NCBI RefSeq assembly: GCF_002151125.1
Contig: NZ_MDJZ01000018.1
Span: 1-59,620 of the forward strand
Reading direction: 5' to 3'
Origin: Clavibacter michiganensis
Lineage (GTDB): Bacteria > Actinomycetota > Actinomycetes > Actinomycetales > Microbacteriaceae
DNA length: 59,620 nucleotides
Shown here: positions 1 through 59,620 of the stretch, piece by piece
Position numbering within the stretch: the stretch's first letter is position 1
Layout of the letters: each line of letters begins with the position of its first letter
The notes under the pieces: generated by a model
Told to the model about the DNA's origin: nothing
What the model saw: only the letters and a program-made list of their open reading frames with translations
Databases searched by the model: none
Position numbers and translations under genes: made by a program

Positions 1-4
1 GAAT

Positions 5-808
5 ATGCCCGGCCCCGCGGACCGCACCCGGGCCGCCGCGCACTGGACCGCCGAGCGCCGCGCCGCCGCCCTGGCGGCCAGCCCCGCGACGGCGTCGGCG
101 GTCGCCTCGTCCGCGGTCGCCTCCCCGCAGTCCACCGGCGACGGCTCCCCGGCCTCGTCGCCCGTCCCGCACCCCGACCAGCCGTTCGTCGGCGTCCTCT
201 TCTACGTCGACGGGGGACGCGACCGCGCCTGCACGGCGAGCGTCGTGTCCACGCCCGACGGCGACGCCATCGCGACCGCCGCCCACTGCCTGGTCGACCG
301 GCGGACGCACGCCGCCTCCACCCTCGCGACCTTCGTGCCCGGCGCGCAGGGTGCGACCGCCCCGCACGACATCTGGCCGGTCCGGATCTCGGCGGTCTCC
401 GCCGCGTGGACGGCCACCGGCCGCGCCTCCGACGACGCCGGCTTCGCGCGCGTGAGCGGTCCGGCCGGCGAGGTGCTCGGCGCGGAGGTCGGCGCCGCGG
501 AGCCCGTGTTCGGCAGCACCCTGGTGCCGGTGACCGGGCCCGCGCCGCGGCTGGCCATCCTCGGGTACCCGGCCGCCGGATCCGCGACCGCCGCGCTCGA
601 GGCTTGCGCGGGCCGTCCGCAGCACGACACGGGCGGCCAGACGTCCCTGCCGTGCGCGCTGGGCACGGGCGCCGCGGGATCCCCGGTCGTCACGGCCGCG
701 GGCGAGCAGCGGGCGGTCGTCGCGCGTCCCTCCGCGGGGCGCGGCGTGCTCCTCGCGACGTGGGGCGCCGACGCCGAGCGCGCGCTCGCCTCGCTGCACG
801 GGCGGTAG
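5..808 (+). CDS. Trypsin-like serine protease homologue, catalytic Ser missing, probably 5' partial
   Basis: Chymotrypsin-fold secreted protein, 267 residues from the first visible ATG. The frame stays open to the window edge and no signal peptide is visible, so the true start is probably upstream. The catalytic His is clear in TAAHC (His94) and the Asp is likely D143 or D144 (DDAGF). The nucleophile motif, normally GDSGGP, reads GAAGSP (residues 222-227), putting Ala224 at the Ser position. Family relatives process extracellular proteins; this copy, as read, should not be a classical serine protease. It may be a binding or decoy protein. Family assignment is fairly sure; loss of activity is inferred from a by-eye motif alignment. 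Confidence 0.7.
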   Translation: MPGPADRTRAAAHWTAERRAAALAASPATASAVASSAVASPQSTGDGSPASSPVPHPDQPFVGVLFYVDGGRDRACTASVVSTPDGDAIATAAHCLVDRRTHAASTLATFVPGAQGATAPHDIWPVRISAVSAAWTATGRASDDAGFARVSGPAGEVLGAEVGAAEPVFGSTLVPVTGPAPRLAILGYPAAGSATAALEACAGRPQHDTGGQTSLPCALGTGAAGSPVVTAAGEQRAVVARPSAGRGVLLATWGADAERALASLHGR

Positions 809-906
809 CGGTCGCCCGGGCGGCGGTCCGGTGTCCGGCGGGCGCCGGTCTCGGACCGTTGCCTGGGGATCGCCTTTCGTGCACGAAGGAGTTGCGCGGG
901 CGCGAG

Positions 907-912
907 CATACT
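907..912 (+). promoter_or_regulatory. -10 element for glgX (CATACT)
   Basis: CATACT ends 6 nt before the GTG start of glgX, the spacing expected for a leaderless transcript. The same geometry recurs before at least nine other genes in the window. No good -35 was seen. Confidence 0.4.
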
Positions 913-918
913 GAACCG

Positions 919-3000
<2,082 letters not shown>

Positions 3001-3018
3001 CCGCACGGCGAGATCGAC

Positions 3019-3050
3019 CGACGCGCCCCCGGGAGACCGGGGGCGCGTCG
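3019..3050 (+). terminator. Terminator after glgX
   Basis: Perfect 14-bp stem (3019-3032 with 3037-3050), GAGA loop, 18 nt after the glgX stop. There is no U-tract, as is common for high-GC actinobacterial hairpins. Confidence 0.75.
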
Positions 3051-3126
3051 TCGCGTCCGGGGGTGCGGCCGGGCGGGCGTACCGTGGGAACGCCCCGTTT
3101 CCGCTCGCGGGGAGATCGGACCCCGT

Positions 3127-4185
3127 GTGACGTCATCGCCCTCCCCGCGGCCGCCGTCGACCCGGAGCCTCGACCTCGAGGCCGCGATGCGCGCGAGCGT
3201 CGGGCTGCTCGTGCCGCTGGTGGTGCTGCTCGCGATCGACCGCCTGGACCTCGCGCTCTACGCGTCGTTCGGCGCGTTCACCGGGCTCTACGGACGGAAC
3301 GAGCGGTACCGGCTCCGGCTCGCGAGCGTCGGCGCGGGAGCGGCGATGATGCTCGTCGCGATCTCGACCGGCGTGCTGCTGTCGCTCGCCGACGCGCCGC
3401 TCGCGTTCGAGGCCGTGGGGCTCGTCGTGGTGCTGGGCGGGGCGTCGCTCGTGTCGACGGCGATGAGCCTGGTGCCGCCGCATCCGCTGTTCCCCGTGTT
3501 CGGGCTGGTGGTGTGCGCGGCCGTGCCGGTGGATCCGGCGCAGGCGCGCGACGCGCTCGTGACCGCCGTTGCCGCGATCCTGTTCTCGGCGGGCGTCTGC
3601 ATGTCGGGCTGGCTGCTCCGCCGCTGGACGCCCGACGCGCACGCGCACCGCTTCCGCGCGCTCCCGCGGATCCCCGTGCGCGACGCCGCCGTGCACCGCG
3701 ACCCCGCCGCGTGGACGGCCGTGGTCGCGAACGTCGTCGGGGCGCTCGTCGCCGGCGCGATCGCGGTGGCGCTCGGGCTCGGGCACCACTACTGGGCGGT
3801 CGTGACGCTCGTCGCCGTGCTGCCGGTGGTGCGCGGGCCGCTGTCGTTCACGCGCGTGGCGCACCGGGTGCTGGGGACGCTGGCCGGGTCGGTGGTGGCC
3901 GCGGGGATCCTCGCGCTGCACCTGCCCGCGGCGGCCGTGATCGCGGTGGCCGTGGCCTGCCAGTTCGCGGCCGAGCTCGCGGTCGGGAGGCACTACGGGC
4001 TGGCGCTCGTCTTCATCACGCCGCTCGCGCTCGTGATGGGGAGCCTCGGCCGGGCGCTGCCCGTGCTGCCGCTCGTGACGGACCGGGTGGTCGACACGGT
4101 CGTGGGCGCAGGCGTCGGCGTGGTCGTGATCCTCGTGCTGCGGGCGCGCGCGGCCGGGCGTCGGCGGAGGCCCGTCGCGGACTAG
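3127..4185 (+). CDS. FUSC family membrane protein
   Basis: Integral membrane protein of 352 residues from GTG 3127, with two blocks of hydrophobic helices (roughly residues 25-155 and 195-340) split by a short hydrophilic stretch containing HRFRALPRIPVRDAA. This is the layout of the fusaric-acid-resistance/aromatic acid exporter superfamily. The second block includes a GHHYWAVVTLVAVL segment, a hallmark of FUSC_2 domains. Substrate is unknown. The stop codon overlaps that of the convergent lipoprotein gene (CTAG at 4182-4185). No accessory periplasmic component is nearby. Confidence 0.75.
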   Translation: MTSSPSPRPPSTRSLDLEAAMRASVGLLVPLVVLLAIDRLDLALYASFGAFTGLYGRNERYRLRLASVGAGAAMMLVAISTGVLLSLADAPLAFEAVGLVVVLGGASLVSTAMSLVPPHPLFPVFGLVVCAAVPVDPAQARDALVTAVAAILFSAGVCMSGWLLRRWTPDAHAHRFRALPRIPVRDAAVHRDPAAWTAVVANVVGALVAGAIAVALGLGHHYWAVVTLVAVLPVVRGPLSFTRVAHRVLGTLAGSVVAAGILALHLPAAAVIAVAVACQFAAELAVGRHYGLALVFITPLALVMGSLGRALPVLPLVTDRVVDTVVGAGVGVVVILVLRARAAGRRRRPVAD

Positions 4186-4580
4186 CCGAGGGGCGTGGCG
4201 CTCCAGCCGTAGATGCGGCCGTTCGCGCCGAAGACGTTCCAGCCGTCGGCGCAGGTGACCGTCGCGGGGTCGATCTCCGGCGGCCACCAGGTGTCCTCGA
4301 TGGTCGGCATCTGCAGGTCGGTGCACCCGCCGGGGGCGGGCGCGGCCTGCCCGGTCTGGACGGCGACGATGGCGCCCTCCTTCGCCTCCGACTTGGTGCG
4401 GATGAGGGTGCCGTCCTCCGGGATCCACGTCGGCATCGACCCGCCGAGCGCCTCCTGGGCCTCCGCCGTGGTGGCGTAGATGGCGGTCGAGGGCGTCTCG
4501 AACTGCGACTGGACCCCGCATCCGGACAGGAGCACCGCGCTCGCGATGGCGGCCAGGACGGTCAGGGTCGGTCGATGCAT
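4182..4580 (-). CDS. Small secreted lipoprotein, function unknown
   Basis: 132 residues. The N-terminus (MHRPTL, hydrophobic stretch, lipobox LLSGC with Cys21) predicts a lipid-anchored exported protein. The mature part contains ATTAEAQEALGG, WIPEDGT and paired tryptophans (DTWWPPEI), plus two further Cys that could form a disulphide. I recognise it only as the kind of conserved hypothetical lipoprotein found in Microbacteriaceae. A CACACT hexamer lies 6 nt before the ATG (4587-4592), suggesting a leaderless transcript. It converges on the FUSC gene with overlapping stop codons. Confidence 0.7.
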   Translation of the reverse strand: MHRPTLTVLAAIASAVLLSGCGVQSQFETPSTAIYATTAEAQEALGGSMPTWIPEDGTLIRTKSEAKEGAIVAVQTGQAAPAPGGCTDLQMPTIEDTWWPPEIDPATVTCADGWNVFGANGRIYGWSATPLG

Positions 4581-4597
4581 CCCCCTAGTGTGCCTCG

Positions 4598-4996
4598 TCA
4601 GCGACGACGGCGGATGCGGATGGGCCCGCGGGCGGTGGAGGGATCGACGACCGACCCCTTCTGGGTGATCTCCACCTCGCCCGCGTCCACGAGCCGCCGG
4701 GCCGCGCGGCGGGCCGGCTCCATGAGCTCGCGCCAGCCGTCGGGCGACTCGGCGCGCGCCGCCTCGGACGGGCAGATGGTGGCGCCGCCCGCACGGTGGG
4801 CGAGGAGGTCGAGGATCCGCCGCTCGAGCGCCGCGTCGACGTCGGTGACGCCACGGCGCCGGCACGCGTCGCTGCAGTAGCGGACCTGGTCCCAGTCCCG
4901 CTCCCACTTGCGCCGCCACTCGATGGTGCGACCGCACGAGACGCAGGTCTTGGGCTCGGGGACCCGATCGCTCGTCGTCGATGCCCGGTGCGCCAT
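4598..4996 (-). CDS. DUF2256 and DUF3253 domain protein
   Basis: 132 residues. The N-terminal half is a compact zinc-ribbon-like DUF2256 module: C18-x2-C21 (TCVSCGRTI), a WRRKW..DW core and YCSDAC (C41, C45), likely to bind one zinc ion. The C-terminal half (from about residue 52) matches DUF3253, a winged-helix-like fold: [23 protein letters not shown]-type start and a basic [10 protein letters not shown] end. Nucleic-acid binding is plausible but unproven. The ATG chosen has CATGCT 6 nt upstream (5003-5008), fitting a leaderless start; an in-frame ATG upstream (near 5030) is an alternative. Divergent from the RND pump gene. Confidence 0.75.
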
Positions 4997-5172
4997 CCCT
5001 CCAGCATGCTCCGCGGGGCCGGGCATCGGGCGGGCGCACGGCGCGCCGTTCGAAAACCCGTCGCGAGCGGGGATTTCCCGACGGCGGGTGCGATACTGCC
5101 CCCACGGGGCGGGTTCCCGGTGCGGGCGATCAGCGGTCCGAGCGACCGCCGCCCCCGCGGCCCGCATCTCCC

Positions 5173-5178
5173 AAGGAG
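5173..5178 (+). promoter_or_regulatory. Ribosome binding site placing a CTG start for the RND pump
   Basis: AAGGAG lies 6 nt before CTG 5185. No ATG, GTG or TTG occurs in frame between 4984 and this point, and the next in-frame GTG is inside the first membrane helix. Confidence 0.6.
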
Positions 5179-5184
5179 CACCCC

Positions 5185-8100
5185 CTGCATCTCCTCTCCG
5201 TCTTCAGCCTCCGCAACCGGGCGCTGATCGCGCTCATCACGATCGTCATCGGGGTGTTCGGCGGCATCGCGCTGACGACGCTCAAGCAGGAGCTCATCCC
5301 GTCGGTGTCGTTCCCGCAGCTCGCGGTCGTCACGGCCTACCCGGGGGCGTCGCCCACGGTCGTCGACTCCGACGTGTCGACGCCCATCGAGCGCGCGATC
5401 CAGGCGGTGCCGGGACTGGAGTCCTCCACCGCGACCTCGCGCACCGACTCGTCCGTCATCTCCGCGTCGTTCACGTACGGCACCGACCTCGCGACGGCCG
5501 AGCAGAAGATCGACCAGGCCATCAACCGGATCCGCACCACTCTGCCCGACGGCATCGACCCCGTGGTGATCGCGGGCAGCATCGACGACCTGCCGGTGAT
5601 CCAGATCGCCGTCACGAGCGACCTCAGCCCCGAGGAGCTCACGGCCGCGCTCGAGCGCTCGGCGCTGTCGGACATCCGCCAGCTCGAGGGCGTGCGCGAC
5701 GCGAGCCTGCTCGGGACCGTGGGGCAGCGCGTGGTCATCACGCCGGATCCCGCCGAGGTGCAGGCCGCCGGCCTCAGCAACCAGGCGATCCGCGACGCGC
5801 TCGACGCCAACGGCTCGCTGCTGCCCGCGGGCTCGGTGACCGAGGACGGCACCACGCTGTCCGTCCAGTCGGGCACGCGCCTCGGATCCACCGACGACCT
5901 CGCCGCTCTGCCGCTCCTGGGCGCGGCGGGCGGGCGCGAGCTGACCATCGGCGACGTCGCCACGGTCGAGCTCGGCCAGGACCCGACCACCGGCATCTCG
6001 CGCGTCGACGGCCAGCCGTCGCTCACCATCGCCGTCACCAAGACGCCGGCGGGCAACACGGTCGACGTGTCGCAGCTCGTCACCCAGCTCCTGCCGCAGC
6101 TGTCGGAGGACCTCGGGAACGGCACGGAGTTCACCGTCGTCTTCGACCAGGCGCCCTTCATCGAGCAGTCGATCTCGAGCCTCACCACCGAGGGCCTGCT
6201 CGGCCTCGTCTTCGCGGTGCTCGTGATCCTCGTGTTCCTGCTGTCGATCCGGTCCACCATCGTGACCGCGATCTCGATCCCCGCGTCCGTGCTCATCACC
6301 TTCATCGGCATGCTCGCCTCGGGCTACTCGCTCAACATCATCACGCTCGGCGCGCTCACGATCTCCGTCGGGCGCGTGGTCGACGACTCGATCGTGGTGA
6401 TCGAGAACATCAAGCGGCACCTGTCGTTCACGGCGGACCGGATGACGGCGATCCAGGCGGCCGTGCGCGAGGTCGCGGGCGCCGTCACCGCGTCGACCGC
6501 CACGACCGTCGCCGTGTTCGTGCCGATCGCGCTCGTCGGCGACATCACGGGGGAGCTGTTCCGGCCCTTCGCGCTCACGGTGACCATCGCGCTCGCCGCG
6601 TCGCTGTTCGTCTCGCTGACGATCGTGCCCGTGCTCGCGTACTGGTTCCTGCGGCCGGAGGGGGAGTCGCGCCGGGCCCGCCGCAAGGCCGCCGCGTCCG
6701 CGTCGGCCGAGACCGAGCGGGCGCGCACGGGCGCGCACGCCGCGGGCGCCGGACCCGTCGACGACCGGAAGGTCACCGGCCGCCGGGCCCGCGGATCCCA
6801 CGCGGCCCACGACGGGGGCGAGGGGATCGGCACGCCCACGGGCCTCCAGCGCGGCTACCTGCCCGTCCTCGCCTGGACCCTGAAGCACTCGGCGGTCACG
6901 CTGATCCTCGCGATCCTCGTGCTCGGCGGCACGGTCGCGCTCATCCCGAGCATGAAGACCAACTTCCTGGGCGACAGCGGGCAGAACACGCTCACCGTCT
7001 CGCAGCAGCTGCCGAGCGACACGAGCCTCGAGGCGCAGGACACGGCCGCGACGCAGGTCGAGCAGGCGCTCATCGGCGTCGAGGGCGTCGACACGGTGCA
7101 GACCTCGATCGGCTCCGACAGCACGTCGCTCACCTCGGCCTTCGGGGGCGGCGGCGGGATCACGTTCGCGCTCACCACCGACGCGGACGCCGACCAGGAC
7201 GCCATCCGCGAGCGCGTGCGCTCCGCGGTCGACGGCCTCACCGACGTGGGCGAGGTGTCGCTCGCGGCGGCGTCCGGCGGGTTCTCCTCGAGCGACATCG
7301 AGGTGCAGATCACCGCGAACGACGCCGACGACCTGAAGGCCTCGGCCGACGCGATCCTCGCCGCCGTGCAGGACATCCCGTCCATCGAGCAGGCCACGAG
7401 CAACCTCTCCGAGACGCAGCCGTACATCGCGGTGAACGTCGACCGGGCGAGGGCCGCGGCCGCGGGGCTCAGCGAGCAGGCCGTGGGCGGCATCGTGACC
7501 GCGAGCCGGCTGCCGGCCGCGGTCGGCCAGGTCGTCATCGACGAGAAGACGCTGTCCATCTACATCCAGGACCCCGACGCCGCGCAGAGCCTGCAGGGGC
7601 TGCGCGACTTCCGGATCCCGACCGCGCGCGGCCTCGTGCCGCTCAGCGACCTCGCGACCGTCGAGGTCACCGAAGGCCCCGCCAGCGTCACGACCACGGG
7701 CGGCTTCCGCAGCGCCACCGTGAGCGCGACGCCGGGCAGCGACGACGTGGGCTTCGCGTCGTCCGAGGTGTCGCAGGCGGTCGCCGACGTGCAGCTCCCG
7801 GCCGGCGCGCAGGCGTCGCTCGGCGGCGTCGCGTCGCAGCAGTCCGACGCGTTCGGGCAGCTCGGGCTCGCGGTGCTGGCGGCGATCCTGATCGTCTACA
7901 TCATCATGGTGGCGACGTTCCGCAGCCTCATCCAGCCGCTCGTGCTGCTCGTCTCGGTGCCGTTCGCGGCGACCGGCGCGGTGCTGCTGCAGGTCGTGAC
8001 GGGGATCCCGCTGGGCGTCGCCTCGATCATCGGCCTGCTGATGCTCGTGGGCATCGTGGTGACCAACGCGATCGTGCTCATCGACCTCGTGAACCAGTAC

Positions 8101-8439
8101 CGGACGCGCGGGATGGAGCTGCGCGACGCGATCCTGCAGGGCGCGGGGCGCAGGCTCCGGCCCATCCTCATGACGGCGCTCGCGACGATCTTCGCGCTGC
8201 TGCCGCTCGCGGTCGGGCTCACGGGGCACGGCGGGTTCATCTCGCAGCCGCTCGCCATCGTCGTGATCGGCGGCCTGCTGTCGTCGACGGTGCTCACGCT
8301 GCTCGTGCTGCCGTCGCTGTACTCGCTCGTGGAGCGCGCCGGGCTGCGGATCCGGGCGCGGGGCGAGCGGCGCCGGGCCGAGCGCGGGCTGCCGACGGGC
8401 GAGTCCGCGCCGACGTCGGAGGCCGGCACGGCGGGCTGA
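5185..8439 (+). CDS. RND-type efflux transporter (AcrB/HAE1-like), apparent CTG start
   Basis: Large inner-membrane pump of 1084 residues with the duplicated RND layout: first helix near residues 8-30, a large extracytoplasmic loop, six helices (about 330-490), then a hydrophilic linker rich in Arg and Ala (about 495-550), and the same pattern again with helices at the C-terminus. The motif [12 protein letters not shown] matches the proton-relay region around TM4 of AcrB-type pumps. No membrane-fusion protein or outer-membrane partner is adjacent, as is usual for actinobacterial members. Substrate unknown. The conserved protein begins at [15 protein letters not shown], which fixes the start at CTG 5185; longer starts would add about 68 residues of non-conserved sequence. 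Confidence 0.85.
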
Positions 8440-8455
8440 TCCCGTCTCCCGACCC

Positions 8456-8487
8456 CGCCCGGGGGCGCCGCGTGGCGCGCCCGGGCG
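8456..8487 (+). terminator. Hairpin after the RND gene
   Basis: Inverted repeat CGCCCGGG (8456-8463) with CCCGGGCG (8480-8487), with further pairing inside the loop. It lies 16 nt after the stop. Confidence 0.5.
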
Positions 8488-8560
8488 AGGTCGTGCCCTG
8501 GTGCCCGGGGGCGTCGTCCGGTAGTGTTCTCCAGTCGGCTCTTGACACCGCTACCGGACC

Positions 8561-8626
8561 ATCCATCCGGGCGGATGGATTTGTCAGTCAGGTGGGCCGG
8601 TTTCCCCCTCTCGTTCCGCAGAGGGG
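8561..8626 (+). promoter_or_regulatory. Structured 5' leader of the DEAD-box helicase gene
   Basis: The 319-nt gap 8440-8758 holds no gene. Besides the terminator-like hairpin it contains two perfect stem-loops: ATCCATCC/GGATGGAT (8561-8580, 4-nt loop) and CCCCTCT/AGAGGGG (8605-8626, 8-nt loop). A TTGACA hexamer at 8542-8547 could be a -35, but no convincing -10 follows. Neither hairpin has a U-tract, so I read them as leader structures that may control helicase synthesis, for example in the cold. Confidence 0.4.
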
Positions 8627-8758
8627 TACGTCACGCGATGACACGGCCCCCGGTCGACGACTGCCCGGGTTGAGAGCAGCTCTGCGCACCCTGATCCTGT
8701 AGCGCGCTGCTTCGCACATGAGCATTGTCATGCACTCGAGCAGAACGAGGAATCCCTC

Positions 8759-10981
8759 ATGCCCTACAACAACGACTCCCCGCGCGGCGCCAAGCGCGCC
8801 CCCGCGGGATCCCGCAGCCCGAACCACCGCGGCTACAACTCCGAGCCCGCGCCCAAGAAGCAGCGCTGGAACGCCGACGAGCGCGCCCAGCGCTCCGGCC
8901 AGGACGACCGCCCCCAGCGCGGCGGCGCAGCGCGCCCCGCGCGCGGCGGCGACCGCCCCAACTGGGAGCCCCGCGCCGAGCGCCCCGCCGGTCGCGGCGA
9001 GCGTCCCGCGTACGGCGACCGTCCCAACCGCGCCGGCCAGCGCCCTGAGCGCGGCGATGCCCGCCCGCAGCGCGGCGAGCGCCCCTCCTACGGCGGCGGG
9101 AACGACCGCGGCCAGCGCAGCGAGCGTCCCTCGTACGGTGCCGAGCGCGGCCAGCGCTCCGAGCGCCCGTCCTACGGCAACGCGCGTCCCGACCGAGGCG
9201 GCGAGCGCTCCGAGCGCCCCGCGTACAACGACCGCGCGCCGCGCAACGACCGGCCGTCGTACGGGAACGACCGTCCGCAGCGGTCGGAGCGTCCGTCGTA
9301 CAACGACCGTCCGGCCCGTTCGGAGCGTCCGTCGTACAACGACCGCGCCGAGCGTCCGTCGTACGGCGACCGCGGCCAGCGAGCCGAGCGTCCCGCGTAC
9401 AACGACCGCCCGGCTCGCACCGAGCGCCCGGCATACAACGACCGTCCCGCTCGCACCGAGCGCCCGTCGTACAACGACCGGAACGCCCGCACGGAGCGCC
9501 CGTCGTACACCGACCGGAGCGCTCGCACCGAGCGTCCCTCGTACAACGACCGCCCGGCTCGCGCCGAGCGTCCGTCCTACGGCGACCGCCCGCAGCGGTC
9601 CGAGCGTCCGTCGTACGGCGACCGCCCGCAGCGCTCGGAGCGTCCGTCCTACGGTGACCGCCCCCAGCGCAACGAGCGCCCGTCCTACGACGACGCCCGC
9701 CCCAAGCGCGACAGCGACTTCTACCCGAGCAAGGAGGGCGCCCCACGTCACGCTCCCGCCGAGGACGTCGTGCTCGAGCGCCTCGAGGCCCAGGCCACCA
9801 CGGCCAAGGACGTCGACGGCGTGACCTTCGCGGCCCTCGGCCTCGGCCAGAACATCGTCCGCGTGCTCGAGGAGCTGGGCGCGGCGAGCCCGTTCCCGAT
9901 CCAGGCCGCCACGATCCCCGACGTGCTCGCGGGTCGCGACGTGCTCGGCCGCGGCCGCACCGGATCCGGCAAGACCATCGCCTTCGGCGCGCCCCTCGTG
10001 GAGCGCCTGCTCGAGAACGACGGCGCGAAGAACCGCAAGATGGGCCGCAAGCCCCGCGCGCTGATCCTCGCCCCGACGCGCGAGCTCGCCATGCAGATCG
10101 ACCGCACGGTGCAGCCCATCGCCCGCTCGGTCGGCCTGTTCACCACCACGATCTTCGGCGGCGTGCCGCAGTTCAAGCAGGTGGGTGCGCTGCAGCGCGG
10201 CGTCGACATCCTCATCGCGACCCCCGGCCGCCTCGAGGACCTCATCGACCAGGGCCGCCTCGACCTCTCCGAGATCGTCGTGACCGTCCTCGACGAGGCC
10301 GATCACATGTGCGACCTCGGCTTCCTCGAGCCCGTGCAGCGGATCCTCCGCCAGGTGAAGAAGGACGGCCAGCGCCTGCTCTTCTCCGCCACGCTCGACA
10401 AGGGCGTCGCGACGCTCGTCAACGAGTTCCTGCCGTCGCCCAGCGTCCACGAGGTCGCGGGCGAGGACCAGGCGTCGTCGACCATCGACCACCGCGTGCT
10501 CCTCATCGAGCAGCGGGACAAGGCCGCGATCATCGAGCAGCTCAGCTCGGGCGAGGGCAAGACGCTGATCTTCGCCCGCACCCGCGCGTTCGCCGAGCAG
10601 CTCGCCGACCAGCTCGAGGACGCCGGCATCCCCGCCACGTCGCTGCACGGCGACCTCAACCAGGCGCGCCGCACGCGCAACCTGCAGCTCCTCACGAGCG
10701 GCAAGGTCCGCGTCCTCGTCGCGACCGACGTCGCCGCCCGCGGCATCCACGTCGACGACATCGGGCTGGTCATCCAGGCCGACGCGCCGGACGAGTACAA
10801 GAGCTACCTCCACCGCGCCGGCCGCACGGGCCGCGCGGGCAAGCAGGGCACCGTCGTGACGCTGATCACGAAGGCCCGCCGCCGTCGCATGGACGACCTC
10901 CTGGGTCGCGCCGAGATCAAGGCGACCACGGTCATGGCCGCCGCCGGCGACCGCGTCATCGCGGACCTCGCGCGCGCCTAG
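8759..10981 (+). CDS. DEAD-box RNA helicase with long repetitive disordered N-terminus
   Basis: ATP-dependent RNA helicase of 740 residues. Residues 1 to about 325 are low complexity, rich in Arg, Pro, Ser, Tyr, Asp and Asn, built from about 15 imperfect copies of ERPSYNDRPAR. The helicase core follows: Q motif PFPIQAA, Walker A GRTGSGKT (K405), PTRELA, DEAD (512-515), SAT, and in the second RecA domain ATDVAARGIHV and HRAGRTGR (from residue 685). The core resembles RhlE/CsdA-type helicases of ribosome assembly and RNA decay. Charged tails in this family are usually C-terminal; here the tail leads. It probably drives RNA binding or condensate formation. The long structured leader suggests post-transcriptional control. 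Confidence 0.9.
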   Translation: MPYNNDSPRGAKRAPAGSRSPNHRGYNSEPAPKKQRWNADERAQRSGQDDRPQRGGAARPARGGDRPNWEPRAERPAGRGERPAYGDRPNRAGQRPERGDARPQRGERPSYGGGNDRGQRSERPSYGAERGQRSERPSYGNARPDRGGERSERPAYNDRAPRNDRPSYGNDRPQRSERPSYNDRPARSERPSYNDRAERPSYGDRGQRAERPAYNDRPARTERPAYNDRPARTERPSYNDRNARTERPSYTDRSARTERPSYNDRPARAERPSYGDRPQRSERPSYGDRPQRSERPSYGDRPQRNERPSYDDARPKRDSDFYPSKEGAPRHAPAEDVVLERLEAQATTAKDVDGVTFAALGLGQNIVRVLEELGAASPFPIQAATIPDVLAGRDVLGRGRTGSGKTIAFGAPLVERLLENDGAKNRKMGRKPRALILAPTRELAMQIDRTVQPIARSVGLFTTTIFGGVPQFKQVGALQRGVDILIATPGRLEDLIDQGRLDLSEIVVTVLDEADHMCDLGFLEPVQRILRQVKKDGQRLLFSATLDKGVATLVNEFLPSPSVHEVAGEDQASSTIDHRVLLIEQRDKAAIIEQLSSGEGKTLIFARTRAFAEQLADQLEDAGIPATSLHGDLNQARRTRNLQLLTSGKVRVLVATDVAARGIHVDDIGLVIQADAPDEYKSYLHRAGRTGRAGKQGTVVTLITKARRRRMDDLLGRAEIKATTVMAAAGDRVIADLARA
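9080..9690 (+). repeat. Imperfect 33-bp tandem repeats coding for ERPSYNDRPAR units
   Basis: In-frame tandem array in the helicase N-terminus. Units of about 11 codons alternate NDRPAR and GDRPQR endings; the last copies (about 9560-9690) are the most alike, suggesting recent expansion. Unit number is likely to vary between strains. Confidence 0.8.
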
Positions 10982-10997
10982 CGCCCACGCACGACCC

Positions 10998-11034
10998 GAC
11001 GGCCGTCCCACCCCTCGCGGGTGGGGCCGCCGTC
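10998..11034 (+). terminator. Terminator after the DEAD-box helicase
   Basis: Two nested stems: CCCACCCC/GGGTGGGG (11007-11014 with 11019-11026) and outer arms GACGGC/GCCGTC (10998-11003 with 11029-11034). It begins 17 nt after the stop. Confidence 0.65.
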
Positions 11035-11070
11035 GTCGTACCGGCCGGCCGGGCTGGCATCCTCGATGCC

Positions 11071-11601
11071 GTGCCCGACCGGATCCGCCTGCTGAGGCTC
11101 GACGACGCCCCCGCCCTCTCCGACCTGCGCCTCCGGAGCCGTGCGTCCCTCGCGCCGTGGGAGCCGATCCGGGACGCGGACCACGACACCCCGGCCGGCC
11201 AGCGCGCCGACCTCGAGGCGGCGCTCGCGCAGCACGCACGCGGGCTGGGCGTGCCGCTCGCCATCCTCGACGACGACGGAGGCGTGGCCGGCCGGATCAA
11301 CCTGAACACCATCGTCCGGGGCGCGGCGCAGTCGTGCTCCGTGGGGTACTGGCTCGCGGCGGACCGCACCGGCCGCGGGCTCGCCACCCAGGCCGTGCGC
11401 CAGACGGTGGATCTCGCGTTCGGCGACCTCGGGCTGCACCGGGTGGAGGCCGGCACGCTCCTCCACAACGCCGCGTCGCAGGCCGTCCTCGCCCGCGCGG
11501 GCTTCACCCGCTACGGGCTCGCGCCCCGCTACCTGCGCATCGCGGGGGAGTGGCAGGACCATGCGCTGTTCCAGCGGCTGGCGGACGACCCGGTCGGCTG
11601 A
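11071..11601 (+). CDS. GNAT acetyltransferase, RimJ/RimL type
   Basis: 176-residue GCN5-related N-acetyltransferase from GTG 11071. The fold is recognisable from the N-terminal IRLLRLDDAPALSDLR strand-helix, a central VGYWLAADRTGRGLATQAVR that binds acetyl-CoA (R-G-x-A version of Q/RxxGxG/A), and the C-terminal HRVEAGTLLHNAASQAVLARAGF signature of RimJ/RimL enzymes that acetylate protein or ribosomal N-termini. The substrate is not predictable. CATCCT ends 7 nt before the GTG (11058-11063), a likely leaderless promoter. Followed 30 nt later by a second, unrelated-subfamily GNAT gene with its own -10. Confidence 0.85.
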   Translation: MPDRIRLLRLDDAPALSDLRLRSRASLAPWEPIRDADHDTPAGQRADLEAALAQHARGLGVPLAILDDDGGVAGRINLNTIVRGAAQSCSVGYWLAADRTGRGLATQAVRQTVDLAFGDLGLHRVEAGTLLHNAASQAVLARAGFTRYGLAPRYLRIAGEWQDHALFQRLADDPVG

Positions 11602-11631
11602 GCGCGGCCGTCCCTCGATACGCTCGACCGC

Positions 11632-12123
11632 ATGCTGATCCGCCCCGCCGTCGATGCCGACTGGCCCCTGATCCACCCCTTCTATCGCGCGATCGTCGAC
11701 GCCGGCCGCACCTACGCGCTCCCGGCCGGGCAGTCGCTCGAGGAGGCGCGGCTGGACTGGATGGCGGAGGCGCCGGGTCGCACCTTCGTGGCGGTGGACG
11801 ACGACGGCACGGTCCTCGGATCCGCGAAGGCCGGGCCCAACCGCCCCGGCCGCGGGGCGCACGTCGCCACCGGATCCTTCCTCGTGGATCCCGCGCACGC
11901 CGGCCGCGGCATCGGCCGCGCGCTGGGCGAGCACGTGATCGCGTGGGCGCGCGCGGAGGGCTACCGCGCGATCCAGTTCAACGCCGTCGTCGAGACGAAC
12001 CGCGCCGCCGTGCACCTGTGGGAGTCGCTCGGGTTCCGGATCATCGGCACGGTGCCCGAGGCCTTCGACGACGCGGAGGAGGGGCTCGTCGGGCTGCACG
12101 TGATGCACCTGCCGCTGCGCTGA
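11632..12123 (+). CDS. GNAT acetyltransferase
   Basis: 163-residue N-acetyltransferase. MLIRPAVDADWPLI opens the fold, GSFLVDPAHAGRGIGRALG is the acetyl-CoA pyrophosphate-binding motif A, and NRAAVHLWESLGFRIIGTVP is motif B. The FRIIGTVPEAF ending is typical of a broad GNAT group whose substrates are unknown. TACGCT (11619-11624) ends 7 nt before the ATG, matching TANNNT and pointing to leaderless transcription. Not obviously tied to the catabolic operon that starts 94 nt downstream, which has its own operator-promoter. Confidence 0.85.
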   Translation: MLIRPAVDADWPLIHPFYRAIVDAGRTYALPAGQSLEEARLDWMAEAPGRTFVAVDDDGTVLGSAKAGPNRPGRGAHVATGSFLVDPAHAGRGIGRALGEHVIAWARAEGYRAIQFNAVVETNRAAVHLWESLGFRIIGTVPEAFDDAEEGLVGLHVMHLPLR

Positions 12124-12161
12124 TCCGCGACCGCCGCTCCCCATCGCGGCCCAGACCCTAT

Positions 12162-12173
12162 TTCCTATAGGAT
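12162..12173 (+). promoter_or_regulatory. Operator palindrome (TTCCTATAGGAT) over the promoter of the epimerase-dehydrogenase operon
   Basis: The 10-bp core TCCTATAGGA is a perfect palindrome, and TAGGAT (12168-12173) is a good -10 hexamer, so a bound regulator would block RNA polymerase. ATCCTATAGGAT occurs at 24848-24859 before the kinase operon. FadR/FCD-type GntR proteins bind short dyads of this sort; the best candidate is the GntR at 20998-21717. Confidence 0.6.
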
Positions 12174-12217
12174 CTGGATCCCGGGCATCCGGGACCCGAC
12201 GACCGCGATGGAGCAGC

Positions 12218-13195
12218 ATGCCGGACACACCCGCGACCCACCCCGCCCCGGCGTTCACTGCCGAGGACTGGCCCATCGCCACCTGCCTGCACTCCTTCGC
12301 CACCGTCGGCCGCGACGGGACCGCGCTGCACGACGCGGATCCGGCCGTCTGGGACCGCATGTTCGCCGACATCGCGCGCGAGGGCTTCACGCTCGCCGAG
12401 CTCGCCGACAGCCACGTCCGCCCGGCCGACCTCGAGCCCTCCCGCCGCGACGAGCTCGTCTCCATCGCGCGGGGCCACGGCGTGGGGATCCCGTCGGTGC
12501 ACCTGCAGCGGCAGAGCGTGATCATGCCGGGCCACGAGGAGAAGAACCTCGCCTACGCGCACCGCACCATCGACGCGATCGCCGAGATGGGCATGGACGT
12601 CTTCTCCACCGGGCTGCACCAGCCGTTCAGCGACGCGCAGCGGAAGGCGCTGTGGTTCTGGACCGCCGAGGGCCCGAAGGACCCCGACGACCCCGAGGTG
12701 TGGGACGCCGCCGTCACGCGCCTCCGCGAGCTCGGCCGGCACGCCGCCCAGCTCGGCCTGCGCATGGCGCTCGAGATGTACGAGGACACCTACCTCGGCA
12801 CCGCGGACAGCGCCGTGCGGCTCGTGGAGGAGATCGGCCTCGACAACGTCGGCCTCAACCCGGACGTCGCGAACCTCATCCGCCTGCACCGCCCGGTCGA
12901 GAGCTGGCGCGAGCTGTACGCGAAGACGCTGCCGTACGCGAACTACTGGCACGTGAAGAACTACATGCGCGACGAGGCCGCCGACGGCAGCTGGGCGACC
13001 AGCGTGCCCACGACCATGAGGGCCGGCCTCATCGACTACCGGCAGGTGATCCGCGACGCGGTCGAGCTCGGCTTCGACGGGATCATCCTCACCGAGCAGT
13101 ACGGCGGCGACAGCCTCGGCGTCTGCGCGGAGAACCGCGACTACATCCGCACGCTGCTGCCGCAGACGCGCGACGCACAGGGAGAGGCATCATGA
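12218..13195 (+). CDS. Xylose-isomerase-like TIM-barrel protein (sugar isomerase/epimerase or 3-oxo sugar-acid decarboxylase)
   Basis: 325-residue AP-endonuclease-2-like barrel. Metal-ligand candidates follow the family pattern: Glu in ALEMYED, Asp in NPDVAN, His in YWHVKNY and Glu in ILTEQYGGD. Members include epimerases, isomerases and the OiaC type that decarboxylates 3-oxo-isoapionate to L-erythrulose. Its stop overlaps the next start by 4 nt (ATGA), so it is coupled to a 3-hydroxyacid dehydrogenase. That pairing, plus the erythrulose-kinase-like cluster sharing its operator, favours a decarboxylase turning a 3-oxo pentonate into a tetrulose. This is inference; family assignment is secure, the reaction is not. 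Confidence 0.75.
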   Translation: MPDTPATHPAPAFTAEDWPIATCLHSFATVGRDGTALHDADPAVWDRMFADIAREGFTLAELADSHVRPADLEPSRRDELVSIARGHGVGIPSVHLQRQSVIMPGHEEKNLAYAHRTIDAIAEMGMDVFSTGLHQPFSDAQRKALWFWTAEGPKDPDDPEVWDAAVTRLRELGRHAAQLGLRMALEMYEDTYLGTADSAVRLVEEIGLDNVGLNPDVANLIRLHRPVESWRELYAKTLPYANYWHVKNYMRDEAADGSWATSVPTTMRAGLIDYRQVIRDAVELGFDGIILTEQYGGDSLGVCAENRDYIRTLLPQTRDAQGEAS

Positions 13196-14142
13196 ACGCA
13201 CGCAGCATCGCCATCGTCGGATCCGGCTACATGGGCGGCGGCATCGCGCAGGTGCTCGCGCTCGCGGGCGCGCGCGTGCGCATCGCCGACATCTCGGAGG
13301 AGATCGCCGTCCAGAACCACGCGCGCCTCATCGCCGAGGCCGAGCGGTTCGTCGCGGACGGGCTGTTCCCCGCCGACGCCGTGGAGCGGATCCGCGCGGC
13401 CGTGACGCCCGCCGCGTCCATCGAGGAGGCCGTCGCCGACGCCGACTTCATCGAGGAGGCAGTGCCCGAGAAGCTCGAGATCAAGCACGCGACGCTCGCG
13501 CGGATCTCGGCGGCAGCGCGTCCCGACGCGGTCATCGGATCCAACACCTCCACCATCCTCATCGGCTCGCTCGCCGAGGCCGTCACGAACCCCGAGCGGT
13601 TCCTCGGCGTGCACTTCTCGAACCCGGCGCCGTTCATCCCGGGCGTGGAGCTGATCCCGCACGCCGGCACCCAGGAGTCCGCGATCGCGATGGCCGAGGA
13701 GATCGTCGCGGCTACGGGCAAGGAGACCGCGCGCGTCACGGACTCCACCGGCTTCGTGCTCAACCGCCTGCAGTACGCGCTCTTCCACGAGGCGACGCAG
13801 ATCGTGGAGGAGGGCATCGCGACCCCCGAGGACATCGACACGATCGTCCGCACCACGTTCGGCTTCCGCCTCCCGGTGTTCGGCCCGTTCGCGATCGCCG
13901 ACATGGCCGGCCTCGACGTCTACGCCTTCTGCTACGCATCGCTGCAGACCCGCTGGCCCGAGCGCTTCGCGACCCCGGCGTCGCTCCAGGCGCACGTGGA
14001 CGCGGGGGAGTACGGCACCAAGACCGGATCCGGCTACCTCGACGTGCCGGCCGAGCGCACCGAGGCGCTCGTCGCGTACCGCAACAAGGCGTACGTGGCG
14101 ATCAAGCAGCTGATGGACGATCTGGGGCCGGCGCCGATCTAG
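13192..14142 (+). CDS. 3-hydroxyacyl-CoA dehydrogenase family protein, probably an NAD-dependent 3-hydroxy sugar-acid dehydrogenase
   Basis: 316 residues. Rossmann N-terminus with GSGYMGGGIAQ and ADIS (acidic end of strand 2, so NAD). IEEAVPEKLEIK, SNTSTI and HFSNPAPFIPGVELI carry the catalytic Ser/His/Asn pattern of the family, and the C-terminal domain contains TGFVLNRLQYALFHEA. At this length it is a free-standing dehydrogenase like L-gulonate 3-dehydrogenase or 3-hydroxybutyryl-CoA dehydrogenase. No thiolase or enoyl-CoA hydratase is adjacent; the partner is a TIM-barrel decarboxylase-like gene, so oxidation of a 3-hydroxy sugar acid is more likely. The last 30 codons recur as a fragment at 19569-19660. 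Confidence 0.75.
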   Translation: MNARSIAIVGSGYMGGGIAQVLALAGARVRIADISEEIAVQNHARLIAEAERFVADGLFPADAVERIRAAVTPAASIEEAVADADFIEEAVPEKLEIKHATLARISAAARPDAVIGSNTSTILIGSLAEAVTNPERFLGVHFSNPAPFIPGVELIPHAGTQESAIAMAEEIVAATGKETARVTDSTGFVLNRLQYALFHEATQIVEEGIATPEDIDTIVRTTFGFRLPVFGPFAIADMAGLDVYAFCYASLQTRWPERFATPASLQAHVDAGEYGTKTGSGYLDVPAERTEALVAYRNKAYVAIKQLMDDLGPAPI

Positions 14143-14220
14143 GCCGCGGCGCCCACCTGACGGCGCCCGCCCCGCAGGGCCAGGGCGTCGGCCGTCCGCC
14201 GATGAGCCTAGGGTCGACGC

Positions 14221-14574
14221 ATGAAGCGCATCACGTTCAGCGGCGGGTCCATCGTGACCAGCGACGCCATCACCAAGGCGCTCCTCGACTACACGACCTC
14301 GGTCGCCGACGCGGAGAACAGCGTCACCGTCGACATCACCGTCCTCGAGATGAACGGGGACACGTCCGTCCACACCCTCCTGCTCAGCCCCGCCAGCCAG
14401 TTCGACGTGGCCGACGTCGGCGGCATCTCGGACAAGGAGTCCGACCGGTTCCCCGTGCCGGACCTCCCCCCGGTCGGCATCTCCGCAGGGGTCGAGGTCG
14501 GGCCCGAGGCCGCCGACCGCGCCGCGGAGATCGACAGGATCATGGCCGACATCGACGAGGCGGAGCGGGACTGA
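14221..14574 (+). CDS. Small conserved protein, MKxxT family, partner of DUF7882 (copy 1)
   Basis: 117 residues, soluble, acidic. It opens MKRITFSGGSIVTSDAI and has a beta-rich core (VTVDITVLE, HTLLLSPASQFDV) followed by an acidic, probably helical tail. No function known to me. It resembles the product of 18409-18738 (same MKxxT start, a central LL.GPASP-like strand), and both copies sit beside a DUF7882 gene. The DUF7882 gene starts 2 nt after this stop, so the pair is probably co-translated. TAGGGT (14209-14214) ends 6 nt before the ATG: likely leaderless. Confidence 0.7.
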   Translation: MKRITFSGGSIVTSDAITKALLDYTTSVADAENSVTVDITVLEMNGDTSVHTLLLSPASQFDVADVGGISDKESDRFPVPDLPPVGISAGVEVGPEAADRAAEIDRIMADIDEAERD

Positions 14575-14576
14575 CC

Positions 14577-14885
14577 ATGGGCAAGCTCATCTACGGCACC
14601 CCGTCGATCGCCGTCGACTTCGACGACCGCGTGCTCGCGCACCTCAAGGTCGTCATCCTCGCCAAGCTCCGTCGCGCGGAGAGCTTCGCGTTCTCCTGGG
14701 ACTACACGGTCGCCGCGGGGAGCGGCAACACCACCGTCTGGATGCACCCGACGATCCCGCTGCAGTTCGACTTCCTCGGCGGGCGGCCGCCGGAGCTCAA
14801 CCGGCTCTGGGTGGAGGCGCTCGTCACGCTCGCGAACTCCCCGTCGGGGCTGCGCGTCATCCCGGAGCCCCGCCCCGGCGGCTGA
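14577..14885 (+). CDS. DUF7882 family protein (copy 1)
   Basis: 102 residues. The start MGKLIYGTPSIAVDFDD, then LAHLKVVILAKLRRAESFAFSW and a VWMHPTIPLQF...LNRLWVEAL block, define a small Microbacteriaceae family that is often mislabelled as ATP-dependent DNA ligase; it has no ligase motifs. Fold and role are unknown. A clear paralogue lies at 17837-18169. It follows its MKxxT partner by 2 nt. Two GAF-ANTAR regulators stand between the two copies, so a shared regulatory role is possible but unproven. Confidence 0.75.
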   Translation: MGKLIYGTPSIAVDFDDRVLAHLKVVILAKLRRAESFAFSWDYTVAAGSGNTTVWMHPTIPLQFDFLGGRPPELNRLWVEALVTLANSPSGLRVIPEPRPGG

Positions 14886-14938
14886 CCCCGTCCCCCTCCC
14901 CTCCGACGTCGAGCGGGAACGCGCGGGGATCCGGGCCC

Positions 14939-15313
14939 TCAGACCGAGCGGGCCCCCGGCTCGGGCGCCGGCGGGCTCGCGTCGGGGTAGTGGAACTCGA
15001 CCCCGATGCCGCCCACGTCCCCGGACCAGACCATGTCCTGCCCGCGCCGCCGCAGCGGATCGCTGAGGAGCTGCACGTCGTCGGCCAGCCCGATGTCGGC
15101 GATCCAGGCCTCCACGATCTCCTGGCGGCGCTCCACGGCGTACCCGTCGGCGTCGCCGAGGAAGTGGAGGTATTCGCCCTCGCCGATGTGCCAGGCGAGG
15201 GGCAGCAGCCCGCGTCGGGCGCCCTCGTCGTTCCAGGCGACGGCGACGATGAGCTCCACGTCGAGCCGGGTCATCGACCGGCGGCGGATGTGGCGTTCGG
15301 GGCCTGCGGGCAT
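14939..15313 (-). CDS. Hypothetical protein, 124 residues
   Basis: Not recognised. The reading frame looks coding: high third-position GC and a sensible mix of residues with aromatic-rich segments (LPLAWHIGEGEYLHFLGD, GIGVEFHYPD). It may be a small alpha/beta protein. I start it at ATG 15313, with AGGGGA 4 nt upstream; an internal ATG at 15274 (MTRLDVELIV) is almost as good and gives 111 residues. It points toward the DUF7882 gene, with 53 nt between the convergent ends. Nothing in the sequence suggests a partner. Confidence 0.55.
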   Translation of the reverse strand: MPAGPERHIRRRSMTRLDVELIVAVAWNDEGARRGLLPLAWHIGEGEYLHFLGDADGYAVERRQEIVEAWIADIGLADDVQLLSDPLRRRGQDMVWSGDVGGIGVEFHYPDASPPAPEPGARSV

Positions 15314-15944
15314 GTCGTCCCCTGACAGGTGCGGTGACGGGCGGAGGGCCGTCGCCGCGGTGGCGGCGACGGGGCGTTCGATGGGAACCCGGCACGCGCA
15401 CGGGGGATGGGGGGTCACCGCGTGCCGGGTCCCGCTCCACGCGGGCCTCTTCGGGTCGGCCGAACGGGAGATCCAGGGCATCAGCGCCTCTCCGGATGCC
15501 GACGGTGCGCCCGCGTGGCGGCCGTCGCCGACACGAGCGGGGCATCCGTGGATGCCGCGCGCCGGGGCGGGGGAGGTCGTCGAGTGCATGCGGTCCGTCT
15601 TCCGAGGCGGCCGCATCGGGAGACGGCATGCGATGGCATGCGCGTCGGGTCGATGCGGCGTCTTCCCCGGGCCGTGTCGGAACCCGGGGCAGGCCGACCG
15701 GCGACTCGTGGTCGTGGTCTGGCCATGCGCTGCGGGGACTGGGCAGTGGAGCTGTGCTGATGTTCGGGGACAACCTATTACATGGACCTGACAAGCGCCA
15801 GGGGCAATCTCGAGGCGCTCCGGTGCGATACGGTCGGCGTCATACGGCGGGCACCTGGACCTCGCGCTCCCGTCTCCCCATCGACGCACATCAGAGGATC
15901 CACGCACATGCCCCGAACACCATCCCCGCGGATCAGGAGCGCTC
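15314..15944. other. 631-nt gap with no recognisable gene
   Basis: Several frames are open here on both strands, but none has a clear start, conserved motif or plausible composition. It is slightly less GC-biased than its flanks near 15760-15800 (AACCTATTACATGG), which may hold the promoter of the GAF-ANTAR operon. Two GCATGC hexamers lie 9 nt apart near 15625-15645. No hairpin or ANTAR target pair was convincing by eye. Confidence 0.4.
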
Positions 15945-16649
15945 GTGCCTGAGCGGCGCCGCTACCGCGACGCGCTGCTCGCCCTCGAGGAGGCGACCGG
16001 GAGGGACGCCGACTTGTGCTCGCCGTTCGTGGTCGCCCTCGGGATGACCGGCGCCGCGGTCTCCACCCTCGGGCCGCCGCTCGGGTCGGAGACGATCTGC
16101 GCATCGGACGCCGACGCCGCGCGCCTCGACGAGATCCAGCTGGACCTCGGCGAGGGCCCCTGCTGGGAGGCGCTCGCCTCCGGGCAGCCGGTCCTCGAGC
16201 CCGACGTGCAGGGGTCCGCGAGCACATCGTGGCCGCTCGCCCGCCAGGCCATGCACGAGACGGGGCTCGGCGCGGTCTTCGCCTTCCCCCTCGTCGTCGC
16301 GGGCGTCGACGTGGGCGCCGTCGACCTGTACTCGGACACCCCCCGCGACCTCTCGACCCAGCAGATCGACGACGCCACGAGCCTGTCCCGCGTCCTCGCC
16401 CGCCAGGTCCTCCGGCGTGCGCTCCTGTCGCTCACGTCGCCGGCGGAGGAGGATGCTGGGGCGTGGGACGGACGGTACTCCCGCAGGGAGCTGCACCAGG
16501 CGACGGGTATGGTCATCGCGCAGATGGGACTCTCGGCCGCCGATGCGCTGCTGGTCCTGCGCGGGCACGCCTTCGCCACCAACCGGCCCGTCCGCGACGT
16601 CGCGAACGACGTCGTCGAGCGGCGACTCGACTTCACCACCGCGCACTGA
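15945..16649 (+). CDS. GAF-ANTAR RNA-binding regulator 1
   Basis: 234 residues from GTG 15945, with AGGAG 5 nt upstream. The N-terminal two thirds is a GAF-type sensor domain (GPPLGSETICASDADAARL, LGEGPCWEALASGQPV, AVFAFPLVVAGVDVGAVDLY). The last 60 residues are an ANTAR domain: RELHQATGMVIAQMGLSAADALLVLRGHAF with the conserved ALLVLR helix. ANTAR proteins bind paired hexaloop hairpins in leader RNA and prevent termination. The ligand is unknown. A second GAF-ANTAR gene begins 37 nt downstream, probably in the same operon. The target RNA is not obvious in the window. Confidence 0.85.
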   Translation: MPERRRYRDALLALEEATGRDADLCSPFVVALGMTGAAVSTLGPPLGSETICASDADAARLDEIQLDLGEGPCWEALASGQPVLEPDVQGSASTSWPLARQAMHETGLGAVFAFPLVVAGVDVGAVDLYSDTPRDLSTQQIDDATSLSRVLARQVLRRALLSLTSPAEEDAGAWDGRYSRRELHQATGMVIAQMGLSAADALLVLRGHAFATNRPVRDVANDVVERRLDFTTAH

Positions 16650-16686
16650 CCATCGCCCACCCGGACATGAGGACCGAGGAACACAC

Positions 16687-17427
16687 ATGACGAACACCCG
16701 AGAGGAGCTCCTCGTCCGTGCCTTCGTCACGCTCGCGGACTCCATGGTCTCCGACTACGACATGATCGACCTGCTCCAGACGCTCGTCGACCAGGCCACC
16801 GATCTCTTCGACGCCGCGGCCTCCGGGATCATCCTGGGCCCGGATGCCGAGCGCCTCGAGGTGGTGGTCTCGACCAGCGAGCGGAGCCGCTTCGTCGGCC
16901 TCATGCAGCTGCGCGCCGGCGAGGGGCCCTGCGTCGAGGCCGTCACGTCGGGCGAGGTCGTGTCCGTCGTCAACACGGGCGAGATCGCGGACAGGTGGCC
17001 GGCGTTCGCCGCCGCCGCCGCCGGCGAGGGCTACGTGTCCGTGCACGCGATCCCCCTGCGGCTGCGCGGCCAGATGCTCGGCTCGCTCAACCTCTTCCGC
17101 AACCACGAGGGAGCGCTCAACGAGGCGGACGCCACCGCGGCGCAGGCCCTCGCCGACGTGGCGACGATCAGCGTGCTGCAGGAGCGCACCATCCGCGACA
17201 GCAACATGGTGCGCGACCAGCTGCACCGAGCCCTGGACAGCCGCGTGGTCATCGAGCAGGCGAAGGGCATCATCGCGCAGCTGCACGGCGTGGACATGGA
17301 CGAGGCGTTCCAGATGCTCCGCGGCCACGCCCGCGAGCGACGCGTGACCCTCGCCGTCGTCTCGACGGAGGTCGTGCAGGGCCGCGACACGCGCACCCTC
17401 GTGAGGTCCGCCCGCGCCAGCCGCTAG
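16687..17427 (+). CDS. GAF-ANTAR RNA-binding regulator 2
   Basis: 246 residues. Start ATG 16687 is preceded by GAGGAA. The N-terminus (LVRAFVTLADSMVSDYDMIDLLQTLVDQAT) is the dimer helix typical of this family, then a GAF domain (GEGPCVEAVTSGEVVSV, GYVSVHAIPLRLRGQMLGSLNLF), then ANTAR at the C-terminus (VVIEQAKGIIAQLHGVDMDEAFQMLRGHARER). The ANTAR core is a better match to consensus than that of its upstream neighbour. It probably works with, or in parallel to, the first GAF-ANTAR protein. Its stop overlaps the stop of the convergent MarR-like gene by 2 nt (CTAG). Confidence 0.88.
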   Translation: MTNTREELLVRAFVTLADSMVSDYDMIDLLQTLVDQATDLFDAAASGIILGPDAERLEVVVSTSERSRFVGLMQLRAGEGPCVEAVTSGEVVSVVNTGEIADRWPAFAAAAAGEGYVSVHAIPLRLRGQMLGSLNLFRNHEGALNEADATAAQALADVATISVLQERTIRDSNMVRDQLHRALDSRVVIEQAKGIIAQLHGVDMDEAFQMLRGHARERRVTLAVVSTEVVQGRDTRTLVRSARASR

Positions 17428-17840
17428 GCCGTCGAGGCGATCAGCCGTCGCAGCAGGGCGCGATCCTCGGACGTCGTGCCGCTCTGCTCGCGGACCCGGT
17501 CGCCGATCTCCCGCAGGCGCGGGAGGTGGGTCCGTCCCCGGTCGGTCAGGTCGAGGACGCCCCATGCGGCGCCGCGTCCGTCGTGCTCCTCCTGCACGAG
17601 TCCGGAGGCGAGCGAGGGGACGAGCGCGTCCTCCATCGTGCGCGCCGAGAGCAGGAGCCGCGCACGGAGGGCGGAGCGCCGTGTCGCCCCGGCCTCGAGC
17701 GCGACCAGGACGAGCTGCTGGCAGTAGGTCAGGCCGAGCGGCTCGAGCAGCCGCTCGTGCAGGGTGACGACGGCCCGTCTGCTCAGCGCGGAGGCCCCGA
17801 GCCGGGACGGTGGCGGCGTCGTGAGGCCGGGCGCGATCAC
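17424..17840 (-). CDS. MarR-like winged-helix regulator
   Basis: 138 residues from GTG 17840. The core LLEPLGLTYCQQLVLVALEAG, then a recognition-helix region (ARLLLSARTMEDALVPSLASGLVQ) and a wing with LDLTDRGRTHLPRL, follows the MarR/OhrR layout. It is shorter and less regular than usual and has Cys where OhrR-type proteins have Pro (LTYPQ), so redox sensing is only a possibility. The GTG overlaps the stop of the DUF7882 gene (GTGA, 17837-17840), so the two are translationally coupled. Confidence 0.6.
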   Translation of the reverse strand: MIAPGLTTPPPSRLGASALSRRAVVTLHERLLEPLGLTYCQQLVLVALEAGATRRSALRARLLLSARTMEDALVPSLASGLVQEEHDGRGAAWGVLDLTDRGRTHLPRLREIGDRVREQSGTTSEDRALLRRLIASTA

Positions 17841-18169
17841 AGCCGAGCCGCGCGATCGAGGGCCGGCTCCGAGGACGAGGGCTCGTGGACCAGGTGCAGC
17901 CCCGCGGTCGTGTTCGCCGTCGCGACCAGGAGCTCCACCCACTGCGGGTTGAGCGTCGGCTTCCGGTTGCCGGCGAAGCGGAAGCGCAGGGGCAGCTCGG
18001 GGGCGAGCCACACGGAGCTCCGGCCGCTGCCGTCGGCGCGATCCTCGATCCAGGAGAACGGGAAGCTCTCCTTGCGCCGGAGCTTGCTGAAGATGACCAC
18101 CTGCAGGTGCGCGAGCGGTCGGTCGTCGATGTCGATGTGCGTCGTGGTGTCGTAGATCAGCTGTCCCAT
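17837..18169 (-). CDS. DUF7882 family protein (copy 2)
   Basis: 110 residues, MGQLIYDTTTHIDIDDR start, then LAHLQVVIFSKLRRKESFPFSW, SSVWLAPELPLRFRF and LNPQWVELLVATANTTAGL. It is plainly a paralogue of 14577-14885, alignable over nearly the whole length with few gaps. Here the family gene is coupled by a 4-nt overlap to a MarR-like gene rather than to the MKxxT gene. The second MKxxT gene lies on the other strand, starting 240 nt away, so the module has been rearranged into a divergent pair. Function unknown. Confidence 0.75.
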   Translation of the reverse strand: MGQLIYDTTTHIDIDDRPLAHLQVVIFSKLRRKESFPFSWIEDRADGSGRSSVWLAPELPLRFRFAGNRKPTLNPQWVELLVATANTTAGLHLVHEPSSSEPALDRAARL

Positions 18170-18408
18170 GATGGGCCCCTCATGCGTCGTGTGCAGCGGG
18201 GTGGCCCCGCCGCGTGGTCGCGAGATCACGATGCGGTGCGGGGGCGGACCCCCGGCGGACGCATGATGCGATCGAGCAGCTCGGGGATCTGGGAGCTCAT
18301 TACGAGTGTATGGGTGCCGCGTCGCCGACGCGACCCCGGCTTCGCGTCCCTCGACCGCCCGATGTCAATGCCACCCCCCGGAGCGGTGGGCGCGCCTACG
18401 TTCGAGGC

Positions 18409-18738
18409 ATGAAGCATGTGACGTACGCGGCGAGGACCCTGCTGGTGGGCGACGAGATGGCGGACGTCATGATGGAGTGGTCGGCCGCGTTGGCGGCGGA
18501 CGGCGCCGCGGAGGCGCTGACCGTCGTCGCGATCGGCCGTGACGGCGACGACGTCGTCGCCACGTTCCAGCTGGGCGCCGGCTCCCCGGTCATGGTCGGG
18601 ACGAGCGCGACCACGCTGCCCGAGCCCGACAACGCCGGGGTCGTGGCTCGGCTGCGCGCGCTCCTCGACCGCCGGGCGACGCCGCGTCCCATCGTCTCGG
18701 AGCCGCCGAGGGCCGACGCCGACGAGATGCCGGAGTGA
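18409..18738 (+). CDS. Small conserved protein, MKxxT family (copy 2)
   Basis: 109 residues, MKHVTYAARTLLVGDEMADVM start, an Ala-rich helix, a strand-rich middle (ALTVVAIGRDGDD, ATFQLGAGSPVMVGT) and a helix VVARLRALLDRR, then a disordered tail. It is similar in start, length and strand order to 14221-14574 and likewise sits beside a DUF7882 gene. No known domain. TACGTT (18397-18402) ends 6 nt before the ATG, a likely leaderless start shared in style with copy 1. The divergent DUF7882-MarR pair lies upstream. Confidence 0.7.
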   Translation: MKHVTYAARTLLVGDEMADVMMEWSAALAADGAAEALTVVAIGRDGDDVVATFQLGAGSPVMVGTSATTLPEPDNAGVVARLRALLDRRATPRPIVSEPPRADADEMPE

Positions 18739-18868
18739 CGCGGACCGCTCGGCGGGCGGCGGGCGGCGGGCGGTGGGACCCCCGCATCCTGCAGATCGGT
18801 CGCGAGGGTCGCGCCCGCGACACCGCTCCTCCGGCCCGGAGTCAACCCCCACGGCATATTTAGGGCAC

Positions 18869-18888
18869 AATTCGTTAGCGCGCGAATT
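18869..18888 (+). promoter_or_regulatory. AT-rich promoter region with AATTCG/CGAATT dyad
   Basis: AATTCG-N8-CGAATT lies in a locally AT-rich patch upstream of the small membrane protein gene, with TAGCG repeated three times between 18876 and 18899. TAGCGT (18895-18900) may be the -10. A regulator site is likely but unidentified. Confidence 0.4.
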
Positions 18889-18958
18889 AGCGCCTAGCGT
18901 GAGCCTCGGCACAGCGCATGGCACCCCACGTCGCGGCCCCATCCCTGAGGAGGAGCAC

Positions 18959-19234
18959 ATGAGCAACACGACCCCCACCCGCACGACCCGCCTGTCCACC
19001 GAGACCAAGGCGTCGTTCAAGACCACCGAGTTCTTCGCCTACATCGCGATCCTCATCGGCATCTTCGTCGCGTCCGCGATGGTCGACAACGGCGACGACG
19101 GCCAGGGCTTCGGCGCGGACCACGCGTGGCTCTACGCCACGATCCTCACCGTCGGCTACATGGTCAGCCGCGGCATCGCCAAGTCCGGCAGCCGCGAGCA
19201 CTACGACCGCGACGTCGACGGCGACCGTCGCTAG
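18959..19234 (+). CDS. Small two-helix membrane protein
   Basis: 91 residues. A polar N-terminus (MSNTTPTRTTRLST) leads to two hydrophobic helices, about 27-43 (FFAYIAILIGIFVASAM) and 58-71 (WLYATILTVGYMV), and a charged C-terminus. The KTTEFFAYIAILIG and AWLYATILTVGYMVSRG segments occur in a conserved actinobacterial hypothetical family. A strong GAGGAGG site lies 5 nt before the ATG, suggesting high expression. A very strong terminator follows. Function unknown. Confidence 0.75.
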   Translation: MSNTTPTRTTRLSTETKASFKTTEFFAYIAILIGIFVASAMVDNGDDGQGFGADHAWLYATILTVGYMVSRGIAKSGSREHYDRDVDGDRR

Positions 19235-19266
19235 GACGTCCGCACCGCGCCTCCCCGGCGCGGACA

Positions 19267-19303
19267 GCACGAAGGCCCCCCGCGTCGCGGGGGGCCTTCG
19301 TGC
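19267..19303. terminator. Strong bidirectional terminator
   Basis: Perfect 17-bp stem with a 3-nt loop. It follows the small membrane protein gene on the plus strand and lies 10 nt after the stop of a truncated gene tail on the minus strand, so it once served both. Confidence 0.8.
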
Positions 19304-19313
19304 GTCCGAGGCG

Positions 19314-19430
19314 TCAGCCGGAGGGGTTCTCGACCGGCTTGTCCTCGGCGTCGGTGCCGGTCTCCGGGTCCACCTCCGCGGGATCCGTCGGCTCGTCGTG
19401 CTCGGGCGTGGGGGAGGGCAGCCGCTCATG
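19314..19430 (-). pseudogene. 3' remnant of a lost gene (acidic C-terminal tail)
   Basis: The minus strand reads ...PSPTPEHDEPTDPAEVDP then ETGTDAEDKPVENPSG and a TGA at 19314-19316, a typical acidic, disordered protein tail, placed correctly before the terminator. Upstream the frame continues with no start codon and no domain, so the body of the gene is gone. The parent protein cannot be identified. Confidence 0.5.
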
Positions 19431-19480
19431 GTGCTCCGATCGATGCCGCGTCGGCCCGGATGGTCGACGGAGGTGCGACC

Positions 19481-19575
19481 CTACTCGCGGACCTCGGGGA
19501 CGGACGGGTCGCCCGCCTCGTCGTCCGTCGCGTCCCGACGCGACCGCTCGCGCACCCGCTCGATGTGCGAGCGCA
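19481..19575 (-). pseudogene. 3' fragment of a GntR/FCD regulator paralogue
   Basis: The minus strand encodes SHIERVRERSRRDATDDEAG then DPSVPEVRE and TAG (19481-19483). Positions 19530-19575 match 21017-21062, the 3' end of the intact GntR gene, with 2 mismatches in 46 nt. The tail after that differs, so this is the end of a second, related regulator cut off at about 19570, not a fresh copy of the neighbour. Confidence 0.65.
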
Positions 19576-19660
19576 CCGAGAGCCTCGTCGCGTACCGCGA
19601 CACGGCGTACGTGGCGATCGAGCAGCTGAGGGACGATCTGGGGCCGGCGCCGATCCAGGC
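19569..19660 (+). pseudogene. 3' fragment of a 3-hydroxyacid dehydrogenase paralogue
   Basis: These 92 nt align without gaps to 14053-14144, the 3' end of the dehydrogenase gene, with 8 mismatches. The frame is kept (LVAYRDTAYVAIEQLRDDLG) but the stop TAG has become CAG. It abuts the GntR fragment, overlapping it by a shared GAGCGCA, which looks like the micro-homology of a deletion junction. Confidence 0.7.
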
Positions 19661-19688
19661 GGCGGAACCGGCCCGACCGGCCGCCGCG

Positions 19689-20372
19689 TCAGGTGCGGCG
19701 CTCGGTGCGGACGGGCTTCAGCCGGGTCGGGGCGTCCGCCGCCGGGATCCACGTGCAGGTGAAGGTGCCGGAGTAGCCGAAGAGGAAGCCGAAGCGGTCG
19801 TTGCGCACCTCGAGGTCGACGTGGAAGGCGCGGTCCTCCTCGGACCAGCGCTCGCGGAGCTCCGCCCGGCCGCTGAGGAGCATCGGGAAGCGGAACGACA
19901 CGGGACCCTCGTGGAAGCGCTGGGCGTCGGAGCGGAGCACGAGCCCGCCCGCGTCGTCCACCTCCAGGTCGAGGTCGACCGCGAGGTGCTGGTGCGTCCC
20001 GAGGTAGTCGAGCACGCGCCCGTCGTCGAGCACCATCGTCGCGTCGAACCGCACCGGCCGCCCGCCGGCTCGGCGCCGCGGCACCTCGTAGGAGCGCACG
20101 AAGGTCACCGTCTCCCGGCCGAGGCCGTCCCGGTAGGGGTAGTTCTCGATCACGAAGGGGACGTCGCGGCCGACATCGGGCACGAGGACGTTCCGGAGCC
20201 GGCCGATCTGCAGGAAGGGGACCGTCCACCAGGGGCCCCGGCGGATCACCGACATCACGCCCGTGCCGATGCACGCCTCGCCCGCGTCGAGGCCCACGCC
20301 GAAGCGCCGCTGCATCATCGGGTGGAGGCGCGCGAAGTCGGCACCGAGGGCCTCCTCGAAGATCGACGTCAC
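19689..20372 (-). CDS. DUF4166 domain protein
   Basis: 227 residues from GTG 20372. The segments IFEEALGADFARLHPMMQRRF, GTGVMSVIRRGPWWTVPFL and the C-terminal FGFLFGYSGTFTCTWIP match DUF4166, a beta-rich domain of unknown function often found with NAD-dependent epimerases or SRPBCC proteins. No signal peptide. It is the last gene of the kinase operon, its GTG overlapping the SRPBCC stop by 4 nt (GTGA). Why it travels with sugar genes is not clear. Immediately downstream is the recombination scar. Confidence 0.75.
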   Translation of the reverse strand: MTSIFEEALGADFARLHPMMQRRFGVGLDAGEACIGTGVMSVIRRGPWWTVPFLQIGRLRNVLVPDVGRDVPFVIENYPYRDGLGRETVTFVRSYEVPRRRAGGRPVRFDATMVLDDGRVLDYLGTHQHLAVDLDLEVDDAGGLVLRSDAQRFHEGPVSFRFPMLLSGRAELRERWSEEDRAFHVDLEVRNDRFGFLFGYSGTFTCTWIPAADAPTRLKPVRTERRT

Positions 20373-21001
20373 CGGGTCCCCGTCCCGGGCTCGGGCAAGG
20401 CGGCCAGCGACTCCGGCGCGGCCCGCAGGTGGTCGGCGTCGCGGCGCCCTCCCGCCGGCGCTCGGCGGCAGCGGCCCGCGCGCGGGCGGTCCCGGCGCCA
20501 GACGGCGAGGACGTGGAGGAGCGTCCACCGCTCCGGCTCCACGCCGGTCTCCAGCCAGATCCGGAGCCGGTCGAAGCTCCACGCGGTCGCCCAGCCGAGC
20601 AGCGGGCGCACGACGAGGTCGAGCGGTCCCCAGCCGGGGTCGTAGTCGTAGCCGGTCACGAAGCGCGTGCGCCCGTCGCCGAGCGGCACGTAGCGCCAGT
20701 AGCCGCGGCCGGCGCGGATGGGGGAGAGGCGGTCGTCGGTGGAGAAGCGGAGGGCGGAGGTGCGGGTGCCGTCGCGGCCGCGGCGGTCGCCGATGCTGAT
20801 CCCCGTTCCGTGCACGTCGTGCACCGGCGTCCGGCGCACGTAGGCGAAGCGCACGGCACCGGTCGGGTCCGGATCCGTCGGCGTGATGGAGGAGAAGCGC
20901 ACGTCCCAGCGCACGTGCTGGGTGGGGTCCTGGGTCGCGGCCCACACGCGGTCGACGTCCGCGGCGATGGTGGTCTCGACGTGGATCTGCCGGCGCGTCA
21001 C
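20369..21001 (-). CDS. SRPBCC (START-like) domain protein
   Basis: 210 residues from GTG 21001. IHVETTIAADVDRVWAATQD opens a polyketide-cyclase/START-like fold, with TQHVRWDVRFSSITP, GRGYWRYVPLGDGRTRFVTG and the long C-terminal helix DLVVRPLLGWATAWSFDRLRIWLE. Such proteins bind hydrophobic ligands in a helix-grip pocket. The C-terminus (last 35 residues) is basic and Pro-rich and may be disordered. It overlaps by 4 nt both with the upstream GntR stop and with the downstream DUF4166 start, so the three are tightly coupled. Role unknown. Confidence 0.75.
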   Translation of the reverse strand: MTRRQIHVETTIAADVDRVWAATQDPTQHVRWDVRFSSITPTDPDPTGAVRFAYVRRTPVHDVHGTGISIGDRRGRDGTRTSALRFSTDDRLSPIRAGRGYWRYVPLGDGRTRFVTGYDYDPGWGPLDLVVRPLLGWATAWSFDRLRIWLETGVEPERWTLLHVLAVWRRDRPRAGRCRRAPAGGRRDADHLRAAPESLAALPEPGTGTR

Positions 21002-21717
21002 CCCGGGAGCCCTTCCGCGTCCCGGCGCGACCGCTCGCGCACCCGCTCGATGTGCGCGCGCATCGCGGCGGCCGCGGCCTCCGGGCCCTCGGCGACCGCG
21101 TCGATGATCGCGCGGTGCTCGTGCACGGCGTCGTCGGCGTCGTGCACGCCGGTGCGCATCGTCTGGCGCATGCGGTGGACGCGGGTGGAGATCGCCTCGG
21201 ACATGTCGAGGAGGAACGGGTTGCCCGTGGCCTCGAAGATCCGGTGGTGGAAGTCCCAGTCGACGACGAAGTAGTCGCGGATGAGGCCGACCGGCATCTC
21301 GGCGCCGTCGCCGGCCGCGCGGATCCGCCGGGTCGTCTCCTCGTGCGCGGCGAGCGCGTCCTCGAGCGCGGGGACGAGGCGCGCGGGATCCGCGGCCGCC
21401 AGCGCCGTCGCCCCGCCCTCGAGCACGACGCGAGCGTCGAAGAGCGCCTCGAGCTGCTCGCCGGCGATGGGCGGCGCGACCCGGTAGCCCTTGTGCGCCT
21501 CGCGCGCGACGAGCCCGGTGCGCTCCAGCTGCACCAGCGCCTCGCGGACGGGCGTGGGGGAGACGTGGAGGTCGCGGGCGATCTGGTCGATGGCGAGGCG
21601 GGAGCCGGGCTCCATCGCGGATCCCATGAGCATGTCGAGCACGAGGTCGTAGACGCGGTCGCGCAGCCCCTGCCGCGCGGGCATCGCGGTCGCGTCGAAC
21701 GGGAGGCCGGTGGTCAC
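20998..21717 (-). CDS. GntR family regulator, FCD (FadR) type
   Basis: 239 residues from GTG 21717. N-terminal winged helix: LRDRVYDLVLDMLMGSAMEPG, then DQIARDLHVSPTPVREALVQ (recognition helix) and LERTGLVAREAHKGYRVAP. The C-terminal FCD domain has the metal-binding pattern: D in RDYFVVDWDFHH, H in DFHHRIF, and H in VHEHRAIIDA. Effectors are usually small organic acids or sugar acids. It lies inside the kinase operon, 15 nt after the TIM-like gene, and is the natural candidate to bind the shared palindrome at 12162 and 24848, repressing both operons and itself. Confidence 0.85.
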   Translation of the reverse strand: MTTGLPFDATAMPARQGLRDRVYDLVLDMLMGSAMEPGSRLAIDQIARDLHVSPTPVREALVQLERTGLVAREAHKGYRVAPPIAGEQLEALFDARVVLEGGATALAAADPARLVPALEDALAAHEETTRRIRAAGDGAEMPVGLIRDYFVVDWDFHHRIFEATGNPFLLDMSEAISTRVHRMRQTMRTGVHDADDAVHEHRAIIDAVAEGPEAAAAAMRAHIERVRERSRRDAEGLPG

Positions 21718-21732
21718 CAGGACAGTCTGCCG

Positions 21733-22542
21733 TCAGCGGGAGGCGTCGGGCGCCGGGCGGGCCGCGGCGCGCGCGTGCACCTCGTCGAGGATGGCGGCGA
21801 CCGCCCGCGGGTCGTGCGCGAACCGGCCGAGGAACAGGCCGTCGACGTCGTCCCCGATGCGCGTGAGGAGGCCGGGTCCCGCGCTGCCGCCGTAGATGAC
21901 GGCGGATCCGGGGTGCGCGTCGAGCGACCCCACGTGCGCGCGCAGCTCCCGGCACACGTCGCGGATGTGCGCGTCCGACGCGGGCTCGGCCGCGCCGATC
22001 GCCCACTGCGGCTCGTAGGCCACGACGATCCGGCCGCCGTGCCCGTGCTCCGCCGCCAGCGCGAGCGCGTCGGCGAGCTGCCGGACGCACTCCCGGGCGG
22101 CGTCCGCCGGATCCTGCCTGGCCTCCTCGCCGAGGCAGACGATCGGCACGAGCCCCGCCCGCAGCGCGGCGTCCGCCTTCCGCCGCACGACCTCGTCCGT
22201 CTCGCCGAAGAGCCGCCGCCGCTCGGCGTGCCCGACCTCGACGTGCGTGCCGCCGATCTCCCGGATCTGGCCGCCCGAGACCTCGCCCGTGAAGGCGCCG
22301 GCGTCCTCGGCCGCGAGGTCCTGCGCGCCCACCGAGGCGAGGCCGTCGAGGATCCCCACCGCGGCCGGCACCGACAGGTACGACGGCAGCACCACGAGCT
22401 CGGCCTCGCCGCCCGTCGTGGCGGGGTGCGTCCGCACGATCGACGCCACCGCGTCGCACCACGCGACTGTCTCGGCATGGCCCAGGTACATCTTCAGGCT
22501 CACGCCGATCACGACGGGCGGCGCGGCCGCGGGAGCGGTCAC
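21733..22542 (-). CDS. Triosephosphate-isomerase-like tetrulose-phosphate isomerase
   Basis: 269 residues from GTG 22542. TIM barrel with Lys17 (SLKMY), catalytic His105 (VGHAERR), Glu177 (AYEPQWAIG) and phosphate loops GGSAGPG and FLGRFAHDP. The first motif has Ser15 where glycolytic TpiA has Asn (NWKMN), a change seen in the L-erythrulose-1-phosphate isomerases (LerI/EryH) of erythritol and threitol pathways. Together with the DhaK-type kinase and RpiB-type isomerase next door, it most likely converts L-erythrulose 1-phosphate to D-erythrulose 4-phosphate. It starts 4 nt after the RpiB stop. Housekeeping TpiA is unlikely in this setting. Confidence 0.8.
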   Translation of the reverse strand: MTAPAAAPPVVIGVSLKMYLGHAETVAWCDAVASIVRTHPATTGGEAELVVLPSYLSVPAAVGILDGLASVGAQDLAAEDAGAFTGEVSGGQIREIGGTHVEVGHAERRRLFGETDEVVRRKADAALRAGLVPIVCLGEEARQDPADAARECVRQLADALALAAEHGHGGRIVVAYEPQWAIGAAEPASDAHIRDVCRELRAHVGSLDAHPGSAVIYGGSAGPGLLTRIGDDVDGLFLGRFAHDPRAVAAILDEVHARAAARPAPDASR

Positions 22543-22546
22543 GCGC

Positions 22547-23008
22547 CTACTTCGCCTCGTACGCGCGGATCTCGTCGACCTTCTCGGCCGACGCGCTCGA
22601 CGTGTCGAACTCGTACGTCAGCCACTCGCGCACGTTCCGCCGCGCGAGCTCCAAGCCCACGACCCGCTGGCCCATGCAGAGCACCTGCGCGTCGTTGGAG
22701 AGCACGCTGCGCTCGACGGAGTACGAGTCGTGGGCGGTGACGGCGCGGATCCCCGGGACCTTGTTCGCCGCGATCGCGACGCCGAGCCCCGTGCCGCACA
22801 CGAGCAGGGCCCGGTCCGCCTCGCCGCGGGCCACCATCTCGGCTGCCGTGGTCGCGACGGTCGGGTAGGCCGTGTGCCCGTCTGCGTCGACGCCGACGTC
22901 GACCACCGAGACCACGAGGTCGCTCGCCTCGAGGTCGGCCTTGAGGGCCTCCTTGTGCTGGTATCCGGCGTCGTCCGAGCCGACGACGATGCGCCATGTC
23001 CTGGTCAT
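22547..23008 (-). CDS. RpiB/LacAB family isomerase, probably D-erythrulose-4-phosphate isomerase
   Basis: 153 residues. RpiB fold: [14 protein letters not shown] start (His in the usual DHAGY/DDAGY region), the active-site loop [19 protein letters not shown], then [21 protein letters not shown]. The catalytic Cys is in LVCGTG. Start ATG 23008 has GGAGGA 6 nt upstream, better than the ATG at 23023. In tetritol pathways a homologue (DerI/EryI) converts D-erythrulose 4-phosphate to D-erythrose 4-phosphate, which enters the pentose phosphate pathway; the context supports that role over ribose-5-phosphate isomerisation. Lies between the kinase (60 nt upstream) and the TIM-like gene. Confidence 0.8.
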
Positions 23009-23068
23009 GCTGTCCTCCTCCATGCCGTGCTGCTGCCGGTGCCGGTGGATGTCACCGGTCGGCGAGGC

Positions 23069-24805
23069 TCACCTGTCGACGAGCACGCGGCCGACGGCCG
23101 CGGTGATGAGCGCGAGCGAGATCGCGCCCGGGTCGGCGGTGCCGACGGAGCGCTCGCCGTGCGAGCGGGCGCGTCCGATGCCGGGCTTCAGGGCGGCGGT
23201 CGCGTCGGCGGCCTCCTGGGCGGCGTCGCTCGCGGCGGTCCAGGCGTCGGCCAGCGATGCGCCGGATCCCACCCGCTCGGCGAGCGCGTCCGCGAACGGC
23301 ACCAGCGCGTCGACCATCGTCTTGTCGCCGAGCGCGGCCTTGCCGTGGCCCATGACGGCGTCGCGCGCGGCCGCGACGCCGGCGGCCACGGCCTCGGCGG
23401 TGACGGGATCCGCGTCCTCGTCGTCGAGCGCGTCGCCCACGGCCTGCAGGATGAGCCCCCACAGCGCGCCCGAGGTGCCGCCGCCCTTGTCCGACCAGGC
23501 GTCGCCCGCGAGCCGGAGCGCGGTGCGCGCGCCGGCGCCCTGCTCGACGGCCGCGGCGCAGCGCTCGGCGGCGGCGCGGGATCCGCGCAGCATGCCGATG
23601 CCGTGGTCGCCGTCGCCCGCGACCGCGTCGAGGCGGCCGAGCTCGTCGGCGTGCTCGGCGACGACCGCGTGCACGGCGTCGAGGGCTCCGGAGATGCGCG
23701 TGGCGGCCTCCCGCGAGGCGTCGGTCGCGTCGGGGATCGCGGCGTCGACCTCGTCGTCCTCGCGCGCGTCGACCTGCTGGAGGGCGGATCCGTCGAACGC
23801 GCCGCTGCGGAACGCCGGGGTGTCCGCGGGCGCGGTCCAGAGCCGCTCCAGCTCCTCGTCGAGCCAGAACAGCGTGAGGGACGCGCCCGCCATGTCGAAG
23901 CTGGTGCAGAACTCGCCGACCTGCGGATCCACGAGCGTGACGCCCGCCTCCTCGAGCAGGTCCGCGACGCGCGTGAACACGACGAACAGCTCCTCGTTCT
24001 TCACGGATCCGAGCCCGTTGAGCACGGGCACGACGCGCGCGCCGCGCACCTCGACCCCGTCCGGGACCTCGGCGTCCGCGAGCAGCTTCGACACGAACAG
24101 CTCGGCCAGGCCGTCGGCGGACGGGATGTCGGTCTCGTCGATGCCGGGCTCGCCGTGGATCCCGAGCCCGATGGCCATGCGCCCCTCGGGCACGGAGAAC
24201 AGCGGCTCGTCCGCGCCGGGCAGCGTGCAGCCGGTGAAGGCGACGCCCATCGAACGGGTGCGCGCGTTGGCGTGCCGGGCGACGCGCTCGGTGTCGTCGA
24301 GGTCGTAGCCCGCGGCGGACGCGGCGCCTGCCGCCTTGAAGACGGTGAGGTCGCCCGCGATCCCGCGGCGCTTGGCCTGCTCGTCGGGCGATGCGCTGAA
24401 GATGTCGTCCGTCACGACCACGGTGCGGCAGTCGATGCCGTCGCCCCGCACGCGCTCCTGCGCGTCGTCGAAGTGCAGCACGTCGCCGGCGTAGTTGCCG
24501 TAGAGGAGGAGCGCGCCGCGGCCCTGCTCGCTGGAGCGGATCACCGACTCCACCTGGTGCGCCGACGGCGAGGCGAACAGGTTGCCCATAGCGGCGCCGT
24601 GCGCGAGGCCCGGACCGACGAGCCCGCCGAACGCGGGGTAGTGGCCGGAGCCGCCGCCGATGACGACCGCCACCTCGGGCTCGGCCGAGCGGGTGGAGCG
24701 GGAGACGCCGCCGTGCACCCGCCGGACCCATCGCCCGCTGGCGCGCACGAAGCCCGCCGTCATGTCGTCGGCGAAGTCCGCGGGGTCGTTCCAGAGCCGG
24801 GTCAT
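23069..24805 (-). CDS. Fused DhaK-DhaL ATP-dependent ketose kinase (dihydroxyacetone or erythrulose kinase)
   Basis: 578 residues. DhaK half (1 to about 330): GGGSGHYPAF, FTGCTLPG, and GLGIHGEPG with His217, which forms the covalent hemiaminal with the ketose carbonyl. DhaL half (about 370-578): DAVAGDGDHGIGM and GDKTMVDAL bind Mg-ATP, with GGTSGALWG between. Single-chain kinases of this type phosphorylate dihydroxyacetone or erythrulose (LerK/DerK). The cluster contains tetrose-phosphate isomerases but no polyol dehydrogenase or glycerol genes, so erythrulose is the better guess. First gene of its operon, with operator ATCCTATAGGAT about 45 nt upstream. Confidence 0.88.
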   Translation of the reverse strand: MTRLWNDPADFADDMTAGFVRASGRWVRRVHGGVSRSTRSAEPEVAVVIGGGSGHYPAFGGLVGPGLAHGAAMGNLFASPSAHQVESVIRSSEQGRGALLLYGNYAGDVLHFDDAQERVRGDGIDCRTVVVTDDIFSASPDEQAKRRGIAGDLTVFKAAGAASAAGYDLDDTERVARHANARTRSMGVAFTGCTLPGADEPLFSVPEGRMAIGLGIHGEPGIDETDIPSADGLAELFVSKLLADAEVPDGVEVRGARVVPVLNGLGSVKNEELFVVFTRVADLLEEAGVTLVDPQVGEFCTSFDMAGASLTLFWLDEELERLWTAPADTPAFRSGAFDGSALQQVDAREDDEVDAAIPDATDASREAATRISGALDAVHAVVAEHADELGRLDAVAGDGDHGIGMLRGSRAAAERCAAAVEQGAGARTALRLAGDAWSDKGGGTSGALWGLILQAVGDALDDEDADPVTAEAVAAGVAAARDAVMGHGKAALGDKTMVDALVPFADALAERVGSGASLADAWTAASDAAQEAADATAALKPGIGRARSHGERSVGTADPGAISLALITAAVGRVLVDR

Positions 24806-24847
24806 CCGTCAAGTCCTCCTCGTCGAGCACGCGATCGTGATGAGGAG

Positions 24848-24859
24848 ATCCTATAGGAT
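24848..24859 (-). promoter_or_regulatory. Operator palindrome ATCCTATAGGAT before the kinase operon
   Basis: Perfect 12-bp palindrome. On the minus strand TAGGAT serves as a -10, giving a leader of roughly 35-40 nt to the kinase ATG. Same core as at 12162-12173; the likely binder is the GntR at 20998-21717. Confidence 0.65.
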
Positions 24860-25027
24860 ATTGGATCCTTCGCCTACGGCCCGGCGCGGCCGGACCCCGG
24901 GCTCCTCTCGCGGCGTCATCCGGGTCCGTCGCGAGCGGGATCGCCCGGCCGCGCCCCACGGGGGAGGGGGGGACCAGGGTCTCCTTCAGGTACGTGCGGG
25001 TACACGATCCTTCCTGCGAACGTAATG

Positions 25028-25043
25028 AGGATCACGTGATCCT
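25028..25043. promoter_or_regulatory. Perfect 16-bp palindrome AGGATCACGTGATCCT
   Basis: It lies in the 355-nt gap 24806-25160 between the end of the ABC importer operon and the kinase promoter; the gap holds no gene. With no loop it is unlikely to be a terminator, so a dimeric regulator site is the better reading. It is about 170 bp upstream of the CCTATAGG operator. Confidence 0.45.
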
Positions 25044-25160
25044 GCATGATCCGGCCAGGCCATTGACCTCTCGCGGCGCGACCCGCTACAAGGGCCCCCG
25101 CCGCGACCCGCGGGCCGCCCCGCGGGCGCCGGCTCGACGCCGCACCCGGCAGGCGGAGGC

Positions 25161-25979
25161 TCAGCGGCTCGCGGCCGGCCGGGAACCGTCCGCGCCCGGG
25201 TCGCGCTCGAGCTCGTGCGCCAGCGCGTCGAGCTCCGCGCCGCCGGCCATGAGGTGCGTGAGCTCGCCGAGCGTGATCTCGTCCTTCTCGAACGTGCCGA
25301 GGCTGGATCCGCGGGCGAGCAGCAGGAACCGGTCGCCCACCGGGAACGCGTGGTGCGGGTCGTGGGTGATGAGGACCACGCCGAGCCCCCGGTCGCGCGC
25401 CCGGGCGATGTACCGCAGCACGACGCCCGACTGCTTCACGCCGAGCGCGGCGGTCGGCTCGTCGAGGATCAGCACGCGCGCGCCGAAGTGCACGGCCCGG
25501 GCGATCGCGACGCACTGGCGCTCGCCGCCGGACAGCGTGCCGATGGGCTGGTCCACGTCGCGGAGGTCGATGCCCATCCGCGCGAGCTGCTCGTGCGCGA
25601 TCGCCTTCATGGCCGTCACGTCGAGCCGGCGGAACGGGCCCTTCCCCTTCGTCATCTCGGAGCCGAGGAAGAAGTTCCGCCAGACGGGCATGAGCGGCAC
25701 GACGGCGAGGTCCTGGTAGACGGTGGCGATGCCGGCCTGGAGCGCCTGGCGCGGGGATCCGAGCACGACCGGCTCGCCGTCGAGGAGCATCGTGCCCGCG
25801 CTCGGCGCGTGGACGCCCGCGAGCAGCTTGATCAGGGTGGACTTGCCGGCGCCGTTGTCGCCGAGCACGCACGTGACCTGGCCGGCCTTCACGACGGTCG
25901 AGACGCCCGTGAGCGCGGTGACGGCTCCGTAGTCCCGGCCGACGTCGCGCACCTCGAGGATCGTCGTGCCGGCGGTCAT
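25161..25979 (-). CDS. Sugar ABC importer ATP-binding protein, single-domain (FrcA-like)
   Basis: 272 residues. Walker [11 protein letters not shown]-loop YQDLAVVP, signature LSGGERQ, Walker [12 protein letters not shown], and switch His in [11 protein letters not shown]. One nucleotide-binding domain only, whereas RbsA/XylG-type sugar importers have two, so this is the FrcA class that works as a homodimer. Its ATG overlaps the permease stop by 4 nt (ATGA). Last gene of the importer operon; a 355-nt gap with two regulatory palindromes separates it from the kinase. It probably powers uptake of the sugar or sugar acid degraded by the neighbouring enzymes. Confidence 0.9.
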
Positions 25980-27016
25980 CGCCCGCCTCCCGCGCGTCGG
26001 CGCACCTGGTCGTTGAGGAGCACGGCGGCCAGGAGCATCCCGCCGAGGATCGTGCGCAGCCAGTTCGTGTCCCACTGGGCGAACGTGATGCCCTGGAAGA
26101 CCATGCCGTAGATGAGCGCGCCGAGCGCCGCGCCGATGGCGGAGCCGAAGCCGCCCGTGAGCAGGCACCCGCCGACGACGGCGCAGATGATGTAGATGAA
26201 CTCCTGGCCGACGCCCGTGTTCGCCTGCACCGTGGAGGTGCGGAACAGCGAGATCATGCCGACGAGCCAGGCGGCCCCCGCGGTGCCCATGAAGAGGCCG
26301 ACCTTGGTCCGGAGGACGGGGACGCCCACCTGCCGGGCGGACTCCTTCGCGCCGCCGACCGCGAGGATCCAGTTGCCGGCGCGGGTGCGCAGGAGGATCC
26401 AGGTGGCGACCGCCGTCACGAGGAACCACCACGCGACCGAGACGTAGAAGCCGCCGCCGCCGATCTGGATGGACGAGCCGAAGATCGGCTGGATGTCGTC
26501 GTAGGAGGGCACCTTCGTCATGCCCTGGATCGCGACCTGGCCCGTGATGGCCTTCGTGACGGCGAGGTCGACGCCCGCGAGCGCGAAGAACGTGCCGAGC
26601 GTCACGATGAAGCTCGGCAGCCCCGTCTTGACCACGAGGAACCCGTTGAGGGCGCCGATCGCGAGGGCCGCCGCGAGCGAGACGAGGACGGCGACCCAGA
26701 TGCTGAGGCCGTAGTGCGAGGTGAGGATCCCGACGACGAGGGCCGAGAAGCCCGTCATCACGCCGGCGGAGAGGTCGAACTCGCCGCCGATCATGAGCAT
26801 CGCGACGGCCACCGCCATGATCCCGAAGGTCGAGGCCGACTCGAGCCACACGCCCGCGCCGGCGAGGGTGAGGAACTGCGGCGTGTAGAGGGAGAAGAAC
26901 ACCAGCACGGCGAGCGCGGCGACGAGGGCGCCGATCTCCGGCCGGGCGAGGATCCTGCGGATGGGCCTCCTCTCGAGGCGCGGCCTCGTGGGCGTCGTCG
27001 CGGCGGGGGTCGTCAT
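25976..27016 (-). CDS. Sugar ABC importer permease (RbsC/FrcC family)
   Basis: 346 residues. Eight to ten hydrophobic helices after a basic N-terminus ([18 protein letters not shown]). Family signatures: [38 protein letters not shown] split over two helices, and SFRTST-like [17 protein letters not shown] with [19 protein letters not shown] near the end. A single permease gene implies a homodimer channel. It lies 79 nt after the binding-protein gene and is coupled to the ATPase gene by a 4-nt overlap. Substrate specificity cannot be read from the sequence. Confidence 0.9.
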
Positions 27017-27095
27017 CGGCGGTGCTCCTGGTCGGGGTGGGGCGGTCGGCGGGCGGCGGTCAGCGCGGGGGTGAGGTCGGTGCGGCGGCCGCGGG

Positions 27096-28067
27096 TCAGC
27101 GCGTGCCGTCGGCCGCGTGGACCGCGACCTCGGCCGCGTTCTCGCGGGTCACGAACGCGGGGCCCGAGTAGACGGGCTGGCCGCCGCCGATCACGGTGCC
27201 GTTCGTCGCGTCCAGCTGCAGCGCGGTGATCCCGAGGAACCCCTGCACGTAGGGCTGCTGGTCGACCGCGAACAGGATCGCGCCGGACTCGACGTCGGCG
27301 ACGACGTCCTCGCCGATGTCGAAGGTCGCGACCTGCGCCCGGCTGCCGGACTCGGCGACGGCGCCGACCGCGTCGATCGCGTACTGCCCGCCGAGCGTGA
27401 GCACGCCGTCGAGCGAGGGATCCGCCTGCAGCTTCGACTTGATCGTCGCCTTCACCTCGGCGTCGTTGGTGCCGTCGACCTGCAGGTTCGTCATGCGGCC
27501 CCCGAAGGCGCCGGCGGCGGAGCGGCAGCGCTCCTCGTGGCCCACGTTGCCGGCCTCGTGGATCACGCACAGCACGTTCCCGAGGCCCGCCTGGCCGAGG
27601 CGCTCGCCGACGGCCTCGCCCGCGACGGTCTCGCTCTGGCCGATGTGCGCGATGGCGCCGAACTCGGCGGAGCGCTCCATCCCGGAGTTGATGGTGACGA
27701 CCGGGATTCCCGCGGCGACCGCCTTCTCGACGCTGTCGCGGAGGCCGTCGGGGTTCGCCATCGACACGACGATGCCGTCGGTGCCCTGCGCGACGGCGCT
27801 GTCGATCAGCTGCGACTGGCGCGCGGGATCCGGGTCGCCCGTGTACGTGACGGTGGCGCCGTAGTCGCCGCCCGCCGCCTCCGCGCCGGACTTCACGCGG
27901 TCCCAGAAGGTGTCGCCGGGGCCCGAGTGCGTGACGACCGCGAAGGAGAGGTCGCCGTCGCCGGACGCCGGCGCGGGGGCGGGATCCTGTCCCGTGCCCG
28001 CGCAGGAGGTGAGGAGGAGGCCGGCCGCGATGGCGAGGCCGAGCGGGGCGAGGGACCTGGTCTTCAT
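27096..28067 (-). CDS. Sugar ABC importer substrate-binding lipoprotein
   Basis: 323 residues. Lipobox LLTSC (Cys22), then a periplasmic-binding type 1 fold: FAVVTHSGPGDTFWDRVKSG, GIVVSMANPDGLRDSV, GIPVVTINSG, LCVIHEAGNVGHEERC, FDIGEDV and AVDQQPYVQGFLGI. The last motif is typical of ribose/fructose/tetritol-type binding proteins. AAGGAG lies 7 nt before the ATG. It is the first gene of a three-gene importer operon. In place beside a tetrulose-phosphate pathway, a C4 or C5 sugar, polyol or sugar acid is the likely ligand. Confidence 0.88.
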   Translation of the reverse strand: MKTRSLAPLGLAIAAGLLLTSCAGTGQDPAPAPASGDGDLSFAVVTHSGPGDTFWDRVKSGAEAAGGDYGATVTYTGDPDPARQSQLIDSAVAQGTDGIVVSMANPDGLRDSVEKAVAAGIPVVTINSGMERSAEFGAIAHIGQSETVAGEAVGERLGQAGLGNVLCVIHEAGNVGHEERCRSAAGAFGGRMTNLQVDGTNDAEVKATIKSKLQADPSLDGVLTLGGQYAIDAVGAVAESGSRAQVATFDIGEDVVADVESGAILFAVDQQPYVQGFLGITALQLDATNGTVIGGGQPVYSGPAFVTRENAAEVAVHAADGTR

Positions 28068-28342
28068 CGAGCGCTCCTTGTCGGGCGGGCACCCGTCCGG
28101 ACGCGCGCATGCCGCGCGTCGCCGTCGGGGGAGCCGGTCGACCGACCCGAAGGACAAGTCTGCGCCCTCCGCGGGCCCGCTCGCGCCGCGGGCGTCCCGG
28201 GACCGCGCCGCGACTCGAACGGGACGGCGCATGACGACCCGGTGACGATCCGGTGACGAGCCCCCGTCCGGGGCGTCCTCCGGCCTACGCTCGACCGGGA
28301 TCCCCCGGGCGGGGGAACCGCGACGCCGAGGGGGACGACGCC

Positions 28343-30484
28343 ATGACCGACACCGAGACCGCACCCGCATCCGCACCGGGGGAGCCCCGCTCGACGGCGG
28401 CCCGCCGCCTCGCCCGGCCGCTCGCCGTCGCGACCGCCCTGGCCCTCGGCCTCTCCGCGCTCGTCGCGTCGCCCGCCGAGGCGGCGACCGTGTCCATCGC
28501 CGACGTGCAGGGCACCGGCGCCGCGACCCCGTTCGCCGGCCGGGTCGTCACGCTCGAGGGCGTCGTCACCGCCGACTACCGCGGCACGAGCGGATACGCG
28601 GGGCTGGTGATCCAGACCCAGGGCTCCGGCGGCGCCGTCGACGCGACGCCCGGCGCCTCCGACGGGATCTTCGTCTACCTCGCGAGCGCCGACCCGGCCG
28701 TCCGGATCGGCGACCTCGTGCGCGTCACGGGCACCGCGTCCGAGCGGCAGGGCCAGACCCAGGTCGCCGCGACCGCGACGGACCTCGTGCAGGCCGGCGT
28801 CGGCGTGCCCGCCGCGACCCCGCTGCCCGACACGCTCCGCGGCGCCGACCGCGAGTCGCTCGAGAGCATGCTCGTGACGCCGACAGGCGACTACCGCGTC
28901 GGATCCGCGCACCAGCTCGAGAACTTCGGCACGCTCTGGCTGAGCGCCGGCGCCGACCTCCCCGTCAAGGCGACCGACGTCGTGCGGCCGGGCGCCGAGG
29001 CCGACCGCATCGCCGCCGACAACCGCGCGCGCCGGCTCCTCCTCGACGACGGGTACAACATCCAGCTGTCGAATGCGGCGTACCCCGCGGGCGCGACGCA
29101 GCCGTACTACACGGCCGACCGCGTGGTCCGCAACGGCGACGTGCCCGTGTTCCCGGCCACTCCCTACGTGCTCGCGTACGGCTTCGACGACTGGCGCCTC
29201 CAGCCCACGACCCCGATCACCTCGCTCGACGCGGCCGGTCGCGTGCCGACCTTCACGAGCGGGAACCCGCGGCCCGCGTCCTCGCCCGAGGTGGGCGGCG
29301 ACGTCCGCATCGCCGGGTTCAACGTCCTCAACTACTTCACGACGCTCGGGGAGCGCGGCGCCGCCACGGCGGAGGAGTTCCAGCGGCAGCGGGCGAAGAT
29401 CGTCACCGCCATCACCGGGCTCGACGCGCAGGTCGTGACCCTGATGGAGATCGAGAACAGCACCCGCTTCGGCGAGCCCGCGGACACCGCGACGGCCGAC
29501 CTCGTGCGCGGCCTCAACGACGCGGCCGGATCCCGCGTGTGGGACTACGTGCGCACGCCGGCCGCGCTCGCGAGCACGCCCACCGACGAGATCCAGAACG
29601 CGATCATCTACCGCACGGACGCGGTGACGCCCGTCGGCGCCGCCGCCACCCAGATCGACGAGACCGTCTGGGGCAACGCCCGCGAGCCGATCGCGCAGTC
29701 CTTCCGCGGCGACGACCAGACCTTCACGGTCGTCGCGAACCACTTCAAGTCGAAGTCCGGCTCGGGCACGCAGCCCGCCGACGGCCAGGGCTTCTTCAAC
29801 GCCGACCGGGTCGCGCAGGCGAAGGCCGTCGCGCGCCTCGCGGCCGAGCGGCAGGCGTCGAGCGGATCCGACCTCCTCTACCTGCTCGGCGACTTCAACG
29901 CGTACTCCGAGGAGGACCCGATCCAGGCCCTCCGCGACGCCGGCTTCGTCGACCTGGTGCCCGCGAAGGCCCCCGGCGAGCGCACCTACTCCTTCGACGG
30001 CGAGGTCGGATCCCTCGACCACGTCCTCGCCACGCGCGTCGGCGCCGAGCGCGTCACGGGCGTCGGCGTCTGGGACGTCAACGCGCCCGAGTGGGCGGCG
30101 CGCGAGTACGGCGGGGCCGCGACCGACGGATCCAGCGCGTTCCGCTCCAGCGACCACGACCCGGTGAAGGTGGGCCTCGACACGGTCCGCGACGCGTCGA
30201 CCCTCGTCGGGTACGCCGACCGGCTGCTCGTGCGCAGCGGTCAGCCGGTGAGGTACTCCGTGCAGCTCCAGGCCGGCGGGGCTCCCGTGGCCGGCCGCGT
30301 GCACGTCCTCGACCGGGGCCGCGCGATCGCCTCCGTCGACGTCACGGCCGACGACGCGGGCCGCGCGACCGTCACGCTGCCGCGGCTCTCCCGCGGGATC
30401 CACCTCATCACCGCGAGCTACGCGGGCGATGGCGCGGCGAAGGGGTCGAGCACCGTCTGGCCGTCGATCGTCCTCGTCTGGTAG
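28343..30484 (+). CDS. Secreted nuclease (ExeM/NucH-like, endonuclease/exonuclease/phosphatase family)
   Basis: 713 residues. Signal peptide with RRLARPLAVATALALGLSAL and AEAA cleavage region near residue 50. Then an OB-fold/lamin-tail-like region (VSIADVQGTGAATPFAGRVV) and a long EEP nuclease domain: GFNVLNYF, VTLMEIEN (catalytic Glu), VANHFKSKSG, LLGDFNAY and the final SSDHDPV (catalytic Asp-His). The C-terminal 95 residues form an Ig-like domain. Extracellular DNases of this class feed on or remove environmental DNA, including plant extracellular traps. A 275-nt gap upstream is shared with the divergent importer operon; TACGCT near 28289 and GAGGGGG before the ATG may drive it. Confidence 0.88.
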   Translation: MTDTETAPASAPGEPRSTAARRLARPLAVATALALGLSALVASPAEAATVSIADVQGTGAATPFAGRVVTLEGVVTADYRGTSGYAGLVIQTQGSGGAVDATPGASDGIFVYLASADPAVRIGDLVRVTGTASERQGQTQVAATATDLVQAGVGVPAATPLPDTLRGADRESLESMLVTPTGDYRVGSAHQLENFGTLWLSAGADLPVKATDVVRPGAEADRIAADNRARRLLLDDGYNIQLSNAAYPAGATQPYYTADRVVRNGDVPVFPATPYVLAYGFDDWRLQPTTPITSLDAAGRVPTFTSGNPRPASSPEVGGDVRIAGFNVLNYFTTLGERGAATAEEFQRQRAKIVTAITGLDAQVVTLMEIENSTRFGEPADTATADLVRGLNDAAGSRVWDYVRTPAALASTPTDEIQNAIIYRTDAVTPVGAAATQIDETVWGNAREPIAQSFRGDDQTFTVVANHFKSKSGSGTQPADGQGFFNADRVAQAKAVARLAAERQASSGSDLLYLLGDFNAYSEEDPIQALRDAGFVDLVPAKAPGERTYSFDGEVGSLDHVLATRVGAERVTGVGVWDVNAPEWAAREYGGAATDGSSAFRSSDHDPVKVGLDTVRDASTLVGYADRLLVRSGQPVRYSVQLQAGGAPVAGRVHVLDRGRAIASVDVTADDAGRATVTLPRLSRGIHLITASYAGDGAAKGSSTVWPSIVLVW

Positions 30485-30570
30485 CCCGCGGCCCCCGCGT
30501 GGAATGCGCGGGGGATGCGGCCGGTTGGACCCCGAGACCGCACGAACCGAGCACGAGAAGAGGACGCACC

Positions 30571-30972
30571 ATGGCCACCACCGAGCTGACCGCCGAGAAC
30601 TTCGAGAGCATCGTCGACTCCAACGGCATCGTCGTCGTCGACTTCTGGGCCGACTGGTGCGGCCCCTGCAAGCAGTTCGCGCCCGTCTTCGACAAGTCGA
30701 GCGAGAAGCACGCCGACATCGTCCACGGCAAGGTCGACACCGAGGCGCAGCAGTTCCTCGCGCAGCAGGCGAACATCTCCGCCATCCCGACGCTCATGAT
30801 CTTCAAGGACCAGACGCTGATCTTCAGCCAGGCCGGCGCCCTGCCCGCCCCGGCCCTCGAGTCGCTCATCGAGGAGGTGCGCGCCGTCGACGTGGCCGCC
30901 CTCAAGGAGCAGGCCGCCGCCGAGGCCGCGCAGGCGACCCCCGGCGCCAGCGCCGACCCCACCGCGATCTGA
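30571..30972 (+). CDS. Thioredoxin with short C-terminal extension
   Basis: 133 residues. Thioredoxin fold with the redox site [13 protein letters not shown] (WCGPC) and the cis-Pro in SAIPTLMIF. Cytoplasmic, no signal peptide. About 25 residues longer than classical TrxA: the tail [18 protein letters not shown] is Ala/Glu-rich and probably helical then disordered. A GAAGAGGAC sequence lies upstream of the ATG. Stands alone between the nuclease gene and a strong terminator, so it is probably a general disulphide reductase rather than part of a pathway operon. Confidence 0.9.
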
Positions 30973-30994
30973 TCCGCGCCTGATCCGCGCCCCG

Positions 30995-31021
30995 CGGCCC
31001 CTCCCCATCGGGGAGGGGCCG
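30995..31021 (+). terminator. Terminator after the thioredoxin gene
   Basis: Perfect 12-bp stem (CGGCCCCTCCCC with its complement) and 3-nt loop, 22 nt after the stop. Just before it, CTGATCCGCGC is repeated directly. Confidence 0.75.
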
Positions 31022-31084
31022 TCCGCGTCCCCACGGCCCGCACCGCCGCCGTCCGCCGAGCACCCCACGGATACGATTGCCCCG

Positions 31085-32965
<1,881 letters not shown>

Positions 32966-33123
32966 GGAGCGCGGGCGGCGGCTGGAGCGGCGGGTCCGGC
33001 GGGGATCCCGCGGCGGATCACCGGCGTCCGACGGGGAGGGACCCGGTCCCGAGCCTCGAGGGCTGCGGGACCGAGCCGCGCACACGGCCGACTTTTACCC
33101 GAAGACCGGCCCGGCGCTGGCGG

Positions 33124-33146
33124 GACAGCTCACCCGAAGAGCTGTC
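33124..33146 (+). promoter_or_regulatory. Stem-loop in the recQ-GH127 gap
   Basis: GACAGCTC/GAGCTGTC perfect 8-bp stem with loop ACCCGAA; the loop's ACCCGAAGA repeats at 33098-33106. It lies in the 408-nt gap 32966-33373, which contains no gene but holds the GH127 promoter at its right end. Terminator for recQ or a regulatory hairpin. Confidence 0.35.
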
Positions 33147-33324
33147 GCCGTTGCCCACGATCGTACTGGTCCGGCCAGGCGGTCCACGCGAGCTGTGGGG
33201 AGCCGCCGCCGCGCGGTGCCGTGTCGACCGGCACGGGGCCGGGCGATCGCCTCCGGATGTAAACAGCGTGTAACGGGAGGCCGCAAACGCTTCATCGCCA
33301 TTGCCAACACCGCATGGCGTATTT

Positions 33325-33336
33325 GTAATATGTCAC
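33325..33336 (+). promoter_or_regulatory. Operator GTAATATGTCAC over the GH127 promoter
   Basis: The exact reverse complement, GTGACATATTAC, lies at 44511-44522 before the hydroxyproline operon. TTGCCA (33301-33306) and TGTAAT (33324-33329), spaced 17 nt, make a plausible promoter that the operator overlaps. The dyad reads GTnAnATnTnAC. The likely binder is the FCD GntR at 43744-44469. Confidence 0.6.
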
Positions 33337-33373
33337 CTACCACCGGCCACCCGAGGCTGGACGAGGGAGCGCC

Positions 33374-35380
33374 ATGGCAGTGAGACGAGCGGATGCGGAC
33401 GACATCCGCACGGGCGGGCGCCGCCCCGCGGTCCTCCCCACCACCGGCCCCCGCCGTCCGCTGGGCGCCGCCGAGGTCGCGCTCGAGGGCGGACTGCTGG
33501 CGCACTGGCAGGAGCGCAACCGGTCCCGCACCATCCCCCACGCCATCGCGTCGATCGCCGCCGCCGGCAACCTCGACGACCTCCGCGCCGCCGTCGACGG
33601 CCCGGGCGAGCGGCCCGTCCCGCGCTACCCGTTCCTCGACACCGACGTCTACAAGACGCTCGAGGGCATCGCGTACGAGGTCGGACGCGGCGCCGCGAGC
33701 CCGGAGATGCGCGCCTTCGTCGACGAGGCCACCGACGTGCTCGAGCGCGTGCAGGCCGACGACGGCTACATCGGCTCGTACGTGCAGCGGCCCGGATCCG
33801 ACCGCGAGCCCTGGTCCGACCTCGCCTGGGGCCACGAGCTCTACAACCTCGGCCACCTGATCCAGGCCGCGGTGGCCGACTCCCGGCAGGGCGGCGACGG
33901 CCGGCTCCTCGCCGTGGCCCGCCGCTTCGCCGACGCCGCCGTCCGCGCGTTCGGCCCCGGCGGACGCGTCGAGGTCTGCGGGCATCCCGAGGTCGAGATG
34001 GCGCTCGTCGAGCTCCACCGCGAGACGGGGGAGCGCGCGTACCTCGACCTCGCCTCGGCGTTCGTCGACCGGCGCGGCCACGGCACCGTGGCGACGCGGA
34101 TCTTCCCGGCCGAGTACTTCCAGGACGCGCACCCCTTCCGCGAGATGCCCGCCGTCACGGGTCACGCCGTGCGCATGGCCTACCTCGCCGCCGGGGCGAC
34201 GGACGTGGCCGTGGAGACGGGCGACGCGGAGCTGCTCGCCGCCTCCGTCCGCCTGTTCGACGACGCCGTGCGCACGCGCCTCTACGTGACCGGCGGCCTC
34301 GGCAGCCGCCACTCCGACGAGGCCATCGGCGACGCGTTCGAGCTGCCGAGCGAGCGCTCCTACAGCGAGACCTGCGCGGCCATCGCCGTGATGCAGTGGG
34401 CGTGGCGCCTCTTCCTCGCCACCGGCGAGCCCCGGTTCCTCGACACCTACGAGACCGTGCTGCTGAACGCCTACGCGGTGGGCCTCTCCGCCGACGGCAC
34501 GGGCTTCTTCTACGACAACCCGCTCCAGCGCCGCCCCGACCACCACGCGCGGTCGGGCGCCGAGACCGAGGGCGAGCTGATGCGCCGCCCGTGGTTCACC
34601 TGCCCGTGCTGCCCGCCGAACATCGTCCGCTGGATGAGCGAGCTGCAGGACCACGTGGCGGTGCAGGACGGCGACGACCTCGTGATCGCGCACGCGACCG
34701 CGTGCGTGATCCGCACGGACGCGCTCGACGTGCGCGTGACGACGGCCTACCCCTGGGACGGCGCCGTCCGGGTCGAGGTGCTGCGCGCATCCGGCGCCCA
34801 GGCCGGCATCGTGCTCCGCCGGCCGGGATGGTGCCGCTCCGCGACCGCCTCCGTGCAGGGCGCCGACGGCGCGGCCGCGGCGGTGGACGCGCTGTCGTCC
34901 GACCGGTGGATCCGCGCCACCCGTGCCTGGGCCGCCGGCGACGCGCTCGTGGTCGAGCTCGACATGCCCGTCCGCGCGCTCGGATCCCACCCCCACCTCG
35001 ACGCGACCCGCGGCAGCCTCGCGGTGGCGCGGGGCCCGATCGTGTTCGCGGTCGAGCAGGAGGACGCCGGCGCACCCGTCGACGACCTGCTCCTCGACCC
35101 GCGCGACCTGGCGGCGGCGCGGACCGTGCCGCTGCCGCTCGCCGCGCCGTGGGGCGCCGTCGCGGATCCGGCCGACCCCGCGCCGGGCATCGCGCTCGCC
35201 GTGCGCCTCCGCCGCGCGCTCCCGGCGCCGGACGAGCTCTACCCCGAGGTCGTCCCCGGCACCACCGCCCCCGCCGCGTCGGCCGATCCCGTCGACGCCG
35301 TGCTCGTGCCGTACGCCCTGTGGGGCAACCGGTCGCCGGGCGCCATGCGGGTCTGGATCCGCGCGGCCGACCCCGGCTGA
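33374..35380 (+). CDS. GH127 beta-L-arabinofuranosidase (DUF1680), cytoplasmic
   Basis: 668 residues, no signal peptide. An (alpha/alpha)6 barrel (helical segments 60-430) and beta domains at the C-terminus. The zinc-cysteine site of HypBA1-type enzymes is intact: E332 and C334 (YSETCAA), C412 and C413 (TCPCCPPN); by alignment these match Glu338, Cys340, the Cys417 nucleophile and Cys418. GH127/146 enzymes remove beta-L-arabinofuranose from arabinosylated hydroxyproline of extensins. Here the gene opens an operon leading to a peptide importer, Pro-type peptidases and Hyp catabolism, which strongly supports that substrate. Being cytoplasmic, it should act on imported arabinosyl-Hyp or short glycopeptides. 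Confidence 0.9.
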   Translation: MAVRRADADDIRTGGRRPAVLPTTGPRRPLGAAEVALEGGLLAHWQERNRSRTIPHAIASIAAAGNLDDLRAAVDGPGERPVPRYPFLDTDVYKTLEGIAYEVGRGAASPEMRAFVDEATDVLERVQADDGYIGSYVQRPGSDREPWSDLAWGHELYNLGHLIQAAVADSRQGGDGRLLAVARRFADAAVRAFGPGGRVEVCGHPEVEMALVELHRETGERAYLDLASAFVDRRGHGTVATRIFPAEYFQDAHPFREMPAVTGHAVRMAYLAAGATDVAVETGDAELLAASVRLFDDAVRTRLYVTGGLGSRHSDEAIGDAFELPSERSYSETCAAIAVMQWAWRLFLATGEPRFLDTYETVLLNAYAVGLSADGTGFFYDNPLQRRPDHHARSGAETEGELMRRPWFTCPCCPPNIVRWMSELQDHVAVQDGDDLVIAHATACVIRTDALDVRVTTAYPWDGAVRVEVLRASGAQAGIVLRRPGWCRSATASVQGADGAAAAVDALSSDRWIRATRAWAAGDALVVELDMPVRALGSHPHLDATRGSLAVARGPIVFAVEQEDAGAPVDDLLLDPRDLAAARTVPLPLAAPWGAVADPADPAPGIALAVRLRRALPAPDELYPEVVPGTTAPAASADPVDAVLVPYALWGNRSPGAMRVWIRAADPG

Positions 35381-35518
35381 CGCGTCCTCCGTCCGCGCTC
35401 CCGGATCCATCCGATCGGGGGCGATCGCGCGCACCCGCATCCCCCTTCCCACCCATCGCACGACCCCGTCACTCCCCACCCGGTGCGCCTCGGCCGCCAT
35501 CCACGAAACGAGAGTCCG

Positions 35519-37204
35519 ATGAACAGACGAATCACCGCAGTCGGGCTGGCCCTCGCCGCCAGCCTCGCCCTCACGTCCTGCGCCGGTGCCGGAGGCGGCG
35601 CCGCGGCAGGCGACGTCACCGGCCCGGCCGACACGGGCGGCACCATGCAGGTGCTGCAGAGCACCGACTTCTCGCACCTCGATCCGGAGATGGGCTACGA
35701 CACGGGCGTCCAGAACCTGTACCGGCTCATCTACCGCACCCTGACGACGTCGTCGGGGAAGGACGGCGCGACGATCGCGCCCGACCTCGCGACCGACACC
35801 GGCACGCCGAACGAGGACGCGACCGTCTGGACCTTCACGCTCAAGGACGGCCTGAAGTTCGAGGACGGCTCGCCCATCACGAGCGAGTCCGTCAAGTTCG
35901 GCGTCGAGCGCTCCTTCGACCCGGCGCTCGCCATCGGCACGCCCTACACGCGCCTCTACCTCGCGGGCGCCGAGGGCTACAAGGGCCCGTACGAGTCGGG
36001 CGACCTCTCCTCCATCGAGACGCCGGACGAGAAGACGATCGTCTTCCACCTGAACCGCTCCGTGCCGGAGTTCGCGAGCGTCACGGCGCAGAGCACGTTC
36101 ACGCCGTTCCCGGCCGACAAGGAGAAGGTGACGGTCACGAGCATCGACCAGCAGCCCATCGCGTCCGGCCCGTACCGGGTCACGGCCCGCACCGCCGGAT
36201 CCTCCCTCACCCTCGAGCGCAACCCGGAGTGGGACCAGGCGACCGACGACGTCCGCACGGCGAAGCCCGACGCATGGCAGTTCACCATCGGCCTCGACCA
36301 GGCGACCATCGACGAGCGCATGCTCGCCGGCCAGGGCGACGACAAGGACGCGATCACGGGCGTGTCCATCACGCCCGCCTCGATCTCCCGGATCCAGACG
36401 CCCGCGCTGAAGGCGCGCACCGTCTCCGGCGACTTCGGCTGCACCACCTACCTCGGCCTCAACACCACGAAGCCGCACCTCGACGACGTCCGCGTCCGCC
36501 AGGCGATCGCGTACGCGGTCGACAAGAAGTCCCTCGCCGACGTCGCCGGGGGATCCATGCTCGCCGAGCCGGCCTCGACGATGCTGACCCCGTCGATCCC
36601 GGGCCACAAGGACTTCGACCTCTACCCGAGCGCCGACAGCGCGGGCGACGTGGACAAGGCCAAGGCGCTGCTCGCCGAGGCCGGGCTCCCCGACGGCTTC
36701 ACCATGACGCTCGACGTGCGCAACCTGCCGACCGCCCAGAAGCAGGCCGAGGCGCTGCAGCAGTCGCTCGCGAAGGCGGGCATCACGCTCGAGCTCAACA
36801 TCATCGACACCGCCACGTACTACGAGACCATCGGCACCCCCTCGCAGCAGCACGACGCCGCCGTCACCGGCTGGTGCCCCGACTGGCGCTCCGCCAGCAC
36901 GGTGCTGCCGACGCTCTTCGACGGGCGCCAGATCAGCGAGAAGGGCAACAACGACCTGTCGCAGCTGAACGACCCGGCGGTGAACGCGAAGATCGACGAG
37001 GTCTCCGCGATGACCGACCTCGAGGCGGCGAAGACCGCGTGGGGCGACCTGGACGAGCAGATCCAGGAGCTCGCGCCGACCGTGCCGCTCCTGTTCGGGC
37101 AGACGGTCATGGTGGTGGGCGAGGACGTGCGCAACGCGTACTCGAACCCGCTCTGGGCCGGCGGGATCGACTTCGCCACCATCGGCCTCCACACGGGGAA
37201 GTAG
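35519..37204 (+). CDS. Oligopeptide-type ABC importer substrate-binding lipoprotein (SBP family 5)
   Basis: 561 residues. Lipobox ALTSC (Cys21). Then the DppA/OppA-like fold: DTGGTMQVLQSTDFSHLDPE, TFTLKDGLKFEDGSPITSES, KTIVFHLNRSVPEFAS, FGCTTYLGLNTTKPHLDDVRVRQAIAYAVD and TGWCPDWRSASTVLPTLF. GAGAG lies 4 nt before the ATG. It starts 138 nt after the GH127 stop with no hairpin between, so read-through is likely. In context it should bind hydroxyproline-containing peptides or arabinosylated glycopeptides from plant walls. Confidence 0.9.
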   Translation: MNRRITAVGLALAASLALTSCAGAGGGAAAGDVTGPADTGGTMQVLQSTDFSHLDPEMGYDTGVQNLYRLIYRTLTTSSGKDGATIAPDLATDTGTPNEDATVWTFTLKDGLKFEDGSPITSESVKFGVERSFDPALAIGTPYTRLYLAGAEGYKGPYESGDLSSIETPDEKTIVFHLNRSVPEFASVTAQSTFTPFPADKEKVTVTSIDQQPIASGPYRVTARTAGSSLTLERNPEWDQATDDVRTAKPDAWQFTIGLDQATIDERMLAGQGDDKDAITGVSITPASISRIQTPALKARTVSGDFGCTTYLGLNTTKPHLDDVRVRQAIAYAVDKKSLADVAGGSMLAEPASTMLTPSIPGHKDFDLYPSADSAGDVDKAKALLAEAGLPDGFTMTLDVRNLPTAQKQAEALQQSLAKAGITLELNIIDTATYYETIGTPSQQHDAAVTGWCPDWRSASTVLPTLFDGRQISEKGNNDLSQLNDPAVNAKIDEVSAMTDLEAAKTAWGDLDEQIQELAPTVPLLFGQTVMVVGEDVRNAYSNPLWAGGIDFATIGLHTGK

Positions 37205-37207
37205 GCG

Positions 37208-38170
37208 GTGACCGCCACCCTGCAGGGCGCATCCGCGCCCGACCCGGCCCCCGCCTACCCGACGGGACGGCCGCCCGCCGTCACCCCGGCGAAGCGCGTG
37301 GTCGCGGCCCTCCGGTCGAAGCCCTCCGTGATCGCCAGCACCGCGTTCATGGTGCTGGTCCTGGTCCTCGCGGTGTTCGCGCCGCTGCTGTCCGGGATCA
37401 CCGGCTGGGGTCCGACGACCTTCGACCCGACGGCCGTGGACCCCGTCCTCGGCGGCCTGCCGATCGGCCCGTTCGGCGGCGTGAGCGCGCAGCACTGGTT
37501 CGGCGTCGAGCCGCAGAACGGGCGCGACATCTTCGCCCGCATCGCGTACGGCGCCCGGGTGTCCCTGCTCATCGCGGTCTCCGCCACGGTCGTCACCACG
37601 ACGATCGGCGTGATCGCGGGCATGGTCGCCGGCTACTTCGGCGGGATCGTCGACCAGGTCGTGTCGCGGGTCATGGACTTCCTCATGGCCTTCCCGGCGC
37701 TGATCTTCATGATCGCGATCCTGTCCGCGCTGCCCGCGGGCAACCGGCCGGCGCTGCTCGTCCTGGTGCTCAGCGTCTTCGGCTGGCCGTACACGGCGCG
37801 CATCGTGCGCGGCCAGACCATGACGATCCGCACGCGCGACTTCGTCGAGGCGGCCCGGGCGTCCGGCGCCTCCTCGATGGGCGTGATCTTCCGGGAGGTG
37901 CTGCCGAACCTCCGCGGCACCGTCATCGTGCTGGCCACGCTCGCGGTGCCGAGCTACATCGGCACCGAGGCGAGCCTGTCGTTCCTCGGGGTCGGCGTGC
38001 TGCCGCCGACGCCGTCGTGGGGCCAGATGATCGCCGACTCGGTGGCCTGGTACACGGTCGACCCCGCGTACTTCATCGTGCCGGGCTCGTTCCTCTTCCT
38101 CACGGTGCTGTCGTTCACGGTCTTCGGCGACCACCTCCGCACCGCGCTCGAGCAGGGGGAGGCGGCATGA
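37208..38170 (+). CDS. Peptide ABC importer permease, DppC/OppC type
   Basis: 320 residues from GTG 37208, 3 nt after the binding-protein stop. The N-terminal helix near residues 38-62 and the DppC-type insertion (GPFGGVSAQHWFGVEPQNGRD) precede the permease core with five helices. The EAA loop is RDFVEAARASGASSMGVIFREVLPN. The LGVGVLPPTPSWGQMI motif is diagnostic of the OppC side. Here the OppC-type gene comes before the OppB-type gene, the reverse of most dpp/opp operons. Its stop overlaps the next start by 4 nt (ATGA). Confidence 0.9.
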   Translation: MTATLQGASAPDPAPAYPTGRPPAVTPAKRVVAALRSKPSVIASTAFMVLVLVLAVFAPLLSGITGWGPTTFDPTAVDPVLGGLPIGPFGGVSAQHWFGVEPQNGRDIFARIAYGARVSLLIAVSATVVTTTIGVIAGMVAGYFGGIVDQVVSRVMDFLMAFPALIFMIAILSALPAGNRPALLVLVLSVFGWPYTARIVRGQTMTIRTRDFVEAARASGASSMGVIFREVLPNLRGTVIVLATLAVPSYIGTEASLSFLGVGVLPPTPSWGQMIADSVAWYTVDPAYFIVPGSFLFLTVLSFTVFGDHLRTALEQGEAA

Positions 38171-39159
38171 TCGGCTACCTCGTCCGCCGCGCCGGATCCG
38201 CGCTGATCGTGCTCGCGCTCATCAGCCTGTTCACCTACATGATCTTCTTCCTGCTCCAGCCGGACCCCGCCGTCACCATCTGCGGCAAGACCTGCACGCC
38301 GGACAAGATCGACTCCATCCGCCAGCTCCTCGGGCTCGACCGGCCGTTCTGGGCGCAGTACGGCGACTTCGTCGCGGGGATCTTCACGGGCCGCACCTAC
38401 GGCGACGGCGCCACGGCGATCCAGTGCGCCGCGCCCTGCCTGGGATTCAGCTTCCAGACGCAGCAGTCCGTGCTCGACCTGATGCTGTCCCGCCTGCCCG
38501 TGAGCGTCACGGTCGCGGTCGGCGCGGCGGTCCTCTGGGTCGTCTTCGGCGTGGCGGGCGGCCTCGTCAGCGCGATCAAGCAGGGCACCGGATGGGACCG
38601 GGCCGCCATGGCCGCGGCGCTCGCGGGGATCAGCGTGCCGATGACCTTCGCGGCGCTGCTCCTGCAGTACGTGCTCGTCGTGCAGCTGCAGGTCCTGCCG
38701 TTCCCGCAGTCCGTGGCGTTCGGCGACGACCCCGTCCTGTGGTTCGAGTCGTACCTCATGCCGTGGGTCGTGGTCGCGCTCGGCTACGCCTCCGTGTACG
38801 CGCGGATCGTGCGGGCCAACGTGCTCGACACGCTCCAGGAGGACTACCTGCGCACCGCGCGGGCCAAGGGCCTGTCGGCGGCGCTCGTGATCCGGCGGCA
38901 CGCCCTCCGGCCGTCGCTCACACCCGTCGTCACCCTGTTCGGCATGGACTTCGCCGGCCTGCTCGGCGGCGCCCTGATCGCCGAGAGCATCTTCGGCCTC
39001 AACGGCGTCGGCAAGCTCGCCGCCGACTCCATCGCCAAGAACGACCAGCCCGTCATCATGGGCGTCACGCTCCTCGCCGCGGCCTTCGTGGTCGTCGGGA
39101 ACGTGGTCGTCGAAGTGCTGTACACCGTGCTCGACCCCCGAGTGAGGATCACCGCGTGA
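38167..39159 (+). CDS. Peptide ABC importer permease, DppB/OppB type
   Basis: 330 residues. MIGYLVRRAGSALIVLALISLFTYMI is the classic OppB first helix; then LLGLDRPFWAQYGDFV, five more helices, and the EAA loop YLRTARAKGLSAALVIRRHALR. An unusual feature is two pairs of cysteines in the extracytoplasmic loop (ICGKTC near residue 42 and QCAAPC near 87) that could form disulphides in the exposed region. Coupled by 4-nt overlaps to the genes on both sides. Partners with the DppC-type protein to form the membrane channel. Confidence 0.9.
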   Translation: MIGYLVRRAGSALIVLALISLFTYMIFFLLQPDPAVTICGKTCTPDKIDSIRQLLGLDRPFWAQYGDFVAGIFTGRTYGDGATAIQCAAPCLGFSFQTQQSVLDLMLSRLPVSVTVAVGAAVLWVVFGVAGGLVSAIKQGTGWDRAAMAAALAGISVPMTFAALLLQYVLVVQLQVLPFPQSVAFGDDPVLWFESYLMPWVVVALGYASVYARIVRANVLDTLQEDYLRTARAKGLSAALVIRRHALRPSLTPVVTLFGMDFAGLLGGALIAESIFGLNGVGKLAADSIAKNDQPVIMGVTLLAAAFVVVGNVVVEVLYTVLDPRVRITA

Positions 39160-40022
39160 CCGCCACCGCACCGCACCAGCCGCCCGCCCGCGCCGTCCCC
39201 GGGACGCCGCTGCTCGAGGTCGAGCACCTCACCATCGCGTTCCCCACCTCGCGGGGGCCGGTGGAGGTGGTGAAGGACCTCTCCTTCCGCGTGGAGCCGG
39301 ACAGCACCCTCGGCATCGTGGGGGAGTCCGGGTCCGGCAAGTCGATGACCTCGCTCGCCGTGATGGGCCTCGTGCCCCGCGGCGGGACGGTCACCGGCAG
39401 CATCCGGCTCGCGGGCGAGGAGCTCGTCGGCCGCACCGACCGGGAGCTCCGGGCCATGCGCGGCGACCGCATGGCGATGGTGTTCCAGGATCCGCTCTCC
39501 TCGCTCAACCCCTACTTCACGGTGGGGCTGCAGATCGAGGAGGCGTACCGGGCCCACCGCGCAGGCTCCCGGAAGGCCGTGCGGTCGACCGTGGTCGCCG
39601 CGCTCGAACGGGTGGGCATCAAGGAGGCGGGCACGCGCGTCGACCACTACCCGCACCAGTTCTCGGGCGGCATGCGGCAGCGCATCATGATCGCGATGGC
39701 GCTGTGCCTCGAGCCCGAGCTGCTCATCGCCGACGAGCCGACCACCGCGCTCGACGTGACGGTGCAGGCGCAGATCCTCGACCTCCTGCGCTCCATCCGC
39801 CAGGAGACGGGGATGGGCATGCTCGTCATCACCCACGACCTCGCCGTCGTGTCCTCCCTCGCCGACGAGGTGCTCGTCATGCAGGGCGGGCACCGCGTCG
39901 AGAGCGGGACCACCGAGCGCGTGTTCACCGCGCCGGAGGATCCGTACACGCACGCGCTGCTCGAGGCGATCCCCCGCATCGACGCCGCCTACGACCGCCA
40001 GACGACGGGATCCGCCTCATGA
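39156..40022 (+). CDS. Peptide ABC importer ATPase, DppD/OppD type
   Basis: 288 residues from GTG 39156. [16 protein letters not shown] start, Walker [28 protein letters not shown]-loop, signature FSGGMRQR, Walker [19 protein letters not shown], switch His in [10 protein letters not shown], and the C-terminal oligopeptide-transporter region ([16 protein letters not shown]). It ends soon after this region and lacks the longer [4Fe-4S] Cys tail seen in many DppD/DppF proteins. Overlaps both neighbours by 4 nt. Confidence 0.92.
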
Positions 40023-40966
40023 GCATCCACGACACCCGCCCCGACGTCCCGGCCGCGCCCGCCGCGGCCACGCCGGAGCCGTTCCTCTCCGCGCGCGACC
40101 TCACCAAGGAGTACGTGACGCGCGGCGGCCGCGGGCTCCGGCCGCCCGTGCGCCGGTTCCTCGCGGTCGACGGCGTGAGCCTCGACGTGCCGACCGGGCA
40201 GACGCTCTCCATCGTGGGGGAGTCCGGATCCGGCAAGTCGACGACCGCGCGCATCGTCGCGCACCTGCTCGAGCCCACGTCCGGCACCTTCGCGCTGAAG
40301 GGCGAGGACATGACGCACGCGACGGGAGCGGCGCTGCGCGAGTTCCGGCGGCAGGTGCAGGTGGTGTTCCAGGATCCGGCGTCGTCGCTCAATCCGCGGC
40401 ACACGGTGGAGCAGATCATCAGCGCGCCGCTGCGGTACCAGGGCATCACGACGCCGGGCGGGCACGGGAGGCTCGTGCGCGACCTGCTCGACCGCGTGGG
40501 GCTCGACCCGGACCACGCGCAGCGCTACCCGGCGCAGTTCTCCGGCGGGCAGTGCCAGCGGATCGGGATCGCCCGGGCGCTCGCCGTGAGCCCGGGACTC
40601 ATCGTGTGCGACGAGGCGGTCTCCGCGCTCGACGTGACGGTGCAGGCGCGGGTCATCGCGCTGCTGCGCGACCTCCAGCGGGAGCGCGGGCTGAGCTACG
40701 TCTTCATCGCGCACGACCTCGCCGTCGTGCGGCAGCTCTCCGACCGCGTCGCCGTGATGAGCTCGGGGAAGGTCGTCGAGGAGGGCACGCGCGACGACGT
40801 GTTCGAGCGGCCGCAGCACCCGTACACGCGCGCGCTGCTCGACGCGGTGCCGCGCATCGACCCCGGGTGGGATCGGCGGCGGAACGCCGCGCGCGCCGCC
40901 GCCGGGCTCGACGCGGGCTCCCTCGGCACGGGCGCGGTCCGCACGGCGGACGGGTCGGCCGCGTGA
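40019..40966 (+). CDS. Peptide ABC importer ATPase, DppF/OppF type
   Basis: 315 residues. PFLSARDLTKEYVTRGG start with the OppF-typical FLAVDGVSLDVPTGQTL, Walker [26 protein letters not shown], signature FSGGQCQRIGIARAL (Cys in place of the usual Arg/Gln), Walker [19 protein letters not shown] and switch His in FIAHDLAVV. Pairs with the DppD-type ATPase. A 30-residue Ala-rich C-terminal tail. Overlaps both the upstream ATPase stop (ATGA) and the downstream peptidase start (GTGA) by 4 nt. Confidence 0.92.
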   Translation: MSIHDTRPDVPAAPAAATPEPFLSARDLTKEYVTRGGRGLRPPVRRFLAVDGVSLDVPTGQTLSIVGESGSGKSTTARIVAHLLEPTSGTFALKGEDMTHATGAALREFRRQVQVVFQDPASSLNPRHTVEQIISAPLRYQGITTPGGHGRLVRDLLDRVGLDPDHAQRYPAQFSGGQCQRIGIARALAVSPGLIVCDEAVSALDVTVQARVIALLRDLQRERGLSYVFIAHDLAVVRQLSDRVAVMSSGKVVEEGTRDDVFERPQHPYTRALLDAVPRIDPGWDRRRNAARAAAGLDAGSLGTGAVRTADGSAA

Positions 40967-42270
40967 TCGTCGGATCCGCGACCGTCCCCGGCGTGCACGT
41001 CACCGACCACGAGATCGAGGTCCCGCTCGACTGGGCGGCGGCGCGCGCCGGCGAGCCCACCGCGACGATCACCGTGTTCGCCCGCGAGCTCGTCGCCCCG
41101 GACCGCCGCGGCGACGACCTGCCCGCCCTCCTCTACCTCCAGGGCGGCCCCGGCGGGAAGTCGCCGCGGGTGATCGACGACGGGGGATGGATCGGCCACG
41201 CCCTCCGCACCCACCGCGTCGTGCTGCTCGACCAGCGCGGCACCGGGCGCAGCGCTCCCGTCGCGGCGCGCACGATGACGCGGTTCGGCGACGACCACGA
41301 CTCCGCCGCCCGGTACCTCGCGCTCTTCCGGGCCGACTCGATCGTGCAGGACGCGGAGGCGCTGCGGCAGCACCTCGAGGGCGGGCGCCGCTGGTCGACG
41401 CTCGGCCAGAGCTACGGCGGGTTCCTCACGCTGACCTACCTGTCGCTCGCGCCCGAGGCGCTGTCGGCCTGCTACGTGACGGGCGGGCTCGCGTCCCTGG
41501 ATCCGGACGCGGAGGAGGTCTACCGCCGTACCTACCCGCGCACGGTCCGGAAGAACGCCGGCCACCACGCGCGCTACCCGGCCGACGTGGGGATCCTCTC
41601 GCGCCTCGCCGACCGGCTCCAGGTCGGCGACGTGACGCTGCCCGACGGCGACGTGCTCACGGTCCGGCGCCTGCAGACGATCGGCATCGACCTCGGCATG
41701 GCGCCTGGACGCGAGCGGATCCACGCCCTCCTCGACGAGGCCCTCGACGACCGCGGCGAGCCCACCGACGTGCTGCTCGCCGAGGCCCTGCGCCTCACCT
41801 CGTACGCGGCGAACCCGCTGTTCGCGGCGATGCAGGAGAGCATCTACGCCTCCGGCACCCGGCGCGCGACCGCGTGGGCCGCCGAGCGGGAGCGCGGCCG
41901 GCACCCGGCGTTCGCGCCCAGCGCCCGGCCGCTGCTGCTCACCGGCGAGATGATGTACCCCTGGATGTTCGAGGAGATCCGCCTGCTGCGCCCGTTCCGC
42001 GGCGCGGTCGAGGTGATGGCGCGCCGCGACGACTGGCCGGAGCTCTACGACCCGGCCCGGCTCGCCGCCAACGAGGTGCCTCTCGCCGCCGCGGTCTACC
42101 ACGACGACATGTACGTCGACGCGGACCTGCAGCAGGACACGGTCGCGCGGGTGGGGAACGCCCGCGCGTGGATCACGAACGAGCACGAGCACGACGGCCT
42201 CGGGGCGCCCGGCGTCCTCGGTCGGCTGATGGACACGATCGCCCGCGACGGAGGAGGCCTGCCCCGATGA
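40963..42270 (+). CDS. Alpha/beta-hydrolase, proline iminopeptidase family (S33)
   Basis: 435 residues from GTG 40963. HxGGPGG-type oxyanion loop as LYLQGGPGGKSPR, RVVLLDQRGTGRS, nucleophile elbow GQSYGGF, and late His in EHDGLG. These match the larger S33 prolyl aminopeptidases, which cut N-terminal Pro or Hyp from peptides. No signal peptide: cytoplasmic. It is embedded by 4-nt overlaps between a peptide importer and an M24 peptidase, so its job is to release Pro/Hyp from imported peptides. A different, smaller Pip lies at 56022. Confidence 0.85.
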   Translation: MIVGSATVPGVHVTDHEIEVPLDWAAARAGEPTATITVFARELVAPDRRGDDLPALLYLQGGPGGKSPRVIDDGGWIGHALRTHRVVLLDQRGTGRSAPVAARTMTRFGDDHDSAARYLALFRADSIVQDAEALRQHLEGGRRWSTLGQSYGGFLTLTYLSLAPEALSACYVTGGLASLDPDAEEVYRRTYPRTVRKNAGHHARYPADVGILSRLADRLQVGDVTLPDGDVLTVRRLQTIGIDLGMAPGRERIHALLDEALDDRGEPTDVLLAEALRLTSYAANPLFAAMQESIYASGTRRATAWAAERERGRHPAFAPSARPLLLTGEMMYPWMFEEIRLLRPFRGAVEVMARRDDWPELYDPARLAANEVPLAAAVYHDDMYVDADLQQDTVARVGNARAWITNEHEHDGLGAPGVLGRLMDTIARDGGGLPR

Positions 42271-43724
42271 CCGACACGACCCACGACACGACGCCCGCCG
42301 CCGCGAGCGCAGACGGCCCCGGCGACCGGCGACCGCCGCGGCTCGCCGAGGTGCCCGCGTTCCGCGACCTCATGGCCGGCGGGTGGATCACGCCCGACCG
42401 CACCCCGGCCACCGTGCCCGGCGCGGTCGAGGCGGCCGCCGCGCACCGCGACCGGCTGAGCGCCGCGATGCCCGGCGTCACGACGGCCGTCGTGAGCGGC
42501 TACGCGCCGACGCGCAACGACGACTGCCGCTACGCCTTCCGTGCCGACAGCGACTTCGTGTGGCTCACCGGCGTGCAGATCGAGGGCGCGGTGCTCGTGA
42601 TGCACGCGGTGCCGGGCGGCCACGACGCCGTCCTGCACGTGCCCGCGCCCGCAGACCCCGGCGACCCGCGCTTCTTCTCCGACGCCGACCACGGCGAGCT
42701 CTGGGTGGGGCCCGCTCCCGCGCACGCCGACTGGCAGCGCGTGCTCGGGATCCCCGTGCGGGGCCCCGACCGCATCGCGCCGGACCTCGCGGGCGTCCGC
42801 GACGTGCGCCGCGCGGGCGCCGTCACCGGCGTCCCCTCCGCGCTCGCCGACGTGCCCCGCGACCCGGGGCTCGTGGCGGCGCTCGGCGAGCTGCGCGTGA
42901 TCAAGGACGCGTGGGAGATCGAGGAGCTGCGCCGCGCGGTCGACGACACGGTCGAGGGCTTCGCGGAGGTCGTGCGGGCGATCCCGCGGGCGCGCGCGCA
43001 CGGCGGCGAGCGCTGGCTGCAGGGCACGTTCGACCGGCACGCGCGCACGGTCGGCAACGGCCCCGGCTACGCCACCATCGTGGGCGGCGGCGGGCACGCG
43101 ACGATCCTGCACTGGGTGCGCTGCGACGGGCCGCTCCGCGACGGCGAGCTCGTCCTCCTCGACATGGGGGTGGAGGCGCGCAGCCTCTACACGGCCGACG
43201 TGACCCGCACGATCCCCGTCGACGGCGCCTTCGCTCCCGAGCAGCGGCTCGTGCACGACGTCGTGGAGCGCGCCCACCGCGCGGGCCTCGACGCCGTCGC
43301 GCCCGGGCGCCCGCTCGTGGACTTCCACCACGCGTCCATGGAGGTCATCGCGCAGGGCCTGCACGACCTCGGGATCCTCCCGGTGTCGGTCGACGAGGCG
43401 CTCTCGCCAGCCGGGCAGCACCACCGGCGCTGGCTGGTGTGCGGGATCGGGCACCACCTCGGGCTCGACGTGCACGACTGCTCGGGCGCCGGGGTCGCCG
43501 GATACGACCGCGCGGTCGAGCCGGGCATGGTGCTGACGGTCGAGCCCGGCCTGTACTTCCCGCCGGACGACGCGATGGTACCGCCGGAGCTGCGGGGCAT
43601 CGGGGTGCGGATCGAAGACGATATCGTGGTGACGCAGACGGGGTCCGACGTGCTGTCGGACGCGCTGCCGATCGACGCCCGGGGCCTGGAGTCCTGGATG
43701 CGGGAGCAGCGGTCCCCGTCCTGA
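42267..43724 (+). CDS. M24 metallopeptidase, Xaa-Pro aminopeptidase (PepP-like)
   Basis: 485 residues. N-terminal creatinase-like domain (YRFRADSDF-like YAFRADSDFVWLTG), then the pita-bread domain with the dinuclear metal site: LDMGVEARSLYTADVTRT (two Asp), GIGHHLGLDVHD (His), LTVEPGLYFPP (Glu) and VRIEDDIVVT (Glu). Full length for aminopeptidase P, which removes the residue before Pro. In extensin-derived peptides (Ser-Hyp repeats) it would expose Pro/Hyp for the S33 enzyme encoded just upstream. ATG overlaps the S33 stop by 4 nt. Cytoplasmic. Confidence 0.9.
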   Translation: MTDTTHDTTPAAASADGPGDRRPPRLAEVPAFRDLMAGGWITPDRTPATVPGAVEAAAAHRDRLSAAMPGVTTAVVSGYAPTRNDDCRYAFRADSDFVWLTGVQIEGAVLVMHAVPGGHDAVLHVPAPADPGDPRFFSDADHGELWVGPAPAHADWQRVLGIPVRGPDRIAPDLAGVRDVRRAGAVTGVPSALADVPRDPGLVAALGELRVIKDAWEIEELRRAVDDTVEGFAEVVRAIPRARAHGGERWLQGTFDRHARTVGNGPGYATIVGGGGHATILHWVRCDGPLRDGELVLLDMGVEARSLYTADVTRTIPVDGAFAPEQRLVHDVVERAHRAGLDAVAPGRPLVDFHHASMEVIAQGLHDLGILPVSVDEALSPAGQHHRRWLVCGIGHHLGLDVHDCSGAGVAGYDRAVEPGMVLTVEPGLYFPPDDAMVPPELRGIGVRIEDDIVVTQTGSDVLSDALPIDARGLESWMREQRSPS

Positions 43725-43743
43725 CCCCAGGAGGAGGACCCGC

Positions 43744-44469
43744 GTGAGCCTCTCCGCACTGCGTCCCGCACCCCCGCGCGAGAGCCTGCGCGAGCACGTG
43801 CACCAGGCGCTGTCCGCGGCCATCGTCTCCGGCGAGCTCGAGCCGGGCACGCTGATCACCGTCCCGACGCTCGCCGTGCGCTTCGACGTGTCCGCGACGC
43901 CGGTGCGCGAGGCCGTGCTCGAGCTGGAGAAGCGCGGGTTCGTCGAGACCGTCCGCAACAAGGGCTTCCGCGTCACCGCGGTGAGCGACGAGGAGCTGGG
44001 GCACCTGGTGCAGGTGCGCCAGCTCCTCGAGGCGCCCGCCATGGAGCGCCTCGCCGGGCGGCTGCCCGAGGGCGCGCTCCCCGGTCTCGAGGCGCTCGCC
44101 GACCGCATCGAGCAGGGCGCGCGCGACGGCGACCTCCGCGCGTACCTCGAGGCCGACCAGGAGCTGCACCTGTCCCTCACGCGCATGCTCGGCAATCCCG
44201 TGCTGACCGACGCCATCGCCGACCTCCGCTCGCGCACGCGCCTCGTCGGCCTCGCGTCGATGAAGGAGAGTCGCCTGCTGGACGCGTCGGCGGCCGAGCA
44301 CCACGAGCTGCTGCGGGCGCTGGTCGCCGGCGACGGTGCCGCGGCGCACGAGCTGATGGTGCGGCACATCCGGCACGCCAGCGGCTGGTGGGCGGGGCGC
44401 GGGGAGGGCGAGGACGCGGCGGTCGTCGACGCGGACGATGCCGTGGCCGTCCCCGATCCCGCGAGCTGA
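43744..44469 (+). CDS. GntR family regulator, FCD type, of the glycopeptide/hydroxyproline locus
   Basis: 241 residues from GTG 43744, with GGAGGAGG upstream. Winged helix: LREHVHQALSAAIVSGELEPG, PTLAVRFDVSATPVREAVLE, LEKRGFVETVRNKGFRV. FCD domain: VQVRQLLEAPAMERLA, YLEADQELHLSLTRMLGN (Asp/His ligands), EHHELLRAL and VRHIRHASGW. A charged tail follows. Last gene of the importer-peptidase operon, immediately before the Hyp operon, with the shared 12-bp operator at both promoters. It probably represses both and responds to Hyp or a pathway intermediate. Shares fold but little sequence with the GntR at 20998. Confidence 0.88.
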   Translation: MSLSALRPAPPRESLREHVHQALSAAIVSGELEPGTLITVPTLAVRFDVSATPVREAVLELEKRGFVETVRNKGFRVTAVSDEELGHLVQVRQLLEAPAMERLAGRLPEGALPGLEALADRIEQGARDGDLRAYLEADQELHLSLTRMLGNPVLTDAIADLRSRTRLVGLASMKESRLLDASAAEHHELLRALVAGDGAAAHELMVRHIRHASGWWAGRGEGEDAAVVDADDAVAVPDPAS

Positions 44470-44510
44470 GCGGCCGCCCACGCGCGGCCGCTTCCCCTCC
44501 GAGGCGATGT

Positions 44511-44522
44511 GTGACATATTAC
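44511..44522 (+). promoter_or_regulatory. Operator GTGACATATTAC before the hydroxyproline operon
   Basis: Exact reverse complement of 33325-33336. Here it is extended into a second inverted repeat, GTGACA-N6-TGTCAC (44511-44528). CATATT inside it could be a -10. It sits in the 114-nt gap after the GntR gene. Confidence 0.65.
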
Positions 44523-44583
44523 TGTCACCGCCGACCACCGCCGCCTCCTCGAGAGGCGCACACACCCGTGAGATGAGGCCCGC

Positions 44584-45798
44584 ATGACGCGTCACGTGGT
44601 CGTCGTGGGCGGGGGCATCGTCGGGGCCGCGTGCGCCCGGTCGCTCGCCCGGGCGGGGATCTGCGTCACGGTCGTCGAGCGCGCCGCCGTCGCCTCCGGC
44701 ACGAGCGCGCAGGGCGAGGGCAACATCCTCGTCTCCGACAAGGGCCCGGGCGCGGAGCTCGAGCTCGCGCAGCTGGCCGCCCGCCGCTGGCCCGAGGTCG
44801 CCGCGGAGCTCGCGGACGAGCTGGGCGGCGCGCTCCCGTCCATCGAGTACGAGCCCAAGGGCGGGCTCGTCGTCACGACCACCGACGAGGGCGCGGATCC
44901 GCTCCTCGCCTTCGCGGCCACGCAGCGCTCCGCGGGCGTCGCCGCGATCGCGGTGGACGTGCGCCGGGCGCTCGAGCTCGAGCCGTGGCTGAACCCGGCG
45001 ATCACCGCGGCCGTGCACTACCCCGAGGACGCGCAGGTGCAGCCCGCCATCGCGACCGAGGCGCTCGCCGCGTCGGCCCGACGCGCGGGGGCGGTCGTGC
45101 GGACGGGCGTCGAGGTGATCGGGCCGCTGCTCGACGCGGACGGCGCGCTCCGCGGCGTGCGGACGACGGCGGGCGACATCCCCGCCGACGACGTGCTGGT
45201 CGCGGCGGGCCCCTGGTCGGGCGAGGTGGCGCGCGCGCTCGGCGTCGAGCTGCCGGTGCTGCCGCGGCGCGGGGTGGTGCTCGTGACCACGCGCATGCCG
45301 CACCGCATCCGGCACAAGGTCTACGACGGCGACTACGTGGGCGCGGTCGGATCCGGGGACGGCGCCCTGCAGACCTCGGGCGTCGTGGAGTCCACGCCGT
45401 CGGGGACGGTGCTCATCGGATCCAGCCGCGAGCGCGTGGGCTTCGACGCGTCGCTGCGCGTGGCCGTGCTCGAGGAGCTCGCCGCGAAGGCCGTGCGGCT
45501 CTTCCCCTTCCTCGTCGACGCGAACGCGATGCGCTCCTACGGCGGCTTCCGGCCCTACCTGCCCGACCACCTCCCGGTCGTCGGCCCGGATCCGCGGCTG
45601 CCCGGCCTCTGGCACGCGAGCGGGCACGAGGGCGCGGGCATCGGCCTGTCCGTCGCGACCGCCGACCTCGTCGCGGACCTCATGAGCGGATCCGCGCCCG
45701 CGCTCGACGTGCGGCCCTTCTCGGTCGCGCGCGCCTCGCTCGGGCTCGCGATGCCGGGTGCCGCGCTGCCGACGGACGCCCGCGGGGTGCGGGCATGA
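44584..45798 (+). CDS. D-hydroxyproline dehydrogenase, FAD/DAO-type subunit (beta)
   Basis: 404 residues. FAD-binding Rossmann start HVVVVGGGIVGAACARSLARAG, VVERAAVASGTSAQGEGNI, the DAO-fold substrate domain, and YGGFRPYLPDHLPVVGP with the final GHEGAGIGLSVATADLVADL. Such subunits oxidise D-amino or imino acids with FAD. Together with the [2Fe-2S] and FAD/BFD subunits downstream (4-nt overlaps), it forms the three-part D-hydroxyproline dehydrogenase of the bacterial Hyp pathway, making 1-pyrroline-4-hydroxy-2-carboxylate. First gene of the Hyp operon, downstream of the shared operator. Confidence 0.85.
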   Translation: MTRHVVVVGGGIVGAACARSLARAGICVTVVERAAVASGTSAQGEGNILVSDKGPGAELELAQLAARRWPEVAAELADELGGALPSIEYEPKGGLVVTTTDEGADPLLAFAATQRSAGVAAIAVDVRRALELEPWLNPAITAAVHYPEDAQVQPAIATEALAASARRAGAVVRTGVEVIGPLLDADGALRGVRTTAGDIPADDVLVAAGPWSGEVARALGVELPVLPRRGVVLVTTRMPHRIRHKVYDGDYVGAVGSGDGALQTSGVVESTPSGTVLIGSSRERVGFDASLRVAVLEELAAKAVRLFPFLVDANAMRSYGGFRPYLPDHLPVVGPDPRLPGLWHASGHEGAGIGLSVATADLVADLMSGSAPALDVRPFSVARASLGLAMPGAALPTDARGVRA

Positions 45799-46166
45799 CG
45801 CCGCGCCGCGTGGATCCGGCGCGCGACCCGATCCGCCCGGGACCCGCGGAGGCCGTGCGGTTCACCGTCGACGGGGATCCCGTCGAGGGCGTGCGGGGAC
45901 AGACGATCGCGGGCGCGCTGCTCGCCTCCGGCACGCTCGCCTGGCGCACGACCGCGAGCGCCGGCCGACCGCGCGGCGTCTTCTGCGGGATCGGCGTGTG
46001 CTTCGACTGCACCGTCACCGTCAACGGGCTGCCCGACGTGCGCGCCTGCCAGCGGCGCGCGGTCGAGGGCGACGTGGTGGAGACCGGGCCGGGGGCGACC
46101 GTGCCGGACGCCGGGGCCGCATCCGCCGACGCCGCGGACCCCGACCGGGCCGGGAGCGCCTCGTGA
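45795..46166 (+). CDS. D-hydroxyproline dehydrogenase, [2Fe-2S] subunit (gamma)
   Basis: 123 residues. VRFTVDGDPVEGVRGQTIAGALLASG then RGVFCGIGVCFDCTVTVNG and DVRAC: four cysteines in a C-x4-C-x2-C...C pattern that holds one plant-ferredoxin-type [2Fe-2S] cluster, as in HcnA/SoxD-like small subunits. An Ala/Asp-rich tail of 25 residues. It passes electrons between the two flavin subunits. It overlaps both neighbours by 4 nt, so the three subunits should be made in equal amounts. Confidence 0.88.
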   Translation: MTPRRVDPARDPIRPGPAEAVRFTVDGDPVEGVRGQTIAGALLASGTLAWRTTASAGRPRGVFCGIGVCFDCTVTVNGLPDVRACQRRAVEGDVVETGPGATVPDAGAASADAADPDRAGSAS

Positions 46167-47815
46167 GCGGCGCGGACGACCGGCGGCACGTCGTCGTGGT
46201 CGGCGCGGGACCGGCCGGGCTCGCCGCCGCCGTCGCCGCGCGCGGTCGCGGGGCGCGGGTCACGCTGCTCGACGCGTCCGACGAGCTGGGCGGCCAGTAC
46301 TGGCGGCACCTGCCGGCGTCCCGGCCCGCGGCGCGCGAGCGGATCCTGCACCACGGCTGGGACGCGTTCACCGCGCTCCGGGGGCGTCTCGCGGCCGACG
46401 CGGGCTGCGAGATCGTGACGGGCGCGCAGGTGTGGGCGATCGAGCGGCCGGCGCCGGACGCGGCTGGCGATGCCGCCGCCGCCGATGACGCCGCGCCGCC
46501 CGCCGCCGTCGTCCACGTGCTCGTCGGCCAGGTCGACGGATCCCAGCGCGCGCCGCTGACCCTCCGCCCGCACGCGCTCGTGCTCGCGACCGGCGCGCAC
46601 GACCGCACGCTGCCCTTCCCCGGCTGGGACCTGCCGGGCGTCTTCACCGCGGGCGCCGCGCAGGCCCTCGCGAAGGGCGAGCGCGTGGCGATCGGCGACC
46701 GCGTCATCGTCGCGGGCGCCGGCCCCTTCCTCCTCCCCGTCGCCGTGTCGCTCGTGCAGGCGGGCGCGCGCGTCGTCGGGATCCACGAGGCCGCGCGCGT
46801 GCCGGGGCTCGGCCGCGGCTGGCTGCGGGATCCGCTCGGCCTCGCCCGCGCGCCGCACAAGGCCGCCGAGCTCGCGGGCTACGTCTCCGTGCTGGCGCGC
46901 GAGCGCATCGGCTACTCGACCGGCAGCGCGGTCGTCGCCGCGCACGGGACCGACCGCGTCGAGGCCGTGACCGTGCAGCGCCTCGACGCGTCGTGGGCGC
47001 CGATCCCGGGCACCGAGCGGCGGATCGCCGTGGACGCCGTGTGCGTCGGCCACGGGTTCACGCCCCGGCTCGAGCTGCCCATCGCGGCGGGCTGCCGCAT
47101 CGGGTCAGACCGGTTCGTCGAGGTCGACGCCGACCAGGGCGCCGGGCCCGCGGGTGTCTACGCCGCCGGCGAGATCACGGGCATCGGGGGAGTGGACCAG
47201 GCGCTCGCCGAGGGCGAGGTCGCGGGGCACTGCGCGGCCGGCGGAACCCCGTCCGACGCCGCCATCGCCCCCGCCGTCCGCCGCCGGGCCGTCGCGCACG
47301 ACGTGGCCGGTCGCATCGAGGCGGCGCACGGGATCCGCCCCGGCTGGACCGGCTGGCTCCGCGACGACACGCTCGCCTGCCGCTGCGAGGAGGTGCCGGT
47401 CGGCCGGATCCGCGCCACCGCCCGCGCCGCGCGCTCCACCGACCTCCGCTCCATGAAGCTCGCCACGCGCGCCGGCCTCGGCATCTGCCAGGGCCGCGTC
47501 TGCGGGCGCACCGTCGAGGAGCTGCTCGACGCGGAGTCGCCGGCCTGCGGATCGCCCGCCGCCTCCCCGACGCCCGCCGCGCCCGGCCCCGGTTCCGACC
47601 GCCGCCCCCTCGCCTCGCCCGTGCGCCTCGGCGAGCTCGCCGCCGCGTACGACCGCCGTGACGCCGGACCCCCGTCGCTCGCCGCGGCCGCCCCGGGCGT
47701 CGACGACCCGCCCGGCGTCGACGACCCGGCGCCCGCCGCCGAGCCCCCGCGCGACCCCGCGGCCCCGACCACCCCCGCACCGCCCCGCACCACCGACCGG
47801 AAGGACACGCCATGA
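46163..47815 (+). CDS. D-hydroxyproline dehydrogenase, FAD/NAD(P)-binding subunit with BFD-type cluster domain (alpha)
   Basis: 550 residues from GTG 46163. FAD site VVVVGAGPAGLAAAVAARG, DASDELGGQYW, LVLATGAHDRTLPFPGW, second dinucleotide site VIVAGAGPFLLPVAVSL, and YAAGEITGIGG. The C-terminal part has a BFD-like [2Fe-2S] domain: LACRCEEVPVGRIR and LGICQGRVCGRT (four Cys). This is the HcnB/alpha-subunit layout. The last 85 residues are Pro/Ala-rich and disordered, with a duplicated PGVDDP, an unusual extension. Overlaps the following deaminase gene by 4 nt. Confidence 0.88.
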   Translation: MSGADDRRHVVVVGAGPAGLAAAVAARGRGARVTLLDASDELGGQYWRHLPASRPAARERILHHGWDAFTALRGRLAADAGCEIVTGAQVWAIERPAPDAAGDAAAADDAAPPAAVVHVLVGQVDGSQRAPLTLRPHALVLATGAHDRTLPFPGWDLPGVFTAGAAQALAKGERVAIGDRVIVAGAGPFLLPVAVSLVQAGARVVGIHEAARVPGLGRGWLRDPLGLARAPHKAAELAGYVSVLARERIGYSTGSAVVAAHGTDRVEAVTVQRLDASWAPIPGTERRIAVDAVCVGHGFTPRLELPIAAGCRIGSDRFVEVDADQGAGPAGVYAAGEITGIGGVDQALAEGEVAGHCAAGGTPSDAAIAPAVRRRAVAHDVAGRIEAAHGIRPGWTGWLRDDTLACRCEEVPVGRIRATARAARSTDLRSMKLATRAGLGICQGRVCGRTVEELLDAESPACGSPAASPTPAAPGPGSDRRPLASPVRLGELAAAYDRRDAGPPSLAAAAPGVDDPPGVDDPAPAAEPPRDPAAPTTPAPPRTTDRKDTP

Positions 47816-48729
47816 CCGCACCCGCCCTGGACCTCGGAGGCGTCGTCGTCGCCACCACGCTGCCGTTCCGCGAGGACGCGTCGGCCCCCGCCGGCCTCGC
47901 CGTCGACTACGACGCGTACGCCCGCCACTGCGACTGGCTCATGTCGAACGGCTGCCGCGGCGTCGGACCGAACGGATCCCTCGGCGAGTACTCGTCGCTC
48001 ACCGACGAGGAGCGCCGGAAGGTCGTGCAGGTCGCGGTCGAGACCGTCGGCGACCGCGGGATCGTCGTGGCCGGCGTGCACGGCGTCGGCTGGCACCAGG
48101 CGAGGAAGTGGGCCGAGATCGCGGCAGAGGACGGCGCCGACGGCGTGCTGCTCCTCCCGCCCACCATCTACCGGGCGAGCGACGACGAGGTCGTCGAGCA
48201 CTACGCGCGCGTCGACGAGGTGGGCCTGCCGATCATGGCCTACAACAACCCCTTCGACACCAAGGTCGACCTCACGCCGCAGCTCCTCCAGCGCCTCGAC
48301 GCGCTCGAGAACGTCGTGGCGATCAAGGAGTTCTCGGGCGACATCCGGCGCGTGACGGAGATCCAGGACCTCACGGGCCTCGACGTCATCGCGGGCGCCG
48401 ACGACCTGCTGCTCGAGTCGCTCATCATGGGCGCCGTCGGCTGGTTCGCGGGCTACCCGAACGCGTTCCCGCGCGAGGCCGTGGAGCTGTACGGGCTCGC
48501 GACCAGCGGCCGCATCGAGGAGGCGAAGGAGCTGTACCGCCACCTCGTGCCGGTCTTCCGCTGGGACTCGCGCACCGAGTTCGTGCAGGCCATCAAGCTG
48601 TCGATCGACGTGGCCGGCGAGAGCACGGGCGGTCCGACCCGTCCGCCGCGCGCGCCGCTGCCCGCCGCGGTCGCCGCCGAGGTCACGCGCGACACCCGCC
48701 GTGCGCTCGACCACCTCGCCGGGCGATGA
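47812..48729 (+). CDS. 1-pyrroline-4-hydroxy-2-carboxylate deaminase (DHDPS/NAL superfamily)
   Basis: 305 residues, class I aldolase-type barrel. Schiff-base Lys172 in VVAIKEFSGD, Tyr144 in IMAYNNPFD, and the carboxylate loop GPNGSLGEYSSLT. In the Hyp pathway this enzyme deaminates and dehydrates 1-pyrroline-4-hydroxy-2-carboxylate to 2-oxoglutarate semialdehyde. DapA of lysine synthesis has the same fold but is ruled out by context: the genes on both sides are the Hyp dehydrogenase and Hyp epimerase. The epimerase gene starts 7 nt downstream. Confidence 0.88.
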   Translation: MTAPALDLGGVVVATTLPFREDASAPAGLAVDYDAYARHCDWLMSNGCRGVGPNGSLGEYSSLTDEERRKVVQVAVETVGDRGIVVAGVHGVGWHQARKWAEIAAEDGADGVLLLPPTIYRASDDEVVEHYARVDEVGLPIMAYNNPFDTKVDLTPQLLQRLDALENVVAIKEFSGDIRRVTEIQDLTGLDVIAGADDLLLESLIMGAVGWFAGYPNAFPREAVELYGLATSGRIEEAKELYRHLVPVFRWDSRTEFVQAIKLSIDVAGESTGGPTRPPRAPLPAAVAAEVTRDTRRALDHLAGR

Positions 48730-48736
48730 TCGACGG

Positions 48737-49738
48737 ATGAGGTCCTCCCGCGTCTTCCACGCCGTCGACTCGCACACCGAGGGCATGCCGACCCGCGTCG
48801 TCACGAGCGGCTTCGGCGTCATCCCCGGTGCGACCATGAACGAGCGCCGCCTGCACCTCATCGAGCACCTCGACCACCTGCGGCTCCTGCTCATGACCGA
48901 GCCGCGCGGGCACGCGGCGATGAGCGGCGCGATCCTGCAGCCGCCCACGCGCGACGACTGCGACTGGGGCGTCCTCTACATCGAGGTGTCCGGCTGCCTG
49001 CCGATGTGCGGCCACGGCACCATCGGGGTCGCGACCGTGCTCGTGGAGACCGGGCTCGTGGAGGTGCAGGAGCCGGTCACGACGATCCGGCTCGACACCC
49101 CCGCGGGGCTCGTGATCGCGCGGGTCGACGTGGAGGACGGGCGTGCGGCCTCGGTCACGATCGAGAACGTGCCCTCCTACGTGGAGCGCCTCGACGCGCA
49201 GATCGAGGTGCCGGGCTACGGCACCGTCCCGTACAGCCTCGCGTTCGGCGGCAACTTCTACGCGGTCGTCGAGCTCGACGCGCTGGGGCTGCCGTTCGAC
49301 CGGGAGCGGCAGCAGGAGATCCTCCAGGCCGGGCTCGCGATCATGGGCGCGATCGACGACCAGGACGCGCCCTCGCACCCCGAGATCTCCGGGGTCGACC
49401 ACTGCCACCACGTGGAGTTCCTCGCGCCCGGATCCGACGCGCGGCTGTCGCGGCACGCCATGGCGATCCACCCCGGCTGGTTCGACCGGTCGCCGTGCGG
49501 CACCGGCACGTCCGCGCGCATGGCGGAGCTGTGGGCGCGCGGCGAGCTGGCCGTGGGCGACGAGTTCGTCAACGAGTCGTTCATCGGCAGCCGCTTCACC
49601 GGGCGGATCCTCCGGGAGACGACCGTCGCCGGCCGGCCCGCCATCGTCCCCGCCATCACCGGGCGCGCCTGGATCACCGGCATGGGACAGTACCTGCTGG
49701 ATCCCACCGACCCGTTCCCGAGCGGCTTCCGGTTCTGA
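48737..49738 (+). CDS. 4-hydroxyproline 2-epimerase (proline racemase family)
   Basis: 333 residues, cofactor-independent epimerase converting trans-4-hydroxy-L-proline to cis-4-hydroxy-D-proline, the first step of Hyp catabolism. Both catalytic cysteines are present: Cys91 (PMCGHGTIG) and Cys254 (SPCGTGTSA). A Cys/Cys pair fits epimerases or racemases, whereas trans-3-hydroxy-L-proline dehydratases have Thr at the second position. HTEGMPTRVV and GGNFYAVVE are further family motifs. I chose ATG 48737; an earlier in-frame ATG would overlap the deaminase gene. Confidence 0.92.
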   Translation: MRSSRVFHAVDSHTEGMPTRVVTSGFGVIPGATMNERRLHLIEHLDHLRLLLMTEPRGHAAMSGAILQPPTRDDCDWGVLYIEVSGCLPMCGHGTIGVATVLVETGLVEVQEPVTTIRLDTPAGLVIARVDVEDGRAASVTIENVPSYVERLDAQIEVPGYGTVPYSLAFGGNFYAVVELDALGLPFDRERQQEILQAGLAIMGAIDDQDAPSHPEISGVDHCHHVEFLAPGSDARLSRHAMAIHPGWFDRSPCGTGTSARMAELWARGELAVGDEFVNESFIGSRFTGRILRETTVAGRPAIVPAITGRAWITGMGQYLLDPTDPFPSGFRF

Positions 49739-49766
49739 ACCGCGCGAGCCCCCACCGAGGAGAGAC

Positions 49767-51275
49767 ATGACCCCGCACGAGACCGATCCGACCACCGACC
49801 CGACCGTCGCGGCGACCGTGGGCGCCGTCGCCGCGCGTGCCGCGGACGCCGCCGCGCCGCTCGCCGCCCTCGCGCCGGCCGTGCGCGCCGACGCGCTCGA
49901 GGCGGTGGCCGACGCGCTCGAGGCCATCCGCCCCGAGCTGCTGCCCGTCGCCGAGCGGGAGACCGCGCTCGCACCCGGGCGCCTCGCCGGCGAGCTGACG
50001 CGGACGACCGTGCAGCTGCGGATCCTCGCCGCAGCCACCCGCGACGGCCGCTACCTCGACGCGCGCATCGACCACGCGGATCCCGACGCGGCGCCCGCCC
50101 CGCGCCCCGACATCCGCCGGTACCTCGTGCCCGTCGGGCCCGTGCTCAACTTCGCGGCGTCGAACTTCCCGTTCGCGTTCTCGGTCGCGGGCGGCGACAC
50201 GGCGTCGGCGCTCGCGGTGGGCTGCCCGGTGGTCGTGAAGGCGCACCCGGGGCACCCGGAGCTGTCGCGCCGGGTGGCCGAGGCCGCGTCCGCCGCGCTC
50301 GTCGCCGCGGGCCTGCCCGAGGGCACGCTGCAGCTCGTCGAGGGCGAGGAGGCGGGGCTCGCCATGCTGCGCGACCCGCGGATCCGCGCCGCCACCTTCA
50401 CCGGATCGCTCCGCGCCGGCCGCTTCCTCGCCGACGTCGCCGCGGCCCGCCCCGACCCGATCCCGTTCTTCGGCGAGCTGGGCAGCGTCAACCCGGTCGT
50501 CATCACCGAGCGCGCCGCCGCCGAGCGCGGCGCCGACATCGCGCGGGCCCTCGTGGCGAGCGCCGCCGGATCCGCCGGGCAGCTCTGCACCGCGCCCGGC
50601 ATCGTGCTGATCCCCGCGGGCCACGGCCTCGACCGGGTGCTCGCGGAGGAGGCCGGCGCCGTCGCCCCGCACGGGATGCTGAACCCGAAGATCGCCGAGG
50701 GCTACGCCGGCGGCCGCGCCGCCGCGATCGCGGTCGACGGCGTGCGCCTCGTCGCGGAGGGCCGCGCACCCGCGGGCGACGACGGATCCGTGACCCCCAC
50801 GGTCGCCGCCGTCTCGCTCGCCGACTTCGAGGCCGCGGGCGATGCGCTCCGGCACGAGGTGTTCGGGCCGTTCGCGCTCCTCGTCGAGTACCCCGCGGGC
50901 ACCGACCTCGCCGCCCTCGCCGCGCGCACCTTCACGGGGGAGCTGACCGCGAGCGTCCACCTCGGCGCCGACGAGGCCGACGCCGCCGACCCGACGACCG
51001 CCGAGCTGATCCGCGTGCTCGCCGCCCGCGCCGGCCGCGTGCTCGTCGACGCCTGGCCCACGGGCGTCTCCGTCACCGACGCGCAGCAGCACGGCGGACC
51101 CTGGCCCGCCACCACGCTCGACCGCGGCACGAGCGTCGGCACCGCGTCGCTCGACCGGCTGCTCCGCGGCGTCGCCTTCCAGGGCGTGCCCGACGCGCTG
51201 CTGCCGGAGCCGCTGCGCACGGCGAACCCGTGGGGCGTGCCGCAGCGCGTGAGCGAGCGCGGCGCTCGCGCCTGA
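49767..51275 (+). CDS. 2-oxoglutarate semialdehyde (2,5-dioxovalerate) dehydrogenase
   Basis: 502 residues, aldehyde dehydrogenase of the KGSADH type that ends Hyp breakdown at 2-oxoglutarate. Motifs: VGPVLNFAASNFPFAFS (Asn oxyanion), CPVVVKAHPGHPELS cofactor binding, FTGSLRAGR, general-base Glu in PFFGELGSVNP, and nucleophile Cys in SAGQLCTAPG. The AHPGHP motif and GELGSVNP are characteristic of the subfamily. GAGGAGA lies 4 nt before the ATG. Last gene of the Hyp operon, followed by a GC-rich hairpin. Confidence 0.92.
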   Translation: MTPHETDPTTDPTVAATVGAVAARAADAAAPLAALAPAVRADALEAVADALEAIRPELLPVAERETALAPGRLAGELTRTTVQLRILAAATRDGRYLDARIDHADPDAAPAPRPDIRRYLVPVGPVLNFAASNFPFAFSVAGGDTASALAVGCPVVVKAHPGHPELSRRVAEAASAALVAAGLPEGTLQLVEGEEAGLAMLRDPRIRAATFTGSLRAGRFLADVAAARPDPIPFFGELGSVNPVVITERAAAERGADIARALVASAAGSAGQLCTAPGIVLIPAGHGLDRVLAEEAGAVAPHGMLNPKIAEGYAGGRAAAIAVDGVRLVAEGRAPAGDDGSVTPTVAAVSLADFEAAGDALRHEVFGPFALLVEYPAGTDLAALAARTFTGELTASVHLGADEADAADPTTAELIRVLAARAGRVLVDAWPTGVSVTDAQQHGGPWPATTLDRGTSVGTASLDRLLRGVAFQGVPDALLPEPLRTANPWGVPQRVSERGARA

Positions 51276-51306
51276 CGCGCGCCGTCCCCGTCCGCCGCGC
51301 CTCCTG

Positions 51307-51335
51307 CCCGCCGCCGCGGGGAGGGCGGCGGCGGG
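51307..51335 (+). terminator. Terminator after the hydroxyproline operon
   Basis: CCCGCCGCC/GGCGGCGGG 9-bp stem (51307-51315 with 51327-51335), 31 nt after the stop; inner bases can extend it. Confidence 0.55.
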
Positions 51336-51490
51336 GACCCGCCCGCCGCTGAGGGTTCCCACAACCCGCGACCGCCCACCGCGGGAGCGCGTTGGAGGCC
51401 CGCGACGTGATATTCGGCAGGTGGAGGATCCGTGCATAGCGTGGCCGGTGCCGGCAGGGACGCCGGCGCAGACGACGGCACGGAGGATCC

Positions 51491-53749
51491 ATGGTCGACA
51501 CGGCGGCACGAGGACGCACCACCCGCGGCACGAGGGGACGAGGCCCCGCCGCGGGTCCGCAGGGGGGCGGCGCCGCCAGCGAGGACTCCGTCCATGGGGG
51601 TCCGCAGGACGGGGTTGCCCACGAGGGCGCGCTCCGCGAGGCGGGCGTCCCGGTCGCGGGGGATGTCGACGCCGAGGTGGCGCGCGACCTCGACCGCACC
51701 GACGGCCAGGCGGACACGGGGACCGGTCCGCGCGTCGACGTGGAGGCGCTCGGGCGCCTCCTCCTCGGCCGCTGGGCGGACGTCCGCACGTCGTCGCGCG
51801 AGCTGACCAGCCGTCCCGAGCTGCACCGCGTCGAGGGGCTCGACATGCACCAGCACCGGGCGCGCGTCACCGAGCAGCTGAGGATCCTGGTCGAGCACGG
51901 CGGTGTGCACCGCGCGTTCCCCAAGATCGTCGGCGGGCTCGAGGACCACGGCGGCAACATCGCGGGCTTCGAGGAGCTCGTGGCCGCGGATCCGTCGCTG
52001 CAGATCAAGGCCGGCGTGCAGTGGGGCCTGTTCGGATCCGCCGTGATGCACCTCGGCACCGAGCGGCACCACCGCGAGCTGCTGCCCGGGATCATGTCGC
52101 TGGAGACGCCCGGCGCGTTCGCGATGACGGAGACGGGGCACGGCTCCGACGTCGCGAGCATCGGCACCACCGCGACCTACGACCCCGAGACCGGCGACTT
52201 CGTCCTGCACACGCCGTTCCGCGCCGCTTGGAAGGACTACCTCGGCAACGCGGCGGTCGACGGCCGCGCCGCCACGGTGTTCGCGCAGCTCGTCACGCAG
52301 GGCGTGAACCACGGCGTGCACTGCTTCTTCGTGCCGCTCCGCGACGGGACCGGCGCGTTCCTGCCCGGCATCGGCGGCGAGGACGACGGCCTGAAGGGCG
52401 GGCTCAACGGGATCGACAACGGCCGGCTCCACTTCGACCACGTGCGCGTGCCGCGCGCGAACCTCCTCAACCGCTACGGCGACGTCGCCGAGGACGGCAC
52501 CTACACGTCCGACATCCAGAGTCCCGGCCGCCGCTTCTTCACGATGCTCGGCACGCTCGTGCAGGGTCGCGTCTCGCTCGACGGCGCGGCGACCAGCGCC
52601 GCCAAGATCGCGCTGCAGATCGCGATCACGTACGGCAACGAGCGCCGCCAGTTCGTCGCCGGCGGCACCGACGAGGAGGTGCTGCTCGACTACCAGCGGC
52701 ACCAGCGCCGGCTGATCCCGCGCATCGCCACGACCTACGCCGCGTCCTTCGCGCACGAGAAGCTGCTCGGCCAGTTCGACTCGGTGTTCTCGGGCGCCAC
52801 CGACACCGACGAGGACCGCCAGGACCTCGAGACCCTCGCCGCCGCGCTCAAGCCGCTCAGCACCTGGCACGCGCTCGACACCATCCAGGAGGCGCGCGAG
52901 GCGTGCGGCGGCCAGGGCTTCCTCGCCGAGAACCGGCTCGTCGGGCTCCGCGCCGACCTCGACGTCTACGCGACCTTCGAGGGCGACAACACCGTCCTCC
53001 TGCAGCTGGTCGCCAAGCGCCTGCTCACCGACGTGAACAAGCGCTTCGCGAAGGCCGACTTCGGGGTGCTCGCGCGCTACGCCGTCGAGCAGGCCGCGGA
53101 TCGCACGCTGCACTCGACCGGCCTCCGCACGCTGGGGCAGGCGCTCGCGGACCGCGGATCCACCGCCCGCTCGGTCGGCCAGCTCCGCGAGACGGACACC
53201 CAGCGCGCGCTGCTGACGGGTCGTGTCGAGACGATGGTCGGCGAGGTCGCGACCGCGCTCCGCGCCACCCGGAAGATGCCGCCCGCGGAGGCCGCCGCGC
53301 TCTTCAACCGGCACCAGCACGCGCTCATCGAGGCGGCCCGCGCGCACGCGCAGCTGCTGCAGTGGGAGGCGTTCACCGAGGCGCTGGATCCCGCGTCGGA
53401 GACCGGGCGCGCGATGGACGACGGCACGCGCCGCATCCTCACCTGGACCCGCGACCTCTTCGGCCTCCGCCTCATCGAGGAGGACCTCGCCTGGTTCCTG
53501 ATCCACGGCCGCATCAGCGCCCCGCGCGCCCGGGCCGTCACGGCCTACATCGACCGGCTCGTCGCCCGCCTGCGCCCGCACGCGCAGGACCTCGTGGACT
53601 CCTTCGGGTACACGCAGGCCCACGTGCGCGCGGCGGTCGCGTCGGGCGAGGAGAGGGACCGCCAGGACGAGGCGCGCGCGTACCGCGACGCCCGGATCGC
53701 CGACGGCACGGCGCCGCGCATGGAGAAGACCGAGAAGAAGAAGAGGTAG
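51491..53749 (+). CDS. Acyl-CoA oxidase/dehydrogenase family flavoprotein
   Basis: 752 residues. After about 75 Gly/Ala-rich, non-conserved residues, the domain order is that of peroxisomal-type acyl-CoA oxidases: VDVEALGRLLLGRWADVR, HRAFPKIVGGLEDHGGNI, FAMTETGHGSDVASIGTTATY (FAD/acyl pocket), NGIDNGRLHFDHVRVPR, RVSLDGAA, and EACGGQGFLAENRL...YATFEGDNTVLLQLVAK with the catalytic Glu in FEGDN. A second helical domain follows and the end is Lys-rich (EKTEKKKR). Likely beta-oxidation of fatty acids. Start ATG 51491 has GGAGG 4 nt upstream. Its own promoter is likely. No link to the Hyp operon is apparent beyond position. Confidence 0.85.
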   Translation: MVDTAARGRTTRGTRGRGPAAGPQGGGAASEDSVHGGPQDGVAHEGALREAGVPVAGDVDAEVARDLDRTDGQADTGTGPRVDVEALGRLLLGRWADVRTSSRELTSRPELHRVEGLDMHQHRARVTEQLRILVEHGGVHRAFPKIVGGLEDHGGNIAGFEELVAADPSLQIKAGVQWGLFGSAVMHLGTERHHRELLPGIMSLETPGAFAMTETGHGSDVASIGTTATYDPETGDFVLHTPFRAAWKDYLGNAAVDGRAATVFAQLVTQGVNHGVHCFFVPLRDGTGAFLPGIGGEDDGLKGGLNGIDNGRLHFDHVRVPRANLLNRYGDVAEDGTYTSDIQSPGRRFFTMLGTLVQGRVSLDGAATSAAKIALQIAITYGNERRQFVAGGTDEEVLLDYQRHQRRLIPRIATTYAASFAHEKLLGQFDSVFSGATDTDEDRQDLETLAAALKPLSTWHALDTIQEAREACGGQGFLAENRLVGLRADLDVYATFEGDNTVLLQLVAKRLLTDVNKRFAKADFGVLARYAVEQAADRTLHSTGLRTLGQALADRGSTARSVGQLRETDTQRALLTGRVETMVGEVATALRATRKMPPAEAAALFNRHQHALIEAARAHAQLLQWEAFTEALDPASETGRAMDDGTRRILTWTRDLFGLRLIEEDLAWFLIHGRISAPRARAVTAYIDRLVARLRPHAQDLVDSFGYTQAHVRAAVASGEERDRQDEARAYRDARIADGTAPRMEKTEKKKR

Positions 53750-53762
53750 CAGCGCGGCGCGC

Positions 53763-54374
53763 CTACGGGTGCAGCGCCGCGTCCGCCGGGCCCGTGCGCC
53801 ACGACGCGAAGCGGGTCGTGAAGCCCGCACGGGTCGGCGCGCAGCAGAAGGGGCCCGCGGTCACGGCGGCGGCGGGATCCAGCGGCGCCACCCGCACGAG
53901 CCGCCACGGCTCGTCGTCGACCCGGGCGCGCACGGTGAGGGCGTCGCCGGATCGGCTGGCGCGGATGGTCACGAGCCGGCCCGACCAGCCCGGGACCGGC
54001 GCGAGCGACCAGTCGGAGACGCCGCGCGTGACGACCGCGCCGAGGCCGTCCTCGCCATCGCTGCGCTCGACGCCCGCCTTGACCCAGGTCTCCGCGTCGA
54101 CCCGCACGAAGACCCCGGCCTGGTCGAACTGCTCGCGGAGATCCAGCGTGAACGCGACCTCGACGGCCGACTCCTGGGGCAGCGGCGCGAGGAGCGCGTG
54201 CTCGGTGTCGTGCACGAAGCCGTAGGAGGTGGTCCGCCAGGCGTCGCTGCCCTCACGCGCGGTCACGTCCATGCCGTCGTCGTGGATCCGCACGGCCTCC
54301 GGCTCGGTCGTCCAGGTGCCGTCGGCCCAGGGGATGTCGACGAGGGCGGGGCCGGATGCGGGGGAGTCGCTCAT
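53763..54374 (-). CDS. DUF1349 domain protein
   Basis: 203 residues, soluble. VRIHDDGMDVTAREGSDAWR then FTLDLREQFDQAGVFVRVDAETWVKAG and the C-terminal GPFCCAPTRAGFTTRFASWR define DUF1349, a concanavalin-like jelly roll related to yeast Ree1. Possibly binds a carbohydrate; function not established. TAGCCT on the minus strand (54381-54386) ends 6 nt before the ATG, suggesting a leaderless transcript. Converges with the acyl-CoA oxidase gene, ends 13 nt apart. Confidence 0.8.
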   Translation of the reverse strand: MSDSPASGPALVDIPWADGTWTTEPEAVRIHDDGMDVTAREGSDAWRTTSYGFVHDTEHALLAPLPQESAVEVAFTLDLREQFDQAGVFVRVDAETWVKAGVERSDGEDGLGAVVTRGVSDWSLAPVPGWSGRLVTIRASRSGDALTVRARVDDEPWRLVRVAPLDPAAAVTAGPFCCAPTRAGFTTRFASWRTGPADAALHP

Positions 54375-54403
54375 GCGACGAGGCTACGGCCGCATGCGCC
54401 CCG

Positions 54404-54751
54404 TCACACCCCGAGCACGAGGCGGATGCCGGTGGAGATCTCGCCCATCACGTGGGGAGGGAGACGGCCCACGGGGTAGGGCTCCAGGCATTCACGGCTG
54501 ACGGGGCCCACCTGGGACACCACGGCGACGGAGTCGTGCTCGAGGCCGGTAGCCGCGGCAGGGACGACGACGTTCCCCGGGAACGCGCCCAGCCGCAGGT
54601 TCGAGGTGAGCGGCACGATCACGACGGTCGCGATGTCGCTCGCGTTCAGCCAGTCCTCCTGGACCACGACCGCCGGACGCAGGACGGCGGGCGCGGAGCC
54701 GCGCGGAGTGCCGGGGTCGACCCAGACGACGTCCCCACGGGCGATCAGCAC
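54404..54751 (-). CDS. MazF/PemK family endoribonuclease toxin
   Basis: 115 residues from GTG 54751. IARGDVVWVDPGTPRGSAPAV opens the fold, then LRPAVVVQEDWLNASDIATVVIVPLTSN, PGNVVVPAAATGLEHDSVAVVSQVGPVSR: the SH3-like barrel with the conserved Arg and Ser/Thr (PLTSN) of the mRNA-cutting site. It looks intact and full length. The start overlaps the end of the upstream antitoxin frame by 7 nt, the usual antitoxin-toxin coupling, but that antitoxin frame is broken, so toxin synthesis or control is probably altered. Confidence 0.88.
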   Translation of the reverse strand: MLIARGDVVWVDPGTPRGSAPAVLRPAVVVQEDWLNASDIATVVIVPLTSNLRLGAFPGNVVVPAAATGLEHDSVAVVSQVGPVSRECLEPYPVGRLPPHVMGEISTGIRLVLGV

Positions 54752-55007
54752 CCGGTTCCGGTTCGCGGTATGCGCTCGGACTCACCGAGGAACGGTGCGG
54801 TGTCGGAGGGCTGGGCGGCATCAGCCAGGGCGGCGTTCGCGAGCCGGGTCAGCTCCGCCTCGCCTCCGCCTCCCCTCCGCCTTCCCGCTCGTCGGCCAGC
54901 TTCTGGCCGGCCACGCGATGGGACTCCGAGCGCGTCATCCCGAAGCGCTTCGCGACGCGATCGAACCGGTCGGAGTCCCTGTCGGGGAGGCTGGTCGCTG
55001 TCTTCAT
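54745..55007 (-). pseudogene. MazF-associated antitoxin gene, frameshifted
   Basis: From ATG 55007 the frame reads MKTATSLPDRDSDRFDRVAK then RFGMTRSESHRVAGQKLADE, an RHH/Phd-like DNA-binding start, but stops at 54849 after 52 residues. The expected C-terminal, toxin-binding half (ELTRLANAALADAAQPSDTA...) is intact in another frame and runs to the stop at 54745, overlapping the toxin start. An 11-bp tandem duplication at 54855-54876 accounts exactly for the shift: deleting one copy restores an 83-residue antitoxin. Either truly inactivated, phase-variable, or a sequence error; the two copies differ by one base, which argues against simple error. Confidence 0.75.
54855..54876. repeat. 11-bp tandem duplication in the antitoxin gene
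   Basis: CCGCCTCGCCT (54855-54865) is followed directly by CCGCCTCCCCT (54866-54876), one mismatch. Its length (3n+2) shifts the antitoxin frame. Confidence 0.8.
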
Positions 55008-55075
55008 GGCAGCGGGTACGACCGGTCATGCCGGCGAATGCGCAGCCTTCCTCGCAGGCGGCTCGCGCATCACCG

Positions 55076-55852
55076 TCAGTCGGGCGCCGGCCGCGGATCG
55101 CCCAGGAACGGCATGATCGCCTCGGCCCAGTGGGCGTGCATCACGCGGTAGGAGAAGCGGTCGCGGACGTGCAGGCGCGTGCCGGAGATGTCGGGGTAGG
55201 GCGCGTGGATCACGCCGTGCTCGGGGTCGTGCAGCCGGACGGTCGCGCGGTTCAGCCGGCCGACCTGCGACTGCAGGAGCTTGCGGGCGACCATCGGGAT
55301 CGGCTGGAAGCGGTCCATGGCGGGGATCCCCGTGACGACGATGCGGCACCCGTCGCCCGCCTGCGCGCGGATGTCGCCGACGATGCCGGTGAGCCGGTCG
55401 ATCCACTCCGCGACGGACGTCGCCACGAGCACGTCCGGGATGCCGAGCGCGACCACGGCGAGGTCGAGCGGACGCGGGGTGCGGGCGGCGACCGCGACGG
55501 CGGCCTTGCGCACCGTCATGTCGTACGCGGCGATGCTCTCCCACTCCACGCCGCGACCCGTGGCGGCCGCGCGCCGGGCGGCGATCTGCGCGGGCATCGC
55601 CATCCCCGCGAGGAGCACGCCGTACCCGGCGACGCCGATGTCGCCGAGGAACAGGACGCGCTCGGGATCCGGCCCCGGGACGGCCTGGACGTCGTCGTGC
55701 TGCGGGAAGATGCCGGCCTCCATCTCCCGCATGTAGAGGTGGAGGTGGAGGCGGAGAGTGGGCCGCGCGACCGCGACCGCGGCCCCGTGCGCCAGCGGCA
55801 GGAGCGGCCGCAGGGCCGCGCGCGGACCGGTCCGCGGTGACGGGCGCCTCAC
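55076..55852 (-). CDS. SGNH/GDSL-hydrolase-like protein with degenerate active site
   Basis: 258 residues from GTG 55852; the frame is open upstream but that part overlaps the divergent pip gene and looks non-coding. RVLFLGDIGVAGYGVLLAGM aligns with block I (GDSxxxG), with Ile72 at the Ser position. Block III, normally GxND, reads ALGIPDVLVAT. Later VVTGIPAMDRFQPIP and HDPEHGVIHAPYPDISG...DRFSYRVMHAHWAEAI resemble the end of SGNH lipases/esterases. So the fold is probably kept and the usual Ser nucleophile lost. No signal peptide. Confidence 0.6.
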   Translation of the reverse strand: MRRPSPRTGPRAALRPLLPLAHGAAVAVARPTLRLHLHLYMREMEAGIFPQHDDVQAVPGPDPERVLFLGDIGVAGYGVLLAGMAMPAQIAARRAAATGRGVEWESIAAYDMTVRKAAVAVAARTPRPLDLAVVALGIPDVLVATSVAEWIDRLTGIVGDIRAQAGDGCRIVVTGIPAMDRFQPIPMVARKLLQSQVGRLNRATVRLHDPEHGVIHAPYPDISGTRLHVRDRFSYRVMHAHWAEAIMPFLGDPRPAPD

Positions 55853-56009
55853 GGGCAGAGCGGGCAATGGGTCCTCGTCTCCGGACGGCGAAGCGGTCGT
55901 TCGCCCCCCGAGGCTACGCGGCGACGGCCGGAGCGCGCACCCCGGGCGGGGATCGAGGCCGCCGACGACGAGCGGACGCCCGCCCGGCCGGGCCCGCGTC
56001 GCCCGCCCG

Positions 56010-56015
56010 TAGGCT
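56010..56015 (+). promoter_or_regulatory. -10 element for pip (TAGGCT)
   Basis: TAGGCT ends 6 nt before the pip ATG; leaderless geometry as for several other genes in the window. Confidence 0.45.
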
Positions 56016-56021
56016 CGTCGC

Positions 56022-56990
56022 ATGCAGAGCCTCTTCCCCGAGATCGACCCGCACGACACCGGCATGCTCGACGTGGGGGACGGCCAGCTCCTCTACTGGG
56101 AGGTCTCGGGGAACCCGGACGGGATCCCCGTCGTCTTCCTGCACGGCGGGCCCGGCGGCGGCACGAGCCCGACGCACCGGCGCCTCTTCGACCCGGCGCG
56201 CTACCGCATCGTGCTCGTCGACCAGCGCGGCTGCGGCCGGAGCACCCCGCACGTCTCGGACCCCTCGGCGGACCTGTCCGTGAACACGACCTGGCACCTC
56301 GTCGCCGACCTCGAGCGGCTGCGCGAGCACCTCGGCGTCGAGCGCTGGCTGGTCTTCGGCGGATCCTGGGGGTCGACCCTCGCGCTCGCCTACGCCGAGA
56401 CGCACCCCGCCCGCGTGACCGGCCTCATCCTCCGCGGGATCTTCACGCTCCGCGCGACCGAGCTCGACTGGTTCTACGAGGGACCGGCGGGCATGGTCTA
56501 CCCCGACGGCTGGGAGGCGTTCACGGCGCCCGTGCCCGGGGTCGCGCGCGGCGGGATCATCGACGCGTACGCGCGGCTGCTCGCGGATCCGGACCCCGAG
56601 GTGCACGGGCCGGCCGCGGTCGCGTGGAGCACGTGGGAGGCGTCCGGGATCACGCTGCTGCCGCGGCCCGATGTGGTCGCGCGCTTCGCGGAGCCGACGT
56701 ACGCGCTCGCGTTCGCCCGCATCGAGAACCACTACTTCACCCACGGCGGGTGGATGGAGGACGGGCAGCTGATCCGCGACGCGCACCTGCTGCGCGGCAT
56801 CCCGACCGAGATCGTGCAGGGCCGCTACGACATGTGCACGCCGCCCGCGACCGCGTGGGACCTGCACCGGGCGCTGCCCGAGGCGCGCTTCACGATGGTG
56901 CCCGACGCCGGGCACGCGTTCGACGAGCCCGGGATCCTCGACGCGCTGATCGAGGCGACCGAGCGGGCGGCCGACCGGCTGACGGCCTAG
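56022..56990 (+). CDS. pip: Proline iminopeptidase Pip (S33)
   Basis: 322 residues, cytoplasmic aminopeptidase removing N-terminal proline. MQSLFPEIDPHDTGMLDVGD start and QLLYWEVSGNP, oxyanion HGGPGGG, LVDQRGCGRS(TPH), nucleophile elbow VFGGSWGSTLAL (Ser115), RGIFTLR, IENHYFTHGGW, QGRYDMCTPP (Asp) and DAGHAFDEPG (His) are all canonical. Leaderless-type -10 just upstream. Distinct from the larger S33 enzyme at 40963; this is the common housekeeping version, though it could also act on Hyp-peptides. Confidence 0.95.
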   Translation: MQSLFPEIDPHDTGMLDVGDGQLLYWEVSGNPDGIPVVFLHGGPGGGTSPTHRRLFDPARYRIVLVDQRGCGRSTPHVSDPSADLSVNTTWHLVADLERLREHLGVERWLVFGGSWGSTLALAYAETHPARVTGLILRGIFTLRATELDWFYEGPAGMVYPDGWEAFTAPVPGVARGGIIDAYARLLADPDPEVHGPAAVAWSTWEASGITLLPRPDVVARFAEPTYALAFARIENHYFTHGGWMEDGQLIRDAHLLRGIPTEIVQGRYDMCTPPATAWDLHRALPEARFTMVPDAGHAFDEPGILDALIEATERAADRLTA

Positions 56991-57027
56991 CGGTCCCGCG
57001 GGCCGGCAGCAGCGGGCCGGGCGGTAG

Positions 57028-57050
57028 GCGGGCTGTGGTCCGCAGCCCGC
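57028..57050. terminator. Hairpin between convergent pip and cytidylyltransferase-like genes
   Basis: GCGGGCTG/CAGCCCGC 8-bp stem, 7-nt loop, 37 nt after pip and 10 nt after the end of the opposite gene; can serve both. Confidence 0.55.
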
Positions 57051-57060
57051 GGCCCGCGGC

Positions 57061-57558
57061 CTAGCGGCCGACGAGCGCGGGCGAGCCGTGCACGGCCGGC
57101 GGCGCGAGCGTCGCGGCGGGGGCCGCCGCGGGCGCGCCCGTGCCGCTGAGGATGTCGAGCGCGCGCCGGAGCCGCGTGCTGGAGGTGTGCATCGTGTACG
57201 GGAAGTACACGACCTCCACGCCGACTGCCGCGAACTCGGCCTCCAGGCGCTCGCCCTTCGGGGTGCCGCGCCAGTCGTCGCCCTTGAAGAAGACGTCGAA
57301 GCCGACCTCGCGCCAGGTGTCGACCTTGTCGGGCAGCGTCTCCGCGCGCGCCTCATCGACGTAGCTGATGTGGCTGACGATCTCCAGGCGCTCGGCGAGC
57401 GGCACCACGGGCGTGATGCCCTTGTTGCGCTCGAGCATCTCGTCGGAGACGACGCCGGCGATGAGGAAGTCGCACCGGCTCTTGGCGTGCTTGAGGATGT
57501 TGAGGTGTCCGACGTGGAAGAGGTCGAAGGCACCGGCGGCGTAGCCGATTCGGGTCAT
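57061..57558 (-). CDS. Cytidylyltransferase-like nucleotidyltransferase (TagD/GCT type)
   Basis: 165 residues. MTRIGYAAGAFDLFHVGHLNILKHA carries the HxGH nucleotide site (HVGH), then LIAGVVSDEM, RLEIVSHISYVDE, FDVFFKGDDWRGTPKGE and the TSSTRLR signature (ISTTKI/ISST-type loop). Such enzymes activate glycerol 3-phosphate or a related polyol phosphate as a CDP derivative for teichoic or wall glycopolymers. An Ala/Pro-rich tail of about 25 residues follows. Single gene. The 363-nt divergent gap upstream contains three copies of a 9-bp repeat. Confidence 0.85.
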   Translation of the reverse strand: MTRIGYAAGAFDLFHVGHLNILKHAKSRCDFLIAGVVSDEMLERNKGITPVVPLAERLEIVSHISYVDEARAETLPDKVDTWREVGFDVFFKGDDWRGTPKGERLEAEFAAVGVEVVYFPYTMHTSSTRLRRALDILSGTGAPAAAPAATLAPPAVHGSPALVGR

Positions 57559-57592
57559 GGCACACGTGTCTCGGGTCGTCCGCGTTCCGGGC

Positions 57593-57677
57593 GCGGGTAC
57601 GCGCGGATGCGGGATCGGGGTGCAGCCCGGTGCGGGTACGCCGGGCGGGATCCTCCTGCTCCGGCGACGCGGGTACG
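57593..57677. repeat. Three 9-bp direct repeats GCGGGTACG upstream of the cytidylyltransferase-like gene
   Basis: GCGGGTACG at 57593-57601, 57632-57640 and 57669-57677, spaced 39 and 37 nt. They lie at about -35 to -120 relative to the start on the minus strand, in a gap (57559-57921) with no gene. A regulator array is possible. Confidence 0.45.
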
Positions 57678-57800
57678 TCGGCCGCCCTGGGTGGGGCGGC
57701 GCGAGCGGCGGATCTGCTGAGGATCCTACGGTGCCGGATGCCGCCCGCGGTAGGCGCGCACCCGAACGGGGGTGGTCCGCCCGCGGCACGAAGTCATGAC

Positions 57801-57827
57801 GTGTCCTCCGTTCGGGGGACACGGAGG
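57801..57827 (+). promoter_or_regulatory. Overlapping inverted repeats upstream of the secreted protein gene
   Basis: GTGTCC/GGACAC (57801-57806 with 57817-57822) and CCTCCG/CGGAGG (57805-57810 with 57822-57827) are mutually exclusive stems. TTATCT at 57840-57845 may be the -10 for the gene starting at 57922. Confidence 0.35.
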
Positions 57828-57921
57828 CCCGTTCCTGGGTTATCTTCGACCAACCCACCCCGTTCGGGGGCATCGCGCCCCGCACGTCCGACGGACCCCA
57901 CCCGAGCAAGGACCCGCCCGA

Positions 57922-58791
57922 ATGACGCCCTCATCCCCGCCTGCCCGCCCTCGACATCTCGTCGCCCTCGCTGTCGCGATCGGCCTCGCTGTCCCCGCCG
58001 CCCTCGTCGTCCCGGAGGCCGCGCACGCGGCCGGCGGGCAGGGCCTGGTCGCCGGCGCCCCCGTCTTCACCGACTCCTTCACCCGCAGCACGAGCGGCGG
58101 ATGGGGCTCCTCGTCCGGTGCCGCCCCCTACTCCCACGATGTGTCCTCCGCCTTCCGCGTGAACGGCGCGCGCGGCGTCATCGACCTCGGGCGCTCCGGC
58201 ATGGCGGCCGCCGCCACCCTGCCCGCCTCGGTGCCCGCCGACAGCGAGTCGACGGTGCGCATCACCATGCCACGCGTCCCCTCCGCGGGCAACGGCGTCT
58301 CGGCTGGGCTCCAGCAGCGTGTCACCGGGTCGTCGTACTACCAGTCGACGGTGCGCGTCGACGGCGGCGGCACGGCCTACCTGTCGGTCATCCGCGTCAT
58401 CGGATCGACGGCCGCGCAGACCACCCTCGTGCCCGGCGCCGTGGTCGCCCGCGGCGTGCAGCCGGGCCAGGCCATCACGCTCCAGTCCCGCGTCTCCGGC
58501 AGCGGCACGGTCTCCGTGGACGCCCGCGCCTGGCTCGACGGTCAGGCCACCCCGGCGTGGCAGGCGGTGGCGTCCGACACGAGCGGCGCTCGCCTCGCGG
58601 CGGGATCCGGCGCGCGTGTCTGGTCATACCTCTCGGCGTCCTCAGGCCCCCAGGCCATCTCCTTCGACGATCTCGCCGTCCGGCCGCTGACGGCGTCCGC
58701 ACCCGCTGCGCCGACGCCCGCGCCGACGACGCCCGCGCCCGCGCCCGCACCCGCGGCCGCGCCCGCGGCGGCGGCGTCCCCGTCCCCGTAG
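57922..58791 (+). CDS. Secreted concanavalin-like protein, probably C-terminally truncated
   Basis: 289 residues. Signal peptide (HLVALAVAIGLAVPAALVV, AHA cleavage near residue 36). One beta-sandwich domain, LamG/heparin-lyase-like: FTDSFTRSTSGGWGSSSGAA, STVRITMPRVPSAGNGVSAG, YYQSTVRVDGGGTAYLSV and ISFDDLAVRPL. It ends in a Pro/Ala/Thr linker (TPAPTTPAPAPAPAAAPA) and then stops at once. Such linkers normally lead to a second domain, so the protein looks cut short. The stop lies exactly where the convergent DUF58 gene loses its conserved sequence. Possibly binds a polysaccharide. Confidence 0.7.
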   Translation: MTPSSPPARPRHLVALAVAIGLAVPAALVVPEAAHAAGGQGLVAGAPVFTDSFTRSTSGGWGSSSGAAPYSHDVSSAFRVNGARGVIDLGRSGMAAAATLPASVPADSESTVRITMPRVPSAGNGVSAGLQQRVTGSSYYQSTVRVDGGGTAYLSVIRVIGSTAAQTTLVPGAVVARGVQPGQAITLQSRVSGSGTVSVDARAWLDGQATPAWQAVASDTSGARLAAGSGARVWSYLSASSGPQAISFDDLAVRPLTASAPAAPTPAPTTPAPAPAPAAAPAAAASPSP

Positions 58792-59620
58792 TCGCCCGCG
58801 GCGAGCGACAGCGCGACCATCACGTGGCTCCGCCGCGTCTCCTCGAACCGGCGCACCATGTGCACCCCGGTCTTCGCGGTCGAGCGCCAGTGGATGTGGC
58901 GCACCGGGTCGCCCGGCACGTACTCGCGGAGCGACTGGAACGAGACGTCGCTGTCGGTGAGGTCGCGCGTGGCGCGGCCCTCGAGGTCGCGGACGAAGCC
59001 CGTGCTCGTGCTCGGCATCGCGAGCGTGCGCGGGTGCACGAGGAGCCGGGTGGCGGCGGCCTCGGCGGACTCGCGGCGCACCAGGCCGATCGGGTCGCCC
59101 CGGACGATGCGCGCGGGGCCGAGCGCGATCACCCCGCGGCGCGAGGTGGGCACGACGAACACGTCCTCGTGGGTGTGCCCGTGCGCGAGGGACGGCACGT
59201 GGACCTCGGCGAGGCCGGATCCGACCGGCACCTCCACCGTGAGGCCCACCGCCCGGCGTCGCAGCGGGTTCCGCACGGCGACGGTCGCGGGCGCGCGCTC
59301 CCCCGCGACCACGCGGTCGCGCGGGAGGCGCAGCGACACCTCGACGCCGGATGACCCGACGAGGTGCAGCAGCGCGATGACCCAGAGGGCGGCGGCGGTC
59401 CACGCGACCGCGACGAGCTCGCGCCAGCCGAGCGCGTACCCGGCGACGCCCGCGACGACCGCGGCGAGCGCGACGACCCGGCCGAGCGGGGTGACGACGG
59501 CGACGAGGCGCGCGAGGGCGTTCCGCGGAGGCGCCGCGTCGTGCGGGTCAGCGCCGGGGGCGGCCCCCGGGACGGCAGCGGGCGCGGGCGCGACGGCGTC
59601 GGCGGGATCCGGGGATCTTC
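58542..59620 (-). CDS. DUF58 domain protein, 5' partial and 3' disrupted
   Basis: The frame enters from the right window edge with no start in view. Two helices (GRVVALAAVVAGVAGYALGW and VAVAWTAAALWVIALLHLVG) are followed by a beta domain and the DUF58 core: DSDVSFQSLREYVPGDPVRH then IHWRSTAKTGVHMVRRFEET. DUF58 proteins are usually encoded next to MoxR AAA ATPases and transglutaminases. Conserved sequence ends at ALSLAAGDYGD (about 58780); the rest to the stop at 58542 is Ala/Gly-rich antisense of the secreted protein gene. A normal member would continue for well over 100 residues. Confidence 0.75.
   Translation of the reverse strand, partial: RSPDPADAVAPAPAAVPGAAPGADPHDAAPPRNALARLVAVVTPLGRVVALAAVVAGVAGYALGWRELVAVAWTAAALWVIALLHLVGSSGVEVSLRLPRDRVVAGERAPATVAVRNPLRRRAVGLTVEVPVGSGLAEVHVPSLAHGHTHEDVFVVPTSRRGVIALGPARIVRGDPIGLVRRESAEAAATRLLVHPRTLAMPSTSTGFVRDLEGRATRDLTDSDVSFQSLREYVPGDPVRHIHWRSTAKTGVHMVRRFEETRRSHVMVALSLAAGDYGDGDAAAAGAAAGAGAGAGVVGAGVGAAGADAVSGRTARSSKEMAWGPEDAERYDQTRAPDPAARRAPLVSDATACHAGVA

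What the first reader, a model, noticed from the sequence alone, without database searches (positions are those of the whole stretch)
33374..51275. A complete locus for degrading arabinosylated hydroxyproline-rich plant glycoproteins (extensins)
Seen: two adjacent same-strand operons carry a cytoplasmic GH127 beta-L-arabinofuranosidase with intact Zn/Cys site (E332, C334, C412, C413), a five-gene peptide importer, S33 proline-type and M24 Xaa-Pro-type peptidases, a GntR regulator, and all enzymes from trans-4-hydroxy-L-proline to 2-oxoglutarate. Known: extensin Hyp residues carry beta-L-arabinofuranosyl chains, and GH127 HypBA1 releases arabinose from them; the epimerase, D-Hyp dehydrogenase, deaminase and KGSADH form the standard Hyp route. 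Inference: the locus imports Hyp-glycopeptides intact, strips arabinose inside the cell, cuts before and after Pro/Hyp, and burns the Hyp. I know of no described system joining these steps in one locus. It gives a plant-wall bacterium carbon and nitrogen from a protein most microbes cannot use.
Basis: partly seen in the sequence, partly recalled or inferred. Interest (0 to 1): 0.92.

Follow-up and report, generated by a model that had tools for sequence, protein, structure and literature searches.

The report
Bacterial locus eating arabinosylated hydroxyproline peptides
A conserved gene set in plant- and soil-living actinobacteria appears to import sugar-decorated hydroxyproline peptides from plant cell walls, strip the arabinose inside the cell and burn the hydroxyproline, with one switch controlling both halves.

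Summary
In detail: 15 same-strand genes in two operons at 33374-51275 of a Clavibacter-like genome: cytosolic GH127 with an intact HypBA1-type active site, Opp-type importer, S33 and M24 proline peptidases, GntR/FCD regulator, full trans-4-hydroxyproline pathway.

Comparison makes it a unit. Of 70 GH127 orthologue loci with enough downstream DNA, 69 have all five importer genes; 0 of 30 paralogue loci do. Hyp genes lie in 46 of the 70 stretches; 23 of the other 24 genomes have HypE outside the stretch. A 12-base operator occurs exactly twice in the 3.02 Mb genome, once at each promoter of the locus, and shares ATGTCAC with the footprinted Streptomyces HypR site (PMC6608401). That published site matches exactly seven times in 80 GH127 loci, each time beside GH127. 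One Clavibacter genome lacks the GH127-to-M24 block but keeps the Hyp operon.

Best reading: one HypR-type regulon for arabinosylated Hyp peptides. "Extensin" and "complete" go too far: no secreted enzyme lies in the locus and no substrate was tested. The held library gave no description.

The parts
33325..33336 (+). HypR-type operator GTAATATGTCAC in front of operon 1
   Evidence: one of two exact matches in the whole 3.02 Mb genome, no 1-mismatch match; in the window 2 found with up to 2 mismatches allowed, 0.14 expected
33374..35380 (+). GH127 beta-L-arabinofuranosidase, cytosolic, 668 aa
   Evidence: PF07944 276 bits, PF20736, PF20737; closest PDB 4qjy, 6ex6, 3wkw HypBA1; active site invariant in 14; no N-terminal hydrophobic stretch in any of 93 orthologue rows examined
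35519..37204 (+). family-5 solute-binding lipoprotein (peptide-type SBP)
   Evidence: PF00496 259 bits on the longer ORF 35483-37204; best PDB 2wok oligopeptide-binding protein 2, 308 bits; lipobox-like LTSC seen in sequence
37208..38170 (+). OppC-type permease
   Evidence: BPD_transp_1 102 bits; Opp/Dpp/Nik families in NCBIfam, all below equivalog cut-offs
38167..39159 (+). OppB-type permease
   Evidence: BPD_transp_1_N and BPD_transp_1
39156..40022 (+). OppD-type ATPase
   Evidence: NCBIfam YejF/OppD/DppD-type matches of 289-311 bits, below cut-offs
40019..40966 (+). OppF-type ATPase
   Evidence: NCBIfam DppF/OppF/GsiA-type matches of 294-305 bits, below cut-offs
40963..42270 (+). S33-type alpha/beta hydrolase, prolyl-aminopeptidase-like
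   Evidence: Abhydrolase_1; best PDB 8jgm and 8jgn, the latter named AT3g61540, 328 and 326 bits; GQSYGG with S150 invariant in 14
42267..43724 (+). M24 aminopeptidase P (Xaa-Pro)
   Evidence: AMP_N + Peptidase_M24 over cut-off; PDB 4pv4 206 bits; D299, D311, H396, E426, E450 invariant in 14
43744..44469 (+). GntR/FCD regulator, HypR-like
   Evidence: PF00392 + PF07729
44511..44522 (-). second HypR-type operator, in front of operon 2
   Evidence: the only other exact match in the genome
44584..45798 (+). D-hydroxyproline dehydrogenase, DAO subunit
   Evidence: PF01266 219 bits; same domain as SCO6289 (PMC6608401)
45855..46166 (+). D-hydroxyproline dehydrogenase, 2Fe-2S subunit
   Evidence: Fer2_4 82 bits
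46163..47815 (+). D-hydroxyproline dehydrogenase, FAD/BFD subunit
   Evidence: Pyr_redox_2 + Fer2_BFD on the longer ORF 45758-47815
47812..48729 (+). pyrroline-4-hydroxy-2-carboxylate deaminase (DHDPS family)
   Evidence: PF00701 151 bits
48737..49738 (+). 4-hydroxyproline 2-epimerase
   Evidence: PF05544 427 bits on the longer ORF 48701-49738; C91 and C254 invariant in 10
49767..51275 (+). alpha-ketoglutaric semialdehyde dehydrogenase
   Evidence: PF00171 120 bits; best PDB 3v4c and 1eyy, 336 and 307 bits

Best explanation
A HypR-type two-operon regulon for using O-arabinosylated hydroxyproline peptides. The SBP5 lipoprotein and OppBCDF import short Hyp-(Ara)n peptides or Ara-Hyp made outside by other enzymes. 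In the cytosol GH127 removes beta-L-arabinofuranose from Hyp, leaving L-arabinose (the genome has AraA) and bare Hyp peptides. The M24 aminopeptidase P cuts Xaa-|-Hyp/Pro and the S33 enzyme cuts Hyp/Pro-|-Xaa. Free trans-4-L-Hyp is epimerised to D-Hyp, oxidised by the three-subunit dehydrogenase, deaminated, and oxidised to 2-oxoglutarate. A GntR/FCD protein acting as HypR represses both promoters through one operator until Hyp (or a derivative) appears. Shown: genes, active-site residues, conserved linkage, shared operator found nowhere else in the genome, absence of the block in one relative that keeps the Hyp operon. Inferred: substrate, intact glycopeptide import, repression and inducer.
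For: Anatomy. GH127 residues R267, H204, H154, Y157 align with the HypBA1 substrate site R273, H194, H142, Y145 named in PMC10850190 (passage), and the Zn/Cys site aligns too; all are invariant in 14 orthologues. GH127 93 of 93, S33 82 of 82 and M24 80 of 81 orthologue rows lack an N-terminal hydrophobic stretch (starts are from my own gene caller and some genomes appear in two collections). Importer genes in 69 of 70 long-enough orthologue loci versus 0 of 30 paralogue loci; Hyp genes in 46 of 70 in several arrangements; HypE outside the stretch in 23 of the 24 others. Co-occurrence: 10 of 10 GH127+ genomes are HypE+ against 27 of 120 in the family, p=7e-8; 6 of 6 against 74 of 296 in the class, p=2e-4 (kinship not corrected). 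Operator: two exact genome-wide matches, both here; exact at both arms of G079, which lie over 1 Mb apart. Exact published HypR consensus 7 times in 1.64 Mb, each beside GH127 (five of the seven are Kribbella). G003: araB, araD, araA directly after M24. G021: a GH146-type enzyme stands between M24 and the deaminase where GH127 is missing. G837: GH127 to most of M24 absent, Hyp operon kept.
Against: No substrate, binding or expression datum. NCBIfam equivalog cut-offs are missed for the SBP, permeases, ATPases, S33 and (348 vs 376 bits) the epimerase. 8 of 70 loci lack S33, 15 of 70 lack M24, 24 of 70 have no Hyp gene within the stretch, and one genome (L160, Kribbella) has no HypE found. L133 (Streptomyces) has GH127-S33-M24-DHDPS-HypE without the importer. 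The window's operator is a variant of the published HypR motif, not identical; beyond the family the 12-mer is matched only loosely (40 of 74 GH127 promoters at 3 mismatches; background 72 of 623 genes at 3 or fewer). G021, with the GH146 variant, has no operator match at 0-1 mismatch, and in G003 only the Hyp promoter has one. A paralogue outside the 30 controls (L084, 39%) also sits beside a Hyp operon, with a sugar importer.
Confidence: 0.78

Rival explanations
1. The importer is a sugar importer: it takes up beta-arabino-oligosaccharides cut off outside, as in Bifidobacterium longum. GH127 splits these; the bare Hyp comes in by another route, and both arms are co-regulated only because they feed on the same glycoprotein.
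For: B. longum imports beta-Ara2 and has an intracellular GH127 (PMC7263609, passages). One Hyp operon (L084) has a 39% GH127 beside a SBP_bac_1-type importer.
Against: The SBP is family 5, closest to an oligopeptide-binding protein, not SBP_bac_1; S33 is present in 62 of 70 and M24 in 55 of 70 loci, almost all without an N-terminal hydrophobic stretch. Two genomes (L058, L073) have an Opp system with S33-M24-GntR-Hyp, no GH127 called in the stretch, and the operator in front of the SBP.
Confidence: 0.12
2. The true substrate is another arabinosylated Hyp source: solanaceous lectins, or small secreted signalling peptides with arabinosylated Hyp (CLE, PSY type), or free Ara-Hyp, not extensin. 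(This shares the mechanism of the best explanation and is not exclusive with it.)
For: PMC6085000 names solanaceous lectins beside extensin (passages); the abstract of PMC5897480, seen in a listing, names CLAVATA3. The locus holds only the binding protein, importer and cytosolic steps. L133 lacks the importer but keeps GH127, S33 and M24.
Against: Nothing excludes extensin fragments; the mechanism would be the same.
Confidence: 0.45
3. GH127 acts on another beta-Araf or aceric-acid glycoside (arabinan, RG-II) and its place beside the peptide and Hyp genes is incidental.
For: Best NCBIfam match is aceric acid hydrolase, though 310 bits against a cut-off of 950; PF07944 enzymes have several specificities (PMC10850190, passages).
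Against: 69 of 70 conserved context, shared operator, exact HypR sites at GH127 promoters of related loci, GH146-type enzyme in a block lacking GH127.
Confidence: 0.04

Closest known systems
Streptomyces coelicolor HypR regulon (SCO6289-SCO6294; PMC6608401, abstract and passages seen)
   Same: GntR/FCD regulator, three-subunit D-Hyp dehydrogenase, deaminase and epimerase with the same domains and order; operator core ATGTCAC; L-Hyp-induced, HypR a repressor
   Different: That regulon is tied to collagen (M9 collagenase SCO5912); GH127, Opp importer, S33 and M24 are not among the targets in its Table 2
Bifidobacterium longum HypAA-HypBA2-HypBA1 system (PMC7263609, PMC10850190, passages seen)
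   Same: Intracellular GH127 acting on beta-L-arabinofuranosides from Hyp-rich glycoproteins; ABC import
   Different: Sugar is cut off outside by GH43 and GH121 and imported as beta-Ara2 by a sugar importer; no peptide import, peptidase or Hyp catabolism is described in the passages seen
Xanthomonas euvesicatoria XeHypAA, XeHypBA2, XeHypBA1 (PMC6085000, abstract and passages seen)
   Same: Acts on Ara4-Hyp down to Ara-Hyp of extensin and solanaceous lectins; a putative prolyl oligopeptidase gene, said by the authors to be a pseudogene, lies next to xehypAA
   Different: The XeHypBA1 construct was cut to remove an N-terminal signal peptide, so it is probably exported; no Opp importer or Hyp pathway is described in the passages seen
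Latescibacteria reconstruction (PMC4454575, abstract and passages seen)
   Same: Proposes GH127 for arabinose release from extensin; the genomes also encode amino acid/oligopeptide transporters
   Different: Genome content only; no joined locus or regulon described in the passages seen

Membership tests
GH127 (versus GH146) | PF07944 catalytic domain with middle and C-terminal GH127 domains | tested here: met
   276, 49 and 67 bits, all over cut-off
GH127 (versus GH146) | Zn/Cys site and GH127-type substrate residues of HypBA1 | tested here: met
   E316, E332, C334, C412, C413, R267, H204, H154, Y157 aligned and invariant in 14; HypBA1 R273/H194/H142/Y145 from PMC10850190; E322/E338/C340/C417/C418 numbering recalled, checked by counting in the alignment
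GH127 (versus GH146) | Hydrolysis of Araf-beta-Hyp | not testable with these tools
   needs an assay
Aceric acid hydrolase NF049879 | equivalog cut-off 950 bits | tested here: not met
   310 bits
Opp/Dpp-type ABC importer | family-5 SBP, two permeases, two ATPases in one operon | tested here: met
   no NCBIfam equivalog cut-off reached among the matches shown, so no named substrate class is assigned
Opp/Dpp-type ABC importer | binds peptides | not testable with these tools
   closest solved SBP is an oligopeptide-binding protein; AlphaFold model unusable, pLDDT 43
Prolyl aminopeptidase TIGR01249 | curated cut-off 259.75 bits | tested here: not met
   38.7 bits; it is a distant S33-like enzyme closest to PDB 8jgm/8jgn
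Aminopeptidase P (M24) | AMP_N plus M24 with five metal ligands | tested here: met
   which residues are ligands is recalled
4-hydroxyproline epimerase | Pro_racemase fold with two catalytic cysteines | tested here: met
   427 bits; C91 and C254 invariant; NF010578 348 against cut-off 376 not reached; Cys/Cys rule recalled
HypR regulon | GntR/FCD regulator with a HypR-type operator at Hyp genes | tested here: met
   exact published consensus in related loci
HypR regulon | regulator binds the operator and responds to Hyp | not testable with these tools
   needs EMSA and reporter assays
B. longum-type HypBA system | GH121 and GH43 outside, sugar importer in the cluster | tested here: not met
   none among the genes called and scanned at 33374-51275; elsewhere in the genome not tested

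The most novel reading that the evidence does not exclude
The Opp system is a transporter for intact O-arabinosylated Hyp peptides, and its range includes arabinosylated plant signalling peptides (CLE or PSY type), so that actinobacteria on plants both feed on and erase plant peptide signals.
Probability: 0.12. Interest if true: 0.92.

Novelty: new variant of a known kind. Interest (0 to 1): 0.76.

Why it matters
Hyp-rich glycoproteins are a part of plant walls, and the bacterial systems described in the papers seen (Bifidobacterium, Xanthomonas) act on the sugar. Here sugar removal, peptide cleavage and catabolism of the amino acid that carries the sugar are joined under one switch across many Actinomycetota, including Clavibacter, Plantibacter, Streptomyces, Nonomuraea and Kribbella. 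It gives a testable function to a large set of genes now labelled only GH127 or DUF1680, 'peptide ABC transporter' and 'alpha/beta hydrolase', and a way to study how soil and plant bacteria recycle carbon and nitrogen from cell-wall protein.

Tried and rejected
Structure of the SBP: AlphaFold model from a 12-row alignment was poor (mean pLDDT 43), so no fold search was made. Extra conserved enzymes: clustering of unassigned genes over 120 aa in 80 loci (clusters in 5 or more loci listed) gave neighbours shared mostly within one genus, no recurring second glycosidase or protease that I recognised from the sequence starts; this argues against 'complete' and marks the edges of the unit. Other operator targets in the genome: eight 2-mismatch matches against 2 matches in the reversed-pattern control; treated as chance, not examined one by one. 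Sigma-70 scan found no promoter. Plasmid carriage: no plasmid record has one place covering 80% of the importer-S33 stretch. Aceric-acid hydrolase and TIGR01249 labels rejected on cut-offs. Order sample: GH127 orthologues in 4 of 297 genomes, all in the window's family. Genus: 16 of 18 genomes carry the GH127; of the two without, G837 lacks GH127 to most of M24 and keeps the Hyp operon, G830 (92% complete) has no HypE either. Rows set aside: only matches of 53% or more identity (10 of 50 genomes with a match) were called orthologues, the rest being 46% or less; four of 74 orthologue loci had under 9 kb downstream and were left out of the 70, genes were counted at 48% identity or more, three of the 30 control loci are short (3.5, 8.1 and 15.7 kb) and two (L196, L198) hold a family-5 SBP at 37-41%; L084 and the two paralogues of this genome (in L103 and L105) were not in the 30. 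In one search at most 4, at most 7 candidates per genome were scored, so misses are possible. In one search the background of 623 'other' genes includes 6 with 0-1 mismatches, not examined. In one search the shorter core TGC(A/C)ATGTCAC gave 31 matches: 24 upstream of GH127, 1 at L138, 5 near the deaminase gene, 1 near an unassigned gene (L127). In one search the arrangement labels were set by hand; L118 (contig ends at GH127) and L122 (stretch ends after GntR) were labelled by kin, and loci with cut stretches count as 'none adjacent', which inflates the number of changes.


Full report
WHAT IS THERE. The window (74% GC) is one whole contig of 59,620 bases in a 3.02 Mb genome of 18 contigs (contig length). 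Its closest named relatives are Clavibacter (90-93% identical GH127 loci); the species was not determined. The gap between the groups, between the GntR gene and the D-Hyp dehydrogenase, is 114 bases.

THE ENZYMES. GH127 aligns over most of its length with HypBA1 (PDB 3wkw, residues 85-665). It has no N-terminal hydrophobic stretch, nor have any of the 93 orthologue rows measured; 82 of 82 S33 and 80 of 81 M24 rows also lack one, whereas 73 of 93 SBP rows have one (starts are from my own caller, and some genomes occur in two collections). The SBP is closest to an oligopeptide-binding protein (2wok, 308 bits). The S33 enzyme misses the prolyl aminopeptidase cut-off but is clearly related to solved chains 8jgm and 8jgn, the latter named AT3g61540; that this plant protein is PAP2, said in PMC12516527 to cut N-terminal proline (passage), is my recollection of the gene number. 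M24 is an aminopeptidase P. The Hyp enzymes match the domain set and order of SCO6289-SCO6293 (PMC6608401, passages), plus a semialdehyde dehydrogenase. The genome also has an L-arabinose isomerase.

CONSERVATION. In the family, GH127 matches fall into two classes: 10 genomes at 53-100% identity and a rest at 46% or less. I read stretches of up to 20 kb holding all 56 HypE places found in 55 of 249 family genomes (fetched, the window itself included; three were cut short by contig ends) by tblastn. The 15-gene order is contiguous in 17 of the 56 (in G109 the stretch ends before the last gene), and in one more genome found through the order sample (G433), 18 in all. In one (G053) the two arms are adjacent but divergent, without S33. 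In two (G003, G079) both arms exist but lie apart. Others show the modular logic: Opp-S33-M24-GntR-Hyp with no GH127 called in the stretch (G182, G063); M24-GntR-Hyp (G230, G129; in G142 about 10.5 kb lies between GntR and DAO); GH127 absent and a GH146-type enzyme between M24 and the deaminase (G021; Pfam, PDB 5opj 206 bits); and in G003 the GH127-to-M24 block is followed directly by araB, araD and araA, which fits release of L-arabinose in the cytosol. Most of the remaining HypE places have no part of operon 1 beyond GntR nearby.

BEYOND THE FAMILY. One scan of named genomes gave 80 loci, the cap of that tool: 74 orthologues at 51% or more and 6 distant ones. Of 70 orthologue loci with at least 9 kb downstream, 69 have all five importer genes, 62 S33, 55 M24, and 46 at least one Hyp gene in the stretch; among 30 paralogue loci (20 fetched for this purpose, 4, 6) none has the set. 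One paralogue outside those 30 (L084) does lie beside a Hyp operon, with a sugar importer. Of the 24 orthologue genomes without a Hyp gene in the stretch, 23 have HypE outside it at 68% or more identity. Background: HypE is found in 27 of the first 120 family genomes, yet in all 10 with the orthologue (p=7e-8); in the class 74 of 296 against 6 of 6 (p=2e-4; related genomes are not independent). A tree of 75 rows needs at least 19 changes between the hand-set arrangement labels (shuffled mean 38); cut stretches inflate that number, but the divergent arrangement alone needs 4 changes on well-supported branches. The arms seem to have been re-joined more than once, which a bystander would not be.

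THE SWITCH. Reading the two promoters side by side showed the same 12 bases. GTAATATGTCAC occurs exactly twice in the whole genome with no 1-mismatch match: at 33325 and, on the other strand, at 44511. In the 18 contiguous loci the site is present at both promoters with at most one mismatch in 14; the other four, all of one genus, have it at the Hyp promoter and a 2-mismatch variant at GH127. In 24 relatives chosen by me, 23 have at least one match within one mismatch; the exception is G021, the GH146 variant. In G079, where the arms are over 1 Mb apart, both promoters carry exact copies; in G003 only the Hyp promoter does. The site shares ATGTCAC with the HypR motif of S. coelicolor, CTNTGC(A/C)ATGTCAC, assembled there from a footprint and EMSA (PMC6608401). 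Searching the 80 loci (1.64 Mb) for that published motif gave 7 exact matches: 6 within 350 bases upstream of GH127 and the seventh (L138) 129 bases before the GH127 match, where my gene caller gave no start. Five of the seven are Kribbella, one Arthrobacter, one Specibacter, so they are not seven independent cases. Still, two forms of the motif mark GH127 as a likely HypR target.

NATURAL GAP. 16 of 18 Clavibacter genomes carry the GH127. In G837 everything from GH127 to all but the last 41 codons of M24 is missing between RecQ and GntR, with the Hyp operon and one operator kept. Given the genus pattern this is most simply a deletion: the glycopeptide arm is a separable unit.

MECHANISM. Best reading: import of arabinosylated Hyp peptides, GH127 removal of arabinose, alternating cuts by M24 and S33, Hyp catabolism, HypR derepression. 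Shown: genes, residues, linkage, operator. Inferred: the ligand of the SBP, the order of deglycosylation and proteolysis, the inducer, the repressor action of this GntR protein. 'Extensin' is one of several sources; none of the 15 genes is a secreted protease, GH121 or GH43, and clustering of neighbours showed none recurring.

NOVELTY. Full-text searches of the held library gave no paper joining these parts; the 12 papers with both 'GH127' and 'hydroxyproline' were seen in the listing and passages of three of them read. The Xanthomonas paper (PMC6085000, passages) was not among the 12, which shows that such word searches miss papers. HypR with collagen, the Bifidobacterium and Xanthomonas sugar systems, and a Latescibacteria reconstruction are the nearest found. 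Papers outside the held licences and bioRxiv preprints are not covered. Each part is known; the joined, co-regulated system is a new variant.

Noticed in passing
window 20998-28067 (-): GntR, triose-phosphate-isomerase-like, RpiB/erythrulose-4-P-isomerase-like, dihydroxyacetone-kinase-like and a three-gene sugar ABC importer: looks like a tetritol (erythritol/threitol type) catabolic operon (the tetritol reading is recalled knowledge).
   Followed up: partly
window 56022-56990 (+): A prolyl aminopeptidase (TIGR01249, 378 bits over a cut-off of 259.75) about 5 kb beyond the locus, with no operator copy; a second source of the Pro/Hyp-Xaa cut.
   Followed up: no
L063:2999-13329 (similar genes in L094): Beside another Hyp operon: hydantoinase A and B, an amidohydrolase, an RbsABC-type importer, P5CR-like and RidA-like genes, with exact operator copies at 9291 and 9709. 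A second Hyp-linked module whose substrate is unknown.
   Followed up: partly
L048:3853-11225 (G085): Proline-racemase-like, ornithine-cyclodeaminase-like and alanine-symporter-like genes, with an exact operator copy at G085:C9:17295 just upstream: perhaps trans-3-hydroxyproline use in the same regulon.
   Followed up: partly
L084:5142-12388 (G101): A different GH127 (39% identical) with a SBP_bac_1-type importer directly before a GntR-Hyp operon: an alternative way of joining arabinose and Hyp use.
   Followed up: no
L133 (Streptomyces sp. NBC_01669): GH127-S33-M24-deaminase-epimerase without the Opp importer, divergent from DAO-Fer2-FAD-GntR.
   Followed up: no
window 28343-30484 (+): ExeM/NucH-type extracellular nuclease (514 bits over a cut-off of 300).
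   Followed up: no
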